A stretch of 64,000 nucleotides of DNA from Saccharomycopsis phalli (taxonomy: Eukaryota > Ascomycota > Saccharomycetes > Ascoideales > Saccharomycopsidaceae). The first letter of the stretch is position 1. Each line of letters begins with the position of its first letter. This document shows positions 1 through 64,000 of the stretch, piece by piece. Location: positions 288,501-352,500 of the forward strand of contig CP073213.1 in the NCBI GenBank assembly GCA_020342235.1, in the 5' to 3' direction. The position numbers were made by a program, and so were the translations under genes. The notes beneath the pieces were generated by a model. That model had not been told where the DNA came from. It was given only the letters and a program-made list of their open reading frames with translations, and did not search any database.

Positions 1-1206
1 TTTCTCAAATCGCGGGTGTACACTTTTGATGATTATCAAAACACATCTGTGGTGACAGATGTGGATGAACGAGAGCGGTACTCGGGACTAGAGATCAACA
101 AACGATATGTGGACAAACGCCAGCTCGATGCGAATTTCCAGGGGAAAAAAGTCTTGCGTATCGACCGACTATATGCTGTGGTGCATCCGCCTGATTTTAA
201 CGACCCAGAATATGCCAACTGGGTGGTGGTTGGTATAATTGTGGACAAGCAGCAGGGCGTGAGTACAAATGATAGCAAGTACCTTCGGCTCACAATCTCC
301 AACTTTATTATTGATGTCAAGGTATTGTTGTTTGACAAGGCTCTTGAGAAATACTACAAGTTGAAATTGGGCGATGTGGTGGGGGTGTTGAACCCATTAA
401 TTTCGCCGTTCAAGACATCGTTCAGTCTCATTCTTAGCAGCGACGATAATAGCATTATTGAAATCGGTCGCCTGAAGCATTTTGGCCACTGCAAAGCCAG
501 AAAAAAAGACAGTCACCCATGCAACTTGCCGATTGATTTGAGCAAGACGGAGTATTGTGAGTACCATCAGAACTTGTCGCTCAAAAAGATATATTCCAAC
601 AGACTCGAATTGGCGGGTGTCAAGACAAACAACGGACCAAAGACTAATACCAGCACGATTATCAGCACCAACGGAATGGTGGTCCGCAATGCACAAGAGT
701 CCTTGAACATTGGCTCGGTATACTTCTCGAATCCGCACAGCAAAAAGGCATTTTTTGATGACGAGTACATCAACCCAGATCGAGTCGGTAATATTGATAG
801 CAAACGCAAAAAGTTGATGCGAGAAAGAAAGGAATCGGAGCTCAAGCAGAAGCTCAGCAACTTTAAAGGCGGCGAAAGTCTTCGAGTAATCGACCCAGTC
901 AAACGGCCCCAGGGCCATGAGGAATTGCTCAAGGCTGCGTATCGCCCTAGTCAATTGGCTGAGTTGGGGTTTGATAATAAGAACCGTCACAATGAAGTAG
1001 GAAAGGAGTCGCTAGAGGAGTTGAATCGGATCAGAAAGTCCAGCAAGAAGTACTTGGGTGCGTCCAAAGTGACTAAAGCTGCAAAGAAAGTGGTGAAGAA
1101 AGCGGTGAAGAATGACTCTGAATCTAGTGATAGTGATTTGGAGATTGATTTTGGAGACAAGAAGCTGGATTATTTAAAAATGATTGGCGCAGTGACTAAA
1201 AAGTGA
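1..1206 (+). CDS. MCM10: Mcm10 DNA replication factor, 5'-truncated by window edge
   Basis: Replication initiation factor that binds the Mcm2-7/CMG helicase and DNA polymerase alpha in the nucleus. The reading frame is open to base 1 (FLKSR before VYTFDDY), so the true start lies upstream of the window; the GTG at 16 is not a start. The OB-fold region (about residues 45-160 of the visible part, containing NWVVVGIIVDK) is followed by the family's CCCH zinc finger: GHCKARK, then HPCNLP, then CEYH. A second conserved block follows (SSVYFSNP-like, seen here as GSVYFSNPH), then a basic C-terminus rich in Lys and Ser/Asp. About 400 residues are visible; yeast Mcm10 is about 570, so roughly the first third is missing. 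The identification rests on the zinc finger plus OB-fold order and is strong. The stop is TGA at 1204-1206. Confidence 0.9.
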   Translation, partial: FLKSRVYTFDDYQNTSVVTDVDERERYSGLEINKRYVDKRQLDANFQGKKVLRIDRLYAVVHPPDFNDPEYANWVVVGIIVDKQQGVSTNDSKYLRLTISNFIIDVKVLLFDKALEKYYKLKLGDVVGVLNPLISPFKTSFSLILSSDDNSIIEIGRLKHFGHCKARKKDSHPCNLPIDLSKTEYCEYHQNLSLKKIYSNRLELAGVKTNNGPKTNTSTIISTNGMVVRNAQESLNIGSVYFSNPHSKKAFFDDEYINPDRVGNIDSKRKKLMRERKESELKQKLSNFKGGESLRVIDPVKRPQGHEELLKAAYRPSQLAELGFDNKNRHNEVGKESLEELNRIRKSSKKYLGASKVTKAAKKVVKKAVKNDSESSDSDLEIDFGDKKLDYLKMIGAVTKK

Positions 1207-1360
1207 GTTGAATACCATGTTGTCCGGAACAATTGGTATTTTCTGGTATGGATAGTACTGTTGCAATTGTTTATAAGTTGCAATTTTTCATAAGTTGCAA
1301 TTGTTTAATTTAGAATTCTGCTATTTGGCAGTGTATTTATAGAGGAATTTTTAAAAGGAT

Positions 1361-1450
1361 CCAAATATGAATTGAGCCAGATATGAATTGAGCCAGATAT
1401 GAATTGAACCAGATATGAATTGAACCAGATATGAATTGAGCCAGTTATGA
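1361..1450. repeat. 16-bp minisatellite
   Basis: About five tandem copies of a 16-bp unit close to CCAGATATGAATTGAG, with A/G variation at the last base. It lies just downstream of MCM10. Confidence 0.85.
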
Positions 1451-1834
1451 AATTAAAACTTTGGTGTGAATGCGACATTGACATGAAATTAAGACTTTGA
1501 AAGACATACCCAATCTTGAGGAACAATTGTCAAGTGTACGAAATCCAGCCATACAATTTACCGAGCATCCACACTTTAATATCGTTGCATCTGACCAGAT
1601 CTAGAAGAACTTGAGACACTATGTCATTCCAAATGAGCAAATTGCTAGAGATTGATTGAAAACGACCTGAATCAGTTTAAAAATTGTTGAAATCTGGCAT
1701 TTCTCCCATTGGCTTCCGTATCTTATTGGTTGTAATAAAAAAGGTTTTACTTCTTTCTTATTAGCGACAGTAATTCCTTGGTTTTTCATATTCTCCTCGG
1801 CTTACAATTTCCGTATCATTCTGGTACTATAATA

Positions 1835-1930
1835 ATATGTTAAGTCAAGGCTATAGCTATACTAAACTCCCAGGGGAGATTTATTCTTTACCATCTACGA
1901 CCAAAGACAGGTATATAGTTGGAAGAAAAC
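1835..1930 (-). mobile_element. Family-B SINE-like retroposon fragment
   Basis: Contains AAGGCTATAGCTATAC followed by CTCCCAGGGGAGATTTAT and a CCATCTACGACCAAAGAC stretch. This is the reverse complement of the family-B 3' end seen complete at 37364-37691. It is 5'-truncated and diverged. Confidence 0.6.
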
Positions 1931-2339
1931 AGAGGTAAAAAATGCTCGGCTTGTGCTGGTGTAAATTTAAAGGAATGGACATTGGAGGAGCAGTGTGCCT
2001 TTGCCTAGGTCTATCATTCTGATACTTGTACTTGTCTTTACCCATGCTTCATTTCTTAATGAAACAACCATATTGGAAGAGAAGAACCACCAACAGGTCT
2101 TAGTCTTGTATCAAAAGGTTGGTTCATTTTATTTCAAGTATAAATCGTTGGACATTTCTTTGAATGGTTAGGTGAGTATATTTTAGCTATTTCAGCAACT
2201 CGTATCCTAGTTTGTATATTAGAGTGTTGTAGATGATTCTTGTTCTAGTCATATTCTGTTTTATTTATATTTTTTATCGAAATGCATTCAGTTATCCTTA
2301 TCTTGAGGAGTTTGAACCGGTGGTTAATTTATGAGATTT

Positions 2340-2535
2340 CCAACAATCTGGTTAATCTACGTGATCCCCAACAGTCATTTTATATCTGGGGTATTCCCAA
2401 CAGCCATTTTATATCTGGGGTATTCCCAACATAACCATTTTCTTTATTTGGAATATTCCCAACATAATCATTTTCTTTATATGAGATATTCCCGGCGTAA
2501 CCATTTTCTTAATCTGAGATATTTCAACAATTCCG
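2340..2535. repeat. 28-30 bp imperfect minisatellite
   Basis: About six imperfect copies of a unit around TATCTGGGGTATTCCCAACA followed by a CCATTTT spacer. The units decay toward the right. An open frame through it is a by-product of the repeat. Confidence 0.75.
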
Positions 2536-2787
2536 ACCAGCCAAGCCTTCAATGTATGCTGTAGTGGATAATATATTCAAAGCACCGTACCTTGAATAAT
2601 ACCGGCTGCTGGCATTTTTGTCTTTATAACATGGCAGCTTAATTATTCCGCGCCATTGAAGCTATGGTAAATTGAAAAGAGACGACTATATTTCACAAAT
2701 GGTGAAATAATCCACATGTCAAGAGGACTGGAAAATAGTCGATTCAAAGCCAACAAAAGGTGGACAAGTGCGTCAGCAAAATAAATT

Positions 2788-3185
2788 ACGATGAGGAGAA
2801 ATTTACCAATAGTTGAGATTAGGAGGATTAGGAGAAATTTATCGATAGTTGAGATTATATTGCAATTGTATAGAAAAACTACGAGGATTTGGAGAAATTA
2901 CCTAGATCATGTTGCAATTGATGGACAAACTGCGAGGGTTAGGAGAAATTTACCTATATCATATTTTGATAGACAAACTACGAAAACCAGGAGAATCTAC
3001 CTAGATCATATTGCAATTGTACCAGCAAACTACAAAAACAATGAGAAATTTACCAAGATTATATTGCAATTGTCCAGCACAAACTACCAGGACCAGAAGA
3101 TACTTGTCATTCCTAAAACCACATTGCAGTCGCACAAGCTACCAGGACCATGAGAAACCATTCAACATCTAAAATCACATTGCAA
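2788..3185. repeat. Long-unit degenerate tandem repeat
   Basis: Repeating blocks of GAGAAATTTACC, ATCATATTGCAATTGT and ACAAACTACGAG spaced about 65-75 bp apart, with considerable divergence. The short open frames here follow the repeat and have no protein-like features. Confidence 0.6.
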
Positions 3186-3251
3186 TTGCACAAGCACTTG
3201 ATGACCACACTCCACGACACGCTCTTGGATCACGTGACCATTGACTTACCG

Positions 3252-4119
3252 CTAATTCCGGGCCTTTGGTTTGCTCCATTCCAAGTGCAAAATCAAACTG
3301 TGGTAACCCTTGCCATCCAAGGTGTCGATAGCACGCTGTGCCTCCTCGATGGACCGGAACGCCACGTACGCCAAACCTTTGCTCTTGCCCGTTTCCTTGT
3401 TTCGGACCAACGTCACACGCTGTAGCGGCTGGAACGCTGCAAGCAAGTGGTTTCGGAGCATACTTTCGTCGACAATCTCGTTCAACTGGGTGATGCGCAC
3501 CGTGGTCGAGTCGTCGCGCTCGAAACGGCTTTCTCTTGGGCCGTCGCCCTCTCTGCGGTTTCGCAATCCTGGAGGCATGTATGTGCTCTTGGCAGGCTCC
3601 TTGCCTGCCTTGTCGTCCAACAAGTCCTTGGTTGTGTCGACAGTGGTGGCCAGAAGCGTGTTTTTGTGGGGACACTTGGCGGTGAAATGGTCTCCCTCGC
3701 AGATTCTGCACTTGTATATCGACGTCGACACGACTTTCTTGGCCTCCTCTTTCTGGGCCTTCTCCTCCTCCTGTTCCATCTTCTCCCACGACGTGGCGAG
3801 CTTCAATTGTACCGGCTCCGCTAACTGCGTGGTCCGGATATCTGGACCCGGCTGGGCGTCCTTCTCCTCGCCGTATTTCTTCCACTTTTTCCGCTCGGCA
3901 ACAAGCGGGTGGACCTTTTCGGTTATTGTGGTGTGTTTGATCCGCTGGGTAATTTTCACCTTTTTCTTGTCGTCGTTGAACTTGAACGTGATCACGGTGG
4001 TGGTTCCGTCCTTGTTGGTGATGATCTCAGGTGGAGGAATCTCGTCCTCCATGTCTGCCCATGATGAACTGCTGTTAGTGTGATCTAAAGCCAGTTGGTA
4101 CTTACACTTCTGGTGCCAT
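3252..4119 (-). CDS. TIF35: eIF3 subunit g (Tif35), spliced gene
   Basis: RNA-binding g subunit of translation initiation factor 3, acting in the cytoplasm on the 40S subunit during scanning. Exon 1 is only 14 nt (4106-4119, MAPE plus two bases). After a tiny intron (4072-4105), exon 2 begins in the frame VSSSWADMEDE and runs to TAG at 3252-3254, giving 277 residues; S. cerevisiae Tif35 is 274. The N-terminal half carries the eIF3g domain with a zinc-knuckle-like CRICEGDHFTAKCPH. The C-terminal RRM (about residues 195-273) has VRITQLNE as RNP2 and GLAYVAFRS as RNP1. Choosing the in-frame upstream codon of the continuous ORF instead would add residues with no family match, so the spliced model is preferred. 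The gene converges with MCM10. Confidence 0.9.
4072..4105 (-). other. TIF35 intron, 34 nt (or 37 nt)
   Basis: Reading the minus strand, the intron starts GTAAGT and ends CACTAACAG. The CTAAC branch motif is fused to the AG. The next three bases are CAG, so an alternative acceptor three bases on (intron 4069-4105) also keeps the frame and removes one residue. Retaining the intron gives a stop directly after exon 1 (GAA GTG TAA). Confidence 0.8.
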
Positions 4120-4239
4120 GATTGAAGTTTGAGTGGTGACGAAAAGATTTTCAAGTACGGGAGTTACCCGGGCGCAGACGGCGATGGGTTGATGAGCATG
4201 TAGCTGTATGGTAGTAACTGAGATGCAAGTTATGATTAT

Positions 4240-4400
4240 TTTTTTTAATTAATTAAATTAAATTAATATTTATTTAAGGCTATAGCTATACTAGGCTCCC
4301 AGAGGAGATTTATACTTTGCCGTCTACGACTAAGGACGGTGTTGGTGTGTAGTCGTCGAAAGAAAACTCTGCAACAGATGAAAACTGTTGACTAGAGCTT
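4240..4400 (-). mobile_element. Family-B SINE-like retroposon copy
   Basis: From the left, an AT-rich tail (TTAATATTTATTT) is followed by AAGGCTATAGCTATACTAGG, CTCCCAGAGGAGATTTATAC, a CCGTCTACGACTAAGGACGG block and GTAGTCGTCGAAAGAAAAC. It is the reverse complement of the 3' part of the family-B element and lacks the tRNA-like head (5' truncation). Confidence 0.75.
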
Positions 4401-4451
4401 GTGAATATGTAAATAGGCATTGGAAGGTTGCAAGTTGATATAATTGAAATA

Positions 4452-4575
4452 TTTTCTATCTAGGATATACTACTAAGATATACTATTAAGATATACTATT
4501 AAGATATACTATTAAGATATACTACTAAGATATACTACTAAGATATACTATTAAGATATACTACTAAGATATTCA
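4452..4575. repeat. 13-bp minisatellite
   Basis: About nine copies of ATATACTATTAAG or ATATACTACTAAG in tandem. Confidence 0.85.
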
Positions 4576-4579
4576 CTCA

Positions 4580-5640
4580 GGAACAAGACGGCTATTTCCA
4601 ATGGCCAAGTAGACGGCAACAAAGTGACAAGGACTCCAGGCAGGTGTCCTAAAATTGTGTCAGATGGCCTTGGGAATGTGCTTTGGGTAAATATCAAACA
4701 GTAATCGTAGGCCTCCTGGAGAAATCCAGTATTTCCGTCTGAAAATGAAGCCACCAATGGGTCGAGTGAACACCCTTGGGATAAAACGCGTTTGACTGAG
4801 TCGAAATACCTCTGAAAGTCTGCATAGGCCATGGAAGATTGTTGAAGAGGGTTCCTCACAACCGAGAGCTTCGCTTGTTTCTTAGTGGACTTGGCACCAG
4901 ACCTTTTCCGTCAAGTAGTTGACAAACCAGGTTTGGAATTTTCTTTGGACCAACCAAAGCTTTAGCAAGTTGAAGTTTATCTTTGGAGAGTCCATTGTGC
5001 AAAGACAGGACCAATCCACCAGCGTTTTACGATTCAAGCAAAAGATCAACGATTAGACACGACTCTATATGCTGTTCCATGAACAAAACAGCCTTGTAGT
5101 TTCAGTCTCGGGATGGGCAGGCTACTCGCACAGGCAATACACATTGAAACGCTAACAAAACAACACCCATTGAGATTGCAGTCCAGACGTTTGCATATGA
5201 TTTGAAAGAGCCAACAGCTGTCTCGGATGTTTCTGAGTGAATTTACTTTCAAGAGTTTTACAGACTTGCTTAACAAGAACAACGTTGAGAAGATGAAACT
5301 TGGTCCCAACTCTAGCAAGATCAATGGTCTTATTCAAAAACGAGGGAGTGGTGAAACACAACGTGAGTGTGATCAAGGCAGGTTTAAGAGTACGAGACAA
5401 TGGTCTAATTTTTTTACTAGTATTTATTTTGGTTGGCAAGCATTGCTTCAAGTATGTTGCGTATTCCATGGGCGGAATCTTGTAATTCATCAATGCGTGA
5501 TAGAATTCGAGCTCCCAAGAGCTCTGGACATGGTGAAGTATAATGGAAGAAGAGCTTGTCCTACATCTTTTGCGTTTTGGGTCTTTATTGCCAAATAGTT
5601 GGTAATACTTATTCAAGTCTATAACTATACTATTCTCCAA
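4580..5640 (-). pseudogene. Relics of unrecognised coding family C
   Basis: Minus-strand open stretches (4551-4859 and 5152-5640) share short blocks with other places in this window. The clearest DNA signature is GCATCTTTTGC-type sequence followed by TTTGGGTC and TTGCCAAATAGTT (here near 5560-5605), also present near 11430-11465 and 25905-25950. Another is GTATTCCAT followed by GGAATCT and TTCATCAATG (5461-5500 and 11330-11370). A third block (4890-5000, CAAGTAGTTGACAAACCAGG) recurs near 27310-27420. No complete reading frame exists here. I do not recognise the protein; a host multigene family or a retroposon-encoded protein are both possible. Confidence 0.5.
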
Positions 5641-5690
5641 AGAGGAGATTGATATTTGCGTCTAAAACGGTGCGGTTAATGGGGTTGGGA
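5600..5690 (-). mobile_element. Family-B retroposon fragment abutting a family-C relic
   Basis: TATTCAAGTCTATAACTATAC followed by CTCCAAAGAGGAGATTGATAT is a diverged family-B 3' end. Its tail ends directly at the family-C sequence CCAAATAGTTGG, as if inserted into the relic. Confidence 0.55.
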
Positions 5691-6384
5691 GAATCTTTAC
5701 GGATAGCTGCTTTTATTGGATGAGCGCCATGAGTTTTGGCTGGGTACTAGCAGCTGTTTATATTATGGGGTTAATATTTATACGACGTGTATGAGTTAAA
5801 GTTTAGACTTACTAGAACGGTTTGTCATGATAACTTAGATGTATAAACTTTTCAAGTAATTGTTTGTTCCTTTGGGGTTGAATGACTGGATGTGTATGAT
5901 GGCTAAATTGGGAAAAAGGCAAAAGAAAGGACGAGGAAATTAATTTACTTGAGGATTTCTTGGCCATTTCTCTGAGGATCTGGAAAGACGTGGGGTATGT
6001 TTGTGCATTGTGTATGATTTGTAGCCAGAGCTCTTTTCGAATTCTATTGCGGAAGTTAAGTTCCTCTGATGAATACAAAAAATACAAACGATATTATAAC
6101 TTGTCTACTGCCGTATCTAGCAGAGGGCATACTTTTCCGTCTGATTAATGGTATTTGAGCTGCTAAGAGCCTGACTGAGTAGTTTAGCGGGAGACCATGC
6201 GAAACTCTGGTGCTGTAGTCATTTTTCTTGAACAGTTTGCTACGAGTAAGGTTAAATGGTTTATCCCAACAGGGTTTCTCTTGAGTCGAAAATTGGCGAG
6301 GCTGTCCTTATTTTTTGGACGATGAAATATCAATGAGGCCATTCGGGGAAGCTGGTATAGATGTAGAAGTAGATGTAAGTGGAT

Positions 6385-6770
6385 ATTGCCACTTTCGAAG
6401 TAAGCTATTCTACACTGCTACTTTAGAACTAAAGCTCTTATTCAATGCCACTTTTGAAGGAAGCTATTCTACACTGCTACTCTCAAAGTAAAGCTATTCT
6501 ATATTTCCACTCTAGAAGTAAGCTATTCTATATTTCCACTCTAGAGTAAGCTATTCTATATTTCCACTCTAGAGTAAGCTATTCTATGCTGCTACCCTCG
6601 AAGCAAAGCTACTCTATATTTCCACTCTAGAGTAAGCTATTCTATATTTCCACTCTAGAGTAAGCTATTCTATGCTGCTACCCTCGAAGCAAAGCTACTC
6701 TATATTTCCACTCTAGAGTAAGCTCTTATACATTGCTACTTTAGAATTAAGCTAATCTACATTGTCACTC
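6385..6770. repeat. 28-30 bp minisatellite array
   Basis: About a dozen units of AAGCTATTCTATATTTCCAC plus TCTAGAGT, with variant units (ATGCTGCTACCCTCGAAGCA). A higher-order pattern of three to four units repeats once (about 6540-6630 and 6640-6720). Confidence 0.85.
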
Positions 6771-6794
6771 GTGTTGAATATAATTCCTCCAGCA

Positions 6795-7035
6795 CATGAT
6801 GAGATTCAGCGGGGAAACTTGGCGACAAGGCACCAGGCTTCTTACACAACGACTACACGTACTAAGCATCAACAACACGACTGTTCTCATTGAAGTTTGT
6901 AATCCCAAGCCACGGAATGAGGGCAAAAGGGTTTGTTTAGCAATGGAGCGTGATGTTGCCGAGTAAAAATAAGTCAAATGACTGTATGTGAGAGACAATA
7001 TATAGCCAAATACAAAAATAACTATTATTATACAG
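6795..7035 (+). mobile_element. Family-A SINE-like retroposon copy
   Basis: Starts at GATGAGATTCAGCGG and passes through CCAGGCTTCTTACACAACGA and CATTGAAGTTTGTAATCCCA. It ends AGAGACAATATATAGCCAAA followed by an ATT-rich tail. The head seen at 13522 is absent. Confidence 0.75.
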
Positions 7036-7208
7036 TCACATTCAACAACAAGAGTGACCAGGCTTCTTACACAACGACTACACGTACTAAGCATCAACAA
7101 CACGACTGTTCCCATTGAAGTTTGTAATCCCAAGCCACGGAATGAGAGCAAAAGGGTTTGTTTAGCAATGGAGCGTGATGTTGCTGAGTGAAAATAAGTC
7201 AAATGACT
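7036..7208 (+). mobile_element. Family-A retroposon copy, both ends shortened
   Basis: Closely matches the copy just upstream (same CCAGGCTTCTTACACAACGA and ACACGTACTAAGCATCAACA stretches) and stops at AAGTCAAATGAC, before the usual tail. Probably a local duplication of the upstream copy rather than a separate insertion. Confidence 0.65.
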
Positions 7209-7378
7209 ACTCCCATTGAAGTTTTCAATCCCAGACAACCAAATGAGGGTTATAAAGGGTTTTCTTCAACCGCAATGGTGCCCTTCCTGAGTGAAGATAT
7301 ATCTGTCAAATAACCGTAATTCCAGAGACACTATCTAGCTAAATACAAAAATAAATAATAATATTATTATTAATAGTA
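7209..7378 (+). mobile_element. Family-A retroposon copy, 5'-truncated
   Basis: Begins CTCCCATTGAAGTTTTCAAT, then has the core AAGGGTTTTCTTCAAC. It ends GAGACACTATCTAGCTAAAT plus (ATT)n. Read in one frame the core is open (APIEVFNP ... EDISVK then stop), which ties it to the C-terminal coding part of family C. Confidence 0.7.
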
Positions 7379-7480
7379 TCGTTATACATTGCTACTCAGA
7401 AGTGGCTCTATACATGTGCCTACCCAGGGCGCGCAACCCCTTAAAGATTTTCAATTTCAAAAGCGGACAAGTAAACATCC

Positions 7481-10207
7481 ATGAGCGAGACCGAGCACAA
7501 ACACACAAAGGACGACGCGGAGGACGTGGGAAACGTCGGCGAGGAGGACGAATTGGACGAGATTGACGAGGACGATTACGACGAGGAGGACGATATCCGG
7601 AGCCGGAAGAAGTCGCGTGGAAGCCGGTTTATTGATGACATTGCGGAGGTGAGCGAGGATGATGAGGAAGAGGAGGAAGAGGAGGAGGAGAATTTCCGGC
7701 ACGATTTTATTGGGGACCATGAGGATGATTTGGTGACTGCGCGAAACGACAGCCGGGTGCACCAGAGTATTGACCGGCAGCGGGAGAAGGAGCGGGATGA
7801 GGATATGGAGGCGATTGCGCGGGACTACAAGCAGAGGTACGGCAAGAGTTCGCAGCGGTACCGGGGCGACCGAGTGATTGTTTCGCAAAAGTTGTTGATG
7901 CCGAGTGTGAACGACCCGAACATTTGGGGCATTCGGTGCCGGCCGGGTAAGGAGAAGGATCTTGTGCGGCAGATTATGAAGAAGAAGCAGTCGCTAGATG
8001 CGACGAAGCAGCCGTTGGAGATTTTTTCTGCGTTTCAGCGGGACAATTTCATTGGGTACATTTACATTGAGGCGAAGAAGATGGAGGCGGTTACCCTGGC
8101 GCTCAAAGGGATGGTTGGGGTGTATGGCAACTCCAAGTTGCTTGTGCCGGTGGCGGAGTACCCGGACTTGCTTCGGCCGACGCGATCTTCGGACGTGGAG
8201 ATTGTGCCGGGTATCTATGTGCGGATCCGGCGCGGGTTGTACAAGAACGACTTGGCGATTGTGGAGGACATTTCCGAGAACGGGCTTGAGGTGTTGTGCA
8301 AAGTGGTGCCGCGGCTTGACTACGGCAAGCACGACGAGGTGGACGGCAGCGGCAAGCGGAAGCGAGCGGCGGTGCGGCCCGCGGCAAAGCTCTTTAGCGA
8401 GATGGACGCCAAAAACTTTGACGTGCGCAACCCGATTCTCAAGGAGGGGATGAACACGTTCCGGTACAAGTCCGAGCGGTACCGGGACGGGTTCCTCTTG
8501 AAGGACTTTAAGATCCAGTACTTGCAGACCAACGACGTGAAACCCTCGTTGGCCGAGTTGAGCAGCTTCAACGTGAACGACGCCGGCATCGACTTGACGT
8601 CCATCGCCCACAGCATCAAGCGCGGCAATCAAAACACCACCACGTTCCAGCCAAACGACGTGATTGAGGTCACAAAGGGCGAGCAGCGCGGGGTGCGCGG
8701 TCACGTGAGCTCGGCCGAGCGCAAGGATGTGGTGAGCATCTGTATCGAGCTGGAGGACCCTGGGTTGGATGGGCGGGTGATTGAGATTCCTGCAAGTAAC
8801 ATTTGCAAAATCTTCCAGACCGGAGATCACGTGCGGGTGATCCACGGCAAGCATTTGGACGATAGTGGATTGGTGTTGAGCATCGACAACCATCAAGCGA
8901 CGATTTTCTCGGACCAGACGCGGCAGGACATTACGGTGTTTAGCAACTATCTTGTGAAGAGCACCGACTCGTCGTCCAACAACCAGCAGGGCACATACCA
9001 GTTGGAGGACTTGGTGCAGCTCAATGTGCTGCAGTTTGGCATCATCGCCAAGGCCGACGGCACGGTGTTTACGGTTCTCACCAGCGACGGGCGGCTAGTT
9101 TCTGCGACGGCGGCATCGATCAGCAACAAGATCCGCTTGACACGTGACCAGACGGTGTCGACGGACTCAACTGGCGCGGAAATCAAGGTCGGCGACACCG
9201 TCAAAGAAACCACGGGCGAGCGGCGGCAGGGCACGATTCTCCACGTGTACAAGGCGTTGTTGTTCCTCAAGTCCAAGACCATGGTCGAGAACAACGGGCT
9301 TTTTGTCGCGGCTGCCGCCCGGGTAGCCACGATTGCCAACAAAGGCACCTTGGTCAAGGGCCCCGACCTCGGCAAAATGAACCCCAGCCGCCAGGTCAAG
9401 AGCCCGGGCGCGCGGGCTCCGGTCCGGTCGGCGGGGCGGGACCGCAGCATCAACCAGCGGGTCACCGTCAATTCCGGGCCGTACAAGACCTTGCAAGGAA
9501 TCATCAAGGATGCAAACGGTGACATTGCTCGCGTCGAGTTGCACTCCAAGAACAAGACCATCTCCATCGACAAGCACAAGTTGAGTGTCCACACCAACAA
9601 GGGTTCTTTGGAGCCCTTTGACAAGTGGGCCATGGGCGGTCTGGCCGCCTGGACAAAGCCCCAGTCGGACACCAAGGGCGCGTGGTACGGCGGGTCGACG
9701 TCGTACGGGCGGCCGGGCAACGCCACCGCCTACGGGGGCAAGACCCCTGCGCCGGGCGGCAAGACGCCTGCCTGGTCGTCGGGCCGCGCCGCGGGCAGCG
9801 GCTCCGCTTGGGGCGGCAAGAGCACCCACGGCGGCGGCTCCGCCTGGGGCGGCGGCCTGGCTTGGGGCGGCGGCTCGGCATGGGGCGGCAACAAAACCGG
9901 CAACGAAAGCTCGTGGGGGAGCCGCAGCTCGTATGGCGGCGCCACATCCTATGGCGGCGGAACGTCCTACGGCGGCGCAGCGTCCGCTTGGAACCCAAAC
10001 TACTCGGCAAACGACGACTTCAACTCCTTTGACGCCCCAGCAGACTCGGCGCCCACCCCCTGGAACTCCGCCCCGACCCCCGGCATTAGCGCCCCGACCC
10101 CCGGCGCCCCGACTCCGGGCGACGACTGGTCGGCCGAGACCCCGGGTTACGACCGTGCCGCGCCTACTCCGGGCGGGTACAACTACGATGATGAGTATGA
10201 GGGTTGA
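7481..10207 (+). CDS. SPT5: Transcription elongation factor Spt5
   Basis: Large subunit of the Spt4/Spt5 (DSIF) complex, which closes the RNA polymerase clamp and couples elongation to capping and 3' processing in the nucleus. The ATG at 7481 (context CATCCATGAG) gives 908 residues. Order: acidic N-terminus (residues 1-85, long Glu runs), NGN domain (about 140-235, starts NDPNIWGIRCRPGKE), then KOW modules starting near 243 (VPGIYVRIRRGLYKND), 390 (VIEVTKGEQRGVRG), 445 (GDHVRVIHGKH), 506, 566 and 656 (QRVTVNSGPYKTLQG). The C-terminal repeat region (about 723-908) has two kinds of repeat: GGSAWGG/SYGG units, then APTPG units. The gene is strikingly GC-rich, especially the repeats, against AT-rich flanks, and this causes several long antisense open frames that are not genes. 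Confidence 0.97.
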   Translation: MSETEHKHTKDDAEDVGNVGEEDELDEIDEDDYDEEDDIRSRKKSRGSRFIDDIAEVSEDDEEEEEEEEENFRHDFIGDHEDDLVTARNDSRVHQSIDRQREKERDEDMEAIARDYKQRYGKSSQRYRGDRVIVSQKLLMPSVNDPNIWGIRCRPGKEKDLVRQIMKKKQSLDATKQPLEIFSAFQRDNFIGYIYIEAKKMEAVTLALKGMVGVYGNSKLLVPVAEYPDLLRPTRSSDVEIVPGIYVRIRRGLYKNDLAIVEDISENGLEVLCKVVPRLDYGKHDEVDGSGKRKRAAVRPAAKLFSEMDAKNFDVRNPILKEGMNTFRYKSERYRDGFLLKDFKIQYLQTNDVKPSLAELSSFNVNDAGIDLTSIAHSIKRGNQNTTTFQPNDVIEVTKGEQRGVRGHVSSAERKDVVSICIELEDPGLDGRVIEIPASNICKIFQTGDHVRVIHGKHLDDSGLVLSIDNHQATIFSDQTRQDITVFSNYLVKSTDSSSNNQQGTYQLEDLVQLNVLQFGIIAKADGTVFTVLTSDGRLVSATAASISNKIRLTRDQTVSTDSTGAEIKVGDTVKETTGERRQGTILHVYKALLFLKSKTMVENNGLFVAAAARVATIANKGTLVKGPDLGKMNPSRQVKSPGARAPVRSAGRDRSINQRVTVNSGPYKTLQGIIKDANGDIARVELHSKNKTISIDKHKLSVHTNKGSLEPFDKWAMGGLAAWTKPQSDTKGAWYGGSTSYGRPGNATAYGGKTPAPGGKTPAWSSGRAAGSGSAWGGKSTHGGGSAWGGGLAWGGGSAWGGNKTGNESSWGSRSSYGGATSYGGGTSYGGAASAWNPNYSANDDFNSFDAPADSAPTPWNSAPTPGISAPTPGAPTPGDDWSAETPGYDRAAPTPGGYNYDDEYEG

Positions 10208-10224
10208 CCTACAATGATGGTAGT

Positions 10225-10350
10225 TGGGTAGACAGGTAGTTGGTAGATGGTGAGTATGGTTGAGTAGATGGTGAGTATGGTTGAGTAGATGACGAGTATG
10301 GTTGACTAAATTCAATATAGTTGACTAAATTCAATATAGTTGACTAAATT
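10225..10350. repeat. Two adjacent short tandem repeats
   Basis: Units of about 21 bp (GGTTGAGTAGATGGTGAGTAT) at left, then 19-bp units (TTGACTAAATTCAATATAG) at right. Confidence 0.8.
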
Positions 10351-10617
10351 CAATATGGCTTGTCATTGCGTGGACTAGATGCCAATGGTTGGTGTACCTA
10401 GTATAGGCCCAGCGTACATGGTTTAATAAATAATAAACAACTTGTAGCCGGAGTGTCGCAGAGCGCAACCGCATTTCAAGCAGATGGCCAATGCTATTGT
10501 AGACGGCCTCGTATTCTCATGTTGTAATGTACATCAATACACTATCCCTGGCTGGAGTAATGTATTGATTTGCTATGGTGCTTGCACTCGACTATGTCAG
10601 TTGGTGTATGGTGATGA

Positions 10618-10790
10618 TAATATTCACCAGGATATAGCTACACTAGGCTCTCAGAGGAGATACTTTGTTAAGGCTATTCTTTGCCAAGACTATTCTTTGC
10701 CAAGGCTATTCTTTGCCAAGGCCATAACTACACTAGGCTCCCTTTACTGTCCATGACCGAGGTGCTATGTAGTCTTCAAAAGAAAACCAG
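10618..10790 (-). mobile_element. Family-B retroposon, rearranged with internal tandem repeat
   Basis: Two partial matches (GATATAGCTACACTAGGCTC and CATAACTACACTAGGCTCCC) flank three copies of a 17-bp unit, AAGGCTATTCTTTGCC. The right part continues into CTGTCCATGACCGAGG and GTAGTCTTCAAAAGAAAACC as in other family-B copies. Confidence 0.6.
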
Positions 10791-11097
10791 CCCAGCACAG
10801 ACAAGTAGAACCCTACAAGATTATCAAGATTCACCATATCTGAAAAGAAACGGGCTTAATTAGCAGTGATCACTCCTTTGTCCATGGCGCAAGATCCCCA
10901 TCCATTTCACGGAATAGCCTCGGCGTAGCGTCTTGTAATGTGTCGGACGCCGAATCTCATTGACTCAATTAGTTCTTGCCATTCCTTGGTCTTTTTCCTT
11001 GTAGCTTTTAAAACAGAAATCTTTCTTTGTTTCAGCAGGACCATTTGTAGTGTGTTAGTTTCCAGTTCAGTCTGATCTTGAATTAGTTGTTCCGCCC

Positions 11098-11310
11098 TCA
11101 ATAATAATAACATTTATTTTTGTATTGAGCTATATATTGTCTCCGCCATTACGGTTTTTTGACTATATATCTTCACTCAGGAACATCAGGCACCATTGCT
11201 GTCGAAGAAAACCCTTTATAACCCTCACTTGATTGCTTGGGATTAAATACTTCAGTGGGAGCAGTCATATTGTCGGGACTTGGTGCTTGTATTGATTGTA
11301 GACTCATTGG
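11098..11310 (-). mobile_element. Family-A SINE-like retroposon copy
   Basis: Reads from tail to body on the plus strand: ATAATAATAACATTTATTTT, GCTATATATTGTCTCCGCCA, CACTCAGGAACATCAGGCAC, AACCCTTTATAACCCTCAC and GGGAGCAGTCATATTGTCGG. Confidence 0.75.
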
Positions 11311-11560
11311 CAAACAATTTCCGTGTGTTGCGTATTCCATTAGTGGAATCTAGCATTTCATCAATGTGTGATAGAATTCGAGCTCTGAACATCGGAGGTA
11401 ATAGAGAGGGAATGAGCCCCGCATCTTTTGCACTTTGGGTCATCGTTGCCAAATAGTTTGAGCAACAAACCGTCCGTGAGGCTCTTTCCACTGAGTAGTT
11501 GTGATGCCAAACTGAGAATTGCGCTGGATCCTGAAAGCGCTTCCGCAAGAAGGCACTTGG
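11310..11560 (-). pseudogene. Relic of coding family C
   Basis: Shares GCGTATTCCATTAGTGGAAT, TTTCATCAATGTGTGATAGA and GTTGCCAAATAGTTTGAG with the relics at 5460-5605 and 25830-25950. It lies next to the family-A copy in the same relative orientation, an arrangement also seen at 40285-40625. No intact frame. Confidence 0.55.
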
Positions 11561-11855
11561 TTTTATCTCAGTGCACTTTCAGAAACATGCCAATGAATAC
11601 CTTAAACAGTCTGTCCATGAAATTATCATATAATTACATTATGGAAAATCCTTCAATCTAAAATAAAACAACGAGGGCACATATTGATAAGCAATTCACT
11701 AAATAATTCACAGTCTGACCACACTTGAAAGGAGACACATTCTCTACCAGGCAATGCCTATCCAATTCCTTTGACAAACCTTGGACCTCCCACAATAGAC
11801 CCAATGTAAATCCCATTTAATTGCTCAACATTAAAGTCACTTCCATCCCGCCTAA

Positions 11856-12698
11856 TCACACCCGCAACCTCTCAGATATCAGCTTCTTAATCACACCTGC
11901 CACCTCTCCATTCTTGTATACATCCTCATGCTTACCAAAATCACCTACAACCAACTCTACGTCCCATTTGTACTTTTTTAGAAACATCTTGTACTGACAA
12001 TCGTCCAACAACTCATCCTGATTGGAGTTGATGATGTATACCCGCGCATTCTCAATGGCTAGTGCACTATTGAAATACCGCTGCTTGGCAAACCGAAAAT
12101 CAGTAGAATAAAACGTGCCATTTGCCTCGTTCACAAACGACGCATATCCAGGATACTGCTCAATCAAACTGTCAGTGTCATATATGCCATCCATCAAGTA
12201 TACATTTGCAATTTGGGTTTCCAACACCTTCAATTCTCGCGATAAAAATGACCACATGTCCGACTCCTCGTATTCATAGTCTCGCACAAGATTGTTGAAG
12301 TACTCCAGTCCAACCCATTGCGATTCAATCCAATTGAAATCGAGCAACTGGAGAATTAGCGTCACCCCTACCGAGTGGCCGATGAAGTTGTACCTCAACT
12401 TGCCCATGTCAACATTGTTCTCAGAAAGGTACTTGTTGATCCGGATAAAGGCAAACTGGATGTCAAGGAGAAATGACGGAAATTTGTACTCTGGCGATAG
12501 CTTATAGTCGATGGAAAAGAAATTCCACGGTCCCTCAGACGTCCCGCTAAGTAGTCCTACTAATTCGTCAGAGTCATGGGAAGAATTCGTGGGGTCTCTC
12601 CAGGCACCACCGTGAATAAATATTACAATATCGTCAGCAATATTAGGAATGTGGTGTGGTTGGATGACTTGTCGAGCATGGTTTCCGTAGGTGAGCAT
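11856..12698 (-). CDS. BNA7: Kynurenine formamidase (arylformamidase)
   Basis: Hydrolyses N-formylkynurenine to kynurenine and formate, the second step of tryptophan breakdown toward de novo NAD; cytosolic alpha/beta hydrolase. The 280 residues compare with 261 in S. cerevisiae Bna7. The oxyanion-hole motif HGGAWRDP lies at residues 29-36. The nucleophile is Ser109 in GHSVG, and the acid and base are probably Asp228 (SNQDELL) and His257 (FGKHEDVY). SIDYKLSPE follows the family pattern. The first ATG of the frame is used; its N-terminus MLTYGNHARQ matches the family start. The gene converges with SPT5 and its upstream side faces the duplicated peptide locus. Confidence 0.88.
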   Translation of the reverse strand: MLTYGNHARQVIQPHHIPNIADDIVIFIHGGAWRDPTNSSHDSDELVGLLSGTSEGPWNFFSIDYKLSPEYKFPSFLLDIQFAFIRINKYLSENNVDMGKLRYNFIGHSVGVTLILQLLDFNWIESQWVGLEYFNNLVRDYEYEESDMWSFLSRELKVLETQIANVYLMDGIYDTDSLIEQYPGYASFVNEANGTFYSTDFRFAKQRYFNSALAIENARVYIINSNQDELLDDCQYKMFLKKYKWDVELVVGDFGKHEDVYKNGEVAGVIKKLISERLRV

Positions 12699-13521
12699 TG
12701 TGCCGAGAAGTGAAAATCAACATGAGCACATGATGGGCACACGGCTAAAGGTGTGGAAATAATGATGATGCGGAGGATAAAAGGGTGTGTGATTGATGAG
12801 TAATTCAAGCAGTTTAATATAATATTGTGACCATGAAAATTAATACAACAATGTAATTATGGAAATACTTTGGATGCCGTATGACGTACAAGAAAACTAG
12901 AGGTTATTATGCTATAATATTTTGCAGGCAACTTTACAAAGGGAGTAGTTGAATCAAGAGATTTACAACACCAAGGCATGTTGTCCCATGAAAGGTTTAT
13001 TGTAATAACAATGTGTCTGTCAATATTCCCGGAAAACAGTCTACAAGAAATTGATCACGTACCGATTGTTCTGCCATTTCAGCATTTTTACTAATATTTG
13101 TATGTAATTGTTGGAAATTCAATTCCGCTATTAATACAGAGTGAATATACGACTATTATAAATAGTGGTCAAACTAGTATGAACGGCTCTATTCGAGACT
13201 GTCAAATTGGCAAGCTGTTTTCTACTGTGATTTGTTCAATAGGCAACCAGATTACATACTTAATAAGAGAGCATCATGTTTCAATTGTAGATTTTGCTCT
13301 TTCCAGAGCTTCTTGCACAAATGAGAAATCCAATATGTCCCACGGTACCTTATGGTACTCGTCGTTAATGCCGCACAATGAACTCTAAAATTGAGCTTGA
13401 ATTAAAAAGTAACTCATTGTTATCAAGCCTTTATGAGTGAAAAAACTGAAAATATTAATTTTATATTACTGTTGTATGGAGGTACCATAAATTCAACGAG
13501 ACATGGTCTTTGAAATCTTAG

Positions 13522-13990
13522 GGGCAGGAGGTTTGGCCGAATGGAAAACACCTCATGCCTTATGGAGGGCGCATCATGAGGTAGTTACCGGGTTCGAGCC
13601 CCACCAAACCGCCCCAATACTCAAGAAAGTCTCCAGAAAGAGCACACTACGCCTCAGAAGGGCAATACAAGGAAGTCTCGCAAACGAGCAATGAACGACC
13701 CCGACGAGTCGTGCGCCCATCGTCACGAGATTCAGCGGCCGGATAGCGCCGGCATTTAGCCGAAGGATGGCCAGGCTTCTCGCATAACCAATAGCCAGTC
13801 ACGTTAAACCACTAACAACACTGCTCCCATTGAAGTTTTTCAGCCCATATAACCGTTTAGGGTTATAAAGGGTTTTCTTCAATAGAATGCTGCCTCAGGA
13901 TGTTCCTGAGTGAAAATATATCTGTCGAATCACCGTGTTTCCGGAGACAATATATAGCTAAATACAGAACTAAATATACTTAACTTAACT
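13522..13990 (+). mobile_element. Long family-A SINE with tRNA-like head and target-site duplication
   Basis: A 469-bp insertion flanked by perfect 13-bp direct repeats TTTGAAATCTTAG (13509-13521 and 13991-14003). The head carries an A box TGGCCGAATGG (13534-13544) and a B box GGTTCGAGCCC (13591-13601), spaced like a Leu/Ser-type tRNA with a long arm. GGAGGTTT near the start pairs with AAACCGCC (one mismatch) like an acceptor stem. The middle contains ACGAGATTCAGCGG and CCATTGAAGTTTTTCAGCCC. The core AAGGGTTTTCTTCAA is followed by the family end GGAGACAATATATAGCTAAA. The paralogous site near 35662-35680 has a single copy of the target and no insertion. Confidence 0.88.
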
Positions 13991-14244
13991 TTTGAAATCT
14001 TAGTCAATTGTCTGAGACATGCCTAATATGCACACTTTTTAACATGGTAACTTCTCAAGGGACAAACTAGTGCAATTAAACAATTGAAATCAACATGAAA
14101 TTTACTCTACTAGAAAAGTACTTGCCCCTTTTATACTCTAAAAGTGTATTTGTCATTGTCAATTCACCAATGAGGATGTGAACTAATCCAACACACCACC
14201 AGATACCACTGACACCCTGGAACGGGCTGTATTCAACTTTGTAG

Positions 14245-14254
14245 TATATAAGAG
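14245..14254 (+). promoter_or_regulatory. TATA box of secreted peptide copy 1
   Basis: TATATAAGAG, about 38-47 bp before the ATG, conserved identically in the paralogue at 35920-35929. Confidence 0.7.
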
Positions 14255-14291
14255 ACACTGTTCTCAACTTTCAACATCAAACAACTCAACA

Positions 14292-14696
14292 ATGCAATTC
14301 CAAACTCTCTTTACCATCTCCTCTATTGTTTTAGCTGCTGCTGCCGCACCTACTGGTGAAACTACTACTTTGGCTCCATCATTGAGCCAAGCTGTCACTG
14401 CGACTTCATTGGACCAAGTGGCTACTGAAGTTCCTGTCGACTCCTCTGCTCCTGTCGACTCCTCTGCTCCTGTCGACTCCTCTGCTCCTGTCGACTCCTC
14501 TGCTCCTGTCGACTTCTCTGCTCCTGTTAACTCATCTGTTCCTGTCGACACACAAGGCTCTGACGATGTTCAAGAAAAGAAATGGAGAAGTATATTCAAG
14601 ACCATTGGTACATTTTTTGGAATAGCTTCGGATGCTACAAGTGCAGCTTCTAATATTTATAATATGGCAAACCCGAATAAAGGAAATGGTAATTAG
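14292..14696 (+). CDS. Small secreted repeat peptide precursor, copy 1
   Basis: A 134-residue protein of unrecognised family. It has a clear signal peptide (MQFQTLFTISSIVLAAAAAP, cleavage probably in the Ala run), a Thr/Ser-rich pro-region and six tandem six-residue units of the PVDSSA type (about residues 55-90). After VDTQGSDD comes a lysine-containing boundary (EKKWRS). The C-terminal 35-40 residues begin with a cationic amphipathic stretch (SIFKTIGTFFGIASD) and end in NKGNGN. It lacks cysteines and a GPI signal, so it is probably secreted. The layout (leader, spacer, basic junction, amphipathic C-terminus) resembles processed secreted peptides in general, but I know no homologue and assign no function. 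Its twin lies at 35967-36371. Confidence 0.75.
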   Translation: MQFQTLFTISSIVLAAAAAPTGETTTLAPSLSQAVTATSLDQVATEVPVDSSAPVDSSAPVDSSAPVDSSAPVDFSAPVNSSVPVDTQGSDDVQEKKWRSIFKTIGTFFGIASDATSAASNIYNMANPNKGNGN

Positions 14697-14919
14697 GCTT
14701 TATAACCAATGCTGCTGGCTGGCATGGATATACGAATAGATATACAGTATAACTGTAAGCTGTAGTTAGATGTACCTTGGCTTCAAAAGACTTGAATTGG
14801 ACACTTGAGAAAATCCCAAGGCAGCTGTTAAAAATTACTATTATTCTCTCTTAGCTGTCTGGGATTAATAATTTAATGGGAATTGTTTAGATTATGATTC
14901 ATAGTGCATTGTGTGGGTA

Positions 14920-15065
14920 GGTGAGAAGCCTGCCGATCGAATCTCATAATGTGTTGGATGCGGCATGCTCCATTACATTCTGGTAGAAATCAATGAGTGG
15001 ATTTACTAGTGATTGGCAAACACTTTTCAAGTATGCTGTTTATTCCGCTAGCTGGAAGATCTAGT
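14920..15065 (-). pseudogene. Short relic of coding family C
   Basis: ATCTCATAATGTGTTGGATG, TTGGCAAACACTTTTCAAGT and TTATTCCGCTAGCTGGAAGA match the family-C pattern at 26290-26420 at low identity. Confidence 0.4.
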
Positions 15066-16337
15066 GCCAATTTCTTGTCATAATCTGACGTTTCTTTCAA
15101 TGGCTTCCATATCTTACTGTTGTAGATATTCTTATTCTTGTTACTATACTAGCTATTTCTTATCCTATTTATATTCTTTTCTGAGATGCCTTCAGTTGCC
15201 TTCGGCTTCTGAGATGGATTTGAAAGTGATTAATGAATGGTTTATTGGAATTTTACGGAAACTACGCGATTGTGGCTTTATTTGGACAGTCGATTTTTAC
15301 CAGTTTTACATGGTCTAAATGTCCTTGTGGGGATTGATCAAGTACCTTGTTTTTTTGCTGAAAATAATCAACAACGTGGACTTTGTCTTTTTAAAATCTT
15401 TTTCAGGATCCCAAATTCCATATCTTTAATGTCACTAACGTGTTTCTGTCGTGGTTAACAACCACTGCAGAACATTACCGACTCCCGGTGTTGATAAGAC
15501 TGAATACTCCAATTCCAGTTATATTGGAATTAATATTATTGGAAGATAATAATCTGACAAGATATGGAGAAAGTCTATATGAGGGGGGCTTCCCTTCTTA
15601 TAGAAAACACAATTCAACTGAACAGTTCAGCTAGACATTATATCTAACAGAGTCCAATCCGGTTATCCAAATCCTAAAGGAACAAAACAAATGATTAAGT
15701 AGTTTATAGTTCATTATAATACTATGAAATCAGACGAAACTATTAACTACGACAGTTTCTCTAGCGTATGTGACGTATGTTCAACTTTTCGGCACCTTCA
15801 GAGTGGCTCAGCTAGTAAAGAATATTATTATTCATTCTTTTTATCGTGAACAATTGCTCTATTGAGACAGTTGGATGAAGATGACGAGTCCACTTTAATA
15901 TCATGGCGAAAATAATTACATAAAGAGACAGTTTTTATACTCAATCTATCCAGGATTTCATAGCCTAGCTGGATTATTAAGTGACTTCCATGTGTCAATG
16001 AGTCCCGTGCTCTGTCACTCTGCATAAGATATTATTGGTCCAGATATGTAAAATTCAAAATCAAATGGTAGGATGTCAATTTATTGATGTACATGTGGTG
16101 AATCGAAAGAAGGTGGTTCACTGTTTTTGACAAGCAAGGTGTTTTATCTATTAAGCCAGGTATCAGCAGAATAGAAATAACCTACGGCTTCATTGGTGGA
16201 CATGCAATGTGAACATTCCATGTCTCACTTGGATGAATTAAAATATTGAGACGCTTTTTACAAGGTAAAATAGGGCAGCTTGATTTATATTTAGCAAACA
16301 AAGGAAAAATAATAAGCAAATTGCTCCTGACTATTGG

Positions 16338-17110
16338 TATAAAAGTTTTTTTGATACTACTGGCAAGATGAAAGTACGCTACTTACTATCATTCTGGTGC
16401 CTTGCATGGCTTCTGGCTCCATAATTGAGCGAGAAAACGTCAATGGTGACATGGAGTTTCTGTAGAGTTTATTGTTTAACCCACCGAGTTTGAATTCCTT
16501 GGTTGACACTGGATGTGGATTTTTCTCGCATTGTGAGAGGACTTGTGTCTATGGAGAATATGTGAGTGATATGGTACATGTGTTTGGCAGTGAAGTCAAA
16601 GGTGCGGTTTTGGAATAATCTATAAATGTGGCAATATAAACATTTTCGGTGGTGATTCTCGAACGCTGGAGACGTCTGCCATGAGAGTGGCGAAGTTTTG
16701 TTGCCATGAGAGTAGCTAAGTGTTGTCTGCTGTACAATAATTTTCCTTGCAAATCATGGGAGTAGCTAAGTTTTATCTGCTATACGATAATTTTCCTCGT
16801 AAAATATGGGCTTTTGGTATTATTGAGAATCACACTTGCTATTAATGTGACTTTTGCCATAAAATATGGTGATGATTATGTGGCAATTGTCCCTGATGTA
16901 TACTATGTTGATATTGGGTAAACTCAGCTGGGTTTTGCACAAACTATTTCTAGTTTGATATTTTGGCAATTTTCAGACCATTTCTGAGTGGGAGGGAGGG
17001 CTGTGTGAAGTGTGATGAAATGAGCAAGGCGTTGATTTTTTTTTTGGTTGTGGGAATTCTGTAATGGGGATATGTTTTTTGACAATGCCTAGACGTGAAT
17101 GGTATTGTAT
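16338..17110 (+). pseudogene. Decayed secreted aspartyl-protease-like gene, copy 1
   Basis: TATAAAAG (16338-16345) precedes an ATG at 16368 that opens a signal-peptide-like MKVRYLLSFWCLAWLLAP and then a stop. Further on, one frame reads SLVDTGCGFF, close to the pepsin-family active-site pattern, followed by Cys-rich CERTCVYG. A 16880-17110 block (GCAATTGTCCCTGATGTATA, TTTGATATTTTGGCAATTTT, TTTTTTGACAATGCCTA) is shared with 32295-32530. I infer two diverged copies of a dead secreted protease gene. The evidence is short motifs and shared layout, so this is tentative. Confidence 0.45.
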
Positions 17111-17204
17111 AATTACAATGCTTCTGGTATTTTAATGCTTCTGGTATTTTTCATTGGCAAAACAACGGCTGGCTGGGTTTGGGTAATGTCCTTGTCCATT
17201 TTAT

Positions 17205-17390
17205 CATAATAGTAATATTTATTTATGTATTTAGCTATATATTGTCTCCGGCATTACGGTTATTTGACAGATATATCTTCACTCAGGAACATCAGGCACC
17301 ATTGCTGAAAACCCACAACTCTCAAATAGTCGTCTCGGATTAAACTTCAATGGGAGCAGTCATATTGTTGGTACTTAGTGCTCCATTTTA
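17205..17390 (-). mobile_element. Family-A SINE-like retroposon copy
   Basis: Plus-strand order: ATAGTAATATTTATTTATGT, GCTATATATTGTCTCCGGCA, CACTCAGGAACATCAGGCAC, AACTTCAATGGGAGCAGTCA. Lies directly after the decayed protease block, as does the copy at 32610-33045. Confidence 0.75.
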
Positions 17391-17534
17391 TCATGATCAT
17401 GGGTTTCAAGTATGGGCATGATATGTGGTGAAGGATGGTTAGCCAAGGTTGACTTTTCAATAATATATCTGCAACAGGTTTTGGTGGGATAATAGAGATG
17501 GACATGGTATTGTTTTTTGGTGAATCAACTTATT

Positions 17535-17665
17535 CTATGTAGTGGAATTTAGTCCATGTAGTGTAGTGGAACTTAGTCCATGTAGTGTAGTGGAACTTAG
17601 TCCATGTAGTGTAGTGGAACTTAGTCCATGTAGTGTAGTGGAACTTATTCTATGTAGTGTAGTGG
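17535..17665. repeat. 24-bp minisatellite
   Basis: About five units of GTAGTGTAGTGGAACTTAGT plus CCAT. Confidence 0.85.
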
Positions 17666-17784
17666 CTAGGATACGAGTTGGTAAATGGATGAAATATGTT
17701 TGTTTGACTATTCAGAGGAAGGGCGAGTTCTGAAAAGTATAGAGTTGGAAGTATACAATTCTAATAGTATAAAGCTCTAAAAGT

Positions 17785-17992
17785 ATACAACACTATACAC
17801 TATACACTACACTATACACTATACACTACACTATACACTATACACTACACTATACACTATACACTACACTATACACTATACACTACACTATACACTATAC
17901 ACTACACTATACACTATACACTACACTATACACTATACACTACACTATACACTATACACTACACTATACACTATACACTACACTATACAACA
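17785..17992. repeat. 19-bp minisatellite of CACTATA motifs
   Basis: About ten very regular units of TACACTATACACTATACAC. The high regularity suggests recent expansion. It lies about 130 bp past the stop of MCA1. Confidence 0.9.
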
Positions 17993-18124
17993 GTACAGTC
18001 ATGACTGGGCTAAACCACCTTGACAGATTAGAATCAGCGGATGGCATGAAAAAACGGTCCCGATTCATGCTACCGACTTGCCGGCAGAATCTACAAGCAG
18101 TTGCAAACATACATTTATTCATTT

Positions 18125-19510
18125 CTACAACACAAACTGGAGCTCAGTGTTGAGCGGGTGAGACGCAGACAATTGCGGTTTCTGGCTGTACTTGCCCGAC
18201 AATTGCGAGCGCATATTGTTCAATAACGAGATATAACTCTGCACCGGCTGGCGCTCCAACACTGTGCGGAACGCATACGACATGGCACCGGTGGCCGAGC
18301 CGTCGATATTGGCGTCGGCAGACGTCTGGTCGTCTTTACATCCGGAGATGGAGACCACGTCGGCAGCGGACATTTTCATCTTGGTGATTCTGTCGCGCTG
18401 GTCCTTGGACTTGTTGCGCGAGACCTTGTCGAAGATGCTGGTGACGGACAGAACTGTCTGCTGGATGTTGCCCGAGGCATATGCGGTGAACGCCTGGATA
18501 CCTTCCATGCCGATGTTCTTCAACAAGTTTGGCTCCTTGACCACGCCCTTGGTGGAGTAGACAAACGGCAAGTCGAGCGCGGTTCCCGAGTGGCAGGAGT
18601 CGTACAATGCGGTGAGACGGCATCCTGGAGGAAGCGGCTTGACCATGATGTCGTGCATCAAGTCGTCGATGATGACGCCGTTCTGCTTGAAATCGGTCGG
18701 GTATATTGTGCTGTCGAACCCGTCCTCCTCGTCGCCGTCCTCATCCTCCTGCACCCCTCCATGTCCCGACCAGTGGAAGAAGAGCGAGTCGTTTGGCTGG
18801 GCGTCCTTGACCAACCACTTCATGCCGCGGATGATGTTTTCCTTGGTTGGAACCCGCGCAGCCACGGTCTGGTCGTCGGTGAGCACCACAATGTCCTGTT
18901 CCTTGTACCCGTACCGCTCGGTGATGAACTTCTTCATGTTGGCCACATCGTTGATGCACCCTCGGAGCTCGATCCGCGGGCCTTGGCCTCGGTAGTTGCA
19001 CCCCATGAGCAACGCCTTCTTGCGGCCAGAACAGTTGGAGTACTTGAATGTCATGTTGCTGTTGCCGCCAAAACTCTGCGCCTGGGTAGGAAGGTCCTTT
19101 GGCCGCTGGTACGTGATCGTCTGCCCGGTGTTTGGATTCGTGTAGCTGTACTGCCCACTATGGAGATTCTGTTGCGCCGCCACGCCTGGCGGTGGTCCCG
19201 CGGGCCGCTGGTATTCCCGCTGGGCCACTCCTGGTGGCGGTCCAGACGGCGGGCCGTAGTGGTTCTCCTGGATGCCTCTGGAGCCCGGCGGAGGACCCAG
19301 TGGCGGGCCGTATCCATTGCCAGGAGGGCCTGGTGGCGCGCCATAGGTTGGTGCACCATAGTTTGGAGCTCCTGGTGGAGCTCCTGGTGGAGCGCCATAG
19401 GTTGGCGCGCCATATCCATAGCCCTGGCCATAATTCGGAGGGACTGGCGGTCCGCCGTAACCGCCTCCGTATGGAGGTTGGCCATAACCGTTGTTTTGCC
19501 CTGGGTACAT
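18125..19510 (-). CDS. MCA1: Metacaspase
   Basis: Cysteine protease of the caspase-hemoglobinase fold, Arg/Lys-specific and calcium-activated, linked in yeast to stress, ageing and aggregate clearance. The product is 461 residues (S. cerevisiae Mca1 432). The N-terminal prodomain (about 1-150) is a Gly/Pro/Tyr-rich repeat of the PYGAPPG type and has little glutamine. The protease domain starts at KKALLMGCNYRGQG (about 164). The catalytic His is 250 in FHWSGHGG and Cys 306 in YDSCHSG, both intact. Acidic DEDGDEEDG follows the His block as in the family. The start is the first ATG, about 47 bp downstream of a TATATA element. The reversed prodomain gives a long antisense frame that is not a gene. 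Confidence 0.96.
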   Translation of the reverse strand: MYPGQNNGYGQPPYGGGYGGPPVPPNYGQGYGYGAPTYGAPPGAPPGAPNYGAPTYGAPPGPPGNGYGPPLGPPPGSRGIQENHYGPPSGPPPGVAQREYQRPAGPPPGVAAQQNLHSGQYSYTNPNTGQTITYQRPKDLPTQAQSFGGNSNMTFKYSNCSGRKKALLMGCNYRGQGPRIELRGCINDVANMKKFITERYGYKEQDIVVLTDDQTVAARVPTKENIIRGMKWLVKDAQPNDSLFFHWSGHGGVQEDEDGDEEDGFDSTIYPTDFKQNGVIIDDLMHDIMVKPLPPGCRLTALYDSCHSGTALDLPFVYSTKGVVKEPNLLKNIGMEGIQAFTAYASGNIQQTVLSVTSIFDKVSRNKSKDQRDRITKMKMSAADVVSISGCKDDQTSADANIDGSATGAMSYAFRTVLERQPVQSYISLLNNMRSQLSGKYSQKPQLSASHPLNTELQFVL

Positions 19511-19556
19511 CTTGTATAACGAGACTGATGAAATCTATCCGAGACGTGGACTCGAG

Positions 19557-19564
19557 TTATATAC
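19557..19564 (-). promoter_or_regulatory. TATA box of MCA1
   Basis: GTATATAA on the minus strand, about 47 bp upstream of the ATG. Confidence 0.5.
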
Positions 19565-20077
19565 CCGGTGCACGGATGTGGTAATGATATATGCGGATAC
19601 GCGCATGCTGCCGCGTGGCTGTGACAATTTTAAGGTACGGCACATGTAGTGAGTGGTGGTAGTATAGTGATGGTATTGTAATAGTGTAGTAATAGAATTG
19701 TAACAATCAATCAACGTTGTTTGAACCGTGATTCAAAAGCTTGTGGATTGTATATTCTGGCATCGATGCAACTGGTATTCCATGCCAATGCTAATTCTTC
19801 GCAGGCGCAGATCCATCGCTTTGGACCAAGGACCAGGGCAACGTTTTGCGGTAGAGGTCATATTTCATGGCAATGTAGGAGGTATTGGCAACATGACGCT
19901 GCAAAGTGACCTGGGTGGAGTCATCTATATAGCGACACTGTAAACAAGCATCAGAATGATTAGCCCAGCCTTGTAAACTAGGCCAAGTCACAGAATTCCA
20001 CAACCATTGAAACTTTCACATCAAAACTTTCACATCAAAACTTTCACAACTTTACAGTCTGCAACTCGAGAAACTAT

Positions 20078-20218
20078 AATAATAATATTTATTTTTGTAT
20101 TTAGCTATATATTGTCTCCGGCATTACGGTTATTTGACAGATATATCTTCACTCAGGAACATCAGGCAGCATTGCTGTTGAAGAAACCCTTTGTCAACTC
20201 TCACCATTAAACTAGATC
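20078..20218 (-). mobile_element. Family-A SINE-like retroposon copy
   Basis: Plus-strand order: ATAATAATATTTATTTTTGT, GCTATATATTGTCTCCGGCA, CACTCAGGAACATCAGGCAG, then AAACCCTTTGTCAACTCTCA. 5'-truncated. Confidence 0.75.
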
Positions 20219-20329
20219 CAAGGCCTATCAAGCCATGTCTCAACGTTCAAGACATGGCTTGAAAACTCATGGTATCATCTTAAAAACTTTCATGTCCAAC
20301 TGACGATATTCTCCTACAAACTATAGTTG

Positions 20330-20560
20330 TACTATAATAATATTTATACAAGGCTATAGCGATACTACATCCGAAGCAGTGAAATATCAATCTCTTCGGA
20401 GCCTAGTATAGCTATAGACCATAAATAAAAATAATAATACTACATCCTAGAGGAGATGTATACCTTGCCGTCCAAGACCAAGGATGGTGCTGCTATGTAG
20501 TCATCGAAAGAAAAATCTGCGACAGATTACTTTTGACTAGTGCTTGTAAATATATAAGGT
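20330..20560 (-). mobile_element. Family-B copy interrupted by another family-B copy
   Basis: AATATTTATACAAGGCTATAGCGATACTACATCC is resumed after the insert by TAGAGGAGATGTATACCTTG, CCGTCCAAGACCAAGGATGG and GTAGTCATCGAAAGAAAAAT. Removing the insert and one target repeat restores the normal family-B order. Confidence 0.75.
20373..20436 (+). mobile_element. 64-bp 5'-truncated family-B insertion with target-site duplication
   Basis: Contains GTGAAATATCAATCTCTTCG and GAGCCTAGTATAGCTATAG plus an AT-rich tail, in orientation opposite to its host element. Flanked by direct repeats ATACTACATCC at 20362-20372 and 20437-20447. Confidence 0.8.
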
Positions 20561-20574
20561 AATGAGCATTGGAG

Positions 20575-20710
20575 GGCAATATAGCTATACTACATCCCAG
20601 TAAAGACTTATCTGACCGTCTACGACAATGAGCCGCGCCGCTCTTATCCGTCAAAGAACCCTGCATCAGGGACAAACTTGCAACTGGTGCTGTAAATAAT
20701 ACATATTGTC
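20575..20710 (-). mobile_element. Second family-B copy in tandem
   Basis: ATATAGCTATACTACATCCC, CCGTCTACGACAATGAGCCG and GTCAAAGAACCCTGC follow the same order as the neighbouring copy at lower identity. Confidence 0.6.
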
Positions 20711-20799
20711 GTTGGCTATATTGTCTGACATATAGTTTGTCAAGTCCATGTCTCCAGGAAAATCCCAAGCAGCTCCATAGGACTGAGCCTCAATTAATC

Positions 20800-20935
20800 A
20801 GTAGTCAATTAATCAGTATTGTTAATTAACTAGTGTTGTCAATTAACCAATATTTTCAATTAACCAATATTTTCAATTAACCAATATTTTTAATTAACCA
20901 ATATTTTCAATTAACCAATATTTTCAATTCTAGCT
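20800..20935. repeat. 17-bp minisatellite
   Basis: About seven units of TCAATTAACCAATATTT, starting from diverged TCAATTAATCAGTA units. Confidence 0.85.
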
Positions 20936-20984
20936 TTGTAGTCTCGTGCAAGAACTTCATACCTTTGCCTACATGTTTGCTCAA

Positions 20985-21150
20985 TCTCATGTGCTGAGGA
21001 TCATGCTCCAACACGCTCTATAAACTCGTCTGGTTATCGCGAATTTCTCGTCGGAAAACACCGTTTTACCATGTCACATATTCCATAGATCTATTTCATC
21101 AATTTGTAATACAATCCAAGCTCCAGGTGCTCTAAACAGTTCAATTCCAT
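20985..21150 (-). pseudogene. Relic of coding family C
   Basis: ATCTCATGTGCTGAGGATCA, TGCTCCAACACGCTCTATAA, ATTTCTCGTCGGAAAACACC, CATATTCCATAGATC and TTTCATCAATTTGTAATACA match the relic at 26290-26420 in order. Confidence 0.6.
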
Positions 21151-22084
21151 TGACCCAGTCGGCACAATCCTAATCATACCTCTGACCTATCTTGCTTTCA
21201 AAAAGTACACTAGAGGAGTTTGCTCAAGTAGAACATAATATTAAAGTGCATTTACACCTGTGCAAATTATTCACGGCACGGTAGTACAATCTCAGGGAAT
21301 GGCAAAACATGTCTCAAATCTTGATTCAACTGTATTCACCTGGCGTATTTGCCAGCAACCTGTCGTCCTGGTTGGCTCTACAATTGCCAATGGCAATAGA
21401 AATTACCCAATACACTCATGAAATCTCCTTGGAGTCAACACCATTAAAGGCCAATTACGCATCTCTGTTAATGTGCTGATCAGTTTACCAAGGTGAACCC
21501 ACAACCACCGCGAGCCAGAATTCTTTTAAAATAGTTGAATAAACTAGCATCATAAGCAGCATTTTTAAAAGAGTGTTTGTTTGCAAATCAATCTATACAC
21601 TGTTTTACAGCACAAGGGACTTGATACCCCAACATGTGATCCATCAAATTTGTCAGACAACCGGGCTTGTCTATACGGTCCAGACATGGTAATAAATGTC
21701 AAATATAAGCTCCAGTCTCCAAAGAGATTGCCCATATCCGTGGCTCGATATTATTATTCTTTTGCTATAAACAGAAGTATCATTCCCATCTAACAGAATA
21801 CACGTCTACTTCTGCAATGGTTAGTCTATTTATTAGTCTAGCCATGACAGGCTGACATCTGGCACATGCGGAACAATCCATTTGACATATTCTGAATGGA
21901 TAGTGGGGAGTCATTGGTCTGATATTATAATCTTGTGTAGTGAGTAAATATACGATGTCGTGATGACCAGGTCAAACGGTGGGCATTGGAGGTTTACTAT
22001 TTTACTCCAAGGTTAAACTCAAGTAGGTCTATTATTTTCTCCATCTGGTTAAAACTCTAGGTGCCATTCATGTATATTAGTAAT

Positions 22085-22350
22085 GAAAGCTATACAAGAG
22101 ATTATTTTATTAGTAATGAAAGCTATACAAGAGATTATTTTATTAGTAAATGAAAGCTATACAAGGGATCATTTTATTAGTAAATGAAAGCTATACAAGG
22201 GATCATTTTCTATTGTAGTGGATAGAGAATTAACATCACTGATATTAATCCAATCATACTTACAATCCAAAATTCTTAATCTAACATTCTTAATCTAACA
22301 TTCTTAATCCAACATTCTTAATCTAACATGCCTAATCCAACATTGGCCAA
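22085..22350. repeat. Two minisatellites
   Basis: Four units of about 37 bp (TTAGTAATGAAAGCTATACA plus an AGAGATTATTTTA tail) at 22085-22215, then about six 14-bp units (ATTCTTAATCTAAC) at 22265-22345. Confidence 0.8.
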
Positions 22351-22392
22351 CCATTTGACTCGTCTCCAAGGTTAATCACTCATCCTCGCCAT

Positions 22393-24315
22393 CTACTGTC
22401 CTGCCTTCTTTCTAGCCAAACAGTCATTATACTGGGCCCGAGTAAAAGACGAAGTGTAGCAGTGGAAATTGTCGCAAGCACCCTTGCTACAGTCCGGGGT
22501 GTCTGGGCTGTCTCTGAAGGAAAACGACGAGTACAACTGGGCGGTTTCAGGGTCGCTGGCGATTCTGCTGGAGACTCTGGACCAAAACGTGGCGTTCAAT
22601 GGAGCGTTCTTTGGCCATTGCGGGTCGTATGCGTCTCTGGCGTTGTACAAGTACTCCCATTTTGGCTCTGAGCCTCCGTTGGTGTAAGTATCGTTCAAGC
22701 GGGTAAAGAAGTTGTGGGTGTTCATGACCTCGAACGAGTTCTTGTCGACCTCGTAGTATCTCCAACCTGGGTTGTGGCCGTTGATTGGGGTCACTGACTG
22801 GCTGATGAAGGCAAAGTTCACTGGGTCGGAGATTTCGGTGCCGTTTCCTGCGTAGAGCACCGAGAACTGGTCCTGATGGGTGTGGCCAAAGAAGATGCCA
22901 GCGATGGTGGATGGGGAGAACCGCTTGACGATCTGGGTGTAGATGTAAGCGGGGATTGGCAAGGCGTCACCGTCGAGGAACGGGATGTGGGCCATGATCC
23001 AGACGCGCTGGTTTTCTCTTTCCGAGTCGAGCAACTCGTTGGTCAACCAGCGGAGCACGCCAAAGGTGTCTGGGTCGGACATGTTCCAGTAGGCGTAGAC
23101 GTTCTTTTGGTAGTAAGTGTTGGAGTTCAAGGCGATGATCTTCAATCCGCGGGGCGTGGTGACGGAGTATCCGCAGTAGTGTTCTCTGACCTGCTGGGCC
23201 TGTGACCGGTTGAGCCAGTTGTACTCTTGCCACAACTCGCTCATGAGGTCGGAGTTCCAGGTGTACAAGTTGTCGAACCCCGATCCCTGCGGCGCAAGCT
23301 GGCCATAAGGGAACGTGTCGTGGTTCCCCATGACCGAGTACACGGGCACGTTGCCGAGCCAGCGTTTCATGTCTCTGAACATCATGGACTCCTCGTCGAC
23401 GACGTCCTGGAAGCTCTGATACTGGAGATCCTCGTGGTCGACGAGATCGCCGGTGAAGATGGCAAAGTCGAACGTGATGTTGTGCGACGTCTGGAACTCG
23501 GCCGCGGCCTTGAGCGAGCTGTTGACTAGCAACTCGGGCGAGTCGCACTGGTAGTTCCCGAACGACGTCGCCGGGTCCCAGACGCTGCCGTTGGCCGCGA
23601 CCCGGGTTCCGCGGACGTAATCGCCGCTGTCGCTGTAGAACCCGTCGGCAAACAACGAGTCCGAGCCGCTGGCCCGGGCCACCGGATGCTTGTTGCTGTT
23701 GTGGACGGTGCAGCACATGCCGGTGTCGGTGCAGTTTGCCTCGGATCCCACCGCGTAGTCGAGCTCAAGATGGTGGTCGCTGATGTGGAGCACGTTGAAC
23801 GTGTCTCCCGACGGCGGCGGCGTGACCACGGACTCCGGCTTGGCGCCGAACCAGTCGGAGACGTCGATCTGGGCGGTTGGCGGCAACGGACACGCCTGCA
23901 GCCGCTTGTAGTAGCAGTAGTACTTGCCGTCGATGCTGCCCGGGTCGATGAACGTGAGCATGTTGGCGAAGTCGGTGCCTGCGTATCCCGTGGTGTCGAC
24001 GGTGTTGAGTGCATAGTAGAAGTCGCAGTTGGCCTTCTTGTCGATCTTGTTGTCGTAGCACCACTTGGTGAAGATCGCCGGCACCAAGTCGCGCCGCTCC
24101 CGGGCAATCTGCTGCCCGAGCAGCAACTCCAGCACACACCGCGCACACAGGTCCATCGTCTTGTTGCTGCTGATTTCCGCGAGCCGCTCCACCATCGTCT
24201 GGACGTACTGCTCCGACCCAAGCGGCTCCAGCCGTCCGCGCGACTCAAGGGTCTGCTCCATTGGGACCCCAGCGGCAACGTGCACAAGCAACCACGCGAA
24301 AAGTAGGCGGATCAT
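22393..24315 (-). CDS. Secreted acid sphingomyelinase-like phosphodiesterase
   Basis: A 640-residue calcineurin-like metallophosphoesterase of the acid sphingomyelinase (ASM) type, expected to hydrolyse phosphodiester bonds of sphingomyelin-like lipids or related substrates outside the cell or in the vacuole. A signal peptide (MIRLLFAWLLVHVAAG) is followed by a saposin-B-like segment with paired cysteines (about 57-100, LCARCVLELL). The metal-site motifs appear in order: ISDHHLELDY, FTGDLVDHE, VMGNHDTFP, AHIPFLDG and FGHTHQDQF. Many N-glycosylation sequons and a cysteine-rich tail (CSKGACDNFHCY) support secretion. The ATG at 24315 has a TATA element 26-35 bp upstream. It is not Ppn1: the saposin segment and the C-terminal domain fit ASM better. 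The substrate is uncertain. Confidence 0.88.
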   Translation of the reverse strand: MIRLLFAWLLVHVAAGVPMEQTLESRGRLEPLGSEQYVQTMVERLAEISSNKTMDLCARCVLELLLGQQIARERRDLVPAIFTKWCYDNKIDKKANCDFYYALNTVDTTGYAGTDFANMLTFIDPGSIDGKYYCYYKRLQACPLPPTAQIDVSDWFGAKPESVVTPPPSGDTFNVLHISDHHLELDYAVGSEANCTDTGMCCTVHNSNKHPVARASGSDSLFADGFYSDSGDYVRGTRVAANGSVWDPATSFGNYQCDSPELLVNSSLKAAAEFQTSHNITFDFAIFTGDLVDHEDLQYQSFQDVVDEESMMFRDMKRWLGNVPVYSVMGNHDTFPYGQLAPQGSGFDNLYTWNSDLMSELWQEYNWLNRSQAQQVREHYCGYSVTTPRGLKIIALNSNTYYQKNVYAYWNMSDPDTFGVLRWLTNELLDSERENQRVWIMAHIPFLDGDALPIPAYIYTQIVKRFSPSTIAGIFFGHTHQDQFSVLYAGNGTEISDPVNFAFISQSVTPINGHNPGWRYYEVDKNSFEVMNTHNFFTRLNDTYTNGGSEPKWEYLYNARDAYDPQWPKNAPLNATFWSRVSSRIASDPETAQLYSSFSFRDSPDTPDCSKGACDNFHCYTSSFTRAQYNDCLARKKAGQ

Positions 24316-24340
24316 CGTTGGTTTTCTCCAGGATACCCGT

Positions 24341-24350
24341 GCTTATATAC
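24341..24350 (-). promoter_or_regulatory. TATA box of the phosphodiesterase gene
   Basis: GTATATAAGC on the minus strand, close upstream of the start codon. Confidence 0.5.
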
Positions 24351-25169
24351 CTTTTCCAGGTGCCGTTGACACATGCACAGGAGGACGGCGCTTGCGCCCA
24401 AAGCAGGCCGGCCAGGCGATTTCAGGCAGCCCTGGCGTGGGCCTGCTCCACGTGTGCGGCCAGACTCCAGGATCCATACGGCGAAATCCCAATTGAACTA
24501 TATACATGGAGATTATGCTTGGGACCCGAACGGTGTTGCCGAAGCTGCTGCAGGAGTTGCCCGATTGGGTATTCACGTTGAAGTGGTCAGTTGGTGGGGA
24601 TATGAGATGTGAGGAAAGAGAGGTGGGGATATGAGATGTAAGGTGGGATGTATCCAGGAGGTAGAGGGTAGATTGAAAAGGCGGGTAGATTAAAAGGCAA
24701 GAGCAGATCTAATAGATGGACAAGGCAGATCTAATAGATGAACAAGGCAGATTTAATAGATGAACAAGGCAAGAGATGGTTGCAAGAGTAAAGGGATGGA
24801 TGTAAGCGGTATAATTGGGCAGTCGGTAATATCTGAGTCAAGGGGAGAGACGTGACAATAGCAAAGCTAGACCATAGCTTAGACACAAATAGTGGAGACG
24901 AGTTATTGACAATCATTCAGACAGGTCATTGGAACGAGAAATAGTTTAGACAGGCCATTGGAACGAGAAATAGTATAGACAGATATCCAGACGCAAGAGT
25001 GTAGAGAGTAATTCAGCATAGTGAAATGCACGTCTGCAAAATTTCCATGAAAAACTGACTCGATCGCCAATTTATTCCAGCAATGAATGATGTGTAATGA
25101 TATTTTAACAATGAAAATCATCTCATCACAAGACAATATATCACGGCATTGTTACTATTAAAGACATCC

Positions 25170-25310
25170 ATCCTATTATTTCATATTATCATTATCATAT
25201 TATCATTATCATATTATCATATTATCATATTATCATATTATCATATTATCATATTATCATTATCATTATCATATTATCATATTATCATCATATTATCATC
25301 ATCATATCCA
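25170..25310. repeat. ATTATC/ATATTATC microsatellite
   Basis: Uninterrupted TATCAT/TATTATCAT units for about 140 bp. Confidence 0.9.
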
Positions 25311-25559
25311 TCCTTATCCTTCCTTATCCATTCTTGTCCAACCTTATCCAACCTTGTCCTTCCTATCACGTACACTGCATAGCTGAAACACCCCTATTCA
25401 AGATTCACCTGCAAGTTCCATATCCACCTTATTGGTTATCTTTTCCACTGGCTTGCTTTCTCATGGCCAATATCTACAAATAGTCACCGAATATTGTAAC
25501 CATTGGCACAGTACAATGTCCTCCTAATTTTTTATCATCTCATGTCCTCCTAATTTTTT

Positions 25560-26100
25560 ATCCATCTACGGCATCACAGTTCAACAAATATCCTACCCAG
25601 GAAAATCCCCAGTCAGCATTGCTAAAATCCCACACCTGCTCCCAATTACATCTAGGATTAAACTCAATTTGTACAGACTTTTCCATTCCCAGTACTTCAG
25701 GTCGTGTAAACCTGTTGACTTGCCTAGTTTCTGAATCTCGCCTTGTCCTGGTGAATCGCATCCCAACACGTTCCGCAAAACTCTGCTAATTTATAGACTA
25801 ATTTCTCGTCGGCAGTCACTTTTCAAGTGCATTTCATCAATACACAATAGAATCCACCCTCCTAAGAAATCACAGCATTCAAAGTCGTGTATTATGGAAG
25901 AGGGTGCCCCACATTGTCTCCATTTTCGGTCTTCACTGCCAAATAGTTTGAGTAACCAGCCGTAAGGCTTAAATAATCTCATGAATTTATAAATCACCCA
26001 ATTCTCATTACTCTTATACTCCAAACAAGATGATACTTCGCCGTCCAAAAACCACACCAATAAATGCAGTCCAGAGAAAACCATGGCAAAAGTTTCCACT
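25560..26100 (-). pseudogene. Longest relic of coding family C
   Basis: Minus-strand open stretches at 25558-25761 and 25791-26099 carry short blocks such as LLKLFGSEDRKWRQC, CIDEMHLKSDC and VQIEFNPRCNWEQV. The block with FNP corresponds to the coding-like part of family-A retroposons (IEVFNPK). DNA blocks TTCCAACACGTTCTG-type, ATTTCTCGTCGGCAGTCACT and TGCCAAATAGTTTGAGTAAC recur at the other family-C sites. Unknown protein; no complete frame; listed as a decayed paralogue. Confidence 0.55.
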
Positions 26101-26189
26101 TCATGGGTAAAAAAGCGTCCAAGAGTAAATATTCACAAGCAACTACAAGGTCCTGCCCCTAATTGCTGCTTGTGTAAAGATTATTTTCT

Positions 26190-26290
26190 ACATAGGCCGC
26201 AGTTAATATTTATTCAGCTACATTGTCTCTGAAATACAGTTATTAGACAAGTATATTTCCACCAGCAATGTCCCAAAACAGCATTGCCGA
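26190..26290 (-). mobile_element. Diverged family-A retroposon fragment
   Basis: GTTAATATTTATTCAGCTAC, ATTGTCTCTGAAATACAGTT and ATTTCCACCAGCAATGTCCC give the family-A tail order with many changes. Confidence 0.55.
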
Positions 26291-26425
26291 ATCTCATGTG
26301 CTGAAGCAATCATGTTCCAACACGTTCTGGCAAAACTCTGCCAGTTTGTAGACTGATTTCTCGTCGGCAATCACTTTTTCAAGTGGGATACGTATTCCAC
26401 AGAGGAATCTAGCATGTCTTCAATG
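26290..26425 (-). pseudogene. Relic of coding family C next to a family-A fragment
   Basis: ATCTCATGTGCTGAAGCAAT, TTCCAACACGTTCTGGCAAA, ATTTCTCGTCGGCAATCACT and CGTATTCCACAGAGGAATCT, in the same order as at 20985-21150. Confidence 0.6.
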
Positions 26426-26497
26426 TTCAAGGCAATTCCAGTTCTGGGTCTTGGAGATTATGTATAATGGAGAAAGAATGCGTCCCACAACTTTTCT

Positions 26498-26605
26498 TGT
26501 CGTATTTTCTTGTCGTATTTTCCTCGTCGTATTTTCCTCGTCGCATTTTCCTCGTCGTATTTTTCTTGTCGGGTTTTTCGTGTCGGATTTTTCGTCTCAG
26601 GCCGG
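26498..26605. repeat. 14-bp minisatellite
   Basis: About seven units of TCGTCGTATTTTCC and TTGTCGTATTTTC. Confidence 0.85.
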
Positions 26606-26914
26606 AGTTTATGAGTCCAGCACCACCCATCCATTATCAAATTTGCCAATATAGCTCGTGAGCTATTCCATGACAGTATGAAATTAATAAATTCATAAAA
26701 CTGCTATTCAGAGGCGTGAGATACCACGATTGATTTTATGGCTCGTGTTTGATGTAGCTGCATCATGTCTTAGATGCATACATTGTGGTCTGGTAACCGT
26801 ACTCACGAGACAATAAAGTCTGTCTGACAATTGGAAATTGGCTTGGTAATTACTTCACCAGAAAAATACTATACCTGCACCAGAAAAATATACCTTTGTC
26901 TCGGAAGAATGTAA

Positions 26915-27265
26915 TTAAAAACTCTCTTTACCATCTTTTCTATTGATTCAACTGCTGCTGCCGTTCCTTTTGGCGAAACCACCACTTTGGTTTCTTTAAT
27001 TTTGAACCAAACTGCTACTGTTGTTTCTGCTGCTCCTGCAAACTCACAATACTCTGACAATGACCAATGAAAAATGGACTAGTATAATCAAGAATGCCGA
27101 TACCGTTGCTGGAATCGCTGGAATCTTACTGGCATAGCTGCTAATGGTGTTAAAATGGCCAATGCGGGTGATGAAAAGAGTGATCTGACTTTATAATTAA
27201 TGCTGCTAGTTGGCATTAATATATGAATGGATTTATAATATTATTGTAAGCAGTAGATGAACCAT
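26915..27265 (+). pseudogene. Fossil third copy of the secreted peptide locus
   Basis: Matches the two intact copies from the leader region (AAACTCTCTTTACCATCT) through the pro-region to the 3' flank (TTTATAATTAATGCTGCTAG and TTGGCATTAATATATGAATG). The PVDSSA-type repeat array is absent. It is clearly broken with several breaks and older than the split of the two intact copies. Confidence 0.7.
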
Positions 27266-27269
27266 GGGC

Positions 27270-27530
27270 TATTACATCACACGCATTGAATTGTGACCGG
27301 GAGTTGATACTAAACTTTTTCCACCAAGTAGTTGACTAATCAGGTATAGATTTTTCTTTGAGCCAACTAAAGTGGCAGCGAGTACAAGTTTATCTTTGGC
27401 AATGCCTTTGGTGGAACTGATTTGCATATGATTCTGTAGCGTAAGAGTAATCTCTTTGGTGATCACTAATCTTTGCCATTGAATGGTGGTTTCCTGGAGA
27501 GGATTTTCAGGCTGAGTTTCCAATTTCCAA
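27270..27530 (-). pseudogene. Relic matching the 4890-5000 part of family C
   Basis: CAAGTAGTTGACTAATCAGG, TTTTTCTTTGAGCCAACTAA and AGTTTATCTTTGGCAATGCC correspond in order to 4913-4995. Unknown function. Confidence 0.5.
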
Positions 27531-27624
27531 TTTTTGGGTATTTAGCAGATTAAATACAATCTGTTATATGTCGTGGTTCAGCCGTTTACCGACTGAATCC
27601 GTAGATACTAAACATACCTGATCA

Positions 27625-27720
27625 AGCAACAGATATAGCGGCGCCGTCTCTAGGAGAAGTATCAATCTCTTTGGAGCCAAAGTGTAGCTTTAGCCTTTGA
27701 TGAAATAATAATACCTTGTC
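27625..27720 (+). mobile_element. Family-B retroposon fragment
   Basis: ATATAGCGGCGCCGTCTCTA, GAAGTATCAATCTCTTTGGA and GTGTAGCTTTAG, with an ATAATAATA-type end, match the 3' part of the element at 37364. Confidence 0.65.
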
Positions 27721-28049
27721 AATAGTGGCGCAGGAATTATCCGTATACCTTGTAAGATAATCCCTGGCATGCATGACGATTACGTACCTTGTAAAAGAGA
27801 GATTTGCACTAGGACAGGGAACATGATTAACATTTAGTCATTACATCAATCTGTTATTCATTACATCAATCTGTTATTCAATTCAAAGGAACAAAGCAAT
27901 TACCCAAGAAGTTTATAGGACTAATCTAAATATCATGGCAAACCACGCTGGTAAGGTTAAACTTTGGTAAATACCATGATACCCAAAACTTGATAATTCT
28001 CATACAATTGCCCAATCTCGGTATATCTCAGAAATGATTTGCACAGAGC

Positions 28050-28255
28050 CTACGATCCAACGTCGATGCTTGTTGAACAACTACTACACGTACCACGAAA
28101 CGAAAATGGTGCTGGTATGAAGATTAATCCCAAGGAGCCATTTGAGTGATGTGGGTTATCAGAAATGCAGCCTTGGGATGTTTCTGGTGAATATATTTGT
28201 GAAATGGCAGTAGTCTTGGAATCAATACTGAATACAAGAATAATATTATTCTGTA
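28050..28255 (+). mobile_element. Diverged family-A retroposon copy
   Basis: Follows the family-A order (CAACTACTACACGTACCACG, GAAGATTAATCCCAAGGAGC, GATGTTTCTGGTGAATATAT, AATACAAGAATAATATT) at low identity. Confidence 0.5.
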
Positions 28256-28545
28256 TCAACAGCTGCCCGAATTGAGGTTTTGACCCACAATTGTGTTTTC
28301 CCAAATTGAAGTTTTGATCCATAATTATGTTCTGATTGGATTGAGGTTTTGACCCACAACTGTATATTTTCCCAAATTGAAGTTTTGACCTACAATTATG
28401 TTCTGCCCAAATTGAGGTTTTGATCCACAATCATGTTCTGATCGAATCAAAGTTTTGACCCACAATTATGTTCTGCCCAAATTGAAGTTTTGATCCACAA
28501 TCATGTTCTGATCGAATCAAAGTTTTGACCCACAATTATATATTC
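28255..28545. repeat. Long-unit minisatellite (about 40-50 bp)
   Basis: Alternating units AAATTGAAGTTTTGATCCAC and GAATCAAAGTTTTGACCCAC with AATTATGTTCTG spacers, about seven units. Confidence 0.8.
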
Positions 28546-28564
28546 TGCCCACATGTCTTACATA

Positions 28565-28685
28565 TTTTTCATGTCGCAGAGTTCTTTCGACAACTACATG
28601 ACAGCACCGTCCTTTGTCTTGGACGGCAGAGTATAAATCTCATGTGAAAGCCTAGTATAGCCTTGTATAAATATTATTCTCATCA
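28565..28685 (+). mobile_element. Family-B retroposon copy close to the ASI-like promoter
   Basis: CGCAGAGTTCTTTCGACAAC, CACCGTCCTTTGTCTTGGAC, AGAGTATAAATCTCATGTGA and GCCTAGTATAGCC, then TATAAATATTATT. It ends about 90 bp before the gene start. Confidence 0.7.
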
Positions 28686-28771
28686 GCACCACCTTCTCTC
28701 ATTCACCATCTTATATCATCTCCGTCAACCGGGTAACCTGCCTTAAAGCCCAGGCCGCACTCCACTCCTAC

Positions 28772-30829
28772 ATGTCACTCATCCTCAAAACCAACGTCTC
28801 CAACACACAACCAGCACTATTCTCAAATGATACACTTGTGCCGGCGGTGCTTGTGCTGCTCGTCAATTCAGTCATCACCCAGTCCCACGAGTCGCACCTC
28901 CCGCCGCGAAATCTCCACAGCTACTTGAACTACCTTGTTTCCCCATATGCCTCGGTGTGTATGCTCATGGCCATTATATTGAACCGCACAATCTTCATTG
29001 CGTCCTCGGAGCCCGCGGGACGCCGTCCGCCCGCCCATGTCCACACCTGGTCCCAGAGACTCGCCGAGATTTTCAAGTACCCACGCTGGCTCAAAGTCGA
29101 CTTGCGCAACATTGCGATACTCGTGTTGCTCAACGATATCCGGATCATCTTGATCTCGCTCAACTGCTACTCGCAAGTCGCACACCGTTTCTTGTCCAAG
29201 GTCTCGCTCTTCAACTACCAGCCAAATATGTTTCTGTCCAGTGCCTATCTCCATCCAGTGAGGCACAACACCACCACTGTACACAACATGTACAATGGCA
29301 CGCTTCTCATTGGCAAGGGTGGCAATTTGTCGCCGCCAGATGCCAATTTCGGGCTTGTCGGCCCATCCACTGATTTGTTATGGCCATTGTACTTGTCCCT
29401 TTGCTTCAGCCAGTTCATCGAGACATTGTGCTCGGTGACCTCGGGCATCCAGCCCAGCATCGAGTCCTCCATAACGTTGTTTGAGCTCTCGATTGCCTTT
29501 TACGAGTTCAACAACATGTCCAGCGACTTTGCAACCCCGTCGCCCGAGTTGCTCGCCCTCTGCTTATACTCAGTCGCAGGCCACTTGTCCATCCACTTGC
29601 TCAAAGTCTCCAACAACATGCACCACCGACTCAAAGTCTCCAGTGCCATTGGCGGCTCGTTTCTCGCGTATTTCATCTATAGCTTCGTCCGTGGCCGCAT
29701 ATACTACTTCCCAGGCATCGTGGTGGTGTCATGTCTTCCTGTTGTCTCCATATTGGCCATCATTTGCATCTCCAGCAGCATCTATTTGGCAGCAACCATC
29801 TTGCACGAGTCCCACTTGACGTTTGAAAACATCGGCATCGACAACTTGAACGTGAACCCATCCGACGACTTCAATGTCGCCTTGATCGAACTAAGCGTAC
29901 TTGCTCTTGCCAGCGTCTCCAAGAAATCATACATCAAGGAGTTGGCCAACATCCAACTCCCACAATCCACATGGTTCGAGTCCGAGCTTCGGAAATTGTC
30001 CCTGGCCCAATCCAGCGTCGTTCCTGGCAATTCCCGTGGCTCTCGTCCAGGATACAACCACCAGATTGAGCTTCCTGTTGACTATGTCGATTTCCACGAC
30101 CCTCAGCCCCAGGACCTGGATGGTGCTTGGATGGTGGCCACGCGGTTCTCAAGAGCCAAAACCGTGGCCAGAGTGTTTTTCAGCTTCGTCTACAGCTACT
30201 TCTTCAGACGGAGACAGATTCAGCTGTTGCTCCGCAAGAACCAGTTGCTTCTGTCCCGGACCCGTGCCGCCGAGTCATTTGATTTATACAATGGCGAGAA
30301 GTTGGACTACCCACGGTTCTTGCGCGGTCCTCTTATCTCTGAAGAAGATGACTCCTCGGATTTCGAGCAATGGGACCTGGCCTCGGACCTGGGCGACGAA
30401 ATTCAGCAAGAAGAATCCCAAAACAGCCCAGACAATCTGGAATCCGCATTGCTAGAGATTGTCGGGTCGCAAGATCTCTTTTCAATACTAACCAGCAACA
30501 ACGACGAACAAGAGATTCTCAGACTGCACTTGGCACGGCCAGACTCCCGTCGCGTGACCAGATCGCAGTACTTGCTTGAGAGCAACGAGTTTAACAAGTT
30601 TGGAAATTTGTTGCTGGCTGCCAGAAGCAATAATCCCAGTGCCAGTGAGTATGCTAAGCAATACAATTGCGTAATCTGCCAAACCGATCCTCGGCAAATC
30701 GTCTTGTGGCCGTGCCGTTGCTTGGCGTTGTGTGACAGTTGTCGATTATCTTTGGTGTTGCGTGGTTTCAAGTCGTGTGTCTGTTGTCGCAGGGACATTG
30801 AGGGGTATAGTAAGGTGTATATGCCGTGA
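28772..30829 (+). CDS. Asi1/Asi3-like RING ubiquitin ligase of the inner nuclear membrane
   Basis: In S. cerevisiae the Asi complex (Asi1, Asi2, Asi3) sits in the inner nuclear membrane, ubiquitinates mislocalised membrane proteins and keeps Stp1/Stp2 amino-acid-response factors silent. The product is 685 residues (Asi1 624, Asi3 676). The N-terminal half has several hydrophobic segments (for example near 25-40, 55-80, 110-130, 260-280 and 295-355). The middle is acidic and Ser-rich. A C-terminal RING with the Asi-type CVIC (about 632), LWPCRCLALCDSCR and SCVCCRRDI spacing is followed by GYSKVYMP, which closely resembles the Asi family ending. I cannot tell Asi1 from Asi3; a single ancestral-type gene is likely. 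Confidence 0.85.
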   Translation: MSLILKTNVSNTQPALFSNDTLVPAVLVLLVNSVITQSHESHLPPRNLHSYLNYLVSPYASVCMLMAIILNRTIFIASSEPAGRRPPAHVHTWSQRLAEIFKYPRWLKVDLRNIAILVLLNDIRIILISLNCYSQVAHRFLSKVSLFNYQPNMFLSSAYLHPVRHNTTTVHNMYNGTLLIGKGGNLSPPDANFGLVGPSTDLLWPLYLSLCFSQFIETLCSVTSGIQPSIESSITLFELSIAFYEFNNMSSDFATPSPELLALCLYSVAGHLSIHLLKVSNNMHHRLKVSSAIGGSFLAYFIYSFVRGRIYYFPGIVVVSCLPVVSILAIICISSSIYLAATILHESHLTFENIGIDNLNVNPSDDFNVALIELSVLALASVSKKSYIKELANIQLPQSTWFESELRKLSLAQSSVVPGNSRGSRPGYNHQIELPVDYVDFHDPQPQDLDGAWMVATRFSRAKTVARVFFSFVYSYFFRRRQIQLLLRKNQLLLSRTRAAESFDLYNGEKLDYPRFLRGPLISEEDDSSDFEQWDLASDLGDEIQQEESQNSPDNLESALLEIVGSQDLFSILTSNNDEQEILRLHLARPDSRRVTRSQYLLESNEFNKFGNLLLAARSNNPSASEYAKQYNCVICQTDPRQIVLWPCRCLALCDSCRLSLVLRGFKSCVCCRRDIEGYSKVYMP

Positions 30830-30869
30830 TGGTGAAACAATGGTGTGTGGGATTACCTGGGAGATGGAG

Positions 30870-31012
30870 ATGGAGATATGATGAATATATGATGAATATA
30901 TGATGAAAATACTATGAAAATACTATGAAAATACTATGAAAATACTATGAAAATACTATGAAAATACTATGAAAATACTATGAAAATACTATGAAAATAC
31001 TATGGAGATAAA
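30870..31012. repeat. 11-bp minisatellite
   Basis: About ten perfect units of CTATGAAAATA after a few GATGAATATAT units. Starts 40 bp past the ASI-like stop. Confidence 0.9.
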
Positions 31013-31759
31013 ATACCATAAATGCACAACAGCTTACGTACACAAACCACCACTGAAGATTGAATTCTCCATCCGTTTGCAATTCACATCCTACCTCCAA
31101 GTAGTCTAGTTGGTACAGAATTACTGTCAGTTGCTCTTAAAGTTTCCTAGTGTATATAACTAAAATGAATATCTAATCATTTCATTGTACTGCGACACCA
31201 CAAAAGCTCATTTGCCAGTTTGACAACCACCTCTTTCTATTCTAGCCTAGCTCACTAGATGCAATTGTAAACCAGTGCCATTGACATATCTTTAGGTCAT
31301 CTAGAGAACAAAAGGTATGCTCTTATGCCGAATCATCCTGGCAGTATGCTATTTCTAATAGTGGTGGATTAGGAATTGACTACATCAAAAATAGCCCATG
31401 TTGCAAAATCAAAGTTGTCACCAATGATACATCTTTGAAAATAAAGTCATCTCAGATTCCATTGGTAGATTTGTACATGGGTCACAGTTTACGCAAGCTA
31501 GTTCCACCCATTGGTTTGCCAATGCCATGAGACAATGAATATTAAATTTATAAAATCACTGGGAGTTTTAAAGGTACAAATATAGTAATCCATTGCCTTT
31601 AAAAACCTAATACAAATGGCAAGGCATGATTCGTTGTGAAACTCCAGCGCATAAATAATAACAATCATACAATAGCCAATCCACTACTGTATTCTGAATC
31701 TATAGATGACAACTCCGTTCCTACCGACTGACTTGACATGTGCCTAGCTGCTGGGTAGT

Positions 31760-32530
31760 TTGTCTAGTAAACTAAACAGAATATTCCATGTCTCACTTTG
31801 ATTAATCAGAATAGCGCAACGCATTTTGCAACGTGCAGAAAGACAGCTTAACTTGAAATCTAATGAGAAAAAATATCAAGTGAACTGCTTATAATTATTG
31901 GAATAAAGATTCCTTCGGAAAACTTATATACCAATGGTTGAAATTGTCTTTGAGAAGCACTTTGGTACAAACGACGTGCTGCTCCTAGACATCTCATATA
32001 CAAGTATTGGTTGGCGCAGTCTAGTGAAGAATGTCAAAAATAGGTTCCTCAAAATTCCTACGAATATTCAGTCGCAATAATCTGTGGACAGTGACAATAG
32101 AACTCGGAAACCAAGGCTTCACCACCAGACTTGGAATTGACTCTGGTGAATCGGGTATGCTTGCTTGGTCATCATTTGCTTTTGAGGTGCAGTGCAGACA
32201 TGTCAAAGGTTGATAGAGACACCGTCGCAGTTTCTTTCATTACTGGAGACGACAATAAAGAGATGTTTTTACAAAATTTAGTATTAATTATAGTGGTAAT
32301 TCTGTGGCAATTGTCCCTGATGTATACTATGTTGGTACTGGGTACACCCTGTTTGGTTTTCCACGAAATATTTCTAGATTGATATTTTGGCAATTTTCAA
32401 ACCATTTCTTGGTGTGAGGACTGTATAAAGTGTGATAGAATGGCCAAGGCACTGATTATTTTAGCTTAGATTCCGATAGTTTACTGGCTGTGCCAATGGG
32501 GACATGTTTTTTGACAATGCCTATACATGT
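31760..32530 (+). pseudogene. Decayed secreted aspartyl-protease-like gene, copy 2
   Basis: Alignable with 16190-17110 in order (ATTCCATGTCTCACTT, then GCAATTGTCCCTGATGTATA and TTTTTTGACAATGCCTA). A frame at 32031-32213 reads LWTVTIELGNQGF then RLGIDSGESGMLAW, which fits the N-terminal lobe of pepsin-type proteases around the DTGSS active site, here DSGES. A following VSFITGDDN resembles the flap-region YGDGS block. No continuous gene remains. The family assignment rests on these motifs only. Confidence 0.5.
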
Positions 32531-32609
32531 TTTGATCTTGAGAATCAGCTTTACTGTTGGCAAGCCAATGGCAAATTCTGGAGGGTCGAATTTTAAGAAT
32601 GATATTTTG

Positions 32610-33045
32610 TATTTAGCCATGTATTGTCACCGGATACACGACTATTTGACAACACGATGAGACTCAGCGGTGACATTCGACAACAAAAGTGACCAGGCTT
32701 CTTACACAATCAACACAAGCACCAAGTACCAACAATATGACTGCTCCCATTGAAGTTTTTAATCCCAAACAATCGAATGAGGATTGACAAAGGGTTTTCT
32801 TCAACAGCAATGCTGCCTGATGTTCCTGAGTGAAAATATATCTGTCAAATAACCGTAATGCCGGAGACAATATATAGCTAAATACAATTACAAATATTAT
32901 TATTATTATTATTATTATTACTATTTCACAAGTGTATTTTCACTCAGGGACATTCTGAGGCAGCATTGCTAACCCACATGACTCAAACATCTGCCTATGA
33001 TTAGACTTCAATTTGAGCGGTTTTATTGTGGGCTTTTTCCTGGTT
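32610..33045 (-). mobile_element. Family-A retroposon split by a second family-A insertion
   Basis: The left part (32610-32652, TTGTATTTAGCCATGTATTG) and right part (32932-33045, GTGTATTTTCACTCAGGGAC, GAGGCAGCATTGCTAACCC) are contiguous in other copies. The interruption is the element at 32653-32919. Confidence 0.75.
32653..32919 (+). mobile_element. 267-bp family-A insertion inside an opposite-strand family-A copy
   Basis: Starts CACGATGAGACTCAGCGG and ends with GCCGGAGACAATATATAGCT and a long (ATT)n tail. Flanked by ACTATTTGACAA (32641-32652) and ACTATTTCACAA (32920-32931), a 12-bp target-site duplication with one mismatch. 5'-truncated relative to the copy at 13522. Confidence 0.82.
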
Positions 33046-33360
33046 GGCAAGTACTATTTCAAGAAGAATTCTACTATTTTAAGAAAAGTCTGACTATTCA
33101 AGAAAAGTCTGACTATTCAAGAAAAGTCTGACTATTTATACATGAGAAGAGTGCTCTTTGTTAATGCGGCTAGACCATAATCGTTGAAACTAGTTTGAAT
33201 CAGCCAAATGGCATCGGAAAGTAAATCTTCATTACAAGCCACTGGCTACAGCTGTACTATAATATGTATTGACAGAGCTGTGGTATACCATGTAATCCTA
33301 AATCAGCAGACCCTATTCGCCCAGCACACGGGTATATCCATGCTCTATCCGCTATTTGGA

Positions 33361-34581
33361 CTATATGTCGTCGGACCAAATACTAGTGCCATTTGCCTCG
33401 ACGTACCCCGACAAACGGTCGACGTTGCCGCTCCAGCTGGCCAACTTTTCGCTCATTGCCTGGATCTGCGGCATGTTCATGACCCGAGGCTGGACCCAAG
33501 AGACACTGACAGTCTGGTTAATCTGGTCAATATACCCTTTGATTAGGCCGATGCTGAGGGCACGCATGACCAAGAACTCGATCTCGTTAATCGGCGTGAG
33601 AGTGTTGCTGCTGATTTCGCCAAAGGTGATGACACGCTTGCCATTTGGCTTGGCGATGATGGACTCTGTCAAGGACATGAGGCAGATTTTCTGCTTCAAG
33701 AAGTGGATATTCTGCTGGAGTAGCGGCGACTTTGCTTGGATCGCGGGGATCGACTTATCGTGGAACTGCTTCAAGTCCCCCTGGTTGAGGTAGAAGAGCA
33801 AGTCGCGTAGCCAGCCATATTCGGACTTCAATGCGTCTAGGATCTCGTGCAACAACAACTCGCCAAAGTTGTAGATGTCGTCGCCCAACAATGCGGCGAT
33901 GCTGAGGTCGTACGCCACCTTGGTCTTTTCCTGGGTGTCGATTGAGTCCAATGATGACAAGTACAACAACGAGTTGCGGTAAAAGTTATTGTAGTCATGC
34001 TTCAACTTGTAGTACTCGGCATTTGTTGAGTAGTACGCCGCGTTGATGCGACGGTTTGTCCGAGCAAGCCCATCGATCTTGGCCCAGCTGTCGGCCAAGA
34101 TCCGCTCACTGGCCTCAAAATCGTTCAAGTATAAGTTCAACCGAGCAACAGCAATGTCCAAGTAGATCGACGCCTCGATCTTGTCGTCTGTCTGATTGTA
34201 CGACTCGTGCAAGTTCACGCCAAACCCGCCCTTTGTGTCCTCGTCGCTCGGCAACTGCTTCTTCAACCCCGCCTGGATCTCCTGCAAATACCGCAATTTC
34301 TCGTGGTTGTCTGCAATTTCCTCCACAGAGACAAGCAAAAAGTGCACGAACTTCAACTGGTTGAGCTTCTTCTGGAACTTCATGATAAAGTCCTTGAACA
34401 ACCGCATCCGCATACCCTTGGACTGGGGGTCCACATAAAACTCCTCCAAGCTCTGGGTCAACTGATGCCACAACTTCCGCTCATATAAATCCTCAAAGGT
34501 ATAGTACAAGCCGCTGAGCTCCTCATTTGTATCGAGCCTCAATTGGCTGAGCGTCTCGTGCATATAATCATCCACGTCCAT
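33361..34581 (-). CDS. RPN9: 26S proteasome regulatory subunit Rpn9 (PSMD13)
   Basis: PCI-domain subunit of the proteasome lid, needed for lid assembly and efficient degradation of ubiquitinated proteins. The first ATG in frame is at 34581 (MDVDDYMHETLSQL), giving 406 residues (S. cerevisiae Rpn9 393). Codons further upstream in the frame start with TTG and are not used. TPR-like helical repeats (ARLNLYLNDFEASERILADS, then AYYSTNAEYYKLKHDYNNFY) precede a C-terminal PCI winged helix (about 260-385). That part contains ITFGEISSNT and LVMRALSIGLIKGYIDQ, followed by WVQPRVM. This matches Rpn9 rather than Rpn5/6/7. The promoter side carries a family-A retroposon about 90 bp upstream. Confidence 0.93.
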   Translation of the reverse strand: MDVDDYMHETLSQLRLDTNEELSGLYYTFEDLYERKLWHQLTQSLEEFYVDPQSKGMRMRLFKDFIMKFQKKLNQLKFVHFLLVSVEEIADNHEKLRYLQEIQAGLKKQLPSDEDTKGGFGVNLHESYNQTDDKIEASIYLDIAVARLNLYLNDFEASERILADSWAKIDGLARTNRRINAAYYSTNAEYYKLKHDYNNFYRNSLLYLSSLDSIDTQEKTKVAYDLSIAALLGDDIYNFGELLLHEILDALKSEYGWLRDLLFYLNQGDLKQFHDKSIPAIQAKSPLLQQNIHFLKQKICLMSLTESIIAKPNGKRVITFGEISSNTLTPINEIEFLVMRALSIGLIKGYIDQINQTVSVSWVQPRVMNMPQIQAMSEKLASWSGNVDRLSGYVEANGTSIWSDDI

Positions 34582-34667
34582 GGTTGGTGGCGACTTGTTT
34601 GAAAATTCCAATCACTATACGGTCACGTGACCACGCCCGTAGCCATGTATATTGACTTGTCTTGAAC

Positions 34668-34815
34668 TAGATATTGTCTCCGGAAACACGGTGATTTGAC
34701 AAGTATATTTTCACCCAGCAACATCCTGAGGCAGCATTTGGTTGAATAAAACCCTTTATAACCCTAATCGGTTATATGGGCTGAAAAACTTTAATGGGTG
34801 CAGTGTTGATTGAAC
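34668..34815 (-). mobile_element. Family-A retroposon in the RPN9 promoter
   Basis: Plus-strand order: AGATATTGTCTCCGGAAACA, TTTGACAAGTATATTTTCAC, GAGGCAGCATTTGG, AACCCTTTATAACCCTAATC, GGCTGAAAAACTTTAATGGG. Begins about 90 bp upstream of the RPN9 start codon. Confidence 0.7.
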
Positions 34816-35919
34816 TCTTGATTCCCAAGTAATCGAATGGGTGCTGCCAATTTGTACCGAATATTCGACTCAAACGGTTTGTGATGTAGCTGCCAATTGT
34901 TGGCTCAATTTGCTGTTGAAATGCAACTGTCAAGTATTGTGCATGTACTTTGCCTTTGGTTATTATATTTCGCGTCAGTGTATCAGCTTTTCTAGATGGC
35001 ATGGACTTAATCATGACTTGAACTACAATCCTAGATAAATGACATGCTGAATGAATTGGTAGCTCTCTATCAACAACACATTCTATCAACAAAGCATCTC
35101 TGAAAATACAGGACATACCAACCATTTGGCACTAGATTCCAGCACACCATACCTTAGTTACTCCTGCCAAAAGACTCGCAAGAAATTCTTGTCCTCTAGA
35201 TTGTGTATCTGCCATTTCACTTCTTCCCTAGGAATTGGTACATGCCAATATCTCAGAGAAATTACCTTTGATACAAACAATGTATTTTCTTTTAAACGTA
35301 AAACTTTATACTCAATTAGCTACACATTTAATCGTTTGCAACCAGTCATTACACCAAAACTACACTTTCCAACGGTTCAGTTCCATGGTACACATTTCCA
35401 AAACGACCCAAGCTACCGTCAGTATTCGAAAAATTAATCATTTGAATAAGTGATTACAGAATAATAAGGTGACTGAATAGTGTTTACACTAGAATAATTA
35501 TGAAAGTACCGCTATATTCGAGACATTGGCTGTTCTCCACTGAAATTCGACCTTGGTGTCGAAAATTAGTTCAGTATCCAGCCCTCATGAAAGGTAATAA
35601 GACTGAAAATATTAATTTTACATTACTGTTATATGGAGGCACCATAAATCCAGTGAGACATGGTCGTTGAAATCTTAGCCAATTGTCTGAGACATGCCTA
35701 ATATGCACACTTTTTAACATGGTAACTTCTCAAGGGACAAGCTAGTGCAATTAAACAATTGAAATCAACATGAAATTTACTCTACTAGAAAATTACTTGC
35801 CCCTTTTATACTCTAAAAGTGTATTTGTCATTGTCAATTCACCAATGAGGATGTGAACTAATCCAACACACCACCAGATACCACTGACACCCTGGAACGG
35901 GCTGTATTCAACTTTGTAG

Positions 35920-35929
35920 TATATAAGAG
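35920..35929 (+). promoter_or_regulatory. TATA box of secreted peptide copy 2
   Basis: TATATAAGAG, identical in sequence and distance to the start codon to that of copy 1. Confidence 0.7.
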
Positions 35930-35966
35930 ACACTGTTCTCAACTTTCAACATCAAACAACTCAACA

Positions 35967-36371
35967 ATGCAATTCCAAACTCTCTTTACCATCTCCTCTA
36001 TTGTTTTAGCTGCTGCTGCCGCACCTACTGGTGAAACTACTACTTTGGCTCCATCATTGAGCCAAGCTGTCACTGCGACTTCATTGGACCAAGTGGCTAC
36101 TGAAGTTCCTGTCGACTCCTCTGCTCCTGTCGACTTCTCTGCTCCTGTCGACTTCTCTGCTCCTGTCGACTTCTCTGCTCCTGTCGACTTCTCTACTCCT
36201 GTTAACTCATCTGCTCCTGTCGACACACAAGGCTCTGACGATGTTCAACAAAAGGGATTGTTAAGTATATTCAAGAAAATTGGTAAATTTCTTGGATTAG
36301 TTTCGGATGCTTCAAGTGCAGCTTCTAATATTAAAAATATGGTAAACCCGGATCAAGGAAATGGTAATTAG
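35967..36371 (+). CDS. Small secreted repeat peptide precursor, copy 2
   Basis: 134 residues, the same length as copy 1. The leader (first 20 residues) and pro-region are identical, and the six repeat units differ mainly in having Phe (PVDFSA) where copy 1 has Ser. After VDTQGSDDVQ the C-terminal part changes: the junction is QKGLLS, the amphipathic stretch is SIFKKIGKFLGLVSD with more lysines, and the end is PDQGNGN. Roughly a third of the last 40 residues differ from copy 1, while some 290 bp of upstream DNA differ at only a few bases. Unrecognised family; probably secreted and proteolytically processed, which is inference. No nearby candidate immunity or processing gene is visible. Confidence 0.75.
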   Translation: MQFQTLFTISSIVLAAAAAPTGETTTLAPSLSQAVTATSLDQVATEVPVDSSAPVDFSAPVDFSAPVDFSAPVDFSTPVNSSAPVDTQGSDDVQQKGLLSIFKKIGKFLGLVSDASSAASNIKNMVNPDQGNGN

Positions 36372-37302
36372 GCTTTATAACCAATGCTGCTGGCTGGCAT
36401 GGATATACGAATAGACATACAGTATAATTGTAAGCAGTAATTAGATGCACCTTGGTCAAAGGCTATTGTGCCACATGATTAGTTAGAATAGTGATTTGGC
36501 AAGTATACTTTCGATTGGAAAATCCCAAGGCCACTGTATCCTTGGTCAGCTCACTTCAGCTGTCTGGGATTGAAAATAAAGCTATAGTATTGATCCGTAG
36601 TATCTGGGACGTGAGAAATAATTGCAATCACTTGTATCTCGGGTCTTTGTAGAGATGTTATGTTCATTGTTCGTGAGGTAATGTCTTGGAAAGTAGCCAC
36701 TGTAATAGGTGGCAGTTTCCTGTCGCTTTCTGGGTGCTTTAAAGCCATTTCCTAAAATATCTGAATGGGACTGTGGTGTTTTAATTGGAGGAAGGTCCTC
36801 TTTGAAACACTTTTGTTATATCCTACTCGTACGTGTCTTACAAACGGCAAAGGTTATGCGTGAAACCTTGGAGCTATTGCTTTTAGAAAATTTTGAATTA
36901 AGGGATACAATGGTACCATCACTCTTGTTCTGCCTATTTGTACTGGTTAGACCTGTTGATGACGCCAACTTCCTACTGAGTCCTTGTGAGTTTGAGGGCG
37001 TAGGTAAGTGATATTTAGCAAGGCAAGCTGCTCTGGTACAATGATAATTAAATATATTTGCACTATAAGCTGTCAATTTTCATTGTTGTACCACAAAAAT
37101 ATCGAGTATTTCCATGGCTAGAATCCCTGCAGATTCCAGGGATTGATGCTGGACTCCTTAAAGAAAAGCCTGACTATCTACGCTTTAAATGAAATGAAAC
37201 CCTGGATAGATATGGGATTATGTATACTAGGGACATTACTTGTGCGGTTGTTTCAGCAATAAACCACAATGGATAACAAAAAAGCACAATTGATACAACA
37301 CT

Positions 37303-37347
37303 CCGGAGACAATATATAGCTAAATACAAAAATAAATATTATTATTA
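37303..37347 (+). mobile_element. 45-bp 5'-truncated family-A insertion with target-site duplication
   Basis: Only the last part of the family (CCGGAGACAATATATAGCTA, AATACAAAAATAAAT plus ATT repeats). Flanked by perfect 12-bp TGATACAACACT repeats at 37291-37302 and 37348-37359. Confidence 0.88.
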
Positions 37348-37363
37348 TGATACAACACTGTCG

Positions 37364-37691
37364 GGGGGCTGGAGGATGGCCGAATTGGAGCACGTTCCAT
37401 CCACGACTGAAACGGGAAATGTCCGAAGTTCGACTCCCTCTGCTGCCCCCCTTTGGTTAGCCAGCCGGGCAGGTACTTCTGTAATGGAGGGAGACCCCAT
37501 AGGCGACCAGAGTCAAAACCATGAAAGACCACACTTAAGACCTCGTTGAAAGTTTTTCTACCCATTTGAAGGGTTTTCTCTCAACACTCAACATAGCGGC
37601 GCCGTCCTTAGTTTTGTAGACGGTGAAATATCAATCTCACCCTTCTGGGGAGCCTAGTATAGCTATAGAAGTAAATAAACATTATTATTAG
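37364..37691 (+). mobile_element. Long family-B SINE with tRNA-like head and target-site duplication
   Basis: A 328-bp insertion between direct repeats AACACTGTCG (37354-37363 and 37692-37701), placed in the target repeat of the preceding family-A insertion. The head has an A box TGGCCGAATTGG (37377-37388) and a B box AGTTCGACTCC (37427-37437). GGGGGGC at the start pairs perfectly with GCCCCCC at 37443-37452. The body has GAAAGTTTTTCTACCCATTT, the shared core AAGGGTTTTCTCTCAA, then GCGGCGCCGTCCTTAG, GACGGTGAAATATCAATCTC and GGGAGCCTAGTATAGCTATA. It ends with a TAAATAAACATTATTATTA tail. It is the only family-B copy here with a head. Confidence 0.88.
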
Positions 37692-38490
37692 AACACTGTC
37701 GTACTTTAGGCTAGTACGATTGCATAATTATTTACATTACCTATTAATAGTTGAAGCTGCGGTTTACTGGCTCAGAATAAAACAGCGGGGATAATGTATG
37801 ATTACAGATTTTATGATAGACGAAATTGGTCTGTGAGGCCTGACACTTTTTATTTAGAGAGTTTTGAGCTACGTTATGACAAAGCTACTGTCCATTCAGC
37901 TGGTTCTTATTCGCTGGCAACCCATTTTTCCGATTGGTCAACTCCAAAGGAACGAAGCAAATTATTTAGAAATTATAGTTTACATTAAACATCACGGCTG
38001 GTCTGAGTAGATTAATAAACTCTGCAATAGATGAGCACTGTTGCCAAAACGATCTGGAAATTATAAGACAAGAGGGATGCAAGAAGACGAATTAGAGTAT
38101 GTACTAAGAAGGAATGTGAGACACCTAATATAGCTCTCTAAGCATGGTACACTGGGCTATGGACGCAATCACGTGACATGATATTATTCATAGATAGTTA
38201 TCGACCACGTGATCATGAATGAGCCATGTGGTTCCTCGAAAGGGACATGATGGAATTTGTGATGGATTGTTTAATAAAACGATAAATGTTGATTGGCACT
38301 TGATTAAATATATTTGAAACTACTTGGTAGTGGGACTATGATTCTTTTCTGGTCCAATTCACTTATGCATCATGACATTTTTACTGGCTTATCGTGATTT
38401 ATATTGATTTATATTGATTTATATTGATTTCTATCCAATTTCTATCCAATTTCTATTCAACCTTGTTTATTCACCCTTCACTCCACTTCC

Positions 38491-39207
38491 TCACTCCAAC
38501 TTTCTTTCCTCCCCTTGCTCAATCTTTCTCATGACCTTTGCTGGAACCCCGCCAATCAACAAATCATCGCCAAAACTCTTGGTGACAACTGCTCCTGCAG
38601 CAACCACACATCGCTTGCCAATGGTGACACCTGGCAAAATCGTGGCGTTGGATCCAATCCAACTACCGTCACCAATGGTGATTGGCGCAGCAAGCTCGAC
38701 TCCCGAGTTACGTTCCTTGGCTTCCAACGGATGCGAAGCCGTGAGCACACTGACATTAGGTCCAAACATGACCTCATTGCCAATGGTGATGAGACACACG
38801 TCGAGGAAAATGGTGTTGAAGTTGCAGTAGAATTTATCGCCAAGAATGATGTTGTACCCATAGTCCACGTAAAATGGCGGCTCCATGTACACGCCCTTTC
38901 CCATTTTCCCAATGATCTTCTCCCGCAAGATCTTGTTGCGCTCGTCAATAAACCCCTGGATACTCCCGGCAGAGTCCTTGGCGTCTACGCCGTCCCGCTT
39001 CAAGTATTCCGAGTAGGTAAAGTCTCCATATTCCCGGCAACTATCGTTGGAAACAAACCGCCGAGCCAACAACTCCGGCTCGTTTGGGTTGTAAAAGCAT
39101 CCGCTGATCATCTTGTCATAGTCGACGTTTCCCTTTGGCACCCCAGTAAGGTTTGCCGATGCGTATTCGCACAATTCTCGGTCGATTTCGGTTTTCGCAG
39201 AGGTCAT
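38491..39207 (-). CDS. Maltose/galactoside-type O-acetyltransferase
   Basis: Acetyl-CoA-dependent sugar O-acetyltransferase of the left-handed beta-helix (hexapeptide repeat) class; 238 residues. The N-terminal Mac domain (about 30-95, DYDKMISGCFYNPNEPELL) is followed by hexapeptide turns: YNIILGDKFYCNFNTIFLD, ITIGNEVMFGPNVSV, ITIGDGSWIGSNATI, VTIGKRCVVAAGAVV. The catalytic His is in LTASHPLEAKER, and the closing GVPAKVMRKI is family-typical. Such genes are scattered in fungi and related to bacterial maa/lacA. The substrate in yeast is unknown, so I give no symbol. A TATA-like TATAAATA lies about 33 bp upstream of the ATG. Confidence 0.88.
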   Translation of the reverse strand: MTSAKTEIDRELCEYASANLTGVPKGNVDYDKMISGCFYNPNEPELLARRFVSNDSCREYGDFTYSEYLKRDGVDAKDSAGSIQGFIDERNKILREKIIGKMGKGVYMEPPFYVDYGYNIILGDKFYCNFNTIFLDVCLITIGNEVMFGPNVSVLTASHPLEAKERNSGVELAAPITIGDGSWIGSNATILPGVTIGKRCVVAAGAVVTKSFGDDLLIGGVPAKVMRKIEQGEERKLE

Positions 39208-39814
39208 GGATGTTGGAAAAATTCACGGGCGCTGGTGATTATTTATAGATTTCAAAAAAAAAGATGCGGCTAATCTGTGGGCAAACATGCCAAGAAATCC
39301 TGCGCACAGCGGGGAAAAAACACTTGGCCAGAGCTGAAAAACTACTTACTGGGAAAAGCATCTTGCCCAACATGGAAAAAGTATTTCGCCAGACGTGGCA
39401 AAGATGACAAATTGATCGTTGCAAATATGTTGGCAGCGGGGCAGAAACGTGATTGGATGTAGAAGAGCCGAGTCTCGGCCACTTGGAAACTCAGCAAATG
39501 AGGATTATAATGGAATACAATGTATGGAGCTACAATGGGCATTTATGCAGATGTTTCCGATGTAATCCCATTCAATGACAGTGGAAATTTTGTCGTTTGA
39601 ATGTAACTTGTATTGTGTATATACTAACTGCATGCGAGTTGAATGGCGAAAATCTGTTGGCTACTCAAAGACCACTATTCAGAGGACTATATTTGAGAAG
39701 GAATCGGACTCGTGACAAGGTGAGCCGACCAGCAATTTCATACAGGAAATGATTGATACGGAATATTGATGGAGAGGTATAAAACCAAGTGAAGTGATTA
39801 TGACCAGGGAGAAT

Positions 39815-40035
39815 ATTTCTTTAATGCAAGTAGATTTTCCAAGAATATTTCTTGAAAGTACATAGCCCAGGAATATTTCTTGAATAAAGTACATTATCCA
39901 GGAATATTCCTTAAATACAAGTACATTATCCGGGAATACACATCAATACAAGTACATTGGCCAGGAATATCCCAGAAATATCCCAGAAATATCCCAGAAA
40001 TACCCATTAATATCCCAGAAATATCCATTAATACA
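39815..40035. repeat. CCAGGAATATT minisatellite
   Basis: Imperfect units of about 28-30 bp (AATACAAGTACATTATCCAG plus GAATATTTC). The middle collapses to an 11-bp unit, ATATCCCAGAA, repeated four to five times. Confidence 0.8.
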
Positions 40036-40284
40036 AGTACATCACCCAGAATACACACGCGGAACCTAATCGAAACAACTATGTGGAGAATATCAGCTAC
40101 AATACACATTTAACCATGACCGAGTCTAGTGGATTCATCTGCAAAGCACAGTTGATGAAATGCTGTAGCTCATTACTAAGACCTGCTTGCTTATATAATA
40201 CATCCTGCATACACGCTTATGTAATTGGCCTTGGGCCTAAGTGCAGCCTGTCAAATTTGCAGTGAACCCAAGATTTTACAATGG

Positions 40285-40450
40285 TAATTTCTATTCTTGT
40301 ATTTGGTTGTATATTTCCACACGGTAATTGGACAGTATGTCATTGCTGAAAAACATTCCGAGGCACCGTTGCTGAAAACCTACATCACCTCTCAAAGAGC
40401 TCAGGATTAATCTTCAATTTGACCAGTTTTGTCGGCCCGTAGTACTTGAG
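40285..40450 (-). mobile_element. Family-A-like retroposon copy continuous with a family-C relic
   Basis: TTGTATTTGGTTGTATATTT, AACATTCCGAGGCACCGTTG and AATCTTCAATTTGACCAGTT are family A. Without a break it continues into GTAGTACTTGAGGTTATGTA, which is family C as at 25690-25740. Confidence 0.6.
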
Positions 40451-40625
40451 GTTATGTAAAGCCCAGATGCATTTGCCAAGGTGAGTTTTCTGAATCTCAT
40501 CATTTGATGGAAACAGTTCCACCTCTTAAATTTCTGTGCTCGTGGCCAAATAACTTGGCAACGATCCATCCATGAGACTTGAGTAGCGTAGCTTAATGTT
40601 TCGTGCTTGCCTATTATGGTTTAAT
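40450..40625 (-). pseudogene. Relic of coding family C
   Basis: GTTTTCTGAATCTCATCATT and TGGCCAAATAACTTGGCAAC with CATCCATGAGACTTGAG align in order with 25735-25960. Confidence 0.5.
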
Positions 40626-40739
40626 GATGATATTTATTTAAGGTAATGAGCATTGAAGGGGCAATAAACTTTTGCCTAGATCTTTAGTGACGTGAGCCAT
40701 CTCCTCTCCAAGGTAGCCTCTAACATATTATGGTTTAAC

Positions 40740-40985
40740 GGGTTATGTTCAATGGACTATATTCAATGGACTATATTCAATGGACTATATTCAATGGACT
40801 ATATTTAATGGACTATGTTTCATGGTTCATTATTGCCAATGACTTGAGTAGGATCTGGGTGGAATAGCACTTTCAATGTAGATGGAGCATAGTACCATGC
40901 TAGTCGTAGAATAACTAGATGAGTTGTAAATAATTACATGAGTTGTAAATAATTACATGAGTTGTAAATAATTTCATGAGTAAAA
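40740..40985. repeat. Two short minisatellites
   Basis: Five to six units of TTCAATGGACTATA at 40748-40818, then three to four units of ATGAGTTGTAAATAATTAC at 40918-40985. Confidence 0.85.
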
Positions 40986-41276
40986 TAATTAAATGAGCTG
41001 CTAAAACAACTAGACATGAGTAACATAACTAGATAAGTTGGCAAATATCTAAATCGCTCAAGTCTGACTATTTAAGAGATTCAATACATGATAAATGGCT
41101 ACATCGAAATGAGTTGTATCTTAGTTACATCTCATTTACATCCTAATTAAACTCTGGTAATAGTTGCACCACGATTTAAATATCCAATATACCCAGCCAG
41201 ATAAAACCCCTCCTCCAAAGCCTCGTCCTCCCTACATTCATAACAGAAATAAATATTAAATTAGCTCCACTGTACA

Positions 41277-42824
41277 CTAGTCATCCAACTTGGTTGGATC
41301 CTGTCTGGCCTTAAACTGCAAGATACAGTCGTCCTTTGGGAAAATTGTCGCAAACACCTTAATCTTCTCACTCAACGGCGTCACCTGGTGGGTAATGTGG
41401 TTGAACATAACCGACTTGCCAATCAACCCGGTGAAAAGCATCATAACATAATTCTGGCCCAAGCACACGTGTGGACCAGTACCAAACACCAACCAGTTCT
41501 TTTTAGCAGCGTCGGCCTTTCCGCCCTCGGCCCATCGCTCAGGAATAAACTCGTCTGGGTCGTCGTACACTTCAGGGTCGTGCAAGGCAGGGTAAAGAGT
41601 AGGAATCACCATCGAGCCCTTTGGCGCGGTGTAACTGTCGTTAATTGGGAAGCTCTGTTTCGCGACATAAGGCACCATAAGCACTGGTGGACGGATCCGC
41701 AAGACCTCCTTGACGACCATAAACGTGTACTTCATCTTCTCAATCAACTCCAACGTGAGTGGGACATTAGGGTCGCCGTTCCGCACGTCAAGCTGCTCCT
41801 GGTGGATCTTCTTGATAACATCTGGCCGGTCGGCGACAATCTGGTACAACCAGCATGTAGCCGAGGAAGAGGCGTCCTGCGAAGCAAACAAAAACGTGAA
41901 AATCGTCTCGGAGATCTCCTTGTTGCTGAACTCGCGCACAAGAAGCTTGCTGTCCGGATTGTTTGACTTTTCCTTGCGCGCATCCTCCATAAGCTCGACC
42001 CATGCGTCCATAACACACGTTGGCTTTCCTCCCAGAGTAATATGCTTCTTGGCCTGGGCCGCACAGTTTTCAAAGATCTTCATGGTCATGTCTGCGGTTT
42101 TTTTCCCGTACCAAGTCTTGGTGTATGGGATGATAATTGGGAAGTTGACCAACTCCAAAGCAGCTGTGATCAAGTAGTAGTCGTCCGAGATGGTGCGAAT
42201 CTGGTTCTCGGTGATGTACTCACCACAAAAAGTGCGCAAGCTCACGGCACACATGATTTCTCTAAACTCGTGGAACATTGGCTTTGGTCCGGAACTGGTC
42301 ATGTCTCTGAACCGCGCAAGGTAACGGTCGTAGATCTTCTCCTGGTACGGAAAGTACATCTGGAGCGCCTTCCGAGTGAATAACCCATTAAGCGACCGGC
42401 GATAATCGACATGGTCCTTTCCGTCCAAAAACACCCAGTTGGTAGGACGGAGGATCTTGACGGCACAGTCAACGACACATGGCTTAACATATTTAGGCGA
42501 AGCAAGAATCTTTCGCGCCAAGTCTCTGGTGGAGGCGATAATCACAAACTTGTGGAAGATGGACACACAGGAAAGCGGGCCACTCTTCCATTTCGCAACA
42601 TACTCCTCAAACTTTGGATCAAGCGACTCCAAAAACGGACCAATGAATGGATAAAACTTGAATCGAGGACCAGCAATACTGCCCTTGGACACCTGGTACG
42701 ACACCTGGTCGTATACCAAGGCAAGACACAAGACAGTGAGCAAGGTCTTCCAAACTGAGATGCCAGACGTATCAATAAGAGTATTGATCGTTGAGTTGGT
42801 GAAATGTTCGTTGACCACTTCCAT
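41277..42824 (-). CDS. ERG5: Sterol C-22 desaturase, cytochrome P450 CYP61
   Basis: ER-membrane P450 that introduces the C22-C23 double bond late in ergosterol synthesis. The chosen start ATG at 42824 (MEVVNEHFTN) gives 515 residues (S. cerevisiae Erg5 538). An in-frame ATG at 42962 lies upstream of a TATA-like element and would add residues with no family match. A membrane anchor (about 23-42) is followed by PRFKFYPFIGPFLESLDP, which is typical of CYP61. The I-helix is FLFASQDASSSAT (about 311-323), ExxR is EVLR (373-376), and the heme loop is FGTGPHVCLGQ with the ligand Cys454. All key residues are intact. Confidence 0.96.
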   Translation of the reverse strand: MEVVNEHFTNSTINTLIDTSGISVWKTLLTVLCLALVYDQVSYQVSKGSIAGPRFKFYPFIGPFLESLDPKFEEYVAKWKSGPLSCVSIFHKFVIIASTRDLARKILASPKYVKPCVVDCAVKILRPTNWVFLDGKDHVDYRRSLNGLFTRKALQMYFPYQEKIYDRYLARFRDMTSSGPKPMFHEFREIMCAVSLRTFCGEYITENQIRTISDDYYLITAALELVNFPIIIPYTKTWYGKKTADMTMKIFENCAAQAKKHITLGGKPTCVMDAWVELMEDARKEKSNNPDSKLLVREFSNKEISETIFTFLFASQDASSSATCWLYQIVADRPDVIKKIHQEQLDVRNGDPNVPLTLELIEKMKYTFMVVKEVLRIRPPVLMVPYVAKQSFPINDSYTAPKGSMVIPTLYPALHDPEVYDDPDEFIPERWAEGGKADAAKKNWLVFGTGPHVCLGQNYVMMLFTGLIGKSVMFNHITHQVTPLSEKIKVFATIFPKDDCILQFKARQDPTKLDD

Positions 42825-43143
42825 CTTGGATGATAAACTCAAGAGAATGGAAAATTTATACCAAATGCATCCCGGCTGATACGACATATACGAGATCACG
42901 TGATGGATCGGGCGCACCGTATGCAAAACAGGGTACGAGGTACAGCCAACTTGACGTGTCATTGAAATATACTTGTGCTCGATTGGATTTTTTTTTTTTT
43001 TTGTTTATTAAAATTGGATATCTAACCAAAGTGCCTTGTTTCTTCCAGTATCTTCCTCTCCTATCTTCTGCCTATATCTCGTATATCCCACATATCCACT
43101 ACTGCATATGCCATTACACTCCGCCCCAGAATACTACAAACTA
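42825..43143. other. ERG5 promoter region
   Basis: Contains a TATA-like TTTATACC about 35 bp before the ERG5 ATG, a 16-bp poly-T run on the plus strand near 42986 and the 3' end of the coiled-coil gene. Nothing else seen. Confidence 0.5.
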
Positions 43144-43737
43144 CTATACGCCCCGTTGCTGAATCAGCCATTTCCTCTGGGTCAAGTCCATCAATATCTT
43201 CTTGGTGGTCATCAACTCGTATACCTTTTCCACATTGCCGGTCTCATACAAAAACTTATCCTCCACCAACCCAAGTAACTGCTTCAACTTCTCGGAGATT
43301 TCAAACATACACACACGTTTCCGCACAATTTGCTCATACAATCCATACTCCTCCTGTGAGATCACAGTCAATGTCTCATAATTTGCCCGGTTTTGCGCAA
43401 GTGTCTCCAAATTATACTCCACCACATCGTTCCTCACGCTCTCCAACACCGTCTGAATGGCAACCTCATAGTTATTAATCAAAGCTGTGATCGCCGCAGT
43501 ATAGTTCACCCGGTTAGTGAGATCCTCCTTAAGCTGTTCGTTTCGCTCTTTGAGCTGCTCCAACCGCTTCTGCTTGGTCACCTCGGGTTCTCGGTTGACT
43601 TCTACTGCTAGCGTGTCAACCAAACTGGCTATATTATCCTTCAAACAGTCCGACTCGGCAACTAGGCCCTGGAGCTGGAAAACCAAATCATAAAACGGTA
43701 CTAAATTCTCTGTATGTGGTAGGTTTGGAGTACTCAT
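43144..43737 (-). CDS. Unrecognised 197-residue coiled-coil protein
   Basis: A single frame from ATG 43737 to the stop at 43144, with even coding-like composition and no low-complexity sequence. The predicted structure is almost all helix: a heptad-rich segment about residues 55-80 (KQKRLEQLKERNEQLKEDL) and further helices to the end (ISEKLKQLLGLVEDKFLYE). There is no signal peptide, membrane segment or catalytic motif. Size and character resemble small kinetochore, spindle-pole or mediator subunits, but no family-defining motif was seen, so no function is assigned. It lies 320 bp upstream of ERG5 on the same strand, which may be coincidence. Confidence 0.75.
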   Translation of the reverse strand: MSTPNLPHTENLVPFYDLVFQLQGLVAESDCLKDNIASLVDTLAVEVNREPEVTKQKRLEQLKERNEQLKEDLTNRVNYTAAITALINNYEVAIQTVLESVRNDVVEYNLETLAQNRANYETLTVISQEEYGLYEQIVRKRVCMFEISEKLKQLLGLVEDKFLYETGNVEKVYELMTTKKILMDLTQRKWLIQQRGV

Positions 43738-46700
43738 TCATGAACACGGAAGGGCTCATTGATTTTTCTAGGCTCCCGTGCACGTGCCATGTCACAGCAA
43801 TGGACAGTTTACCGATGATGCTTTAACAATTTCCGGATTTAGTTGGATGTGTCGTTTTGATAATACTATTTGGAAATATTGGTGGAAAATATGAGAGTTG
43901 CGTAGCAATGTCGCAGACTGGTTTGTCACGTGATGCGTGGTGGTTGATGTGAATGGTAGATTGATGCGGAATTTGAAAATGAGAGATTCTTAGGCACTTA
44001 ATATTTCAAGTTATCCATCCATATTATCATCAACTTTCATATTATCATCAACTTATCCATCTATAATATTTCAAGTTATCCACCTACATGTGCAATAGTT
44101 AGACTCTCTCGTGATTTATACCTGACCATCGGATCATAAACGGTTTGTTACCAAAAGAAAACATCATTTTCGTAGAAACGCTTCCAGCAAGTTTGGATAT
44201 CGTTGCGACAATTGTACATTGAGTTAGGCCTAAGCTTTCATCTTTCAGGTACTGGTTCAGTAACCAACGGTAAGACTGTCCCACAAGACCGGGTTGAACT
44301 CGTGAAGGAAAAGTACAATCTCAACCAGTGCGACAACTGAGCCATTAATCGCGATTCTGAGGCTACAGTGTTGGTGTAGGACCTGTAACACTACAATAGT
44401 ATGGACACCGAGACCCAGAAACGGCATTGATCCTTCATAGTGTTGTAATGACTCTATTTTAATTTCATGACATTGTTTGCTTTAATGTACTATGCTGGAA
44501 ATATGTTTCTAGACCTCGAGTCTAGACTTACCTGACCAGATCAAAGAGACATAGATAAAAGTGCTTGGAATAACCAATAACCATTACAAGGGGCTGTTTG
44601 AAATAAAATACACCAAGAACCCAATTGTGCTTTGCTGGAACCTGATGCTAGATTGTTCCACCAAGTTGGGTATTCGAGCAGAGGATCTTTAGGGGCCGGT
44701 CTATCCCTTGAAAGTAAACGCTCTTGCCGGTAGTGAGGAATAAACTGCATAAAAAACCAGTTGCAACCTACAATCAAGAAATTCAATCGGTCTCCATCAC
44801 CACATCATATTCCACTTGATTGGCTACCAGAGGAAGGATTTTGAGCAAGTCAAACCGTATCTTCGTCAATATTGGACGTCCTGTATGAGGTTACTTTAAC
44901 CGAAAAACTCTTGAATAACAAAAGACAAAATTGCCAACGTTGAATTTGGCTAGAATGACATTGCTATACAAGCCCCAATCGACATGTATGGTTGGAAAAG
45001 TTTATCAATAAAAGCCTGCTAATATAAGCCTGCCAATTATTTGGTAGAATCCTCCAGATAATATGTACCCTGTAATTTTGAAACTTTTACTGAAATTACA
45101 ATCCTTTAAAGAAAAGCACCCTATAACCTACTGGAGCATCCTCCAGCATGAGTTCAGTGGCCCTACAAGGATTGGCTTCTAGCATAGCGAAAAAGTACAG
45201 CGAACCATAACACACAGCCAACGAAATGTTCAATCTAAGGCAGCATGGGTCTTGAGTCAATTGTCCATTGATGTAGCCTATTTCATGTTTAGTGCATTGC
45301 AAAATCGCCTTATGCCCTACGAAATATTACAAAAGCACACCAGTATATAGTTTAATGGGTAACTGTAGTCAAATGTTGGCAAGCAGCACATTTCACCATT
45401 TAGCATACATGCGAACTACTGAAGGTCCTGATGCGGTAAATGGAATGTAAGGTCATGGGTCTGTTGAAAGACATGGTCGAGTGCATGTCGACAGATTTAT
45501 AAGCTACAGAGATGTTTATTTGCATTTTGGATATTTTGGAAATATTTTACTGATATTTTGGAAATATTTTACTGATATTTTGCTAATATTTCCCAAGCAT
45601 TAGCAATCAAGCTGCAACTAGCTAGAGTCTACTACGTTTAGCATGTGCACTACAACTGTGATTAAATATTCATCATTTACTTGGTACTTTAATCTTGTAA
45701 AGTATCGCTGGTTCTGGATATACCAAACAAAGCCAGACCCACCTACATAAACTTAAACCGACACACACAAGCGACTCTCGTTGGGTGCTGACAGTCCCGA
45801 GTTAAAGTCCTAAATAGTACAAGAGTTGGATTCGTAGCGAGAATCCACAATGGGTATCTGGATTTCCCAGTGCAGAGCGAGGCAGATTAAGGACAACTGA
45901 TTGGCGGCCGGATTAAGTAATTTGGACGTTTTCCTAGACCTGAGTGATGCAGAAGGTTTGAGCGATCCAGATCGCAAATCTTTGGTGTGGAATCAGGCAA
46001 GTGATTCAGTAGGCTACCGTATAACGCGCATTGTTTGGTAAATTATTGAGGCCTTTGCTACATGTTCAAGTCTGTACTTTGGTAACTCCCGACGCCTGCA
46101 CTTTGGTAATCCAGAGTCGAAGAGAATGGCCGGGATTTTCTGCTTGAGATAATAACAATACACCAAGGCTTACGTGCGTGAAGTTTGCACGACTTGCAGG
46201 TGTACCTTTGGCCAAAGGCACGTAAGAACAATAGATTAATAAATCAAGAGACCTTGAGCCTATGAACATGGGAAATGGAAAAAAAAAAGTGGTGTTGGTT
46301 AGATTATTTGCACTTTGAGAAGTGACAAAGTATACAAGAGTAAACTTTGAGCAGATGAGATCTCCACGCACTGGTGCAAAACCTTATGTAGACTGCATGG
46401 TGGAGAGATTGGTTGAGTTGGAAATGTGTAGTAGAGAGTACAAATCACGACCAAGGTGGCTGGACGGAAGTAATAAGGTCAGTTGGTTTGAAGAGTCCAG
46501 GGTTCTCAAGACTAAATGATAGTTGGCATAGTTTGTCAGTGAAGACGGTTTAAATAAAATTACACGTGTTCCTGTTGGAATTATTATTAATGTCTCCCGA
46601 TTGAGACATGCTTCGGAGTCAGATTACTGGTGGAATCGGGGCGAAAAGCTTACCCGGCCGGCAGTTGGTGGCTGTGAGTATTGATAAGTGCAGAGTATTA

Positions 46701-47277
46701 AGGTTGCAGGTTAGTTAGGGTTGCTAATTCTAGAAAGAAAAATCCCAGTGACAAGATTTGTACACGACCCAAGCTCTGCACCATAGCTAAAGGGTTTCCA
46801 TAAGAATCAACACGTAAAAAAAAAAAATTCCCCCCAGTGTCTTACCTTTGAGGTGAAGGCTCCAACGCCCAGTCCAGCGGTCTTCAATGTCACATGACAT
46901 AATGTCTCATCATGTGATTATACTACCCCATTGGGTATGACGATATCCAGTTTGAAACTGCTCACGTGCCGTGCATCCTGGACAGAATATATCGAGGTGA
47001 GGCAGGGGTGGTGGGCGGTTTATATGGGGCCATGTATACGTATCATTTTGCCACGCGTGTGTGGTGTGGCTTTATCAACGGTGTTTGGTAAAACAGAACT
47101 ATTATCAGGCGATCCTTTGCATCATATCCGTGGTTTTTGACCGTGGAATTGGATGAGTCCTGCATGCTACTGCACGCACTGCAGCCCGAAAGCGTGTCGG
47201 TAAATCAGCAGGCAGTATATATTTTTCAAGGCTGCAAATCCATTTCAAAAAAATCCTAGTCGCGCCTCCTTTCCACC
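43738..47277. other. Intergenic region (3.5 kb) between the coiled-coil gene and PXL1
   Basis: Both flanking genes read away from this region. A weak family-C-like stretch lies near 44095-44300 (minus strand) and a TATTTTGGAAATATTTTACTGA tandem repeat near 45525-45590. Otherwise AT-rich sequence with only short open frames; no gene seen. Confidence 0.5.
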
Positions 47278-50200
47278 ATGAACAGCCACCAGAATAAGCT
47301 ACAGTCCTTTCCCGAGTATATCGCGCCGATAAACAGCGACATGAGCGTGCAATTTAACCGAATCAACAACCGTTTCGCTCCATTGGACCCAACCAGGCAC
47401 TACAAGGGTGTCTATGAGCGTTGTGGGTTTGATGTTTACAAGGGCGACCCAAAGCCAAAGAAAAAGAGCAAGCCTGCCATGCCACCAAAAATCAAGCAGC
47501 CTCTGCGGAATATCTCTTTGCCTGACCTCAAGAACCCTCCGGTGCTTCCAAACTTGATCAAGAAACCATCGTCCCTGAGCCTTGCACAAAGCGAGCTTAT
47601 CCAGCAGCCGACCACGCCGACTTCGATGGAGTCGCGATCCTCCATCAGATCGGCGTTCTTCCGCCCGTTTAAGAAGCACCAGAACCCAGAAAACCGCCCA
47701 TTCAAGCCGGCACAGCTGCACGAGCCACGAGACCCTGAAAAGCTCACAAGTCTTGATAAGGAGATTGAGCCCATGATCAGGGGCCTCGGGCTCAACCAGG
47801 CCCACAAAAATAACTCCACCAGCAACTTCACAGTGTCTAGTATGGGTGCCAGTCAGACGAGTTTGGTTGGGCTTTCGGTAAACACCACTCCAAGCACCAC
47901 TCTGTTGGCTCAGAAATATGCCACAAGTACTACCGAGAGCCTCACTTCCCCCGAGGAGTCGATAAATGACAAGATAGAAAAGGTATTGGCAGATAAGCAT
48001 GCCGATAAGATTGTCTCTGAAAAGTCTCAGACATTTCAAAATGCTAGTCTGACGGGTGTTCCTTTGAACAAGGCTGGTATTTCTCAGCCTGTGTCTGTTA
48101 GATCTGGTGCACCAGCTGGAGGTTCTCAATTTGGTACACCAGTTGCTGGAAGTTCACAATTTGGAACACCTGTTGGAAGTTCACAATTTGGAACACCTGT
48201 TGCTGGAGGTTCTCAGTTTGGCACACCAGCTGGAACATCCCAGTTCACCACACCACTCACTGGAACATCACAATTTACCACGCCACTCACTGGTACACCT
48301 TCTACTGGTATGATTCCCGCCATTCCTCCTCAGCCAGCACCACCTAAATCGGCTCCACCTCATCCAGCAAATCCTTACACAGGCACAGCAAATTCAAATC
48401 CCTTCTTCAGCCTACCTGAAAAGTCACAGCATGCAAACACCCAGCACTCCAAAAATGACGACTTGCTTCCTTCCCAAGTCAACCCATTCTCACCCCAGAG
48501 CAAGACGTTTGCGCCTCAGGCAAATCCACTATCTCCGGCAAATCCTTTCTCACCGCAACTTGGATTCTCCGACTCCAAAACCAACTCGCCAGTCGATGCT
48601 GGTTTCTCCAACAACCCTTTGATAACTACTCCGCAGGTCGAGAGTGACGTCAAGTTCTCCAAGGGTAATGACAAGAAAAACTCAGTGGTATACTCGGGGT
48701 ATTTTGCCAAGAAGATTGCAGACACATCCAAGACAAACTCTACCAGCAGCTCCTCGATCGCTTCAAATGACTCGTTAATTAAGCAATTGTCGTCCAGCGA
48801 GTCGGTCCAGTCGAATGACGACTTCTTGGACCATATCAAGAACATGAACTCATATGAGGACAATGAGGACGATGTATACCACTCGTCGATTATGCGTACT
48901 ATCAACGGCAAGAAAAACCAGAATGTGGCCAACCGAGAATCGAGCGAAATTAGTTTCAAGCGAATGTCCGATGTCCTGAGCGACGAAGACAAGTCTGCTG
49001 AGGTTGACTCAATCAAGTTTAAGAGAGATTCTGGCGAGTCGATCAAGTTTAAGCGAGATTCCATTGACTCAATCGAGTTTAAGCGAGATTCTATCGACTC
49101 AATCAAGTTTAAGCGAGATTCTATCGACTCAATCAAGTTCAAGCGAAACTCATTCGGATCCAACTCTGTGGATTTTGAAAAAGACTTGGCTCCTGGCCTT
49201 CAATTTGGCCAAAATGATGACAGTGACAACGAAAAGGAGCCGGGGTTACGGTTCAAGTCGCAAACTGTCTCATTTGAGCCAAAATTGTCGCAAGACTCTG
49301 GTAACACGTCAGATTTACAGAGTCTGAGATCGTTTGCAGAAAAGAACCAGGAAAAGTTGATGCACAAGCTATCCAGCCGATTGGACCGGATGTCAGGCCA
49401 TTTCGGTGTCAATTCTGATTCTGTAGATGATGAGGATACATTATTGGCAGACATTGTTGACGATCAAAACCTGGTGGGCTCTAAATCCCCTCTTCGGTAT
49501 CCTACTTTGCCAACAATCAAAGTCGTGGACGAAGACTCGCAGGCCAAGAACTTACTAAACGACATCGAGGGTCTTGTTAGTAAAAAGCAGCAGGATGATG
49601 TTTCCGATATAATCAGCATCCTCTCAGAGGAGAAGTTTGACTTCACCAATGAGAAAATTAGTCGGGCAAACACATTGGACTCCATCAGTTCTAACGAGTC
49701 AGACACTTCGATTCTTCGTAAGATTGCTAATCTTGATGAAAACCCAATGGACCCTGTTGATTCCGACGAGAAGCCGTTGAATTTTGGCTCGGTAGAAAAG
49801 AAACTTCCAGTGGCCGACCGTATCCAAGTCAGTCGGGTCGAATTGAAGCATATTGATGAGGTGGTTCCAAAGAACGATCCTCCAGCACCAGAATCAAAGC
49901 ACTCTTCGTCACTACACTCGCGTAATTCCAAGCAAGAGCTTTCCGCATCGCCTACCTCATTCTCTTCTGAGGTTTCTGAAGATCTGGAATTGCACGAAGA
50001 GATTCTTGAAGAACCGCAGCACAAGTATCCAAGTGGTGAAGGTCCTTGCCGGAAGTGTGATTTGGAGATCAAGGGGAAGTCGATTTGGTCCAAGGACAGC
50101 CAGTTGAGTGGCCAATGGCACAGAACATGTTTCAGTTGTTACCGATGCAACGCAGTGTTCCAAAAGGGGACAAATTGTTATGTCTTGAGCGACAAGCCCT

Positions 50201-50514
50201 ACTGCAACTACGATTTCCACTACTTGAACAACTCCTTGTGCAAGATATGTGACTCTGGAATCGAGGGACAGTGTTTGGAGAACAATAAGCAAGAACGGTT
50301 CCATCCAAACTGTCTCAAATGTGTGAAATGTAACACCTTCATTGTGCGCGACTATTTTGTGCTCGATGGTAAGGCCTTGTGTGAGAAGGATGGGCTTAAG
50401 GAGATTGAGATTGAACGGCAGAGAGAGTCGCGGGACCCTGGGCTCCATGTGACATCCAAGGTGGAGAAGAGAAGAACGATATTACTCGAGTTGGCCGAAA
50501 ATATGCCAATGTAG
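47278..50514 (+). CDS. PXL1: Paxillin-like LIM protein (Pxl1 type)
   Basis: LIM scaffold of the bud neck and polarised growth sites; S. cerevisiae Pxl1 interacts with Rho GTPase signalling and has two C-terminal LIM domains. The product is 1078 residues (S. cerevisiae Pxl1 706), with ATG in the context TTCCACCATGAAC. A long disordered Ser/Pro/Asp-rich region contains two tandem-repeat blocks: SQFGTPV units (about 281-345) and DSIKFKRDSI units (about 578-625). LIM1 spans about 922-978 (CRKC, WHRTCFSCYRC, CNYDFH) and LIM2 about 987-1040 (CKICD, FHPNCLKCVKC, CEKD), with all zinc ligands present. The extra length comes from the disordered part. Orthology to Pxl1 is inferred from LIM number and position. 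Confidence 0.82.
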   Translation: MNSHQNKLQSFPEYIAPINSDMSVQFNRINNRFAPLDPTRHYKGVYERCGFDVYKGDPKPKKKSKPAMPPKIKQPLRNISLPDLKNPPVLPNLIKKPSSLSLAQSELIQQPTTPTSMESRSSIRSAFFRPFKKHQNPENRPFKPAQLHEPRDPEKLTSLDKEIEPMIRGLGLNQAHKNNSTSNFTVSSMGASQTSLVGLSVNTTPSTTLLAQKYATSTTESLTSPEESINDKIEKVLADKHADKIVSEKSQTFQNASLTGVPLNKAGISQPVSVRSGAPAGGSQFGTPVAGSSQFGTPVGSSQFGTPVAGGSQFGTPAGTSQFTTPLTGTSQFTTPLTGTPSTGMIPAIPPQPAPPKSAPPHPANPYTGTANSNPFFSLPEKSQHANTQHSKNDDLLPSQVNPFSPQSKTFAPQANPLSPANPFSPQLGFSDSKTNSPVDAGFSNNPLITTPQVESDVKFSKGNDKKNSVVYSGYFAKKIADTSKTNSTSSSSIASNDSLIKQLSSSESVQSNDDFLDHIKNMNSYEDNEDDVYHSSIMRTINGKKNQNVANRESSEISFKRMSDVLSDEDKSAEVDSIKFKRDSGESIKFKRDSIDSIEFKRDSIDSIKFKRDSIDSIKFKRNSFGSNSVDFEKDLAPGLQFGQNDDSDNEKEPGLRFKSQTVSFEPKLSQDSGNTSDLQSLRSFAEKNQEKLMHKLSSRLDRMSGHFGVNSDSVDDEDTLLADIVDDQNLVGSKSPLRYPTLPTIKVVDEDSQAKNLLNDIEGLVSKKQQDDVSDIISILSEEKFDFTNEKISRANTLDSISSNESDTSILRKIANLDENPMDPVDSDEKPLNFGSVEKKLPVADRIQVSRVELKHIDEVVPKNDPPAPESKHSSSLHSRNSKQELSASPTSFSSEVSEDLELHEEILEEPQHKYPSGEGPCRKCDLEIKGKSIWSKDSQLSGQWHRTCFSCYRCNAVFQKGTNCYVLSDKPYCNYDFHYLNNSLCKICDSGIEGQCLENNKQERFHPNCLKCVKCNTFIVRDYFVLDGKALCEKDGLKEIEIERQRESRDPGLHVTSKVEKRRTILLELAENMPM

Positions 50515-52057
50515 TGGGGATGTGTTGTAATTTTGTGTTATTATGTAAGATATTGTTTACTATTTATTGTTTTATAGGTTAAGATAGACTAATAGAGGTT
50601 AAAGTTCATGTAACATCTTTAATTTATGCTCTCTACATGTCTGTGTTATAGTTATTGATGTCAAATTCAAAAGATTATCTACCCTCAGACAATAAGGAAT
50701 TAATGTGAGATAATTAGGAATTAGTGTAGCTAACAAAAGAAGCGTGGCACCTCTTTATTACAGCTTTGGTTATACCACGATGACTGTCATTTGCAATCTT
50801 AATTCAATAACTAGTTACCTTCAAATATTCCTACTTAGAAATGCAACTTTTCCAATATGGCATATTTTGATTTCTTCTTTCTTTTGGTACTATTGAAAAC
50901 AGGTCATTGTATTGTTTTTCAAAAAATACAGACCAGTTATACAAGATGTTAATTTATTTAATGTTGAGGGTACAGTATTGAATCAAAATCATATAAATAT
51001 ATAATATTTTGGTTTAAAGAGCTAAAGACCTAGGATCCACATACTCCCTGACGTACATTCTACGTATTTGACGAATAATCAAGGTTGTGTTCAGAAAGTA
51101 CTCATAACACACAGCTGCAATGCAGGATGAAGGGAAGAACGAGAAGCAATCAACAATTAGTATCTAAAGGACAGGAGGTCCACTAAATTGAAGAGCGAAT
51201 TTTTATATATTATTATGACGTACTTAGTGTTGTCTCTTCTCTGAAGGGGACCTTGCACTAGTAGTAATAAATAAATAATAAGTAATAGTAGTAGTGAGCT
51301 CAGTAAGATACGAGGTATTATTGATAGTGCCGGGCTATCTTACAAACGTATACTATATTTATTTTGAACTAAAGATCTTCAGGTCTAAACTAATATCTTT
51401 TATACCTGCATCTCTCACATATACGTGTCCACTGTGAGGTGGCGGAGCCATATTGCGTATCATCATAGATCGGCGCCTATGCTTCCCATATTGCTTATTC
51501 CGCTTATCACGTGACCATATTCTTGTATCATACTTCGTATGACGTCATATTATACATATATTACGGCTGTAATTCGTGCATTGTGAACGACACAACACTG
51601 TTACCAACTGATACTTTTGCCAACAACCCACCAACAACAAACTAAAGTGGCCCCGTAAATTCAAGGTCCGTCACTCCGTACACCATTACGATAACATCAA
51701 GCATCTTTGACCTTGTTAAATCCTTCGAAAATAAAATTATGTAACGAGAAAAGGTCAAGACTACTCTTCACGTGATTGTACCCTGTGATAATGTTGTGAT
51801 TGTGTTCGGAGTGTCCCACATATTACACAAGTACAAATCCATTCTTAGGAAAAGTATAAATAGCTGTTTAAGTTGCTAGTAATGAGATATCTTAAGTTCA
51901 CTTTAGAACTATTTACAACTTATATTTGTAGTTACTCTTATTATCTTATTGATTAAATCGATATAAGTGTTATAGCAGAAGCGTTGAATAAATTCTGTTA
52001 TAAATTAAATTAAGGTCATTTGCTTCTATATGCAAAGTTGTAAATTTCGACGTAAAG
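50515..52057. other. Intergenic region between PXL1 and tRNA-Glu
   Basis: AT-rich, no gene. The 250 bp before the tRNA look somewhat like a long terminal repeat (TATAAATAG element, TCCCACA near 51815), but no paired ends or target repeat were found. Confidence 0.5.
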
Positions 52058-52129
52058 TCCGATATAGTGTAACGGCTAGCACGGTTCGCTTTCACCGAGC
52101 AGACCCGGGTTCGACTCCCGGTATCGGAG
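52058..52129 (+). tRNA. tRNA-Glu (anticodon TTC)
   Basis: A 72-base cloverleaf with acceptor TCCGATA/TATCGGA plus discriminator G. The anticodon stem GTTCG/CGAGC has loop CTTTCAC (anticodon TTC at 52091-52093), and the T arm is CCGGG-TTCGACT-CCCGG. No intron. T-runs at 52132 and beyond serve as the Pol III terminator. It closely resembles tRNA-Glu of other yeasts. Confidence 0.97.
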
Positions 52130-52487
52130 TATTTTTGTTTCAATTTTTTTTATTTGCGAATAATTGTTGGTAAGCTAAAGTCAGAGTTTATGTTGGAAGT
52201 AAATATTGTGGTGTTAATGGAGTATGGCAAATTACTTTTGGTATAGGCTGGGTATTGTAATTATTTTTAGGTCCTTTTTGAACTCAGGTATAATATTAGT
52301 ACTCTATTAAGCATGATAGGCTTGACTTCATAGTTTTTGAAGTTGCTCATATATCGTCGTAGGAGTGAAATATTTTCAGTGTTATAATTAGATAGTTGAA
52401 TTGCAATATAAAGGGTCAAGGTTGAGACCTGATTGACTGGAGAAGAAAAATCAATCATTCGAATACAACGGAATGTTTAATTAATAA

Positions 52488-52550
52488 GATTTATTTTTGT
52501 ATCTGGCTATAAATTGTCACCGGAAGCATGGTGATTCGACAAGTGTATTT
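52488..52550 (-). mobile_element. Family-A retroposon fragment
   Basis: AGATTTATTTTTGTATCTGG, CTATAAATTGTCACCGGAAG, then GATTCGACAAGTGTATTTTC. About 360 bp past the tRNA gene. Confidence 0.65.
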
Positions 52551-52689
52551 TCAAGTATAAATAATCAATCAAATGTATTTCAGCTATTTTACCATCTCGT
52601 ATCCTAATTACTATATTACAGAAGAACAAAAACGTGTTTCCAAGAAGGGTAGCCATGCAAATACCCCGAGTGGTGTGCTCTAAAGTCCC

Positions 52690-52860
52690 CTTTGGACCAT
52701 TTCTGAACCCTTTTTTAGAATCCAGTCAAAACTTTTATCCTCAAAAGATTTTCTCTTGGCTCCAAATTTAGCGTCGTCGTCATTAGTGTTTAGACGGTAA
52801 AATATCGATTTCCCCTTTTAGGAGAGCCTATGGTAGACCGGGCGACCAAGTCTTGTGGAG
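52690..52860 (+). mobile_element. Diverged family-B retroposon copy
   Basis: Contains the core-like AAGATTTTCTCTTGGCTCCA, then TTTAGCGTCGTCGTCATTAG, GACGGTAAAATATCGATTTC and AGGAGAGCCTATGGTAGACC, in the order of the copy at 37364. Confidence 0.6.
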
Positions 52861-54597
52861 AAGGAAATATACTCAGCTGGGTTTTGAATATGCTTCTTCA
52901 AGGCTTTTTTAGCGGATTCTAAATATTCCATTTGGAAGACTTTGTAAGGGCAACACTAATATAGGTCTGGAACTAATTCGGTACCAATGTAGCTAAGAAC
53001 ATAATTCATGAGGCAATAGTATACCTATAAAAAGGATAGTGTTATTTTCAATTCAGACTGAATGTGTCTTGGTGTCAATATAGAGAAGAAGTAATAACTA
53101 CGTATACATGAAGTTATTGAGTCCCAAGGGGATTTGTCAATAATGTAGAGGTTTATAATATTAGAATTAATATCACGTAAACTTTGGTTGATTTGCCTAC
53201 TAGATACACTTCAGTTAAAGGTTTGCAATTGGAATAAAAATCAAGTGAAAAATCCAGGTAGTTGAACGAAATTGATTCAACTGAAGAATAAACCGTAACG
53301 GTTGTCTACTGCGCTTTTCACAGGTCTTTTGTTGACTCTTGTAGACTATCATCACAACAATAGCATCGCAGTATACTGGTATGCTAGCAAAATTCCAATC
53401 ATAGCGTTCATTTCTTTTAAAATACCAACCGTTCTAGACTCTCAACTCTAAATCACCCTGATGCATCAACTAGTCTGGTGCTGAATTGAAGACTTGAAGT
53501 GATTTGTCTCACATCCACGCGGGAAGATCTGGTCAGGATCTGCGCTATAAAAAACAAGAAATGGGGCATCTTCAAATTATTTCACGTTGTTGTCATTACT
53601 CGAAAGTCAAATATTCTGACCATTGCTCTTGGCATTAAAAGCAAACACCAGGTTATGGAGCACTGCCAATGGTGTTGATAAATGCCGTTAATTTGAAGTA
53701 CTGATGCTTTAATGAGCAACATGTCTGTAGGGAAATGGACTAGTCGCTACTATTACATACGTTTTGTATACATAAATCAAAACTAGTTTATGAGAGAAGC
53801 CCCTTTTACCGAGTACGTTGCCCGGGTCAGTATCTCTGGGTCCAGCGATTTCAAACTCGGCCATTTGATTCCAAATAGCAAAATACGTGTCCATATATTC
53901 TCATAATAAAGCTATTGTCATGTTCTGGCTGTTGTAATTCTCGTAATACGCTCTCATGCAATCAAGTTATAACCAACAAATCCAATTGGACAAGAGCAAT
54001 TGTTCAATGCAAGCCTCTTTTCTTTTTTTTTATGTGACATTCTATCGATCAGATTTGGTGATTTTCAAGAATTTTCTGGCAAATTTTTTGAGGTGTCTCC
54101 TCACCCCACCGAATTCAAAAGCTGCATGCAATGACGGCCTCAAGCCACATGACACTGCGCCGGTTTCAAGTTTGGTCATATATCAGTCCAATATGCGGTA
54201 TTCACTTTTAGTTAACAAAATAAAGTGGCTAGTTGGTAAATCCGTGGACGAATATTTTATTGTGGGCCAAAGTATTGTGCTTTGTAGTTTGGATATTTGG
54301 CACATACGAGGGTTAGCAAATCACCCAGTACAATACTCGCAGCTAGGATTGTCTATACAGATTACAACTTTTGTATAATAAACTGAGCATGAGCCAAGAC
54401 CAGACAAGAAGGAAACCTTAAATCCGAAAATTGTGGGAAATTTTGTTAGTTTTGGGTAATGCTATTACGTCTTCTGTATATGAAATATTGCCTCATACGT
54501 CAGTGTATTCATTGTGTTGACAGAATTTTACGTGACCCGATTCTGGATGAGAACGGCGGAGTATTTTGGTAAAACCAGCATCTTAAACGTATCAATT

Positions 54598-54705
54598 CTT
54601 TGGGTGAAGCCCTCAAGTGAACCCTTTCTTTGGATGAAGCCCTCAAGTGAACCCTTTCTTTGGATGAAGCCCTCAAGTAAACCCTTTCTTCAGATGAAGC
54701 TATCC
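54598..54705. repeat. 33-bp minisatellite
   Basis: About three and a half units of TTTGGATGAAGCCCTCAAGT plus GAACCCTTTC. Confidence 0.85.
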
Positions 54706-55777
54706 TTTTTTTAGTCGGAGCTAGCCTCTCATTAAGTGGAGTTAGCCTTTCATAAAGTAAAATATTTCCTTGATTTAGATGAAACCTTTAGATGAAAGCC
54801 TTCTTTTAGAAGAAGTTAGCCTTTTCAATAGCTTCCCTCGCTCTCGGTGAACCATTTATGAGATCCTCCCTTGCAAAACTTGATAATTTCTTGACAACTT
54901 CTTGACAACTGGAAAATTCCTTATTAAATCCTCTTCCTTAGCAACTCTCTTGTCGCAATACCCAGGCCTCAATATATTAACATCTTCATCATACGTCGCT
55001 GTCTCATTAATGCAAGGTGAACTAAGAATTAGCAGTCCCAGAAACTTTGGCCGTGGCATATTCTAAACTACAGTACCATAATAGGAGGCAATTATCATTT
55101 TCCGGTTTTGCGGATCCAAATTGAGCTTACGCCGTGCCCACCCACCTTCGAGTACGCAGGTATTAATTGCAAAAAAGTGTCAGGTACTAGTACATGAGCT
55201 CCAGCGCGGAACACTTGAGAATGCTCGCTTCGCAGAGCCAGTTACGTCTACCTGAGCCGAAAATAGTCAATTATGGACTTATAGAAGAATAGTCGCCAAT
55301 CCTGTATGTTGCTAATAGTTCCATTCTGCCAAGGTGTAGCAATACTATTTTTAAGAGACTTGCTACTTCCTGTATACATGCATGTTTTATTCTAAGCGAG
55401 CATACTGCAGAACGTTGATTGTAATTTGTGTTTCTAAGGCTAGATCCAAAAAATTCTTGGCAAAAATTATCAGATTCATTTGTATTTTTGATAATATCTA
55501 GCATTCAACATGCTTGAATCACTTCAAATCAACAACCAACCCCATGAAAACTCGACGTAGCCGTAATGGTGCAAAAATGTTAAAGGGCACCTGAACCCTT
55601 TTTTTTTTCTTCTTTTCTGTGGACTAACTTCTCTGTGAGATGTGCAGCGTCATGCATCACGCCTCCATCGCACATATTTCCGCTAACAGCAAATGGCGCA
55701 TTAAACTATCATGCGATGCAATCTGTTTCTGGCTGTTTCTTGTCAGCTGTTTCTAATGTCACAAGCGGCAGACAATG

Positions 55778-55788
55778 TATATATAAAG
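55778..55788 (+). promoter_or_regulatory. TATA box of the adhesin gene
   Basis: TATATATAAAG, 45-55 bp upstream of the ATG. Confidence 0.7.
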
Positions 55789-55832
55789 AGCCATAGACAT
55801 GAAGAGTCTCCATAAATTACAATCACACAAAG

Positions 55833-58800
55833 ATGAACTGTCTCTTTTTCTTCATCTTGACTACTTTGATTGGCCATTCGTTTGCTGATGGTGATCCTGG
55901 TGCCGTAGGTAACAGACCTACCATTCAACTGGCTACTGGTTGTTCGATCGGCAGTCCAGCTTCCGGAAAGGGGTTTGATGCTACGTTTTATCCTTATGAA
56001 CTTTTCGCCCCATACGACGAGGATTATGTCAAGTACGGCTACTTGCAAAAGCAGCCTGTTGGTCTGGCCACCGGTGTTGCTGACATTGACTTCAGGATCG
56101 ACTTGACTGATACCGATGAGCACGAGGGTGTATTGTACGGTGTTCCTATTACTATTTCCAACTTTTCCTTGGTGCTCACCGGTTACTTCTTGGCTGAGGA
56201 ATCCGGATACTACCAGATCTTATTTACTGCCACCGATGATGCTGTTGTCTTCTACTTTGGTACCGCCTCTGCCTTTGATTGCTGCCTGAATGGCGCAGTT
56301 CCTTCCTCAGATGCAGACTTTGGCGACGAAGTGATCTACGCAACGGGATCTATCTACAACAACGGCGATGACTTTAGTGCATCCAGATACCAATACCTTG
56401 AGGGTGGGCTCGTTTATCCGGTCAGACTCTCTTACGTCAATATCGTCATCTTCGCTTACTTGAACTTGACCATCACCACGCCAAGCGGCAAGCAAATCAC
56501 TAGCTTCGGAGACGCTATTTACCAGTTCAACGATTTGGCTGACTGTAAGCCTACCGTTGCCAGTACCCTGGTTTCCACTGTCACCACTACAACCCCTTGG
56601 ACTGGTTCGACCACTAGCACTTACACAACCACCAACAGCGATCCAAACTCTCCTGTCACTGTTGTTATTGAGACCCCAGAGCCAACTGTCACCACTACTA
56701 TTCCATGGACTGGATCCACTACTTTCACCACCACCCAGACTCCAGACAGTCCTGATGGAACTGTTTCTGTCATTATTGAGACTCCTGCTCCAACTGTTAC
56801 TACCACTATTCCATGGTCTGGTTCTACTACTTTCACCACTACAAAGACTCCAGATAGTCCAGATGGCACCTACTCTGTGATCATTGAGACTCCTGCTAAA
56901 GTAGTTACCACCACAATCCCATGGACTGGTTCTACCACTTTCACTACCACCCAGACTCCAGATAGTCCAGATGGCACCTACTCTGTGATCATTGAGACTC
57001 CTGCTCCAACTGTCACTACCACCATCCCATGGACTGGATCCACTACTTTAACTACCACCCAAACTCCAGACAGCCCAGATGGAACTGTTTCTGTTATTAT
57101 TGAGACTCCTGCTAAAGTTGTCACCACCACTATTCCATGGTCTGGTTCTACCACTTTCACTACCACCCAGACTCCAGATAGTCCAGATGGCACCTACTCT
57201 GTCATCATTGAGACTCCTGCTCCAACTGTCACTACCACCATCCCATGGACTGGATCCACTACTTTAACTACCACCCAAACTCCAGACAGCCCAGATGGAA
57301 CTGTTTCTGTCATTATTGAGACTCCTGCTAAAGTAGTTACCACCACAATCCCATGGACTGGTTCTACCACTTTCACCACCACCCAGACTCCAGATAGTCC
57401 AGATGGCACCTACTCTGTCATCATTGAGACTCCTGCTAAAACTGTTACTACCACTATTCCATGGACTGGATCCACTACTTTCACCACTACAAAGACTCCA
57501 GATAGTCCAGATGGAACTGTTTCTGTCATCATTGAGACTCCAGGATCGGCTATTACTACTACTATTCCATGGACTGGATCTACCACTTCCACTTACACTG
57601 TGACTCCGACTGATCCAAATGATTTGATCACTGTGGTTGTTGAGACCCCTGCTAAAACTGTTACCACCACTATTCCATGGTCTGGTTCTACTACTTTCAC
57701 CACTACAAAGACTCCAGATAGTCCAGATGGAACTGTTTCTGTCATCATTGAGACTCCAGGATCGGCTATTACTACTACTATTCCATGGACTGGATCTACC
57801 ACTTCTACTTACACTGTGACTCCAACTGATCCAAATGATTTGATCACTGTGGTTGTTGAGACCCCTGCTAAAACTGTTACTACCACTATTCCATGGTCTG
57901 GATCCACTACTTTCACCACTACAAAGACTCCAGATAGTCCAGATGGAACTGTTTCTGTCATCATTGAGACTCCAGGGTCGGCTATTACTACTACTATTCC
58001 ATGGACTGGATCTACCACTTCCACTTACACTGTGACTCCAACTGATCCAAATGATTTGATCACTGTTGTTGTCGAGACTCCTGGTGGCGGCATGGACACT
58101 GTTACTACTACCAAAACATGGAATTTCCCATACACTTCAACTCAGACAATCACACCTACTGATCCAGCTGGCACTGTTTCTGTAATTATTGACGTTCCAG
58201 CATCTTCTGGTTTCCAAAATGTTACGACTACTTCTGAATCTACCACAAGTCGATCAAAGATTGTGTCCACAATTGTTGAAACCGTCACCGACTGTGGTGA
58301 CAAGGGCTGTATTCCAGTTGTTACATCATACACTACCGTCTACACATTGCCTGATACTCCAAACGGACCGACACCAACTGGCCCATCAAATGGATCTCCT
58401 AACGGACCATCTAACGGACCATCTAACGGCTCTCCAAACGGATCTCCAAACGGATCTCCAAACGGATCTCCAAACGGTTCTCCAAACGGTTCTCCAAACG
58501 GTTCTCCAAACGGATCTCCTAACGGATCTCCTAACGGATCTCCAAACGGATCTCCAAACGGATCTCCAAACGGATCTCCAAACGGATCTCCAAACGGTTC
58601 TCCAAACGGTTCTCCAAACGGATCTCCTAACGGATCTCCTAACGGATCTCCTAACGGATCTCCAAACGGTTCTCCAAACGGATCTCCAAACGGATCTCCA
58701 AACGGATCTCCAAATGGTTCTCCTTCTTCCAACTCTGGATCGCCACCACCTTCTGTTGAGCAATCCTCTTCTGCACCTTCTGTGCCTATCGCACAAAGTT

Positions 58801-58883
58801 TCGAAGGCGCTGCTTCTAAAATTTCTGGATACCCATCATCTTTGTTGGCCTTTGTTATTTCTATTTATGCTATTTTAGCTTAA
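55833..58883 (+). CDS. GPI-anchored GLEYA-type cell-wall adhesin
   Basis: A 1016-residue flocculin-like surface protein, expected to mediate cell-cell or substrate adhesion through its N-terminal lectin-like domain. The signal peptide is MNCLFFFILTTLIGHSFA. The GLEYA/PA14-related domain (about 25-240) has FYPYELF near its start and a GYFLAEESGYYQILFTATDD strand region, with cysteine pairs (CC at about 149-150). A Thr-rich stalk (about 247-790) has some 15 units of 36 residues built on TVTTTIPWTGSTT and TPDSPDGT and ending VIIETP, as in Flo/Als-type adhesins. Then comes a PNGS tetrapeptide array (about 854-963) and a C-terminal hydrophobic GPI signal (SLLAFVISIYAILA). The repeats give long antisense and shifted open frames that are not genes. 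Confidence 0.93.
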   Translation: MNCLFFFILTTLIGHSFADGDPGAVGNRPTIQLATGCSIGSPASGKGFDATFYPYELFAPYDEDYVKYGYLQKQPVGLATGVADIDFRIDLTDTDEHEGVLYGVPITISNFSLVLTGYFLAEESGYYQILFTATDDAVVFYFGTASAFDCCLNGAVPSSDADFGDEVIYATGSIYNNGDDFSASRYQYLEGGLVYPVRLSYVNIVIFAYLNLTITTPSGKQITSFGDAIYQFNDLADCKPTVASTLVSTVTTTTPWTGSTTSTYTTTNSDPNSPVTVVIETPEPTVTTTIPWTGSTTFTTTQTPDSPDGTVSVIIETPAPTVTTTIPWSGSTTFTTTKTPDSPDGTYSVIIETPAKVVTTTIPWTGSTTFTTTQTPDSPDGTYSVIIETPAPTVTTTIPWTGSTTLTTTQTPDSPDGTVSVIIETPAKVVTTTIPWSGSTTFTTTQTPDSPDGTYSVIIETPAPTVTTTIPWTGSTTLTTTQTPDSPDGTVSVIIETPAKVVTTTIPWTGSTTFTTTQTPDSPDGTYSVIIETPAKTVTTTIPWTGSTTFTTTKTPDSPDGTVSVIIETPGSAITTTIPWTGSTTSTYTVTPTDPNDLITVVVETPAKTVTTTIPWSGSTTFTTTKTPDSPDGTVSVIIETPGSAITTTIPWTGSTTSTYTVTPTDPNDLITVVVETPAKTVTTTIPWSGSTTFTTTKTPDSPDGTVSVIIETPGSAITTTIPWTGSTTSTYTVTPTDPNDLITVVVETPGGGMDTVTTTKTWNFPYTSTQTITPTDPAGTVSVIIDVPASSGFQNVTTTSESTTSRSKIVSTIVETVTDCGDKGCIPVVTSYTTVYTLPDTPNGPTPTGPSNGSPNGPSNGPSNGSPNGSPNGSPNGSPNGSPNGSPNGSPNGSPNGSPNGSPNGSPNGSPNGSPNGSPNGSPNGSPNGSPNGSPNGSPNGSPNGSPNGSPNGSPNGSPNGSPSSNSGSPPPSVEQSSSAPSVPIAQSFEGAASKISGYPSSLLAFVISIYAILA
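58393..58720 (+). repeat. 12-bp coding minisatellite (PNGS array)
   Basis: About 27 units of CCAAACGGATCT with synonymous variants (CCTAACGGATCT, CCAAACGGTTCT). The variants occur in blocks of several units, which indicates local duplication of multi-unit stretches. Confidence 0.9.
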
Positions 58884-61800
58884 GGATTTTTCTTTTCTTC
58901 TGACACCCTCACAATCGGTTAAGGCATTTGGGTATTCAGCAAATAGGACTATGTATTTATTTGTATCCTCAGTAATTAACTGATTAATTGATTGAATTAT
59001 TGATAATTATCATTGTAGAATAAATAATAATCTCATTATATATCTCATTAATCCGATATATTTAGAAATCTCCAAAAAGGCTTTCTACATCGACAAGCGT
59101 CCTTGTAGTAGAGCACTCTAGAAACTAGTCATATCCCACAGAGAGCCGTCCAAGTATTTGAACGGCTTTTGTAAATAAAACTAAACGCAATACCATCAAA
59201 GATCATCCATGTCCCTGTGATCTTGCGCTATCTTAGTGTTACAAAACGTCCTTCATACAGAACTGTAAGTCGTCACTTGAACATGTAGAATTCACATCAT
59301 ATGAATTGCCAGTCAAAATTAGAACCATCCCAGCCTTATTCATTGCCATTTGCAAATTAGCTACTCGTTCAGGCTCCAGTAGTATAAATGGCATTGACCT
59401 TATAAGAATGTCGGCTGTTGTCTTAGCACGTTAAAGGTGTAACATGTAGTTTGTCACAAAGAATCCCCAGGAGCTATAGGGCTTGAATATAATGCGAAAT
59501 TCCGCTATGTGAAAAATTTTCTAGTGAGTTTATTGCTTAAGATTGATCCCGAGTCCATGTGGTTTATTGGGAAATGCCTAGCTTTCGGTTTGTTCTTGGA
59601 GTATCTCCAATTTTCTCTAAATAATTAGCTTTGAGTTGTAAATAATCAGTTTAAACTGTAGATAGAAAACAGCCTACATTGGGATACAACTGTTGCGGGT
59701 TTATTCCTAGCTGTTGGAAACCTCACATTCTCCAAGTCCTGTTTCCTCCTTGAGGTGGTTGTTTTAGAGCTCATTCCAATCCCAAAGGGTCTCTTTAATA
59801 TCGTTGATGATCTTCCTAAGTCACAAAGCTAGTTGTTTTAAGGGTGCACGTAGAAATTTTCCAATAATATTAATGAGTAACTGATCTCTGACATTTAGGT
59901 GATCATTCAAGATAGCAAACTGGCACCAGTTTGAGTTGGTTGCCATTTAAGCTGAATATTTGGAATAGGTATTGTATACATTAGGCCGATGGTTGGCGCA
60001 TAACTTTCTCCCGGCAGTAATATCTGCTTCCCTCGTAAAACTAATCGACTTGTGTTTTCTTTGACCGTTTCTATTCTTGGTTATTGGTGAGAGGCTTATC
60101 AAGCCAAACTCTTATATGGATTCATAGTATGCGAAATTAGTCCGGTTGTAGTGTGAGCCATAATATCAGGGTATCTTCTGATACATCAACGGTTAAACCG
60201 CACACTTCAGTCATGTTCCTTACAGGGTAATTCCATAACAGCTTGCGGAGGTTTACTGCTTTAGCATTAGACGCGTCACTTTAGCCAATGGTCCATCACG
60301 GAAACTCTTTTGCTGATAATGGTGACGTTGTACTGTCTCAGGTACTCAGTCACATTCTGGTGGATGTTGGAAATAAGCCATTTTACAGAATTTCTGCTCT
60401 ATAGATTGCGTCATGCTAAACTGAAAATAGCAAGTTTTTTGCAAATGTGTGACTCAGAGGATGAAGCCATATTCTTGTGTAGATATTGCCAGAGATTTTT
60501 TCGGAAAATATGATCTTTATATGGGGTTTATTGCCTGGCAATTGACCTTAGTGACACAATGCATCATTCCCGTAAATTGGAACACCAAGCCAAAGGAACC
60601 TTTTATCCCAATATAAGAGACAACACAAGGCCCTGTTGTTTTGGGTCATAAACTCAGAACCCTTCACTGGTTAGTTCGTTGTATGAGGTTATAACAATAA
60701 CAACATACTAAAGCATAAACTAAACTCATTTTCTTGCAATACTCGCATTTTAAACAAAACTAGCCCGTTTGTGTAATCGAATCTTGATTGCATTAGCGCC
60801 TAACCATTACACTTTTCTAGGAGTAGAGGGAACTCGGGTTTCTTGATCTTGTGGGAGGCAGATGCGATATACTTGCCATGAAGAGCAAGCCTGATATCTA
60901 TAAAACCTGACTCTATAACTTCTTTGAAGAAAATATATACTCCAATTAAAACTTTGACAACATAATCCTCCAAGACTTTAAACGCGTGTGCTCCTGGCTG
61001 AAAATGAAAAAAAAAAAAAGCACATGCTTGACAGAAAAAACATGTTCCTTATCAAGAAAAACATGCTTTCATTTCATTATAGAAGGCCAAGAGAAACTGG
61101 GTCCTGTCAAAACTTTAACACATGCTTCTGACTAACAAAATACAATAATCTAACAAGTTTAAATGGCTCACTTCAGCTTGCGCACTTTCGAGTTGACTTC
61201 GCACATTGGTACCACGACAAGAGCAATTCCATATAATCCTAGGCCAAAATGCAGTGTATATCGAAACCCGCTTTATTTAAATGATAAATAGGCTTTCCAG
61301 AGGTTAGGTGACTAACTTTCGGTTCACGTTAAATTCCTTTAAGAGTCGCATCTCGTGAATCTGTTGCTTCATAGCCTGGAAGCTTGAATGACCAACCTGC
61401 AACCCAGCGTGAACGATCTTCACAAATACCTCAGCAATGCTTGAACCGAGCGTCACGTCTATGAAGAACCCTTACGTATATATACAGGTGCTTTCGTACT
61501 AAAAGTGGGACTGGAATTAAGAAAATCATTTTCTTTGTCAAACCAATTCTTCCCTCAGAGGATGTCAAGCTAGCTGGTACGTGGTTTTATCATGTTGGAT
61601 CTGGACAATATTCTTGTTTTGGTGGTAATCAAGATAGAATTTTAATTTGACCTATGACGTGAGGCATAATTCAACACTGAAATTATGTCATCCACGGGCA
61701 GCGAGGTCATGATTTTGTGGCTCTTTGTCTACGGCCATCAGATTTATTGTGTCCTTTTGATATCAATCAATTTTTGAAATCCGTTTGATCTAGCGTCTTC

Positions 61801-64000
61801 TGAGATTCTATCATCGGTACACATCGAATTTCATTCAGGTACCGTGGTTGCAGTCATAGCTTGCAATATATCATTGCGAAGTTTTCACCGAGTTCATCTT
61901 ACTGCCTTCAGGGCATTGACGGAAAAATAAATCAGAACTGCCTCATCAACTGGCAATTCTCTTTGATGAATGAGACAAATCTTACAGCACCAGCATGGTA
62001 TGTTGCAAGTGCCATGATCCCAGTAGAAAACAATTATTTTGCTATTTACAAGAGATCAAATTATTGATTAATTAGTGAATGAAACTGTTTTGTTTGTGCA
62101 TTCGAGCATACAATGGTCAGATTTTGCTGTGTGTCTATAATAATCACTTTTATGCACATTTCTTGATCGAGGGTATGTCAATGATTCGTCTTCTAATTTA
62201 CCTTTCCAAGTGGCTCAAATTTCAGAAAATTTGCTATAATATCAGAGGAATGTATTGCCCGTATAAAGTTACAAGTGGTACATTTAGTAGTGTCGTCATT
62301 ATCGACATGTTTGGTCCAAGGCAATGGAAATTAACCTATAACGCCAATATGGCTAAAATACCTAATCACGTTCTCTTATTATCAAAACTAGCAATTCCAG
62401 ATATATTAGTGGCATAATATCCGTCTTATGTATCTCATTGGTGTTTAGGAGTGCATACTTGTGCCATTTTTTTATCCTGCCAGTTTTAGGCTCAAAATTC
62501 AAAATAGAGTTTAATACAGTTATTCATTTTTGAGTGCCTAGAGCCAAGTAATAGATCTTGAGATGTGTTTGAAAGGGGCAGAAAGGATTGAAAATTTGTT
62601 GCAATGACTAATTACCTGTGGAATTACAAGGGTTGATGAAGGTTAGTACTTTGACGGGGATACATAAGTTGTTGTAAACTAAGATCAATTTGGAAACTTT
62701 ACTTTTAAAAGTATGGCTCCATTGGCCTGCACACTTTTCTTTTTGACACTTCAGAAACTTGACAAGTTGCTTATCTATACATTGTGTTTACGGGGTAATT
62801 TTATTGCCATGTGGTGGGGCAAGGGTCAAGGTGACTGGCTTGGTGATATTGAAAATTTACAATCACGGTAAGCAGATAAATCCGAAGAGCTTAAAGAGCC
62901 TCGGAATCGAAAATGGCTCAGGAAAACTACACGCACCTTGACTATGGGGAAACTTCAAACTTTATTCTTTGCAAAAACACATGGGTTTGTTCCTTCACTT
63001 CTTAAATGGGTCAAAGACAAACCACTAATGCGAAATTCTAGAATCTCTTTGGTCCAGACTAATCTCAAAAACACTCCGGGTAATGATAATCTGAATCACT
63101 GGAAGTACAGATCCTGGGTAACATGCTAGAAACCAACATACGACATCCAAGTAAGTTACCTATTTGGACACGAGACATGTTGACTACGTCTGGATTCCTC
63201 AACATTGAAGGAGAATACTTTCGATCCAACTACTCCTAAAACTGGTTACGATGCATTCAATGATTTGTCGACCAGGAAACCCTCTCAAAGAGCATATTCG
63301 CTCAAACCACATACAGTCAAACCACCATCAGACTGTTCTAAGAGTCAAAATCAAAGACTAAGCTCATATCTCTTATTCGAGACTCTTGCCACTCTTGACA
63401 ATGGCACACCGTGCCAATGGTCAATCAATAAAGTAGCATTAAAATCTTATGCCGATAAAAATACCCAATCCATTCTGAGGGAACGACCTATGATTGACCC
63501 CTGCAAAAATCTAGGCCTATAATATAATCACACTGGTTGATGGAGAGACTAGTGGATATCAGATTTCACACAACTTGTTCATTGCTGTACCAATCCTTCA
63601 TTTGAAGTAACAAAATAAGGGTTTCTGGTGCTCCTGGCAAGACCATGACTCCAGAATCATGCCTTTTACGCACAAGTCAAAATTTTTCTTCCCGTTCTCC
63701 AACAAAATAAAGCAGTGATAAATTATGCTGTAATTGCTACCAAATATTCTGTTAAGAGAATCAGGATTGAACTCTAAAATGAGATGTCGGTCTCCATCCT
63801 CGGATTTATTGAGTAGTTTTCATAAATTACCCAACACATCCCGTTCAAAGAAAAAAAAAATTCTATACTGTTTTGATATGTCATTAAAGATTTTATAGGG
63901 ATATGTTGTTAAAAATTTTGCTTAGAAGTTTGTTACAAATATTCTTTAGGCAAGGCCAACAGATTCTCTGACATAGTAGCTACACAGATTAGCCAGTGCG
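58884..64000. other. Gene-poor 5.1 kb at the right edge
   Basis: No convincing gene, tRNA or tandem array. Longest open frames are 105-112 codons (62079-62417 and 63205-63522) with no domain, signal or coding-like pattern. A weak match to family C exists near 63600-63800 (ATCAGGATTGAACTCTAAAA). It might contain an old relic or a chromosomal structural element, but nothing in the sequence shows it. Confidence 0.5.

What the first reader, a model, noticed from the sequence alone, without database searches (positions are those of the whole stretch)
14004..36371. Paralogous secreted peptide pair: frozen promoter and leader, fast-changing C-terminus
Copies at 14292-14696 and 35967-36371 have nearly identical upstream DNA (about 290 bp, a handful of differences), identical leaders and equal length. 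Yet about a third of the last 40 residues differ, mostly in the cationic amphipathic stretch (SIFKTIGTFFGIASD against SIFKKIGKFLGLVSD) and at the basic junction (EKKWRS against QKGLLS). Neutral drift after duplication should hit the promoter at least as hard. The pattern suggests diversifying selection on a processed C-terminal peptide, or gene conversion limited to the left part. I know no described family with this layout, so it is a candidate for a new secreted peptide system with unknown activity.
Basis: partly seen in the sequence, partly recalled or inferred. Interest (0 to 1): 0.8.

Follow-up and report, generated by a model that had tools for sequence, protein, structure and literature searches.

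The report
Twin yeast secreted peptides, fast-changing tails
A budding yeast carries two intact copies and one dead copy of a small, probably secreted protein gene; DNA exchange between the copies seems to keep most of the gene nearly identical while the tail, predicted to form a helix, differs only in amino acids, which suggests selection on the tail, but its activity is untested.

Summary
Genes A (14292-14696) and B (35967-36371) each encode 134 aa. They differ at 3 of 300 upstream bases, 0 of 150 bases in codons 1-50, 5 of 108 in the repeats and 18 of 120 in codons 95-134 (14 changed residues, no synonymous codon difference).

A degraded third copy lies at 26905-27256. Homology continues upstream of the 300 bp but is interrupted in A by a 469-bp SINE-like insertion with 13-bp flanking repeats. 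That outer flank differs at 7 of 67 bases. The first 44 bases after the stop codon are again identical. So the near-identity is best read as an ectopic gene-conversion tract, with a block of amino-acid changes inside it.

The two alternatives offered, conversion and selection, probably act together. The selection evidence is moderate: P of no synonymous codon about 0.015-0.09 depending on the mutation model, and a transversion excess (P 0.007). Neither copy has a KR/RR Kex2 site, so a processed peptide is unproven. The B tail alone is predicted as one amphipathic helix (pLDDT 84). No relative was found, but the collections searched are not of yeasts. A membrane-active peptide is my best guess, at moderate confidence.

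The parts
14292..14696 (+). Gene A: 134-aa protein, probably secreted (signal-peptide-like start judged by eye, P/V/D/S/A repeat region, 40-residue tail)
   Evidence: ORF; differences from B
35967..36371 (+). Gene B: 134-aa paralogue of A
   Evidence: ORF
26905..27256 (+). Copy C: degraded third copy; the ATG is followed at once by a stop, the repeat array is absent, and matches to A lie in different frames
   Evidence: blastn segments of 81% (E 2e-14), 73% (E 0.4) and 79% (E 9e-8), sequence, repeat family D10, DNA alignment and tblastn pieces
14004..14291 (+). Upstream region of A, near-identical to B (part of the conversion tract); TATATAAG at 14245-14252 (by eye)
35679..35966 (+). Upstream region of B, counterpart of 14004-14291
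14442..14549 (+). 18-bp repeat array in A (units DSSAPV x4, DFSAPV, NSSVPV)
36117..36224 (+). 18-bp repeat array in B (DSSAPV, DFSAPV x3, DFSTPV, NSSAPV)
14574..14693 (+). Variable tail of A (codons 95-134)
   Evidence: 18 of 120 bases and 14 of 40 residues differ from B
36249..36368 (+). Variable tail of B (codons 95-134), predicted as one long amphipathic helix when folded alone
14697..14740 (+). 44 bases after the stop of A, identical to B (right part of the conversion tract)
36372..36415 (+). 44 bases after the stop of B, identical to A
13442..13508 (+). Outer left flank of the duplication in A (7 of 67 differences from 35599-35665)
35599..35665 (+). Outer left flank of the duplication in B
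13522..13990 (+). SINE-like insertion upstream of A: tRNA-like head, A/T-rich tail, 13-bp direct repeats 13509-13521 and 13991-14003
   Evidence: no Rfam match up to E 1
35666..35678 (+). Matching empty site in B (a single copy of the target sequence, one base different)

Best explanation
A and B are old duplicates of a gene for a small, cysteine-free, probably secreted protein. An ectopic gene-conversion event, probably recent, made them nearly identical from the SINE-like insertion upstream of A (left end within 13509-14004) to about 44 bases past the stop codon. The tail (codons 95-134) stayed or became different because selection favours different tails: its codon differences are all amino-acid changes, while net charge and amphipathic character are the same in both. 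The most likely role of the tail is a membrane-active amphipathic helix (antimicrobial, killer-like or lytic), carried by a signal peptide and a disordered P/V/D/S/A spacer, with two copies of different specificity. Shown: the copies, the divergence profile, the flanks, the insertion and its empty site, the absence of synonymous codon differences. Inferred: conversion, selection. Guess: secretion, cleavage and membrane activity.
For: Step in divergence: outer left 7 of 67, inner 8 of 582 (p 0.0003); the distal 3' side is hardly alignable (38 of 96 mismatches plus 50 gap columns), so the duplication is older than the 1% suggests. Synonymous sites of codons 1-94 frozen too, 0 of 74. 342-bp identical run (permutation p 5e-5 under a uniform rate). 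C differs from A by 22% in the leader (20 of 92) and 30% in the 3' part (26 of 87), so neither is intrinsically frozen. Tail: no synonymous codon difference (P about 0.015-0.09), transversion excess p 0.007, 18 of 96 non-synonymous sites against flanks 12 of 154 (p 0.015). Net charge of the 40-residue tail is +3 in both (5 K/R, 2 D/E); hydrophobic moment of residues 100-114 exceeds shuffles (p 0.015 A, 0.011 B). The tail of B alone is predicted as one helix over residues 96-126 (mean pLDDT 84).
Against: Tail divergence (15%) is not above the outer left flank (10%, p 0.50) and only marginally above both flanks together (p 0.078). Over residues 97-126 the moment of B is only borderline against shuffles (p 0.052, A 0.006). 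In random non-synonymous simulations the amphipathic moment and the net charge of the real tail are not unusual (P 0.12-0.34 and 0.16-0.17). No KR or RR site in either copy. Full-length model pLDDT 51. The right tract border was chosen after seeing the data. Only two intact sequences, no relatives, no expression data, and no signal-peptide predictor was available.
Confidence: 0.4

Rival explanations
1. Left-limited conversion only: promoter, leader and repeats were homogenised up to about codon 94, and the tail simply keeps old, nearly neutral divergence under relaxed constraint. No diversifying selection.
For: Tail divergence is similar to the outer left flank (p 0.50) and the inner left part is clearly homogenised. 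The no-synonymous result alone is only P 0.04-0.09 at kappa 0.5-2.
Against: The 44 bases after the stop are identical and about 24 synonymous tail sites unchanged; joint P 0.017 to 0.0002 for neutral divergence of 6-12%. Transversion excess in the tail, p 0.007. Reading frame kept in both.
Confidence: 0.27
2. Cassette exchange: the tail of one copy was replaced by a short conversion from another, more diverged family member elsewhere in the genome. B is the candidate recipient.
For: Sharp block of change between identical sequence on both sides; with C as outgroup 9 derived tail sites in B, 2 in A, 6 where all three differ (p 0.065); a different substitution spectrum.
Against: No donor in the window (blastn and tblastn); a donor at that distance should also carry synonymous changes, and none is seen. 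The alignment to C is uncertain in the tail.
Confidence: 0.15
3. A secreted or wall-associated structural protein whose tail helix binds a partner or self-assembles; tails differ by subfunctionalisation, not by a toxic or antimicrobial role.
For: P/V/D/S/A repeats match the DUF963 repeat model (42.9 and 33.4 bits, cut-off 21); no Kex2 KR/RR site.
Against: Cationic amphipathic tail and no cysteine; by eye no GPI-type hydrophobic C-terminus (not tested by a program).
Confidence: 0.25

Closest known systems
Frog skin antimicrobial peptide precursors (temporin, brevinin)
   Same: Conserved signal peptide, pro-part, hypervariable C-terminal mature domain under positive selection, amphipathic helix (PMC7106915, passages seen)
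   Different: No homology shown; here only two intact copies, no KR/RR site, P/V/D/S/A repeats instead of an acidic propiece
Ece1 / candidalysin of Candida albicans
   Same: Budding-yeast precursor that carries a helical membrane peptide (works-like comparison only)
   Different: Ece1 is 271 aa with seven KR motifs that Kex2 cuts (PMC5784256, passages seen); here 134 aa, no KR/RR, the helix is at the very C-terminus
Kex2-processed repeat proteins (KEPs)
   Same: Signal-peptide-like start plus tandem repeats
   Different: KEP repeats are separated by Kex2 sites (PMC7329392, passages seen); here no K or R occurs before residue 96
K1-like killer toxin family (KKT)
   Same: Yeast secreted paralogues; [quoted passage not shown]
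   Different: Those rely on cysteines and disulfides (PMC7888664, passages seen); here no cysteine

Membership tests
Ece1 / candidalysin | Several KR motifs flanking peptides | tested here: not met
   The only dibasic pairs are KK at 96-97 in A and KK at 103-104 in B
Ece1 / candidalysin | Amphipathic helical peptide | tested here: met
   Moments 0.50 and 0.55 for residues 96-113; tail helix of B pLDDT 84. Analogy only, no sequence comparison with Ece1 was made
Kex2-processed repeat proteins | Repeats separated by Kex2 sites | tested here: not met
   No K/R in residues 1-95 of A or B
Yeast alpha-factor precursors | Pfam MF_alpha or MF_alpha_N match | tested here: not met
   Pfam scan gave only DUF963 above its cut-off for A and B
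K1-like killer toxins | Conserved cysteines and disulfides | tested here: not met
   0 Cys in both
DUF963 repeat (PF06131) | Repeat score above gathering cut-off | tested here: met
   42.9 bits (A) and 33.4 bits (B) against 21, in the repeat region only; a low-complexity match that says nothing of the tail
Layout of conserved leader with hypervariable tail (frog AMP type) | Non-synonymous excess confined to the C-terminal domain | tested here: inconclusive
   14 non-synonymous and 0 synonymous codon differences in the tail, 5 non-synonymous in the repeats; P 0.015-0.09 by model for the tail
Layout of conserved leader with hypervariable tail (frog AMP type) | Membrane or antimicrobial activity of the released tail | not testable with these tools
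   Needs bench work
SINE (insertion upstream of A) | Pol III-type head, target-site duplication, several copies | tested here: inconclusive
   tRNA-like head by ARAGORN at a relaxed threshold but no Rfam match; 13-bp direct repeats and empty site; other copies share only the 3' part

The most novel reading that the evidence does not exclude
A budding-yeast family of secreted antimicrobial or killer-like amphipathic peptides whose promoter, leader and 3' end are repeatedly homogenised by gene conversion while selection keeps pushing the short active tails apart, a yeast counterpart of frog-skin peptide genes.
Probability: 0.25. Interest if true: 0.65.

Novelty: new variant of a known kind. Interest (0 to 1): 0.42.

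Why it matters
If right, it is a compact natural case in which conversion and diversifying selection oppose each other within about 750 bp, with a marker of order (a SINE-like insertion in one copy and its empty site in the other) and a dead copy as outgroup. It would also add genome-encoded amphipathic peptides to the secreted arsenal of budding yeasts, with two ready variants for comparison. If the tail turns out neutral, it remains a clean example of partial ectopic conversion.

Tried and rejected
Whole-genome search: no genome is held for the window. Relatives: tblastn of B in the plasmid collection gave only weak partial matches below 40% identity in 5 records. Pattern scans of viral contigs (60 candidate stretches) and genome contigs (27) confirmed no relative. 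None of these collections is of yeasts, so absence there means little. NCBIfam (bacterial and archaeal models): 0 hits. PDB by sequence: best E 0.3 for full-length B and 0.15 for its tail. Full-length AlphaFold model too poor for a fold search (pLDDT 51); no fold search was run, since a lone helix would match anything.

Rejected: purifying selection alone as the cause of the frozen left part, because synonymous sites are frozen too and the outer flank is not. Rejected: classical Kex2 release at the 'basic junction', for lack of KR/RR. I considered reading charge and amphipathicity as proof of selection, but random simulations reach them too often. In some tests I used a right flank of 33 bases (14741-14773) that ends at the last difference and so slightly inflates it; over 40 bases it is 5 of 40. 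Bacterial-type promoter and terminator scan: not applicable to yeast and uninformative.

Literature: ten searches listed no paper that by title or shown abstract describes this family. The library is open-access PMC only, and text searches cannot use sequence. Five papers were seen as passages only.
Full report
What is there. Two open reading frames of 134 aa lie on the + strand 21,675 bp apart: A at 14292-14696 and B at 35967-36371. Each begins with a signal-peptide-like stretch (by eye; no predictor was available), followed up to about residue 50 by a part without charged clusters, six 18-bp repeat units (DSSAPV/DFSAPV type) and a 40-residue tail. The neighbouring genes are those of a budding yeast as I judge them: Spt5 and Rpn9 orthologues, a metacaspase, and a GLEYA adhesin with Candida_ALS repeats. 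CTG may be read as serine: in Spt5 codon 793 and metacaspase codon 71 a CTG stands where neighbouring repeats have serine (by eye). The other CTG codons that I looked at did not settle it. A and B contain no CTG.

Divergence profile. A and B differ at 3 of 300 bases upstream, 0 of 150 in codons 1-50, 5 of 108 in the repeats, 0 of 24 in codons 87-94, 18 of 120 in codons 95-134 and 5 of 87 on the 3' side. In the 3' part all five differences lie at or beyond 14741; the 44 bases after the stop are identical. Beyond 14780 homology fades, with 38 of 96 aligned bases different and 50 gap columns. All 19 changed codons are amino-acid changes; four tail codons changed twice, and codon 104 could hide one synonymous step. 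Leaving out the repeat array, 18 of 20 differences in 14005-14740 fall in one 107-bp window (p 5e-5).

First, a third copy C at 26905-27256, same strand, between A and B: 81% identical over 86 bases of the leader, 79% over 68 bases of the 3' part, with a weak middle match (73%, E 0.4), no repeat array, a stop right after the ATG, and matches in different frames. I take it as a pseudogene and use it as outgroup. Second, the upstream homology does not end at 300 bp. In A it is broken by a 469-bp insertion, 13522-13990, flanked by a 13-bp direct repeat (13509-13521 and 13991-14003), and resumes at 13442-13508, matching 35599-35665. B has the single-copy empty site. The insertion has a tRNA-like head (ARAGORN at a relaxed threshold; not called at the default; no Rfam match up to E 1). 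Its 3' part matches nine other places in the window as I group them, plus two short further matches near 32.6 and 32.95 kb; all these matches lie in bases 295-467 of the insertion. So it looks like a SINE with 5'-truncated relatives. The empty site in B implies that it entered A after the duplication.

Conversion. The outer left flank differs at 7 of 67 bases, the inner stretch 13992-14573 at 8 of 582 (p 0.0003). Synonymous sites of codons 1-94 are also frozen: 0 of 74 against 12 of 100 in the outer flanks (p 0.0014; the right flank used there was 33 bases ending at a difference, and over 40 bases it is 5 of 40). C differs from A by 22% in the leader (20 of 92) and 30% in the 3' part (26 of 87), so these parts are free to change over time. 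The simplest reading is recent ectopic conversion whose left end falls at the insertion. The right end may lie at about codon 94, or about 44 bases past the stop. The second is favoured because 44 non-coding and about 24 synonymous tail sites show no change (joint P 0.017 to 0.0002 for neutral divergence of 6-12%), but that border was drawn after seeing the data.

Selection on the tail. For: no synonymous codon difference with 18 base changes (simulated P 0.04-0.09 at kappa 0.5-2; 0.015-0.03 at kappa 4-8); 18 of 96 non-synonymous sites against 12 of 154 in flanks (p 0.015); 6 transitions to 12 transversions against 13 to 3 in non-coding DNA (p 0.007); tail against 3' flank p 0.044. With C as outgroup 9 derived sites fall in B and 2 in A (p 0.065). 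Against: total divergence of the tail is no higher than the outer left flank (p 0.50) and marginal against both flanks (p 0.078); unchanged synonymous tail sites, 0 of 24, do not differ significantly from flanks (p 0.37). With two sequences this is moderate evidence, not proof.

What the tail could do. Both tails carry 5 basic and 2 acidic residues although the basic residues sit at different places (A: 96, 97, 99, 103, 130; B: 96, 103, 104, 107, 123). On a helical wheel the four basic residues before 110 lie within one arc of about 160 degrees in A and 100 in B (no random control for this). Moments exceed shuffles for residues 100-114 (p 0.015 in A, 0.011 in B) and for 97-126 in A (0.006) but only borderline in B (0.052). 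AlphaFold gives one helix for the B tail alone (residues 96-126, pLDDT 84); the full-length model is poor. Random non-synonymous changes keep moment and charge fairly often (P 0.12-0.34 and 0.16-0.17), so these traits do not prove function. A membrane-active peptide is my best guess. Release is unclear: neither protein has KR or RR; before the helix A has KK and a lone R, B a lone K.

Known systems. The layout resembles frog skin peptide precursors (PMC7106915, passages). It fails defining features of Ece1 (seven KR motifs; PMC5784256, passages), of Kex2-processed repeat proteins (PMC6339444 and PMC7329392, passages) and of K1-like killer toxins (cysteines; PMC7888664, passages). No Pfam family above its cut-off covers the tail. 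No relative was found in the collections at hand, which are not of yeasts.

Verdict. Observation confirmed; interpretation partly supported. It is a real three-copy family with a conversion tract and a tail that probably is under diversifying selection; its activity is open.

Noticed in passing
13522-13990, with matches to its 3' part near 6992-7025, 7206-7357, 11112-11265, 17211-17360, 20085-20192, 32740-32886, 34647-34808, 37302-37339, 52477-52553: SINE-like retroposon family in a budding yeast: tRNA-like head in the full-length copy, A/T-rich (often ATT) tail, other copies lacking the head; shared flanking words of 12-13 bp at three of ten copies examined, only 6-9 bp at the other seven. 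Two paper searches showed no SINE family of budding yeasts by title or abstract start (12 of 85 listed; 7 of 7).
   Followed up: partly
37362-37692, with tail matches at 4264-4339, 5603-5657, 6301-6371, 20379-20429, 52769-52830: Second SINE-like element with a different tRNA-like head (ARAGORN relaxed: tRNA-Glu-like) and an apparent flanking repeat AACACTGTCG (by eye).
   Followed up: partly
6103-6221: Borderline Rfam 5S rRNA match (38.2 bits, cut-off 38) just upstream of a second-family tail at 6301-6371; possibly a 5S-headed SINE.
   Followed up: no
7481-10207 and 18125-19510: CTG codons in repeats of Spt5 (codon 793) and metacaspase (codon 71) stand where sister repeats have serine, suggesting CTG = Ser (by eye).
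   Followed up: partly
17514-17689, 17746-18030, 20805-20929, 25173-25318, 28269-28549, 30848-31023: Many short tandem arrays (units of about 8-36 bp) between genes.
   Followed up: no
14442-14549 and 36117-36224: Repeat units differ mainly by one C/T change (DSSAPV or DFSAPV): four S-units in A, one in B, as expected of unit turnover.
   Followed up: partly
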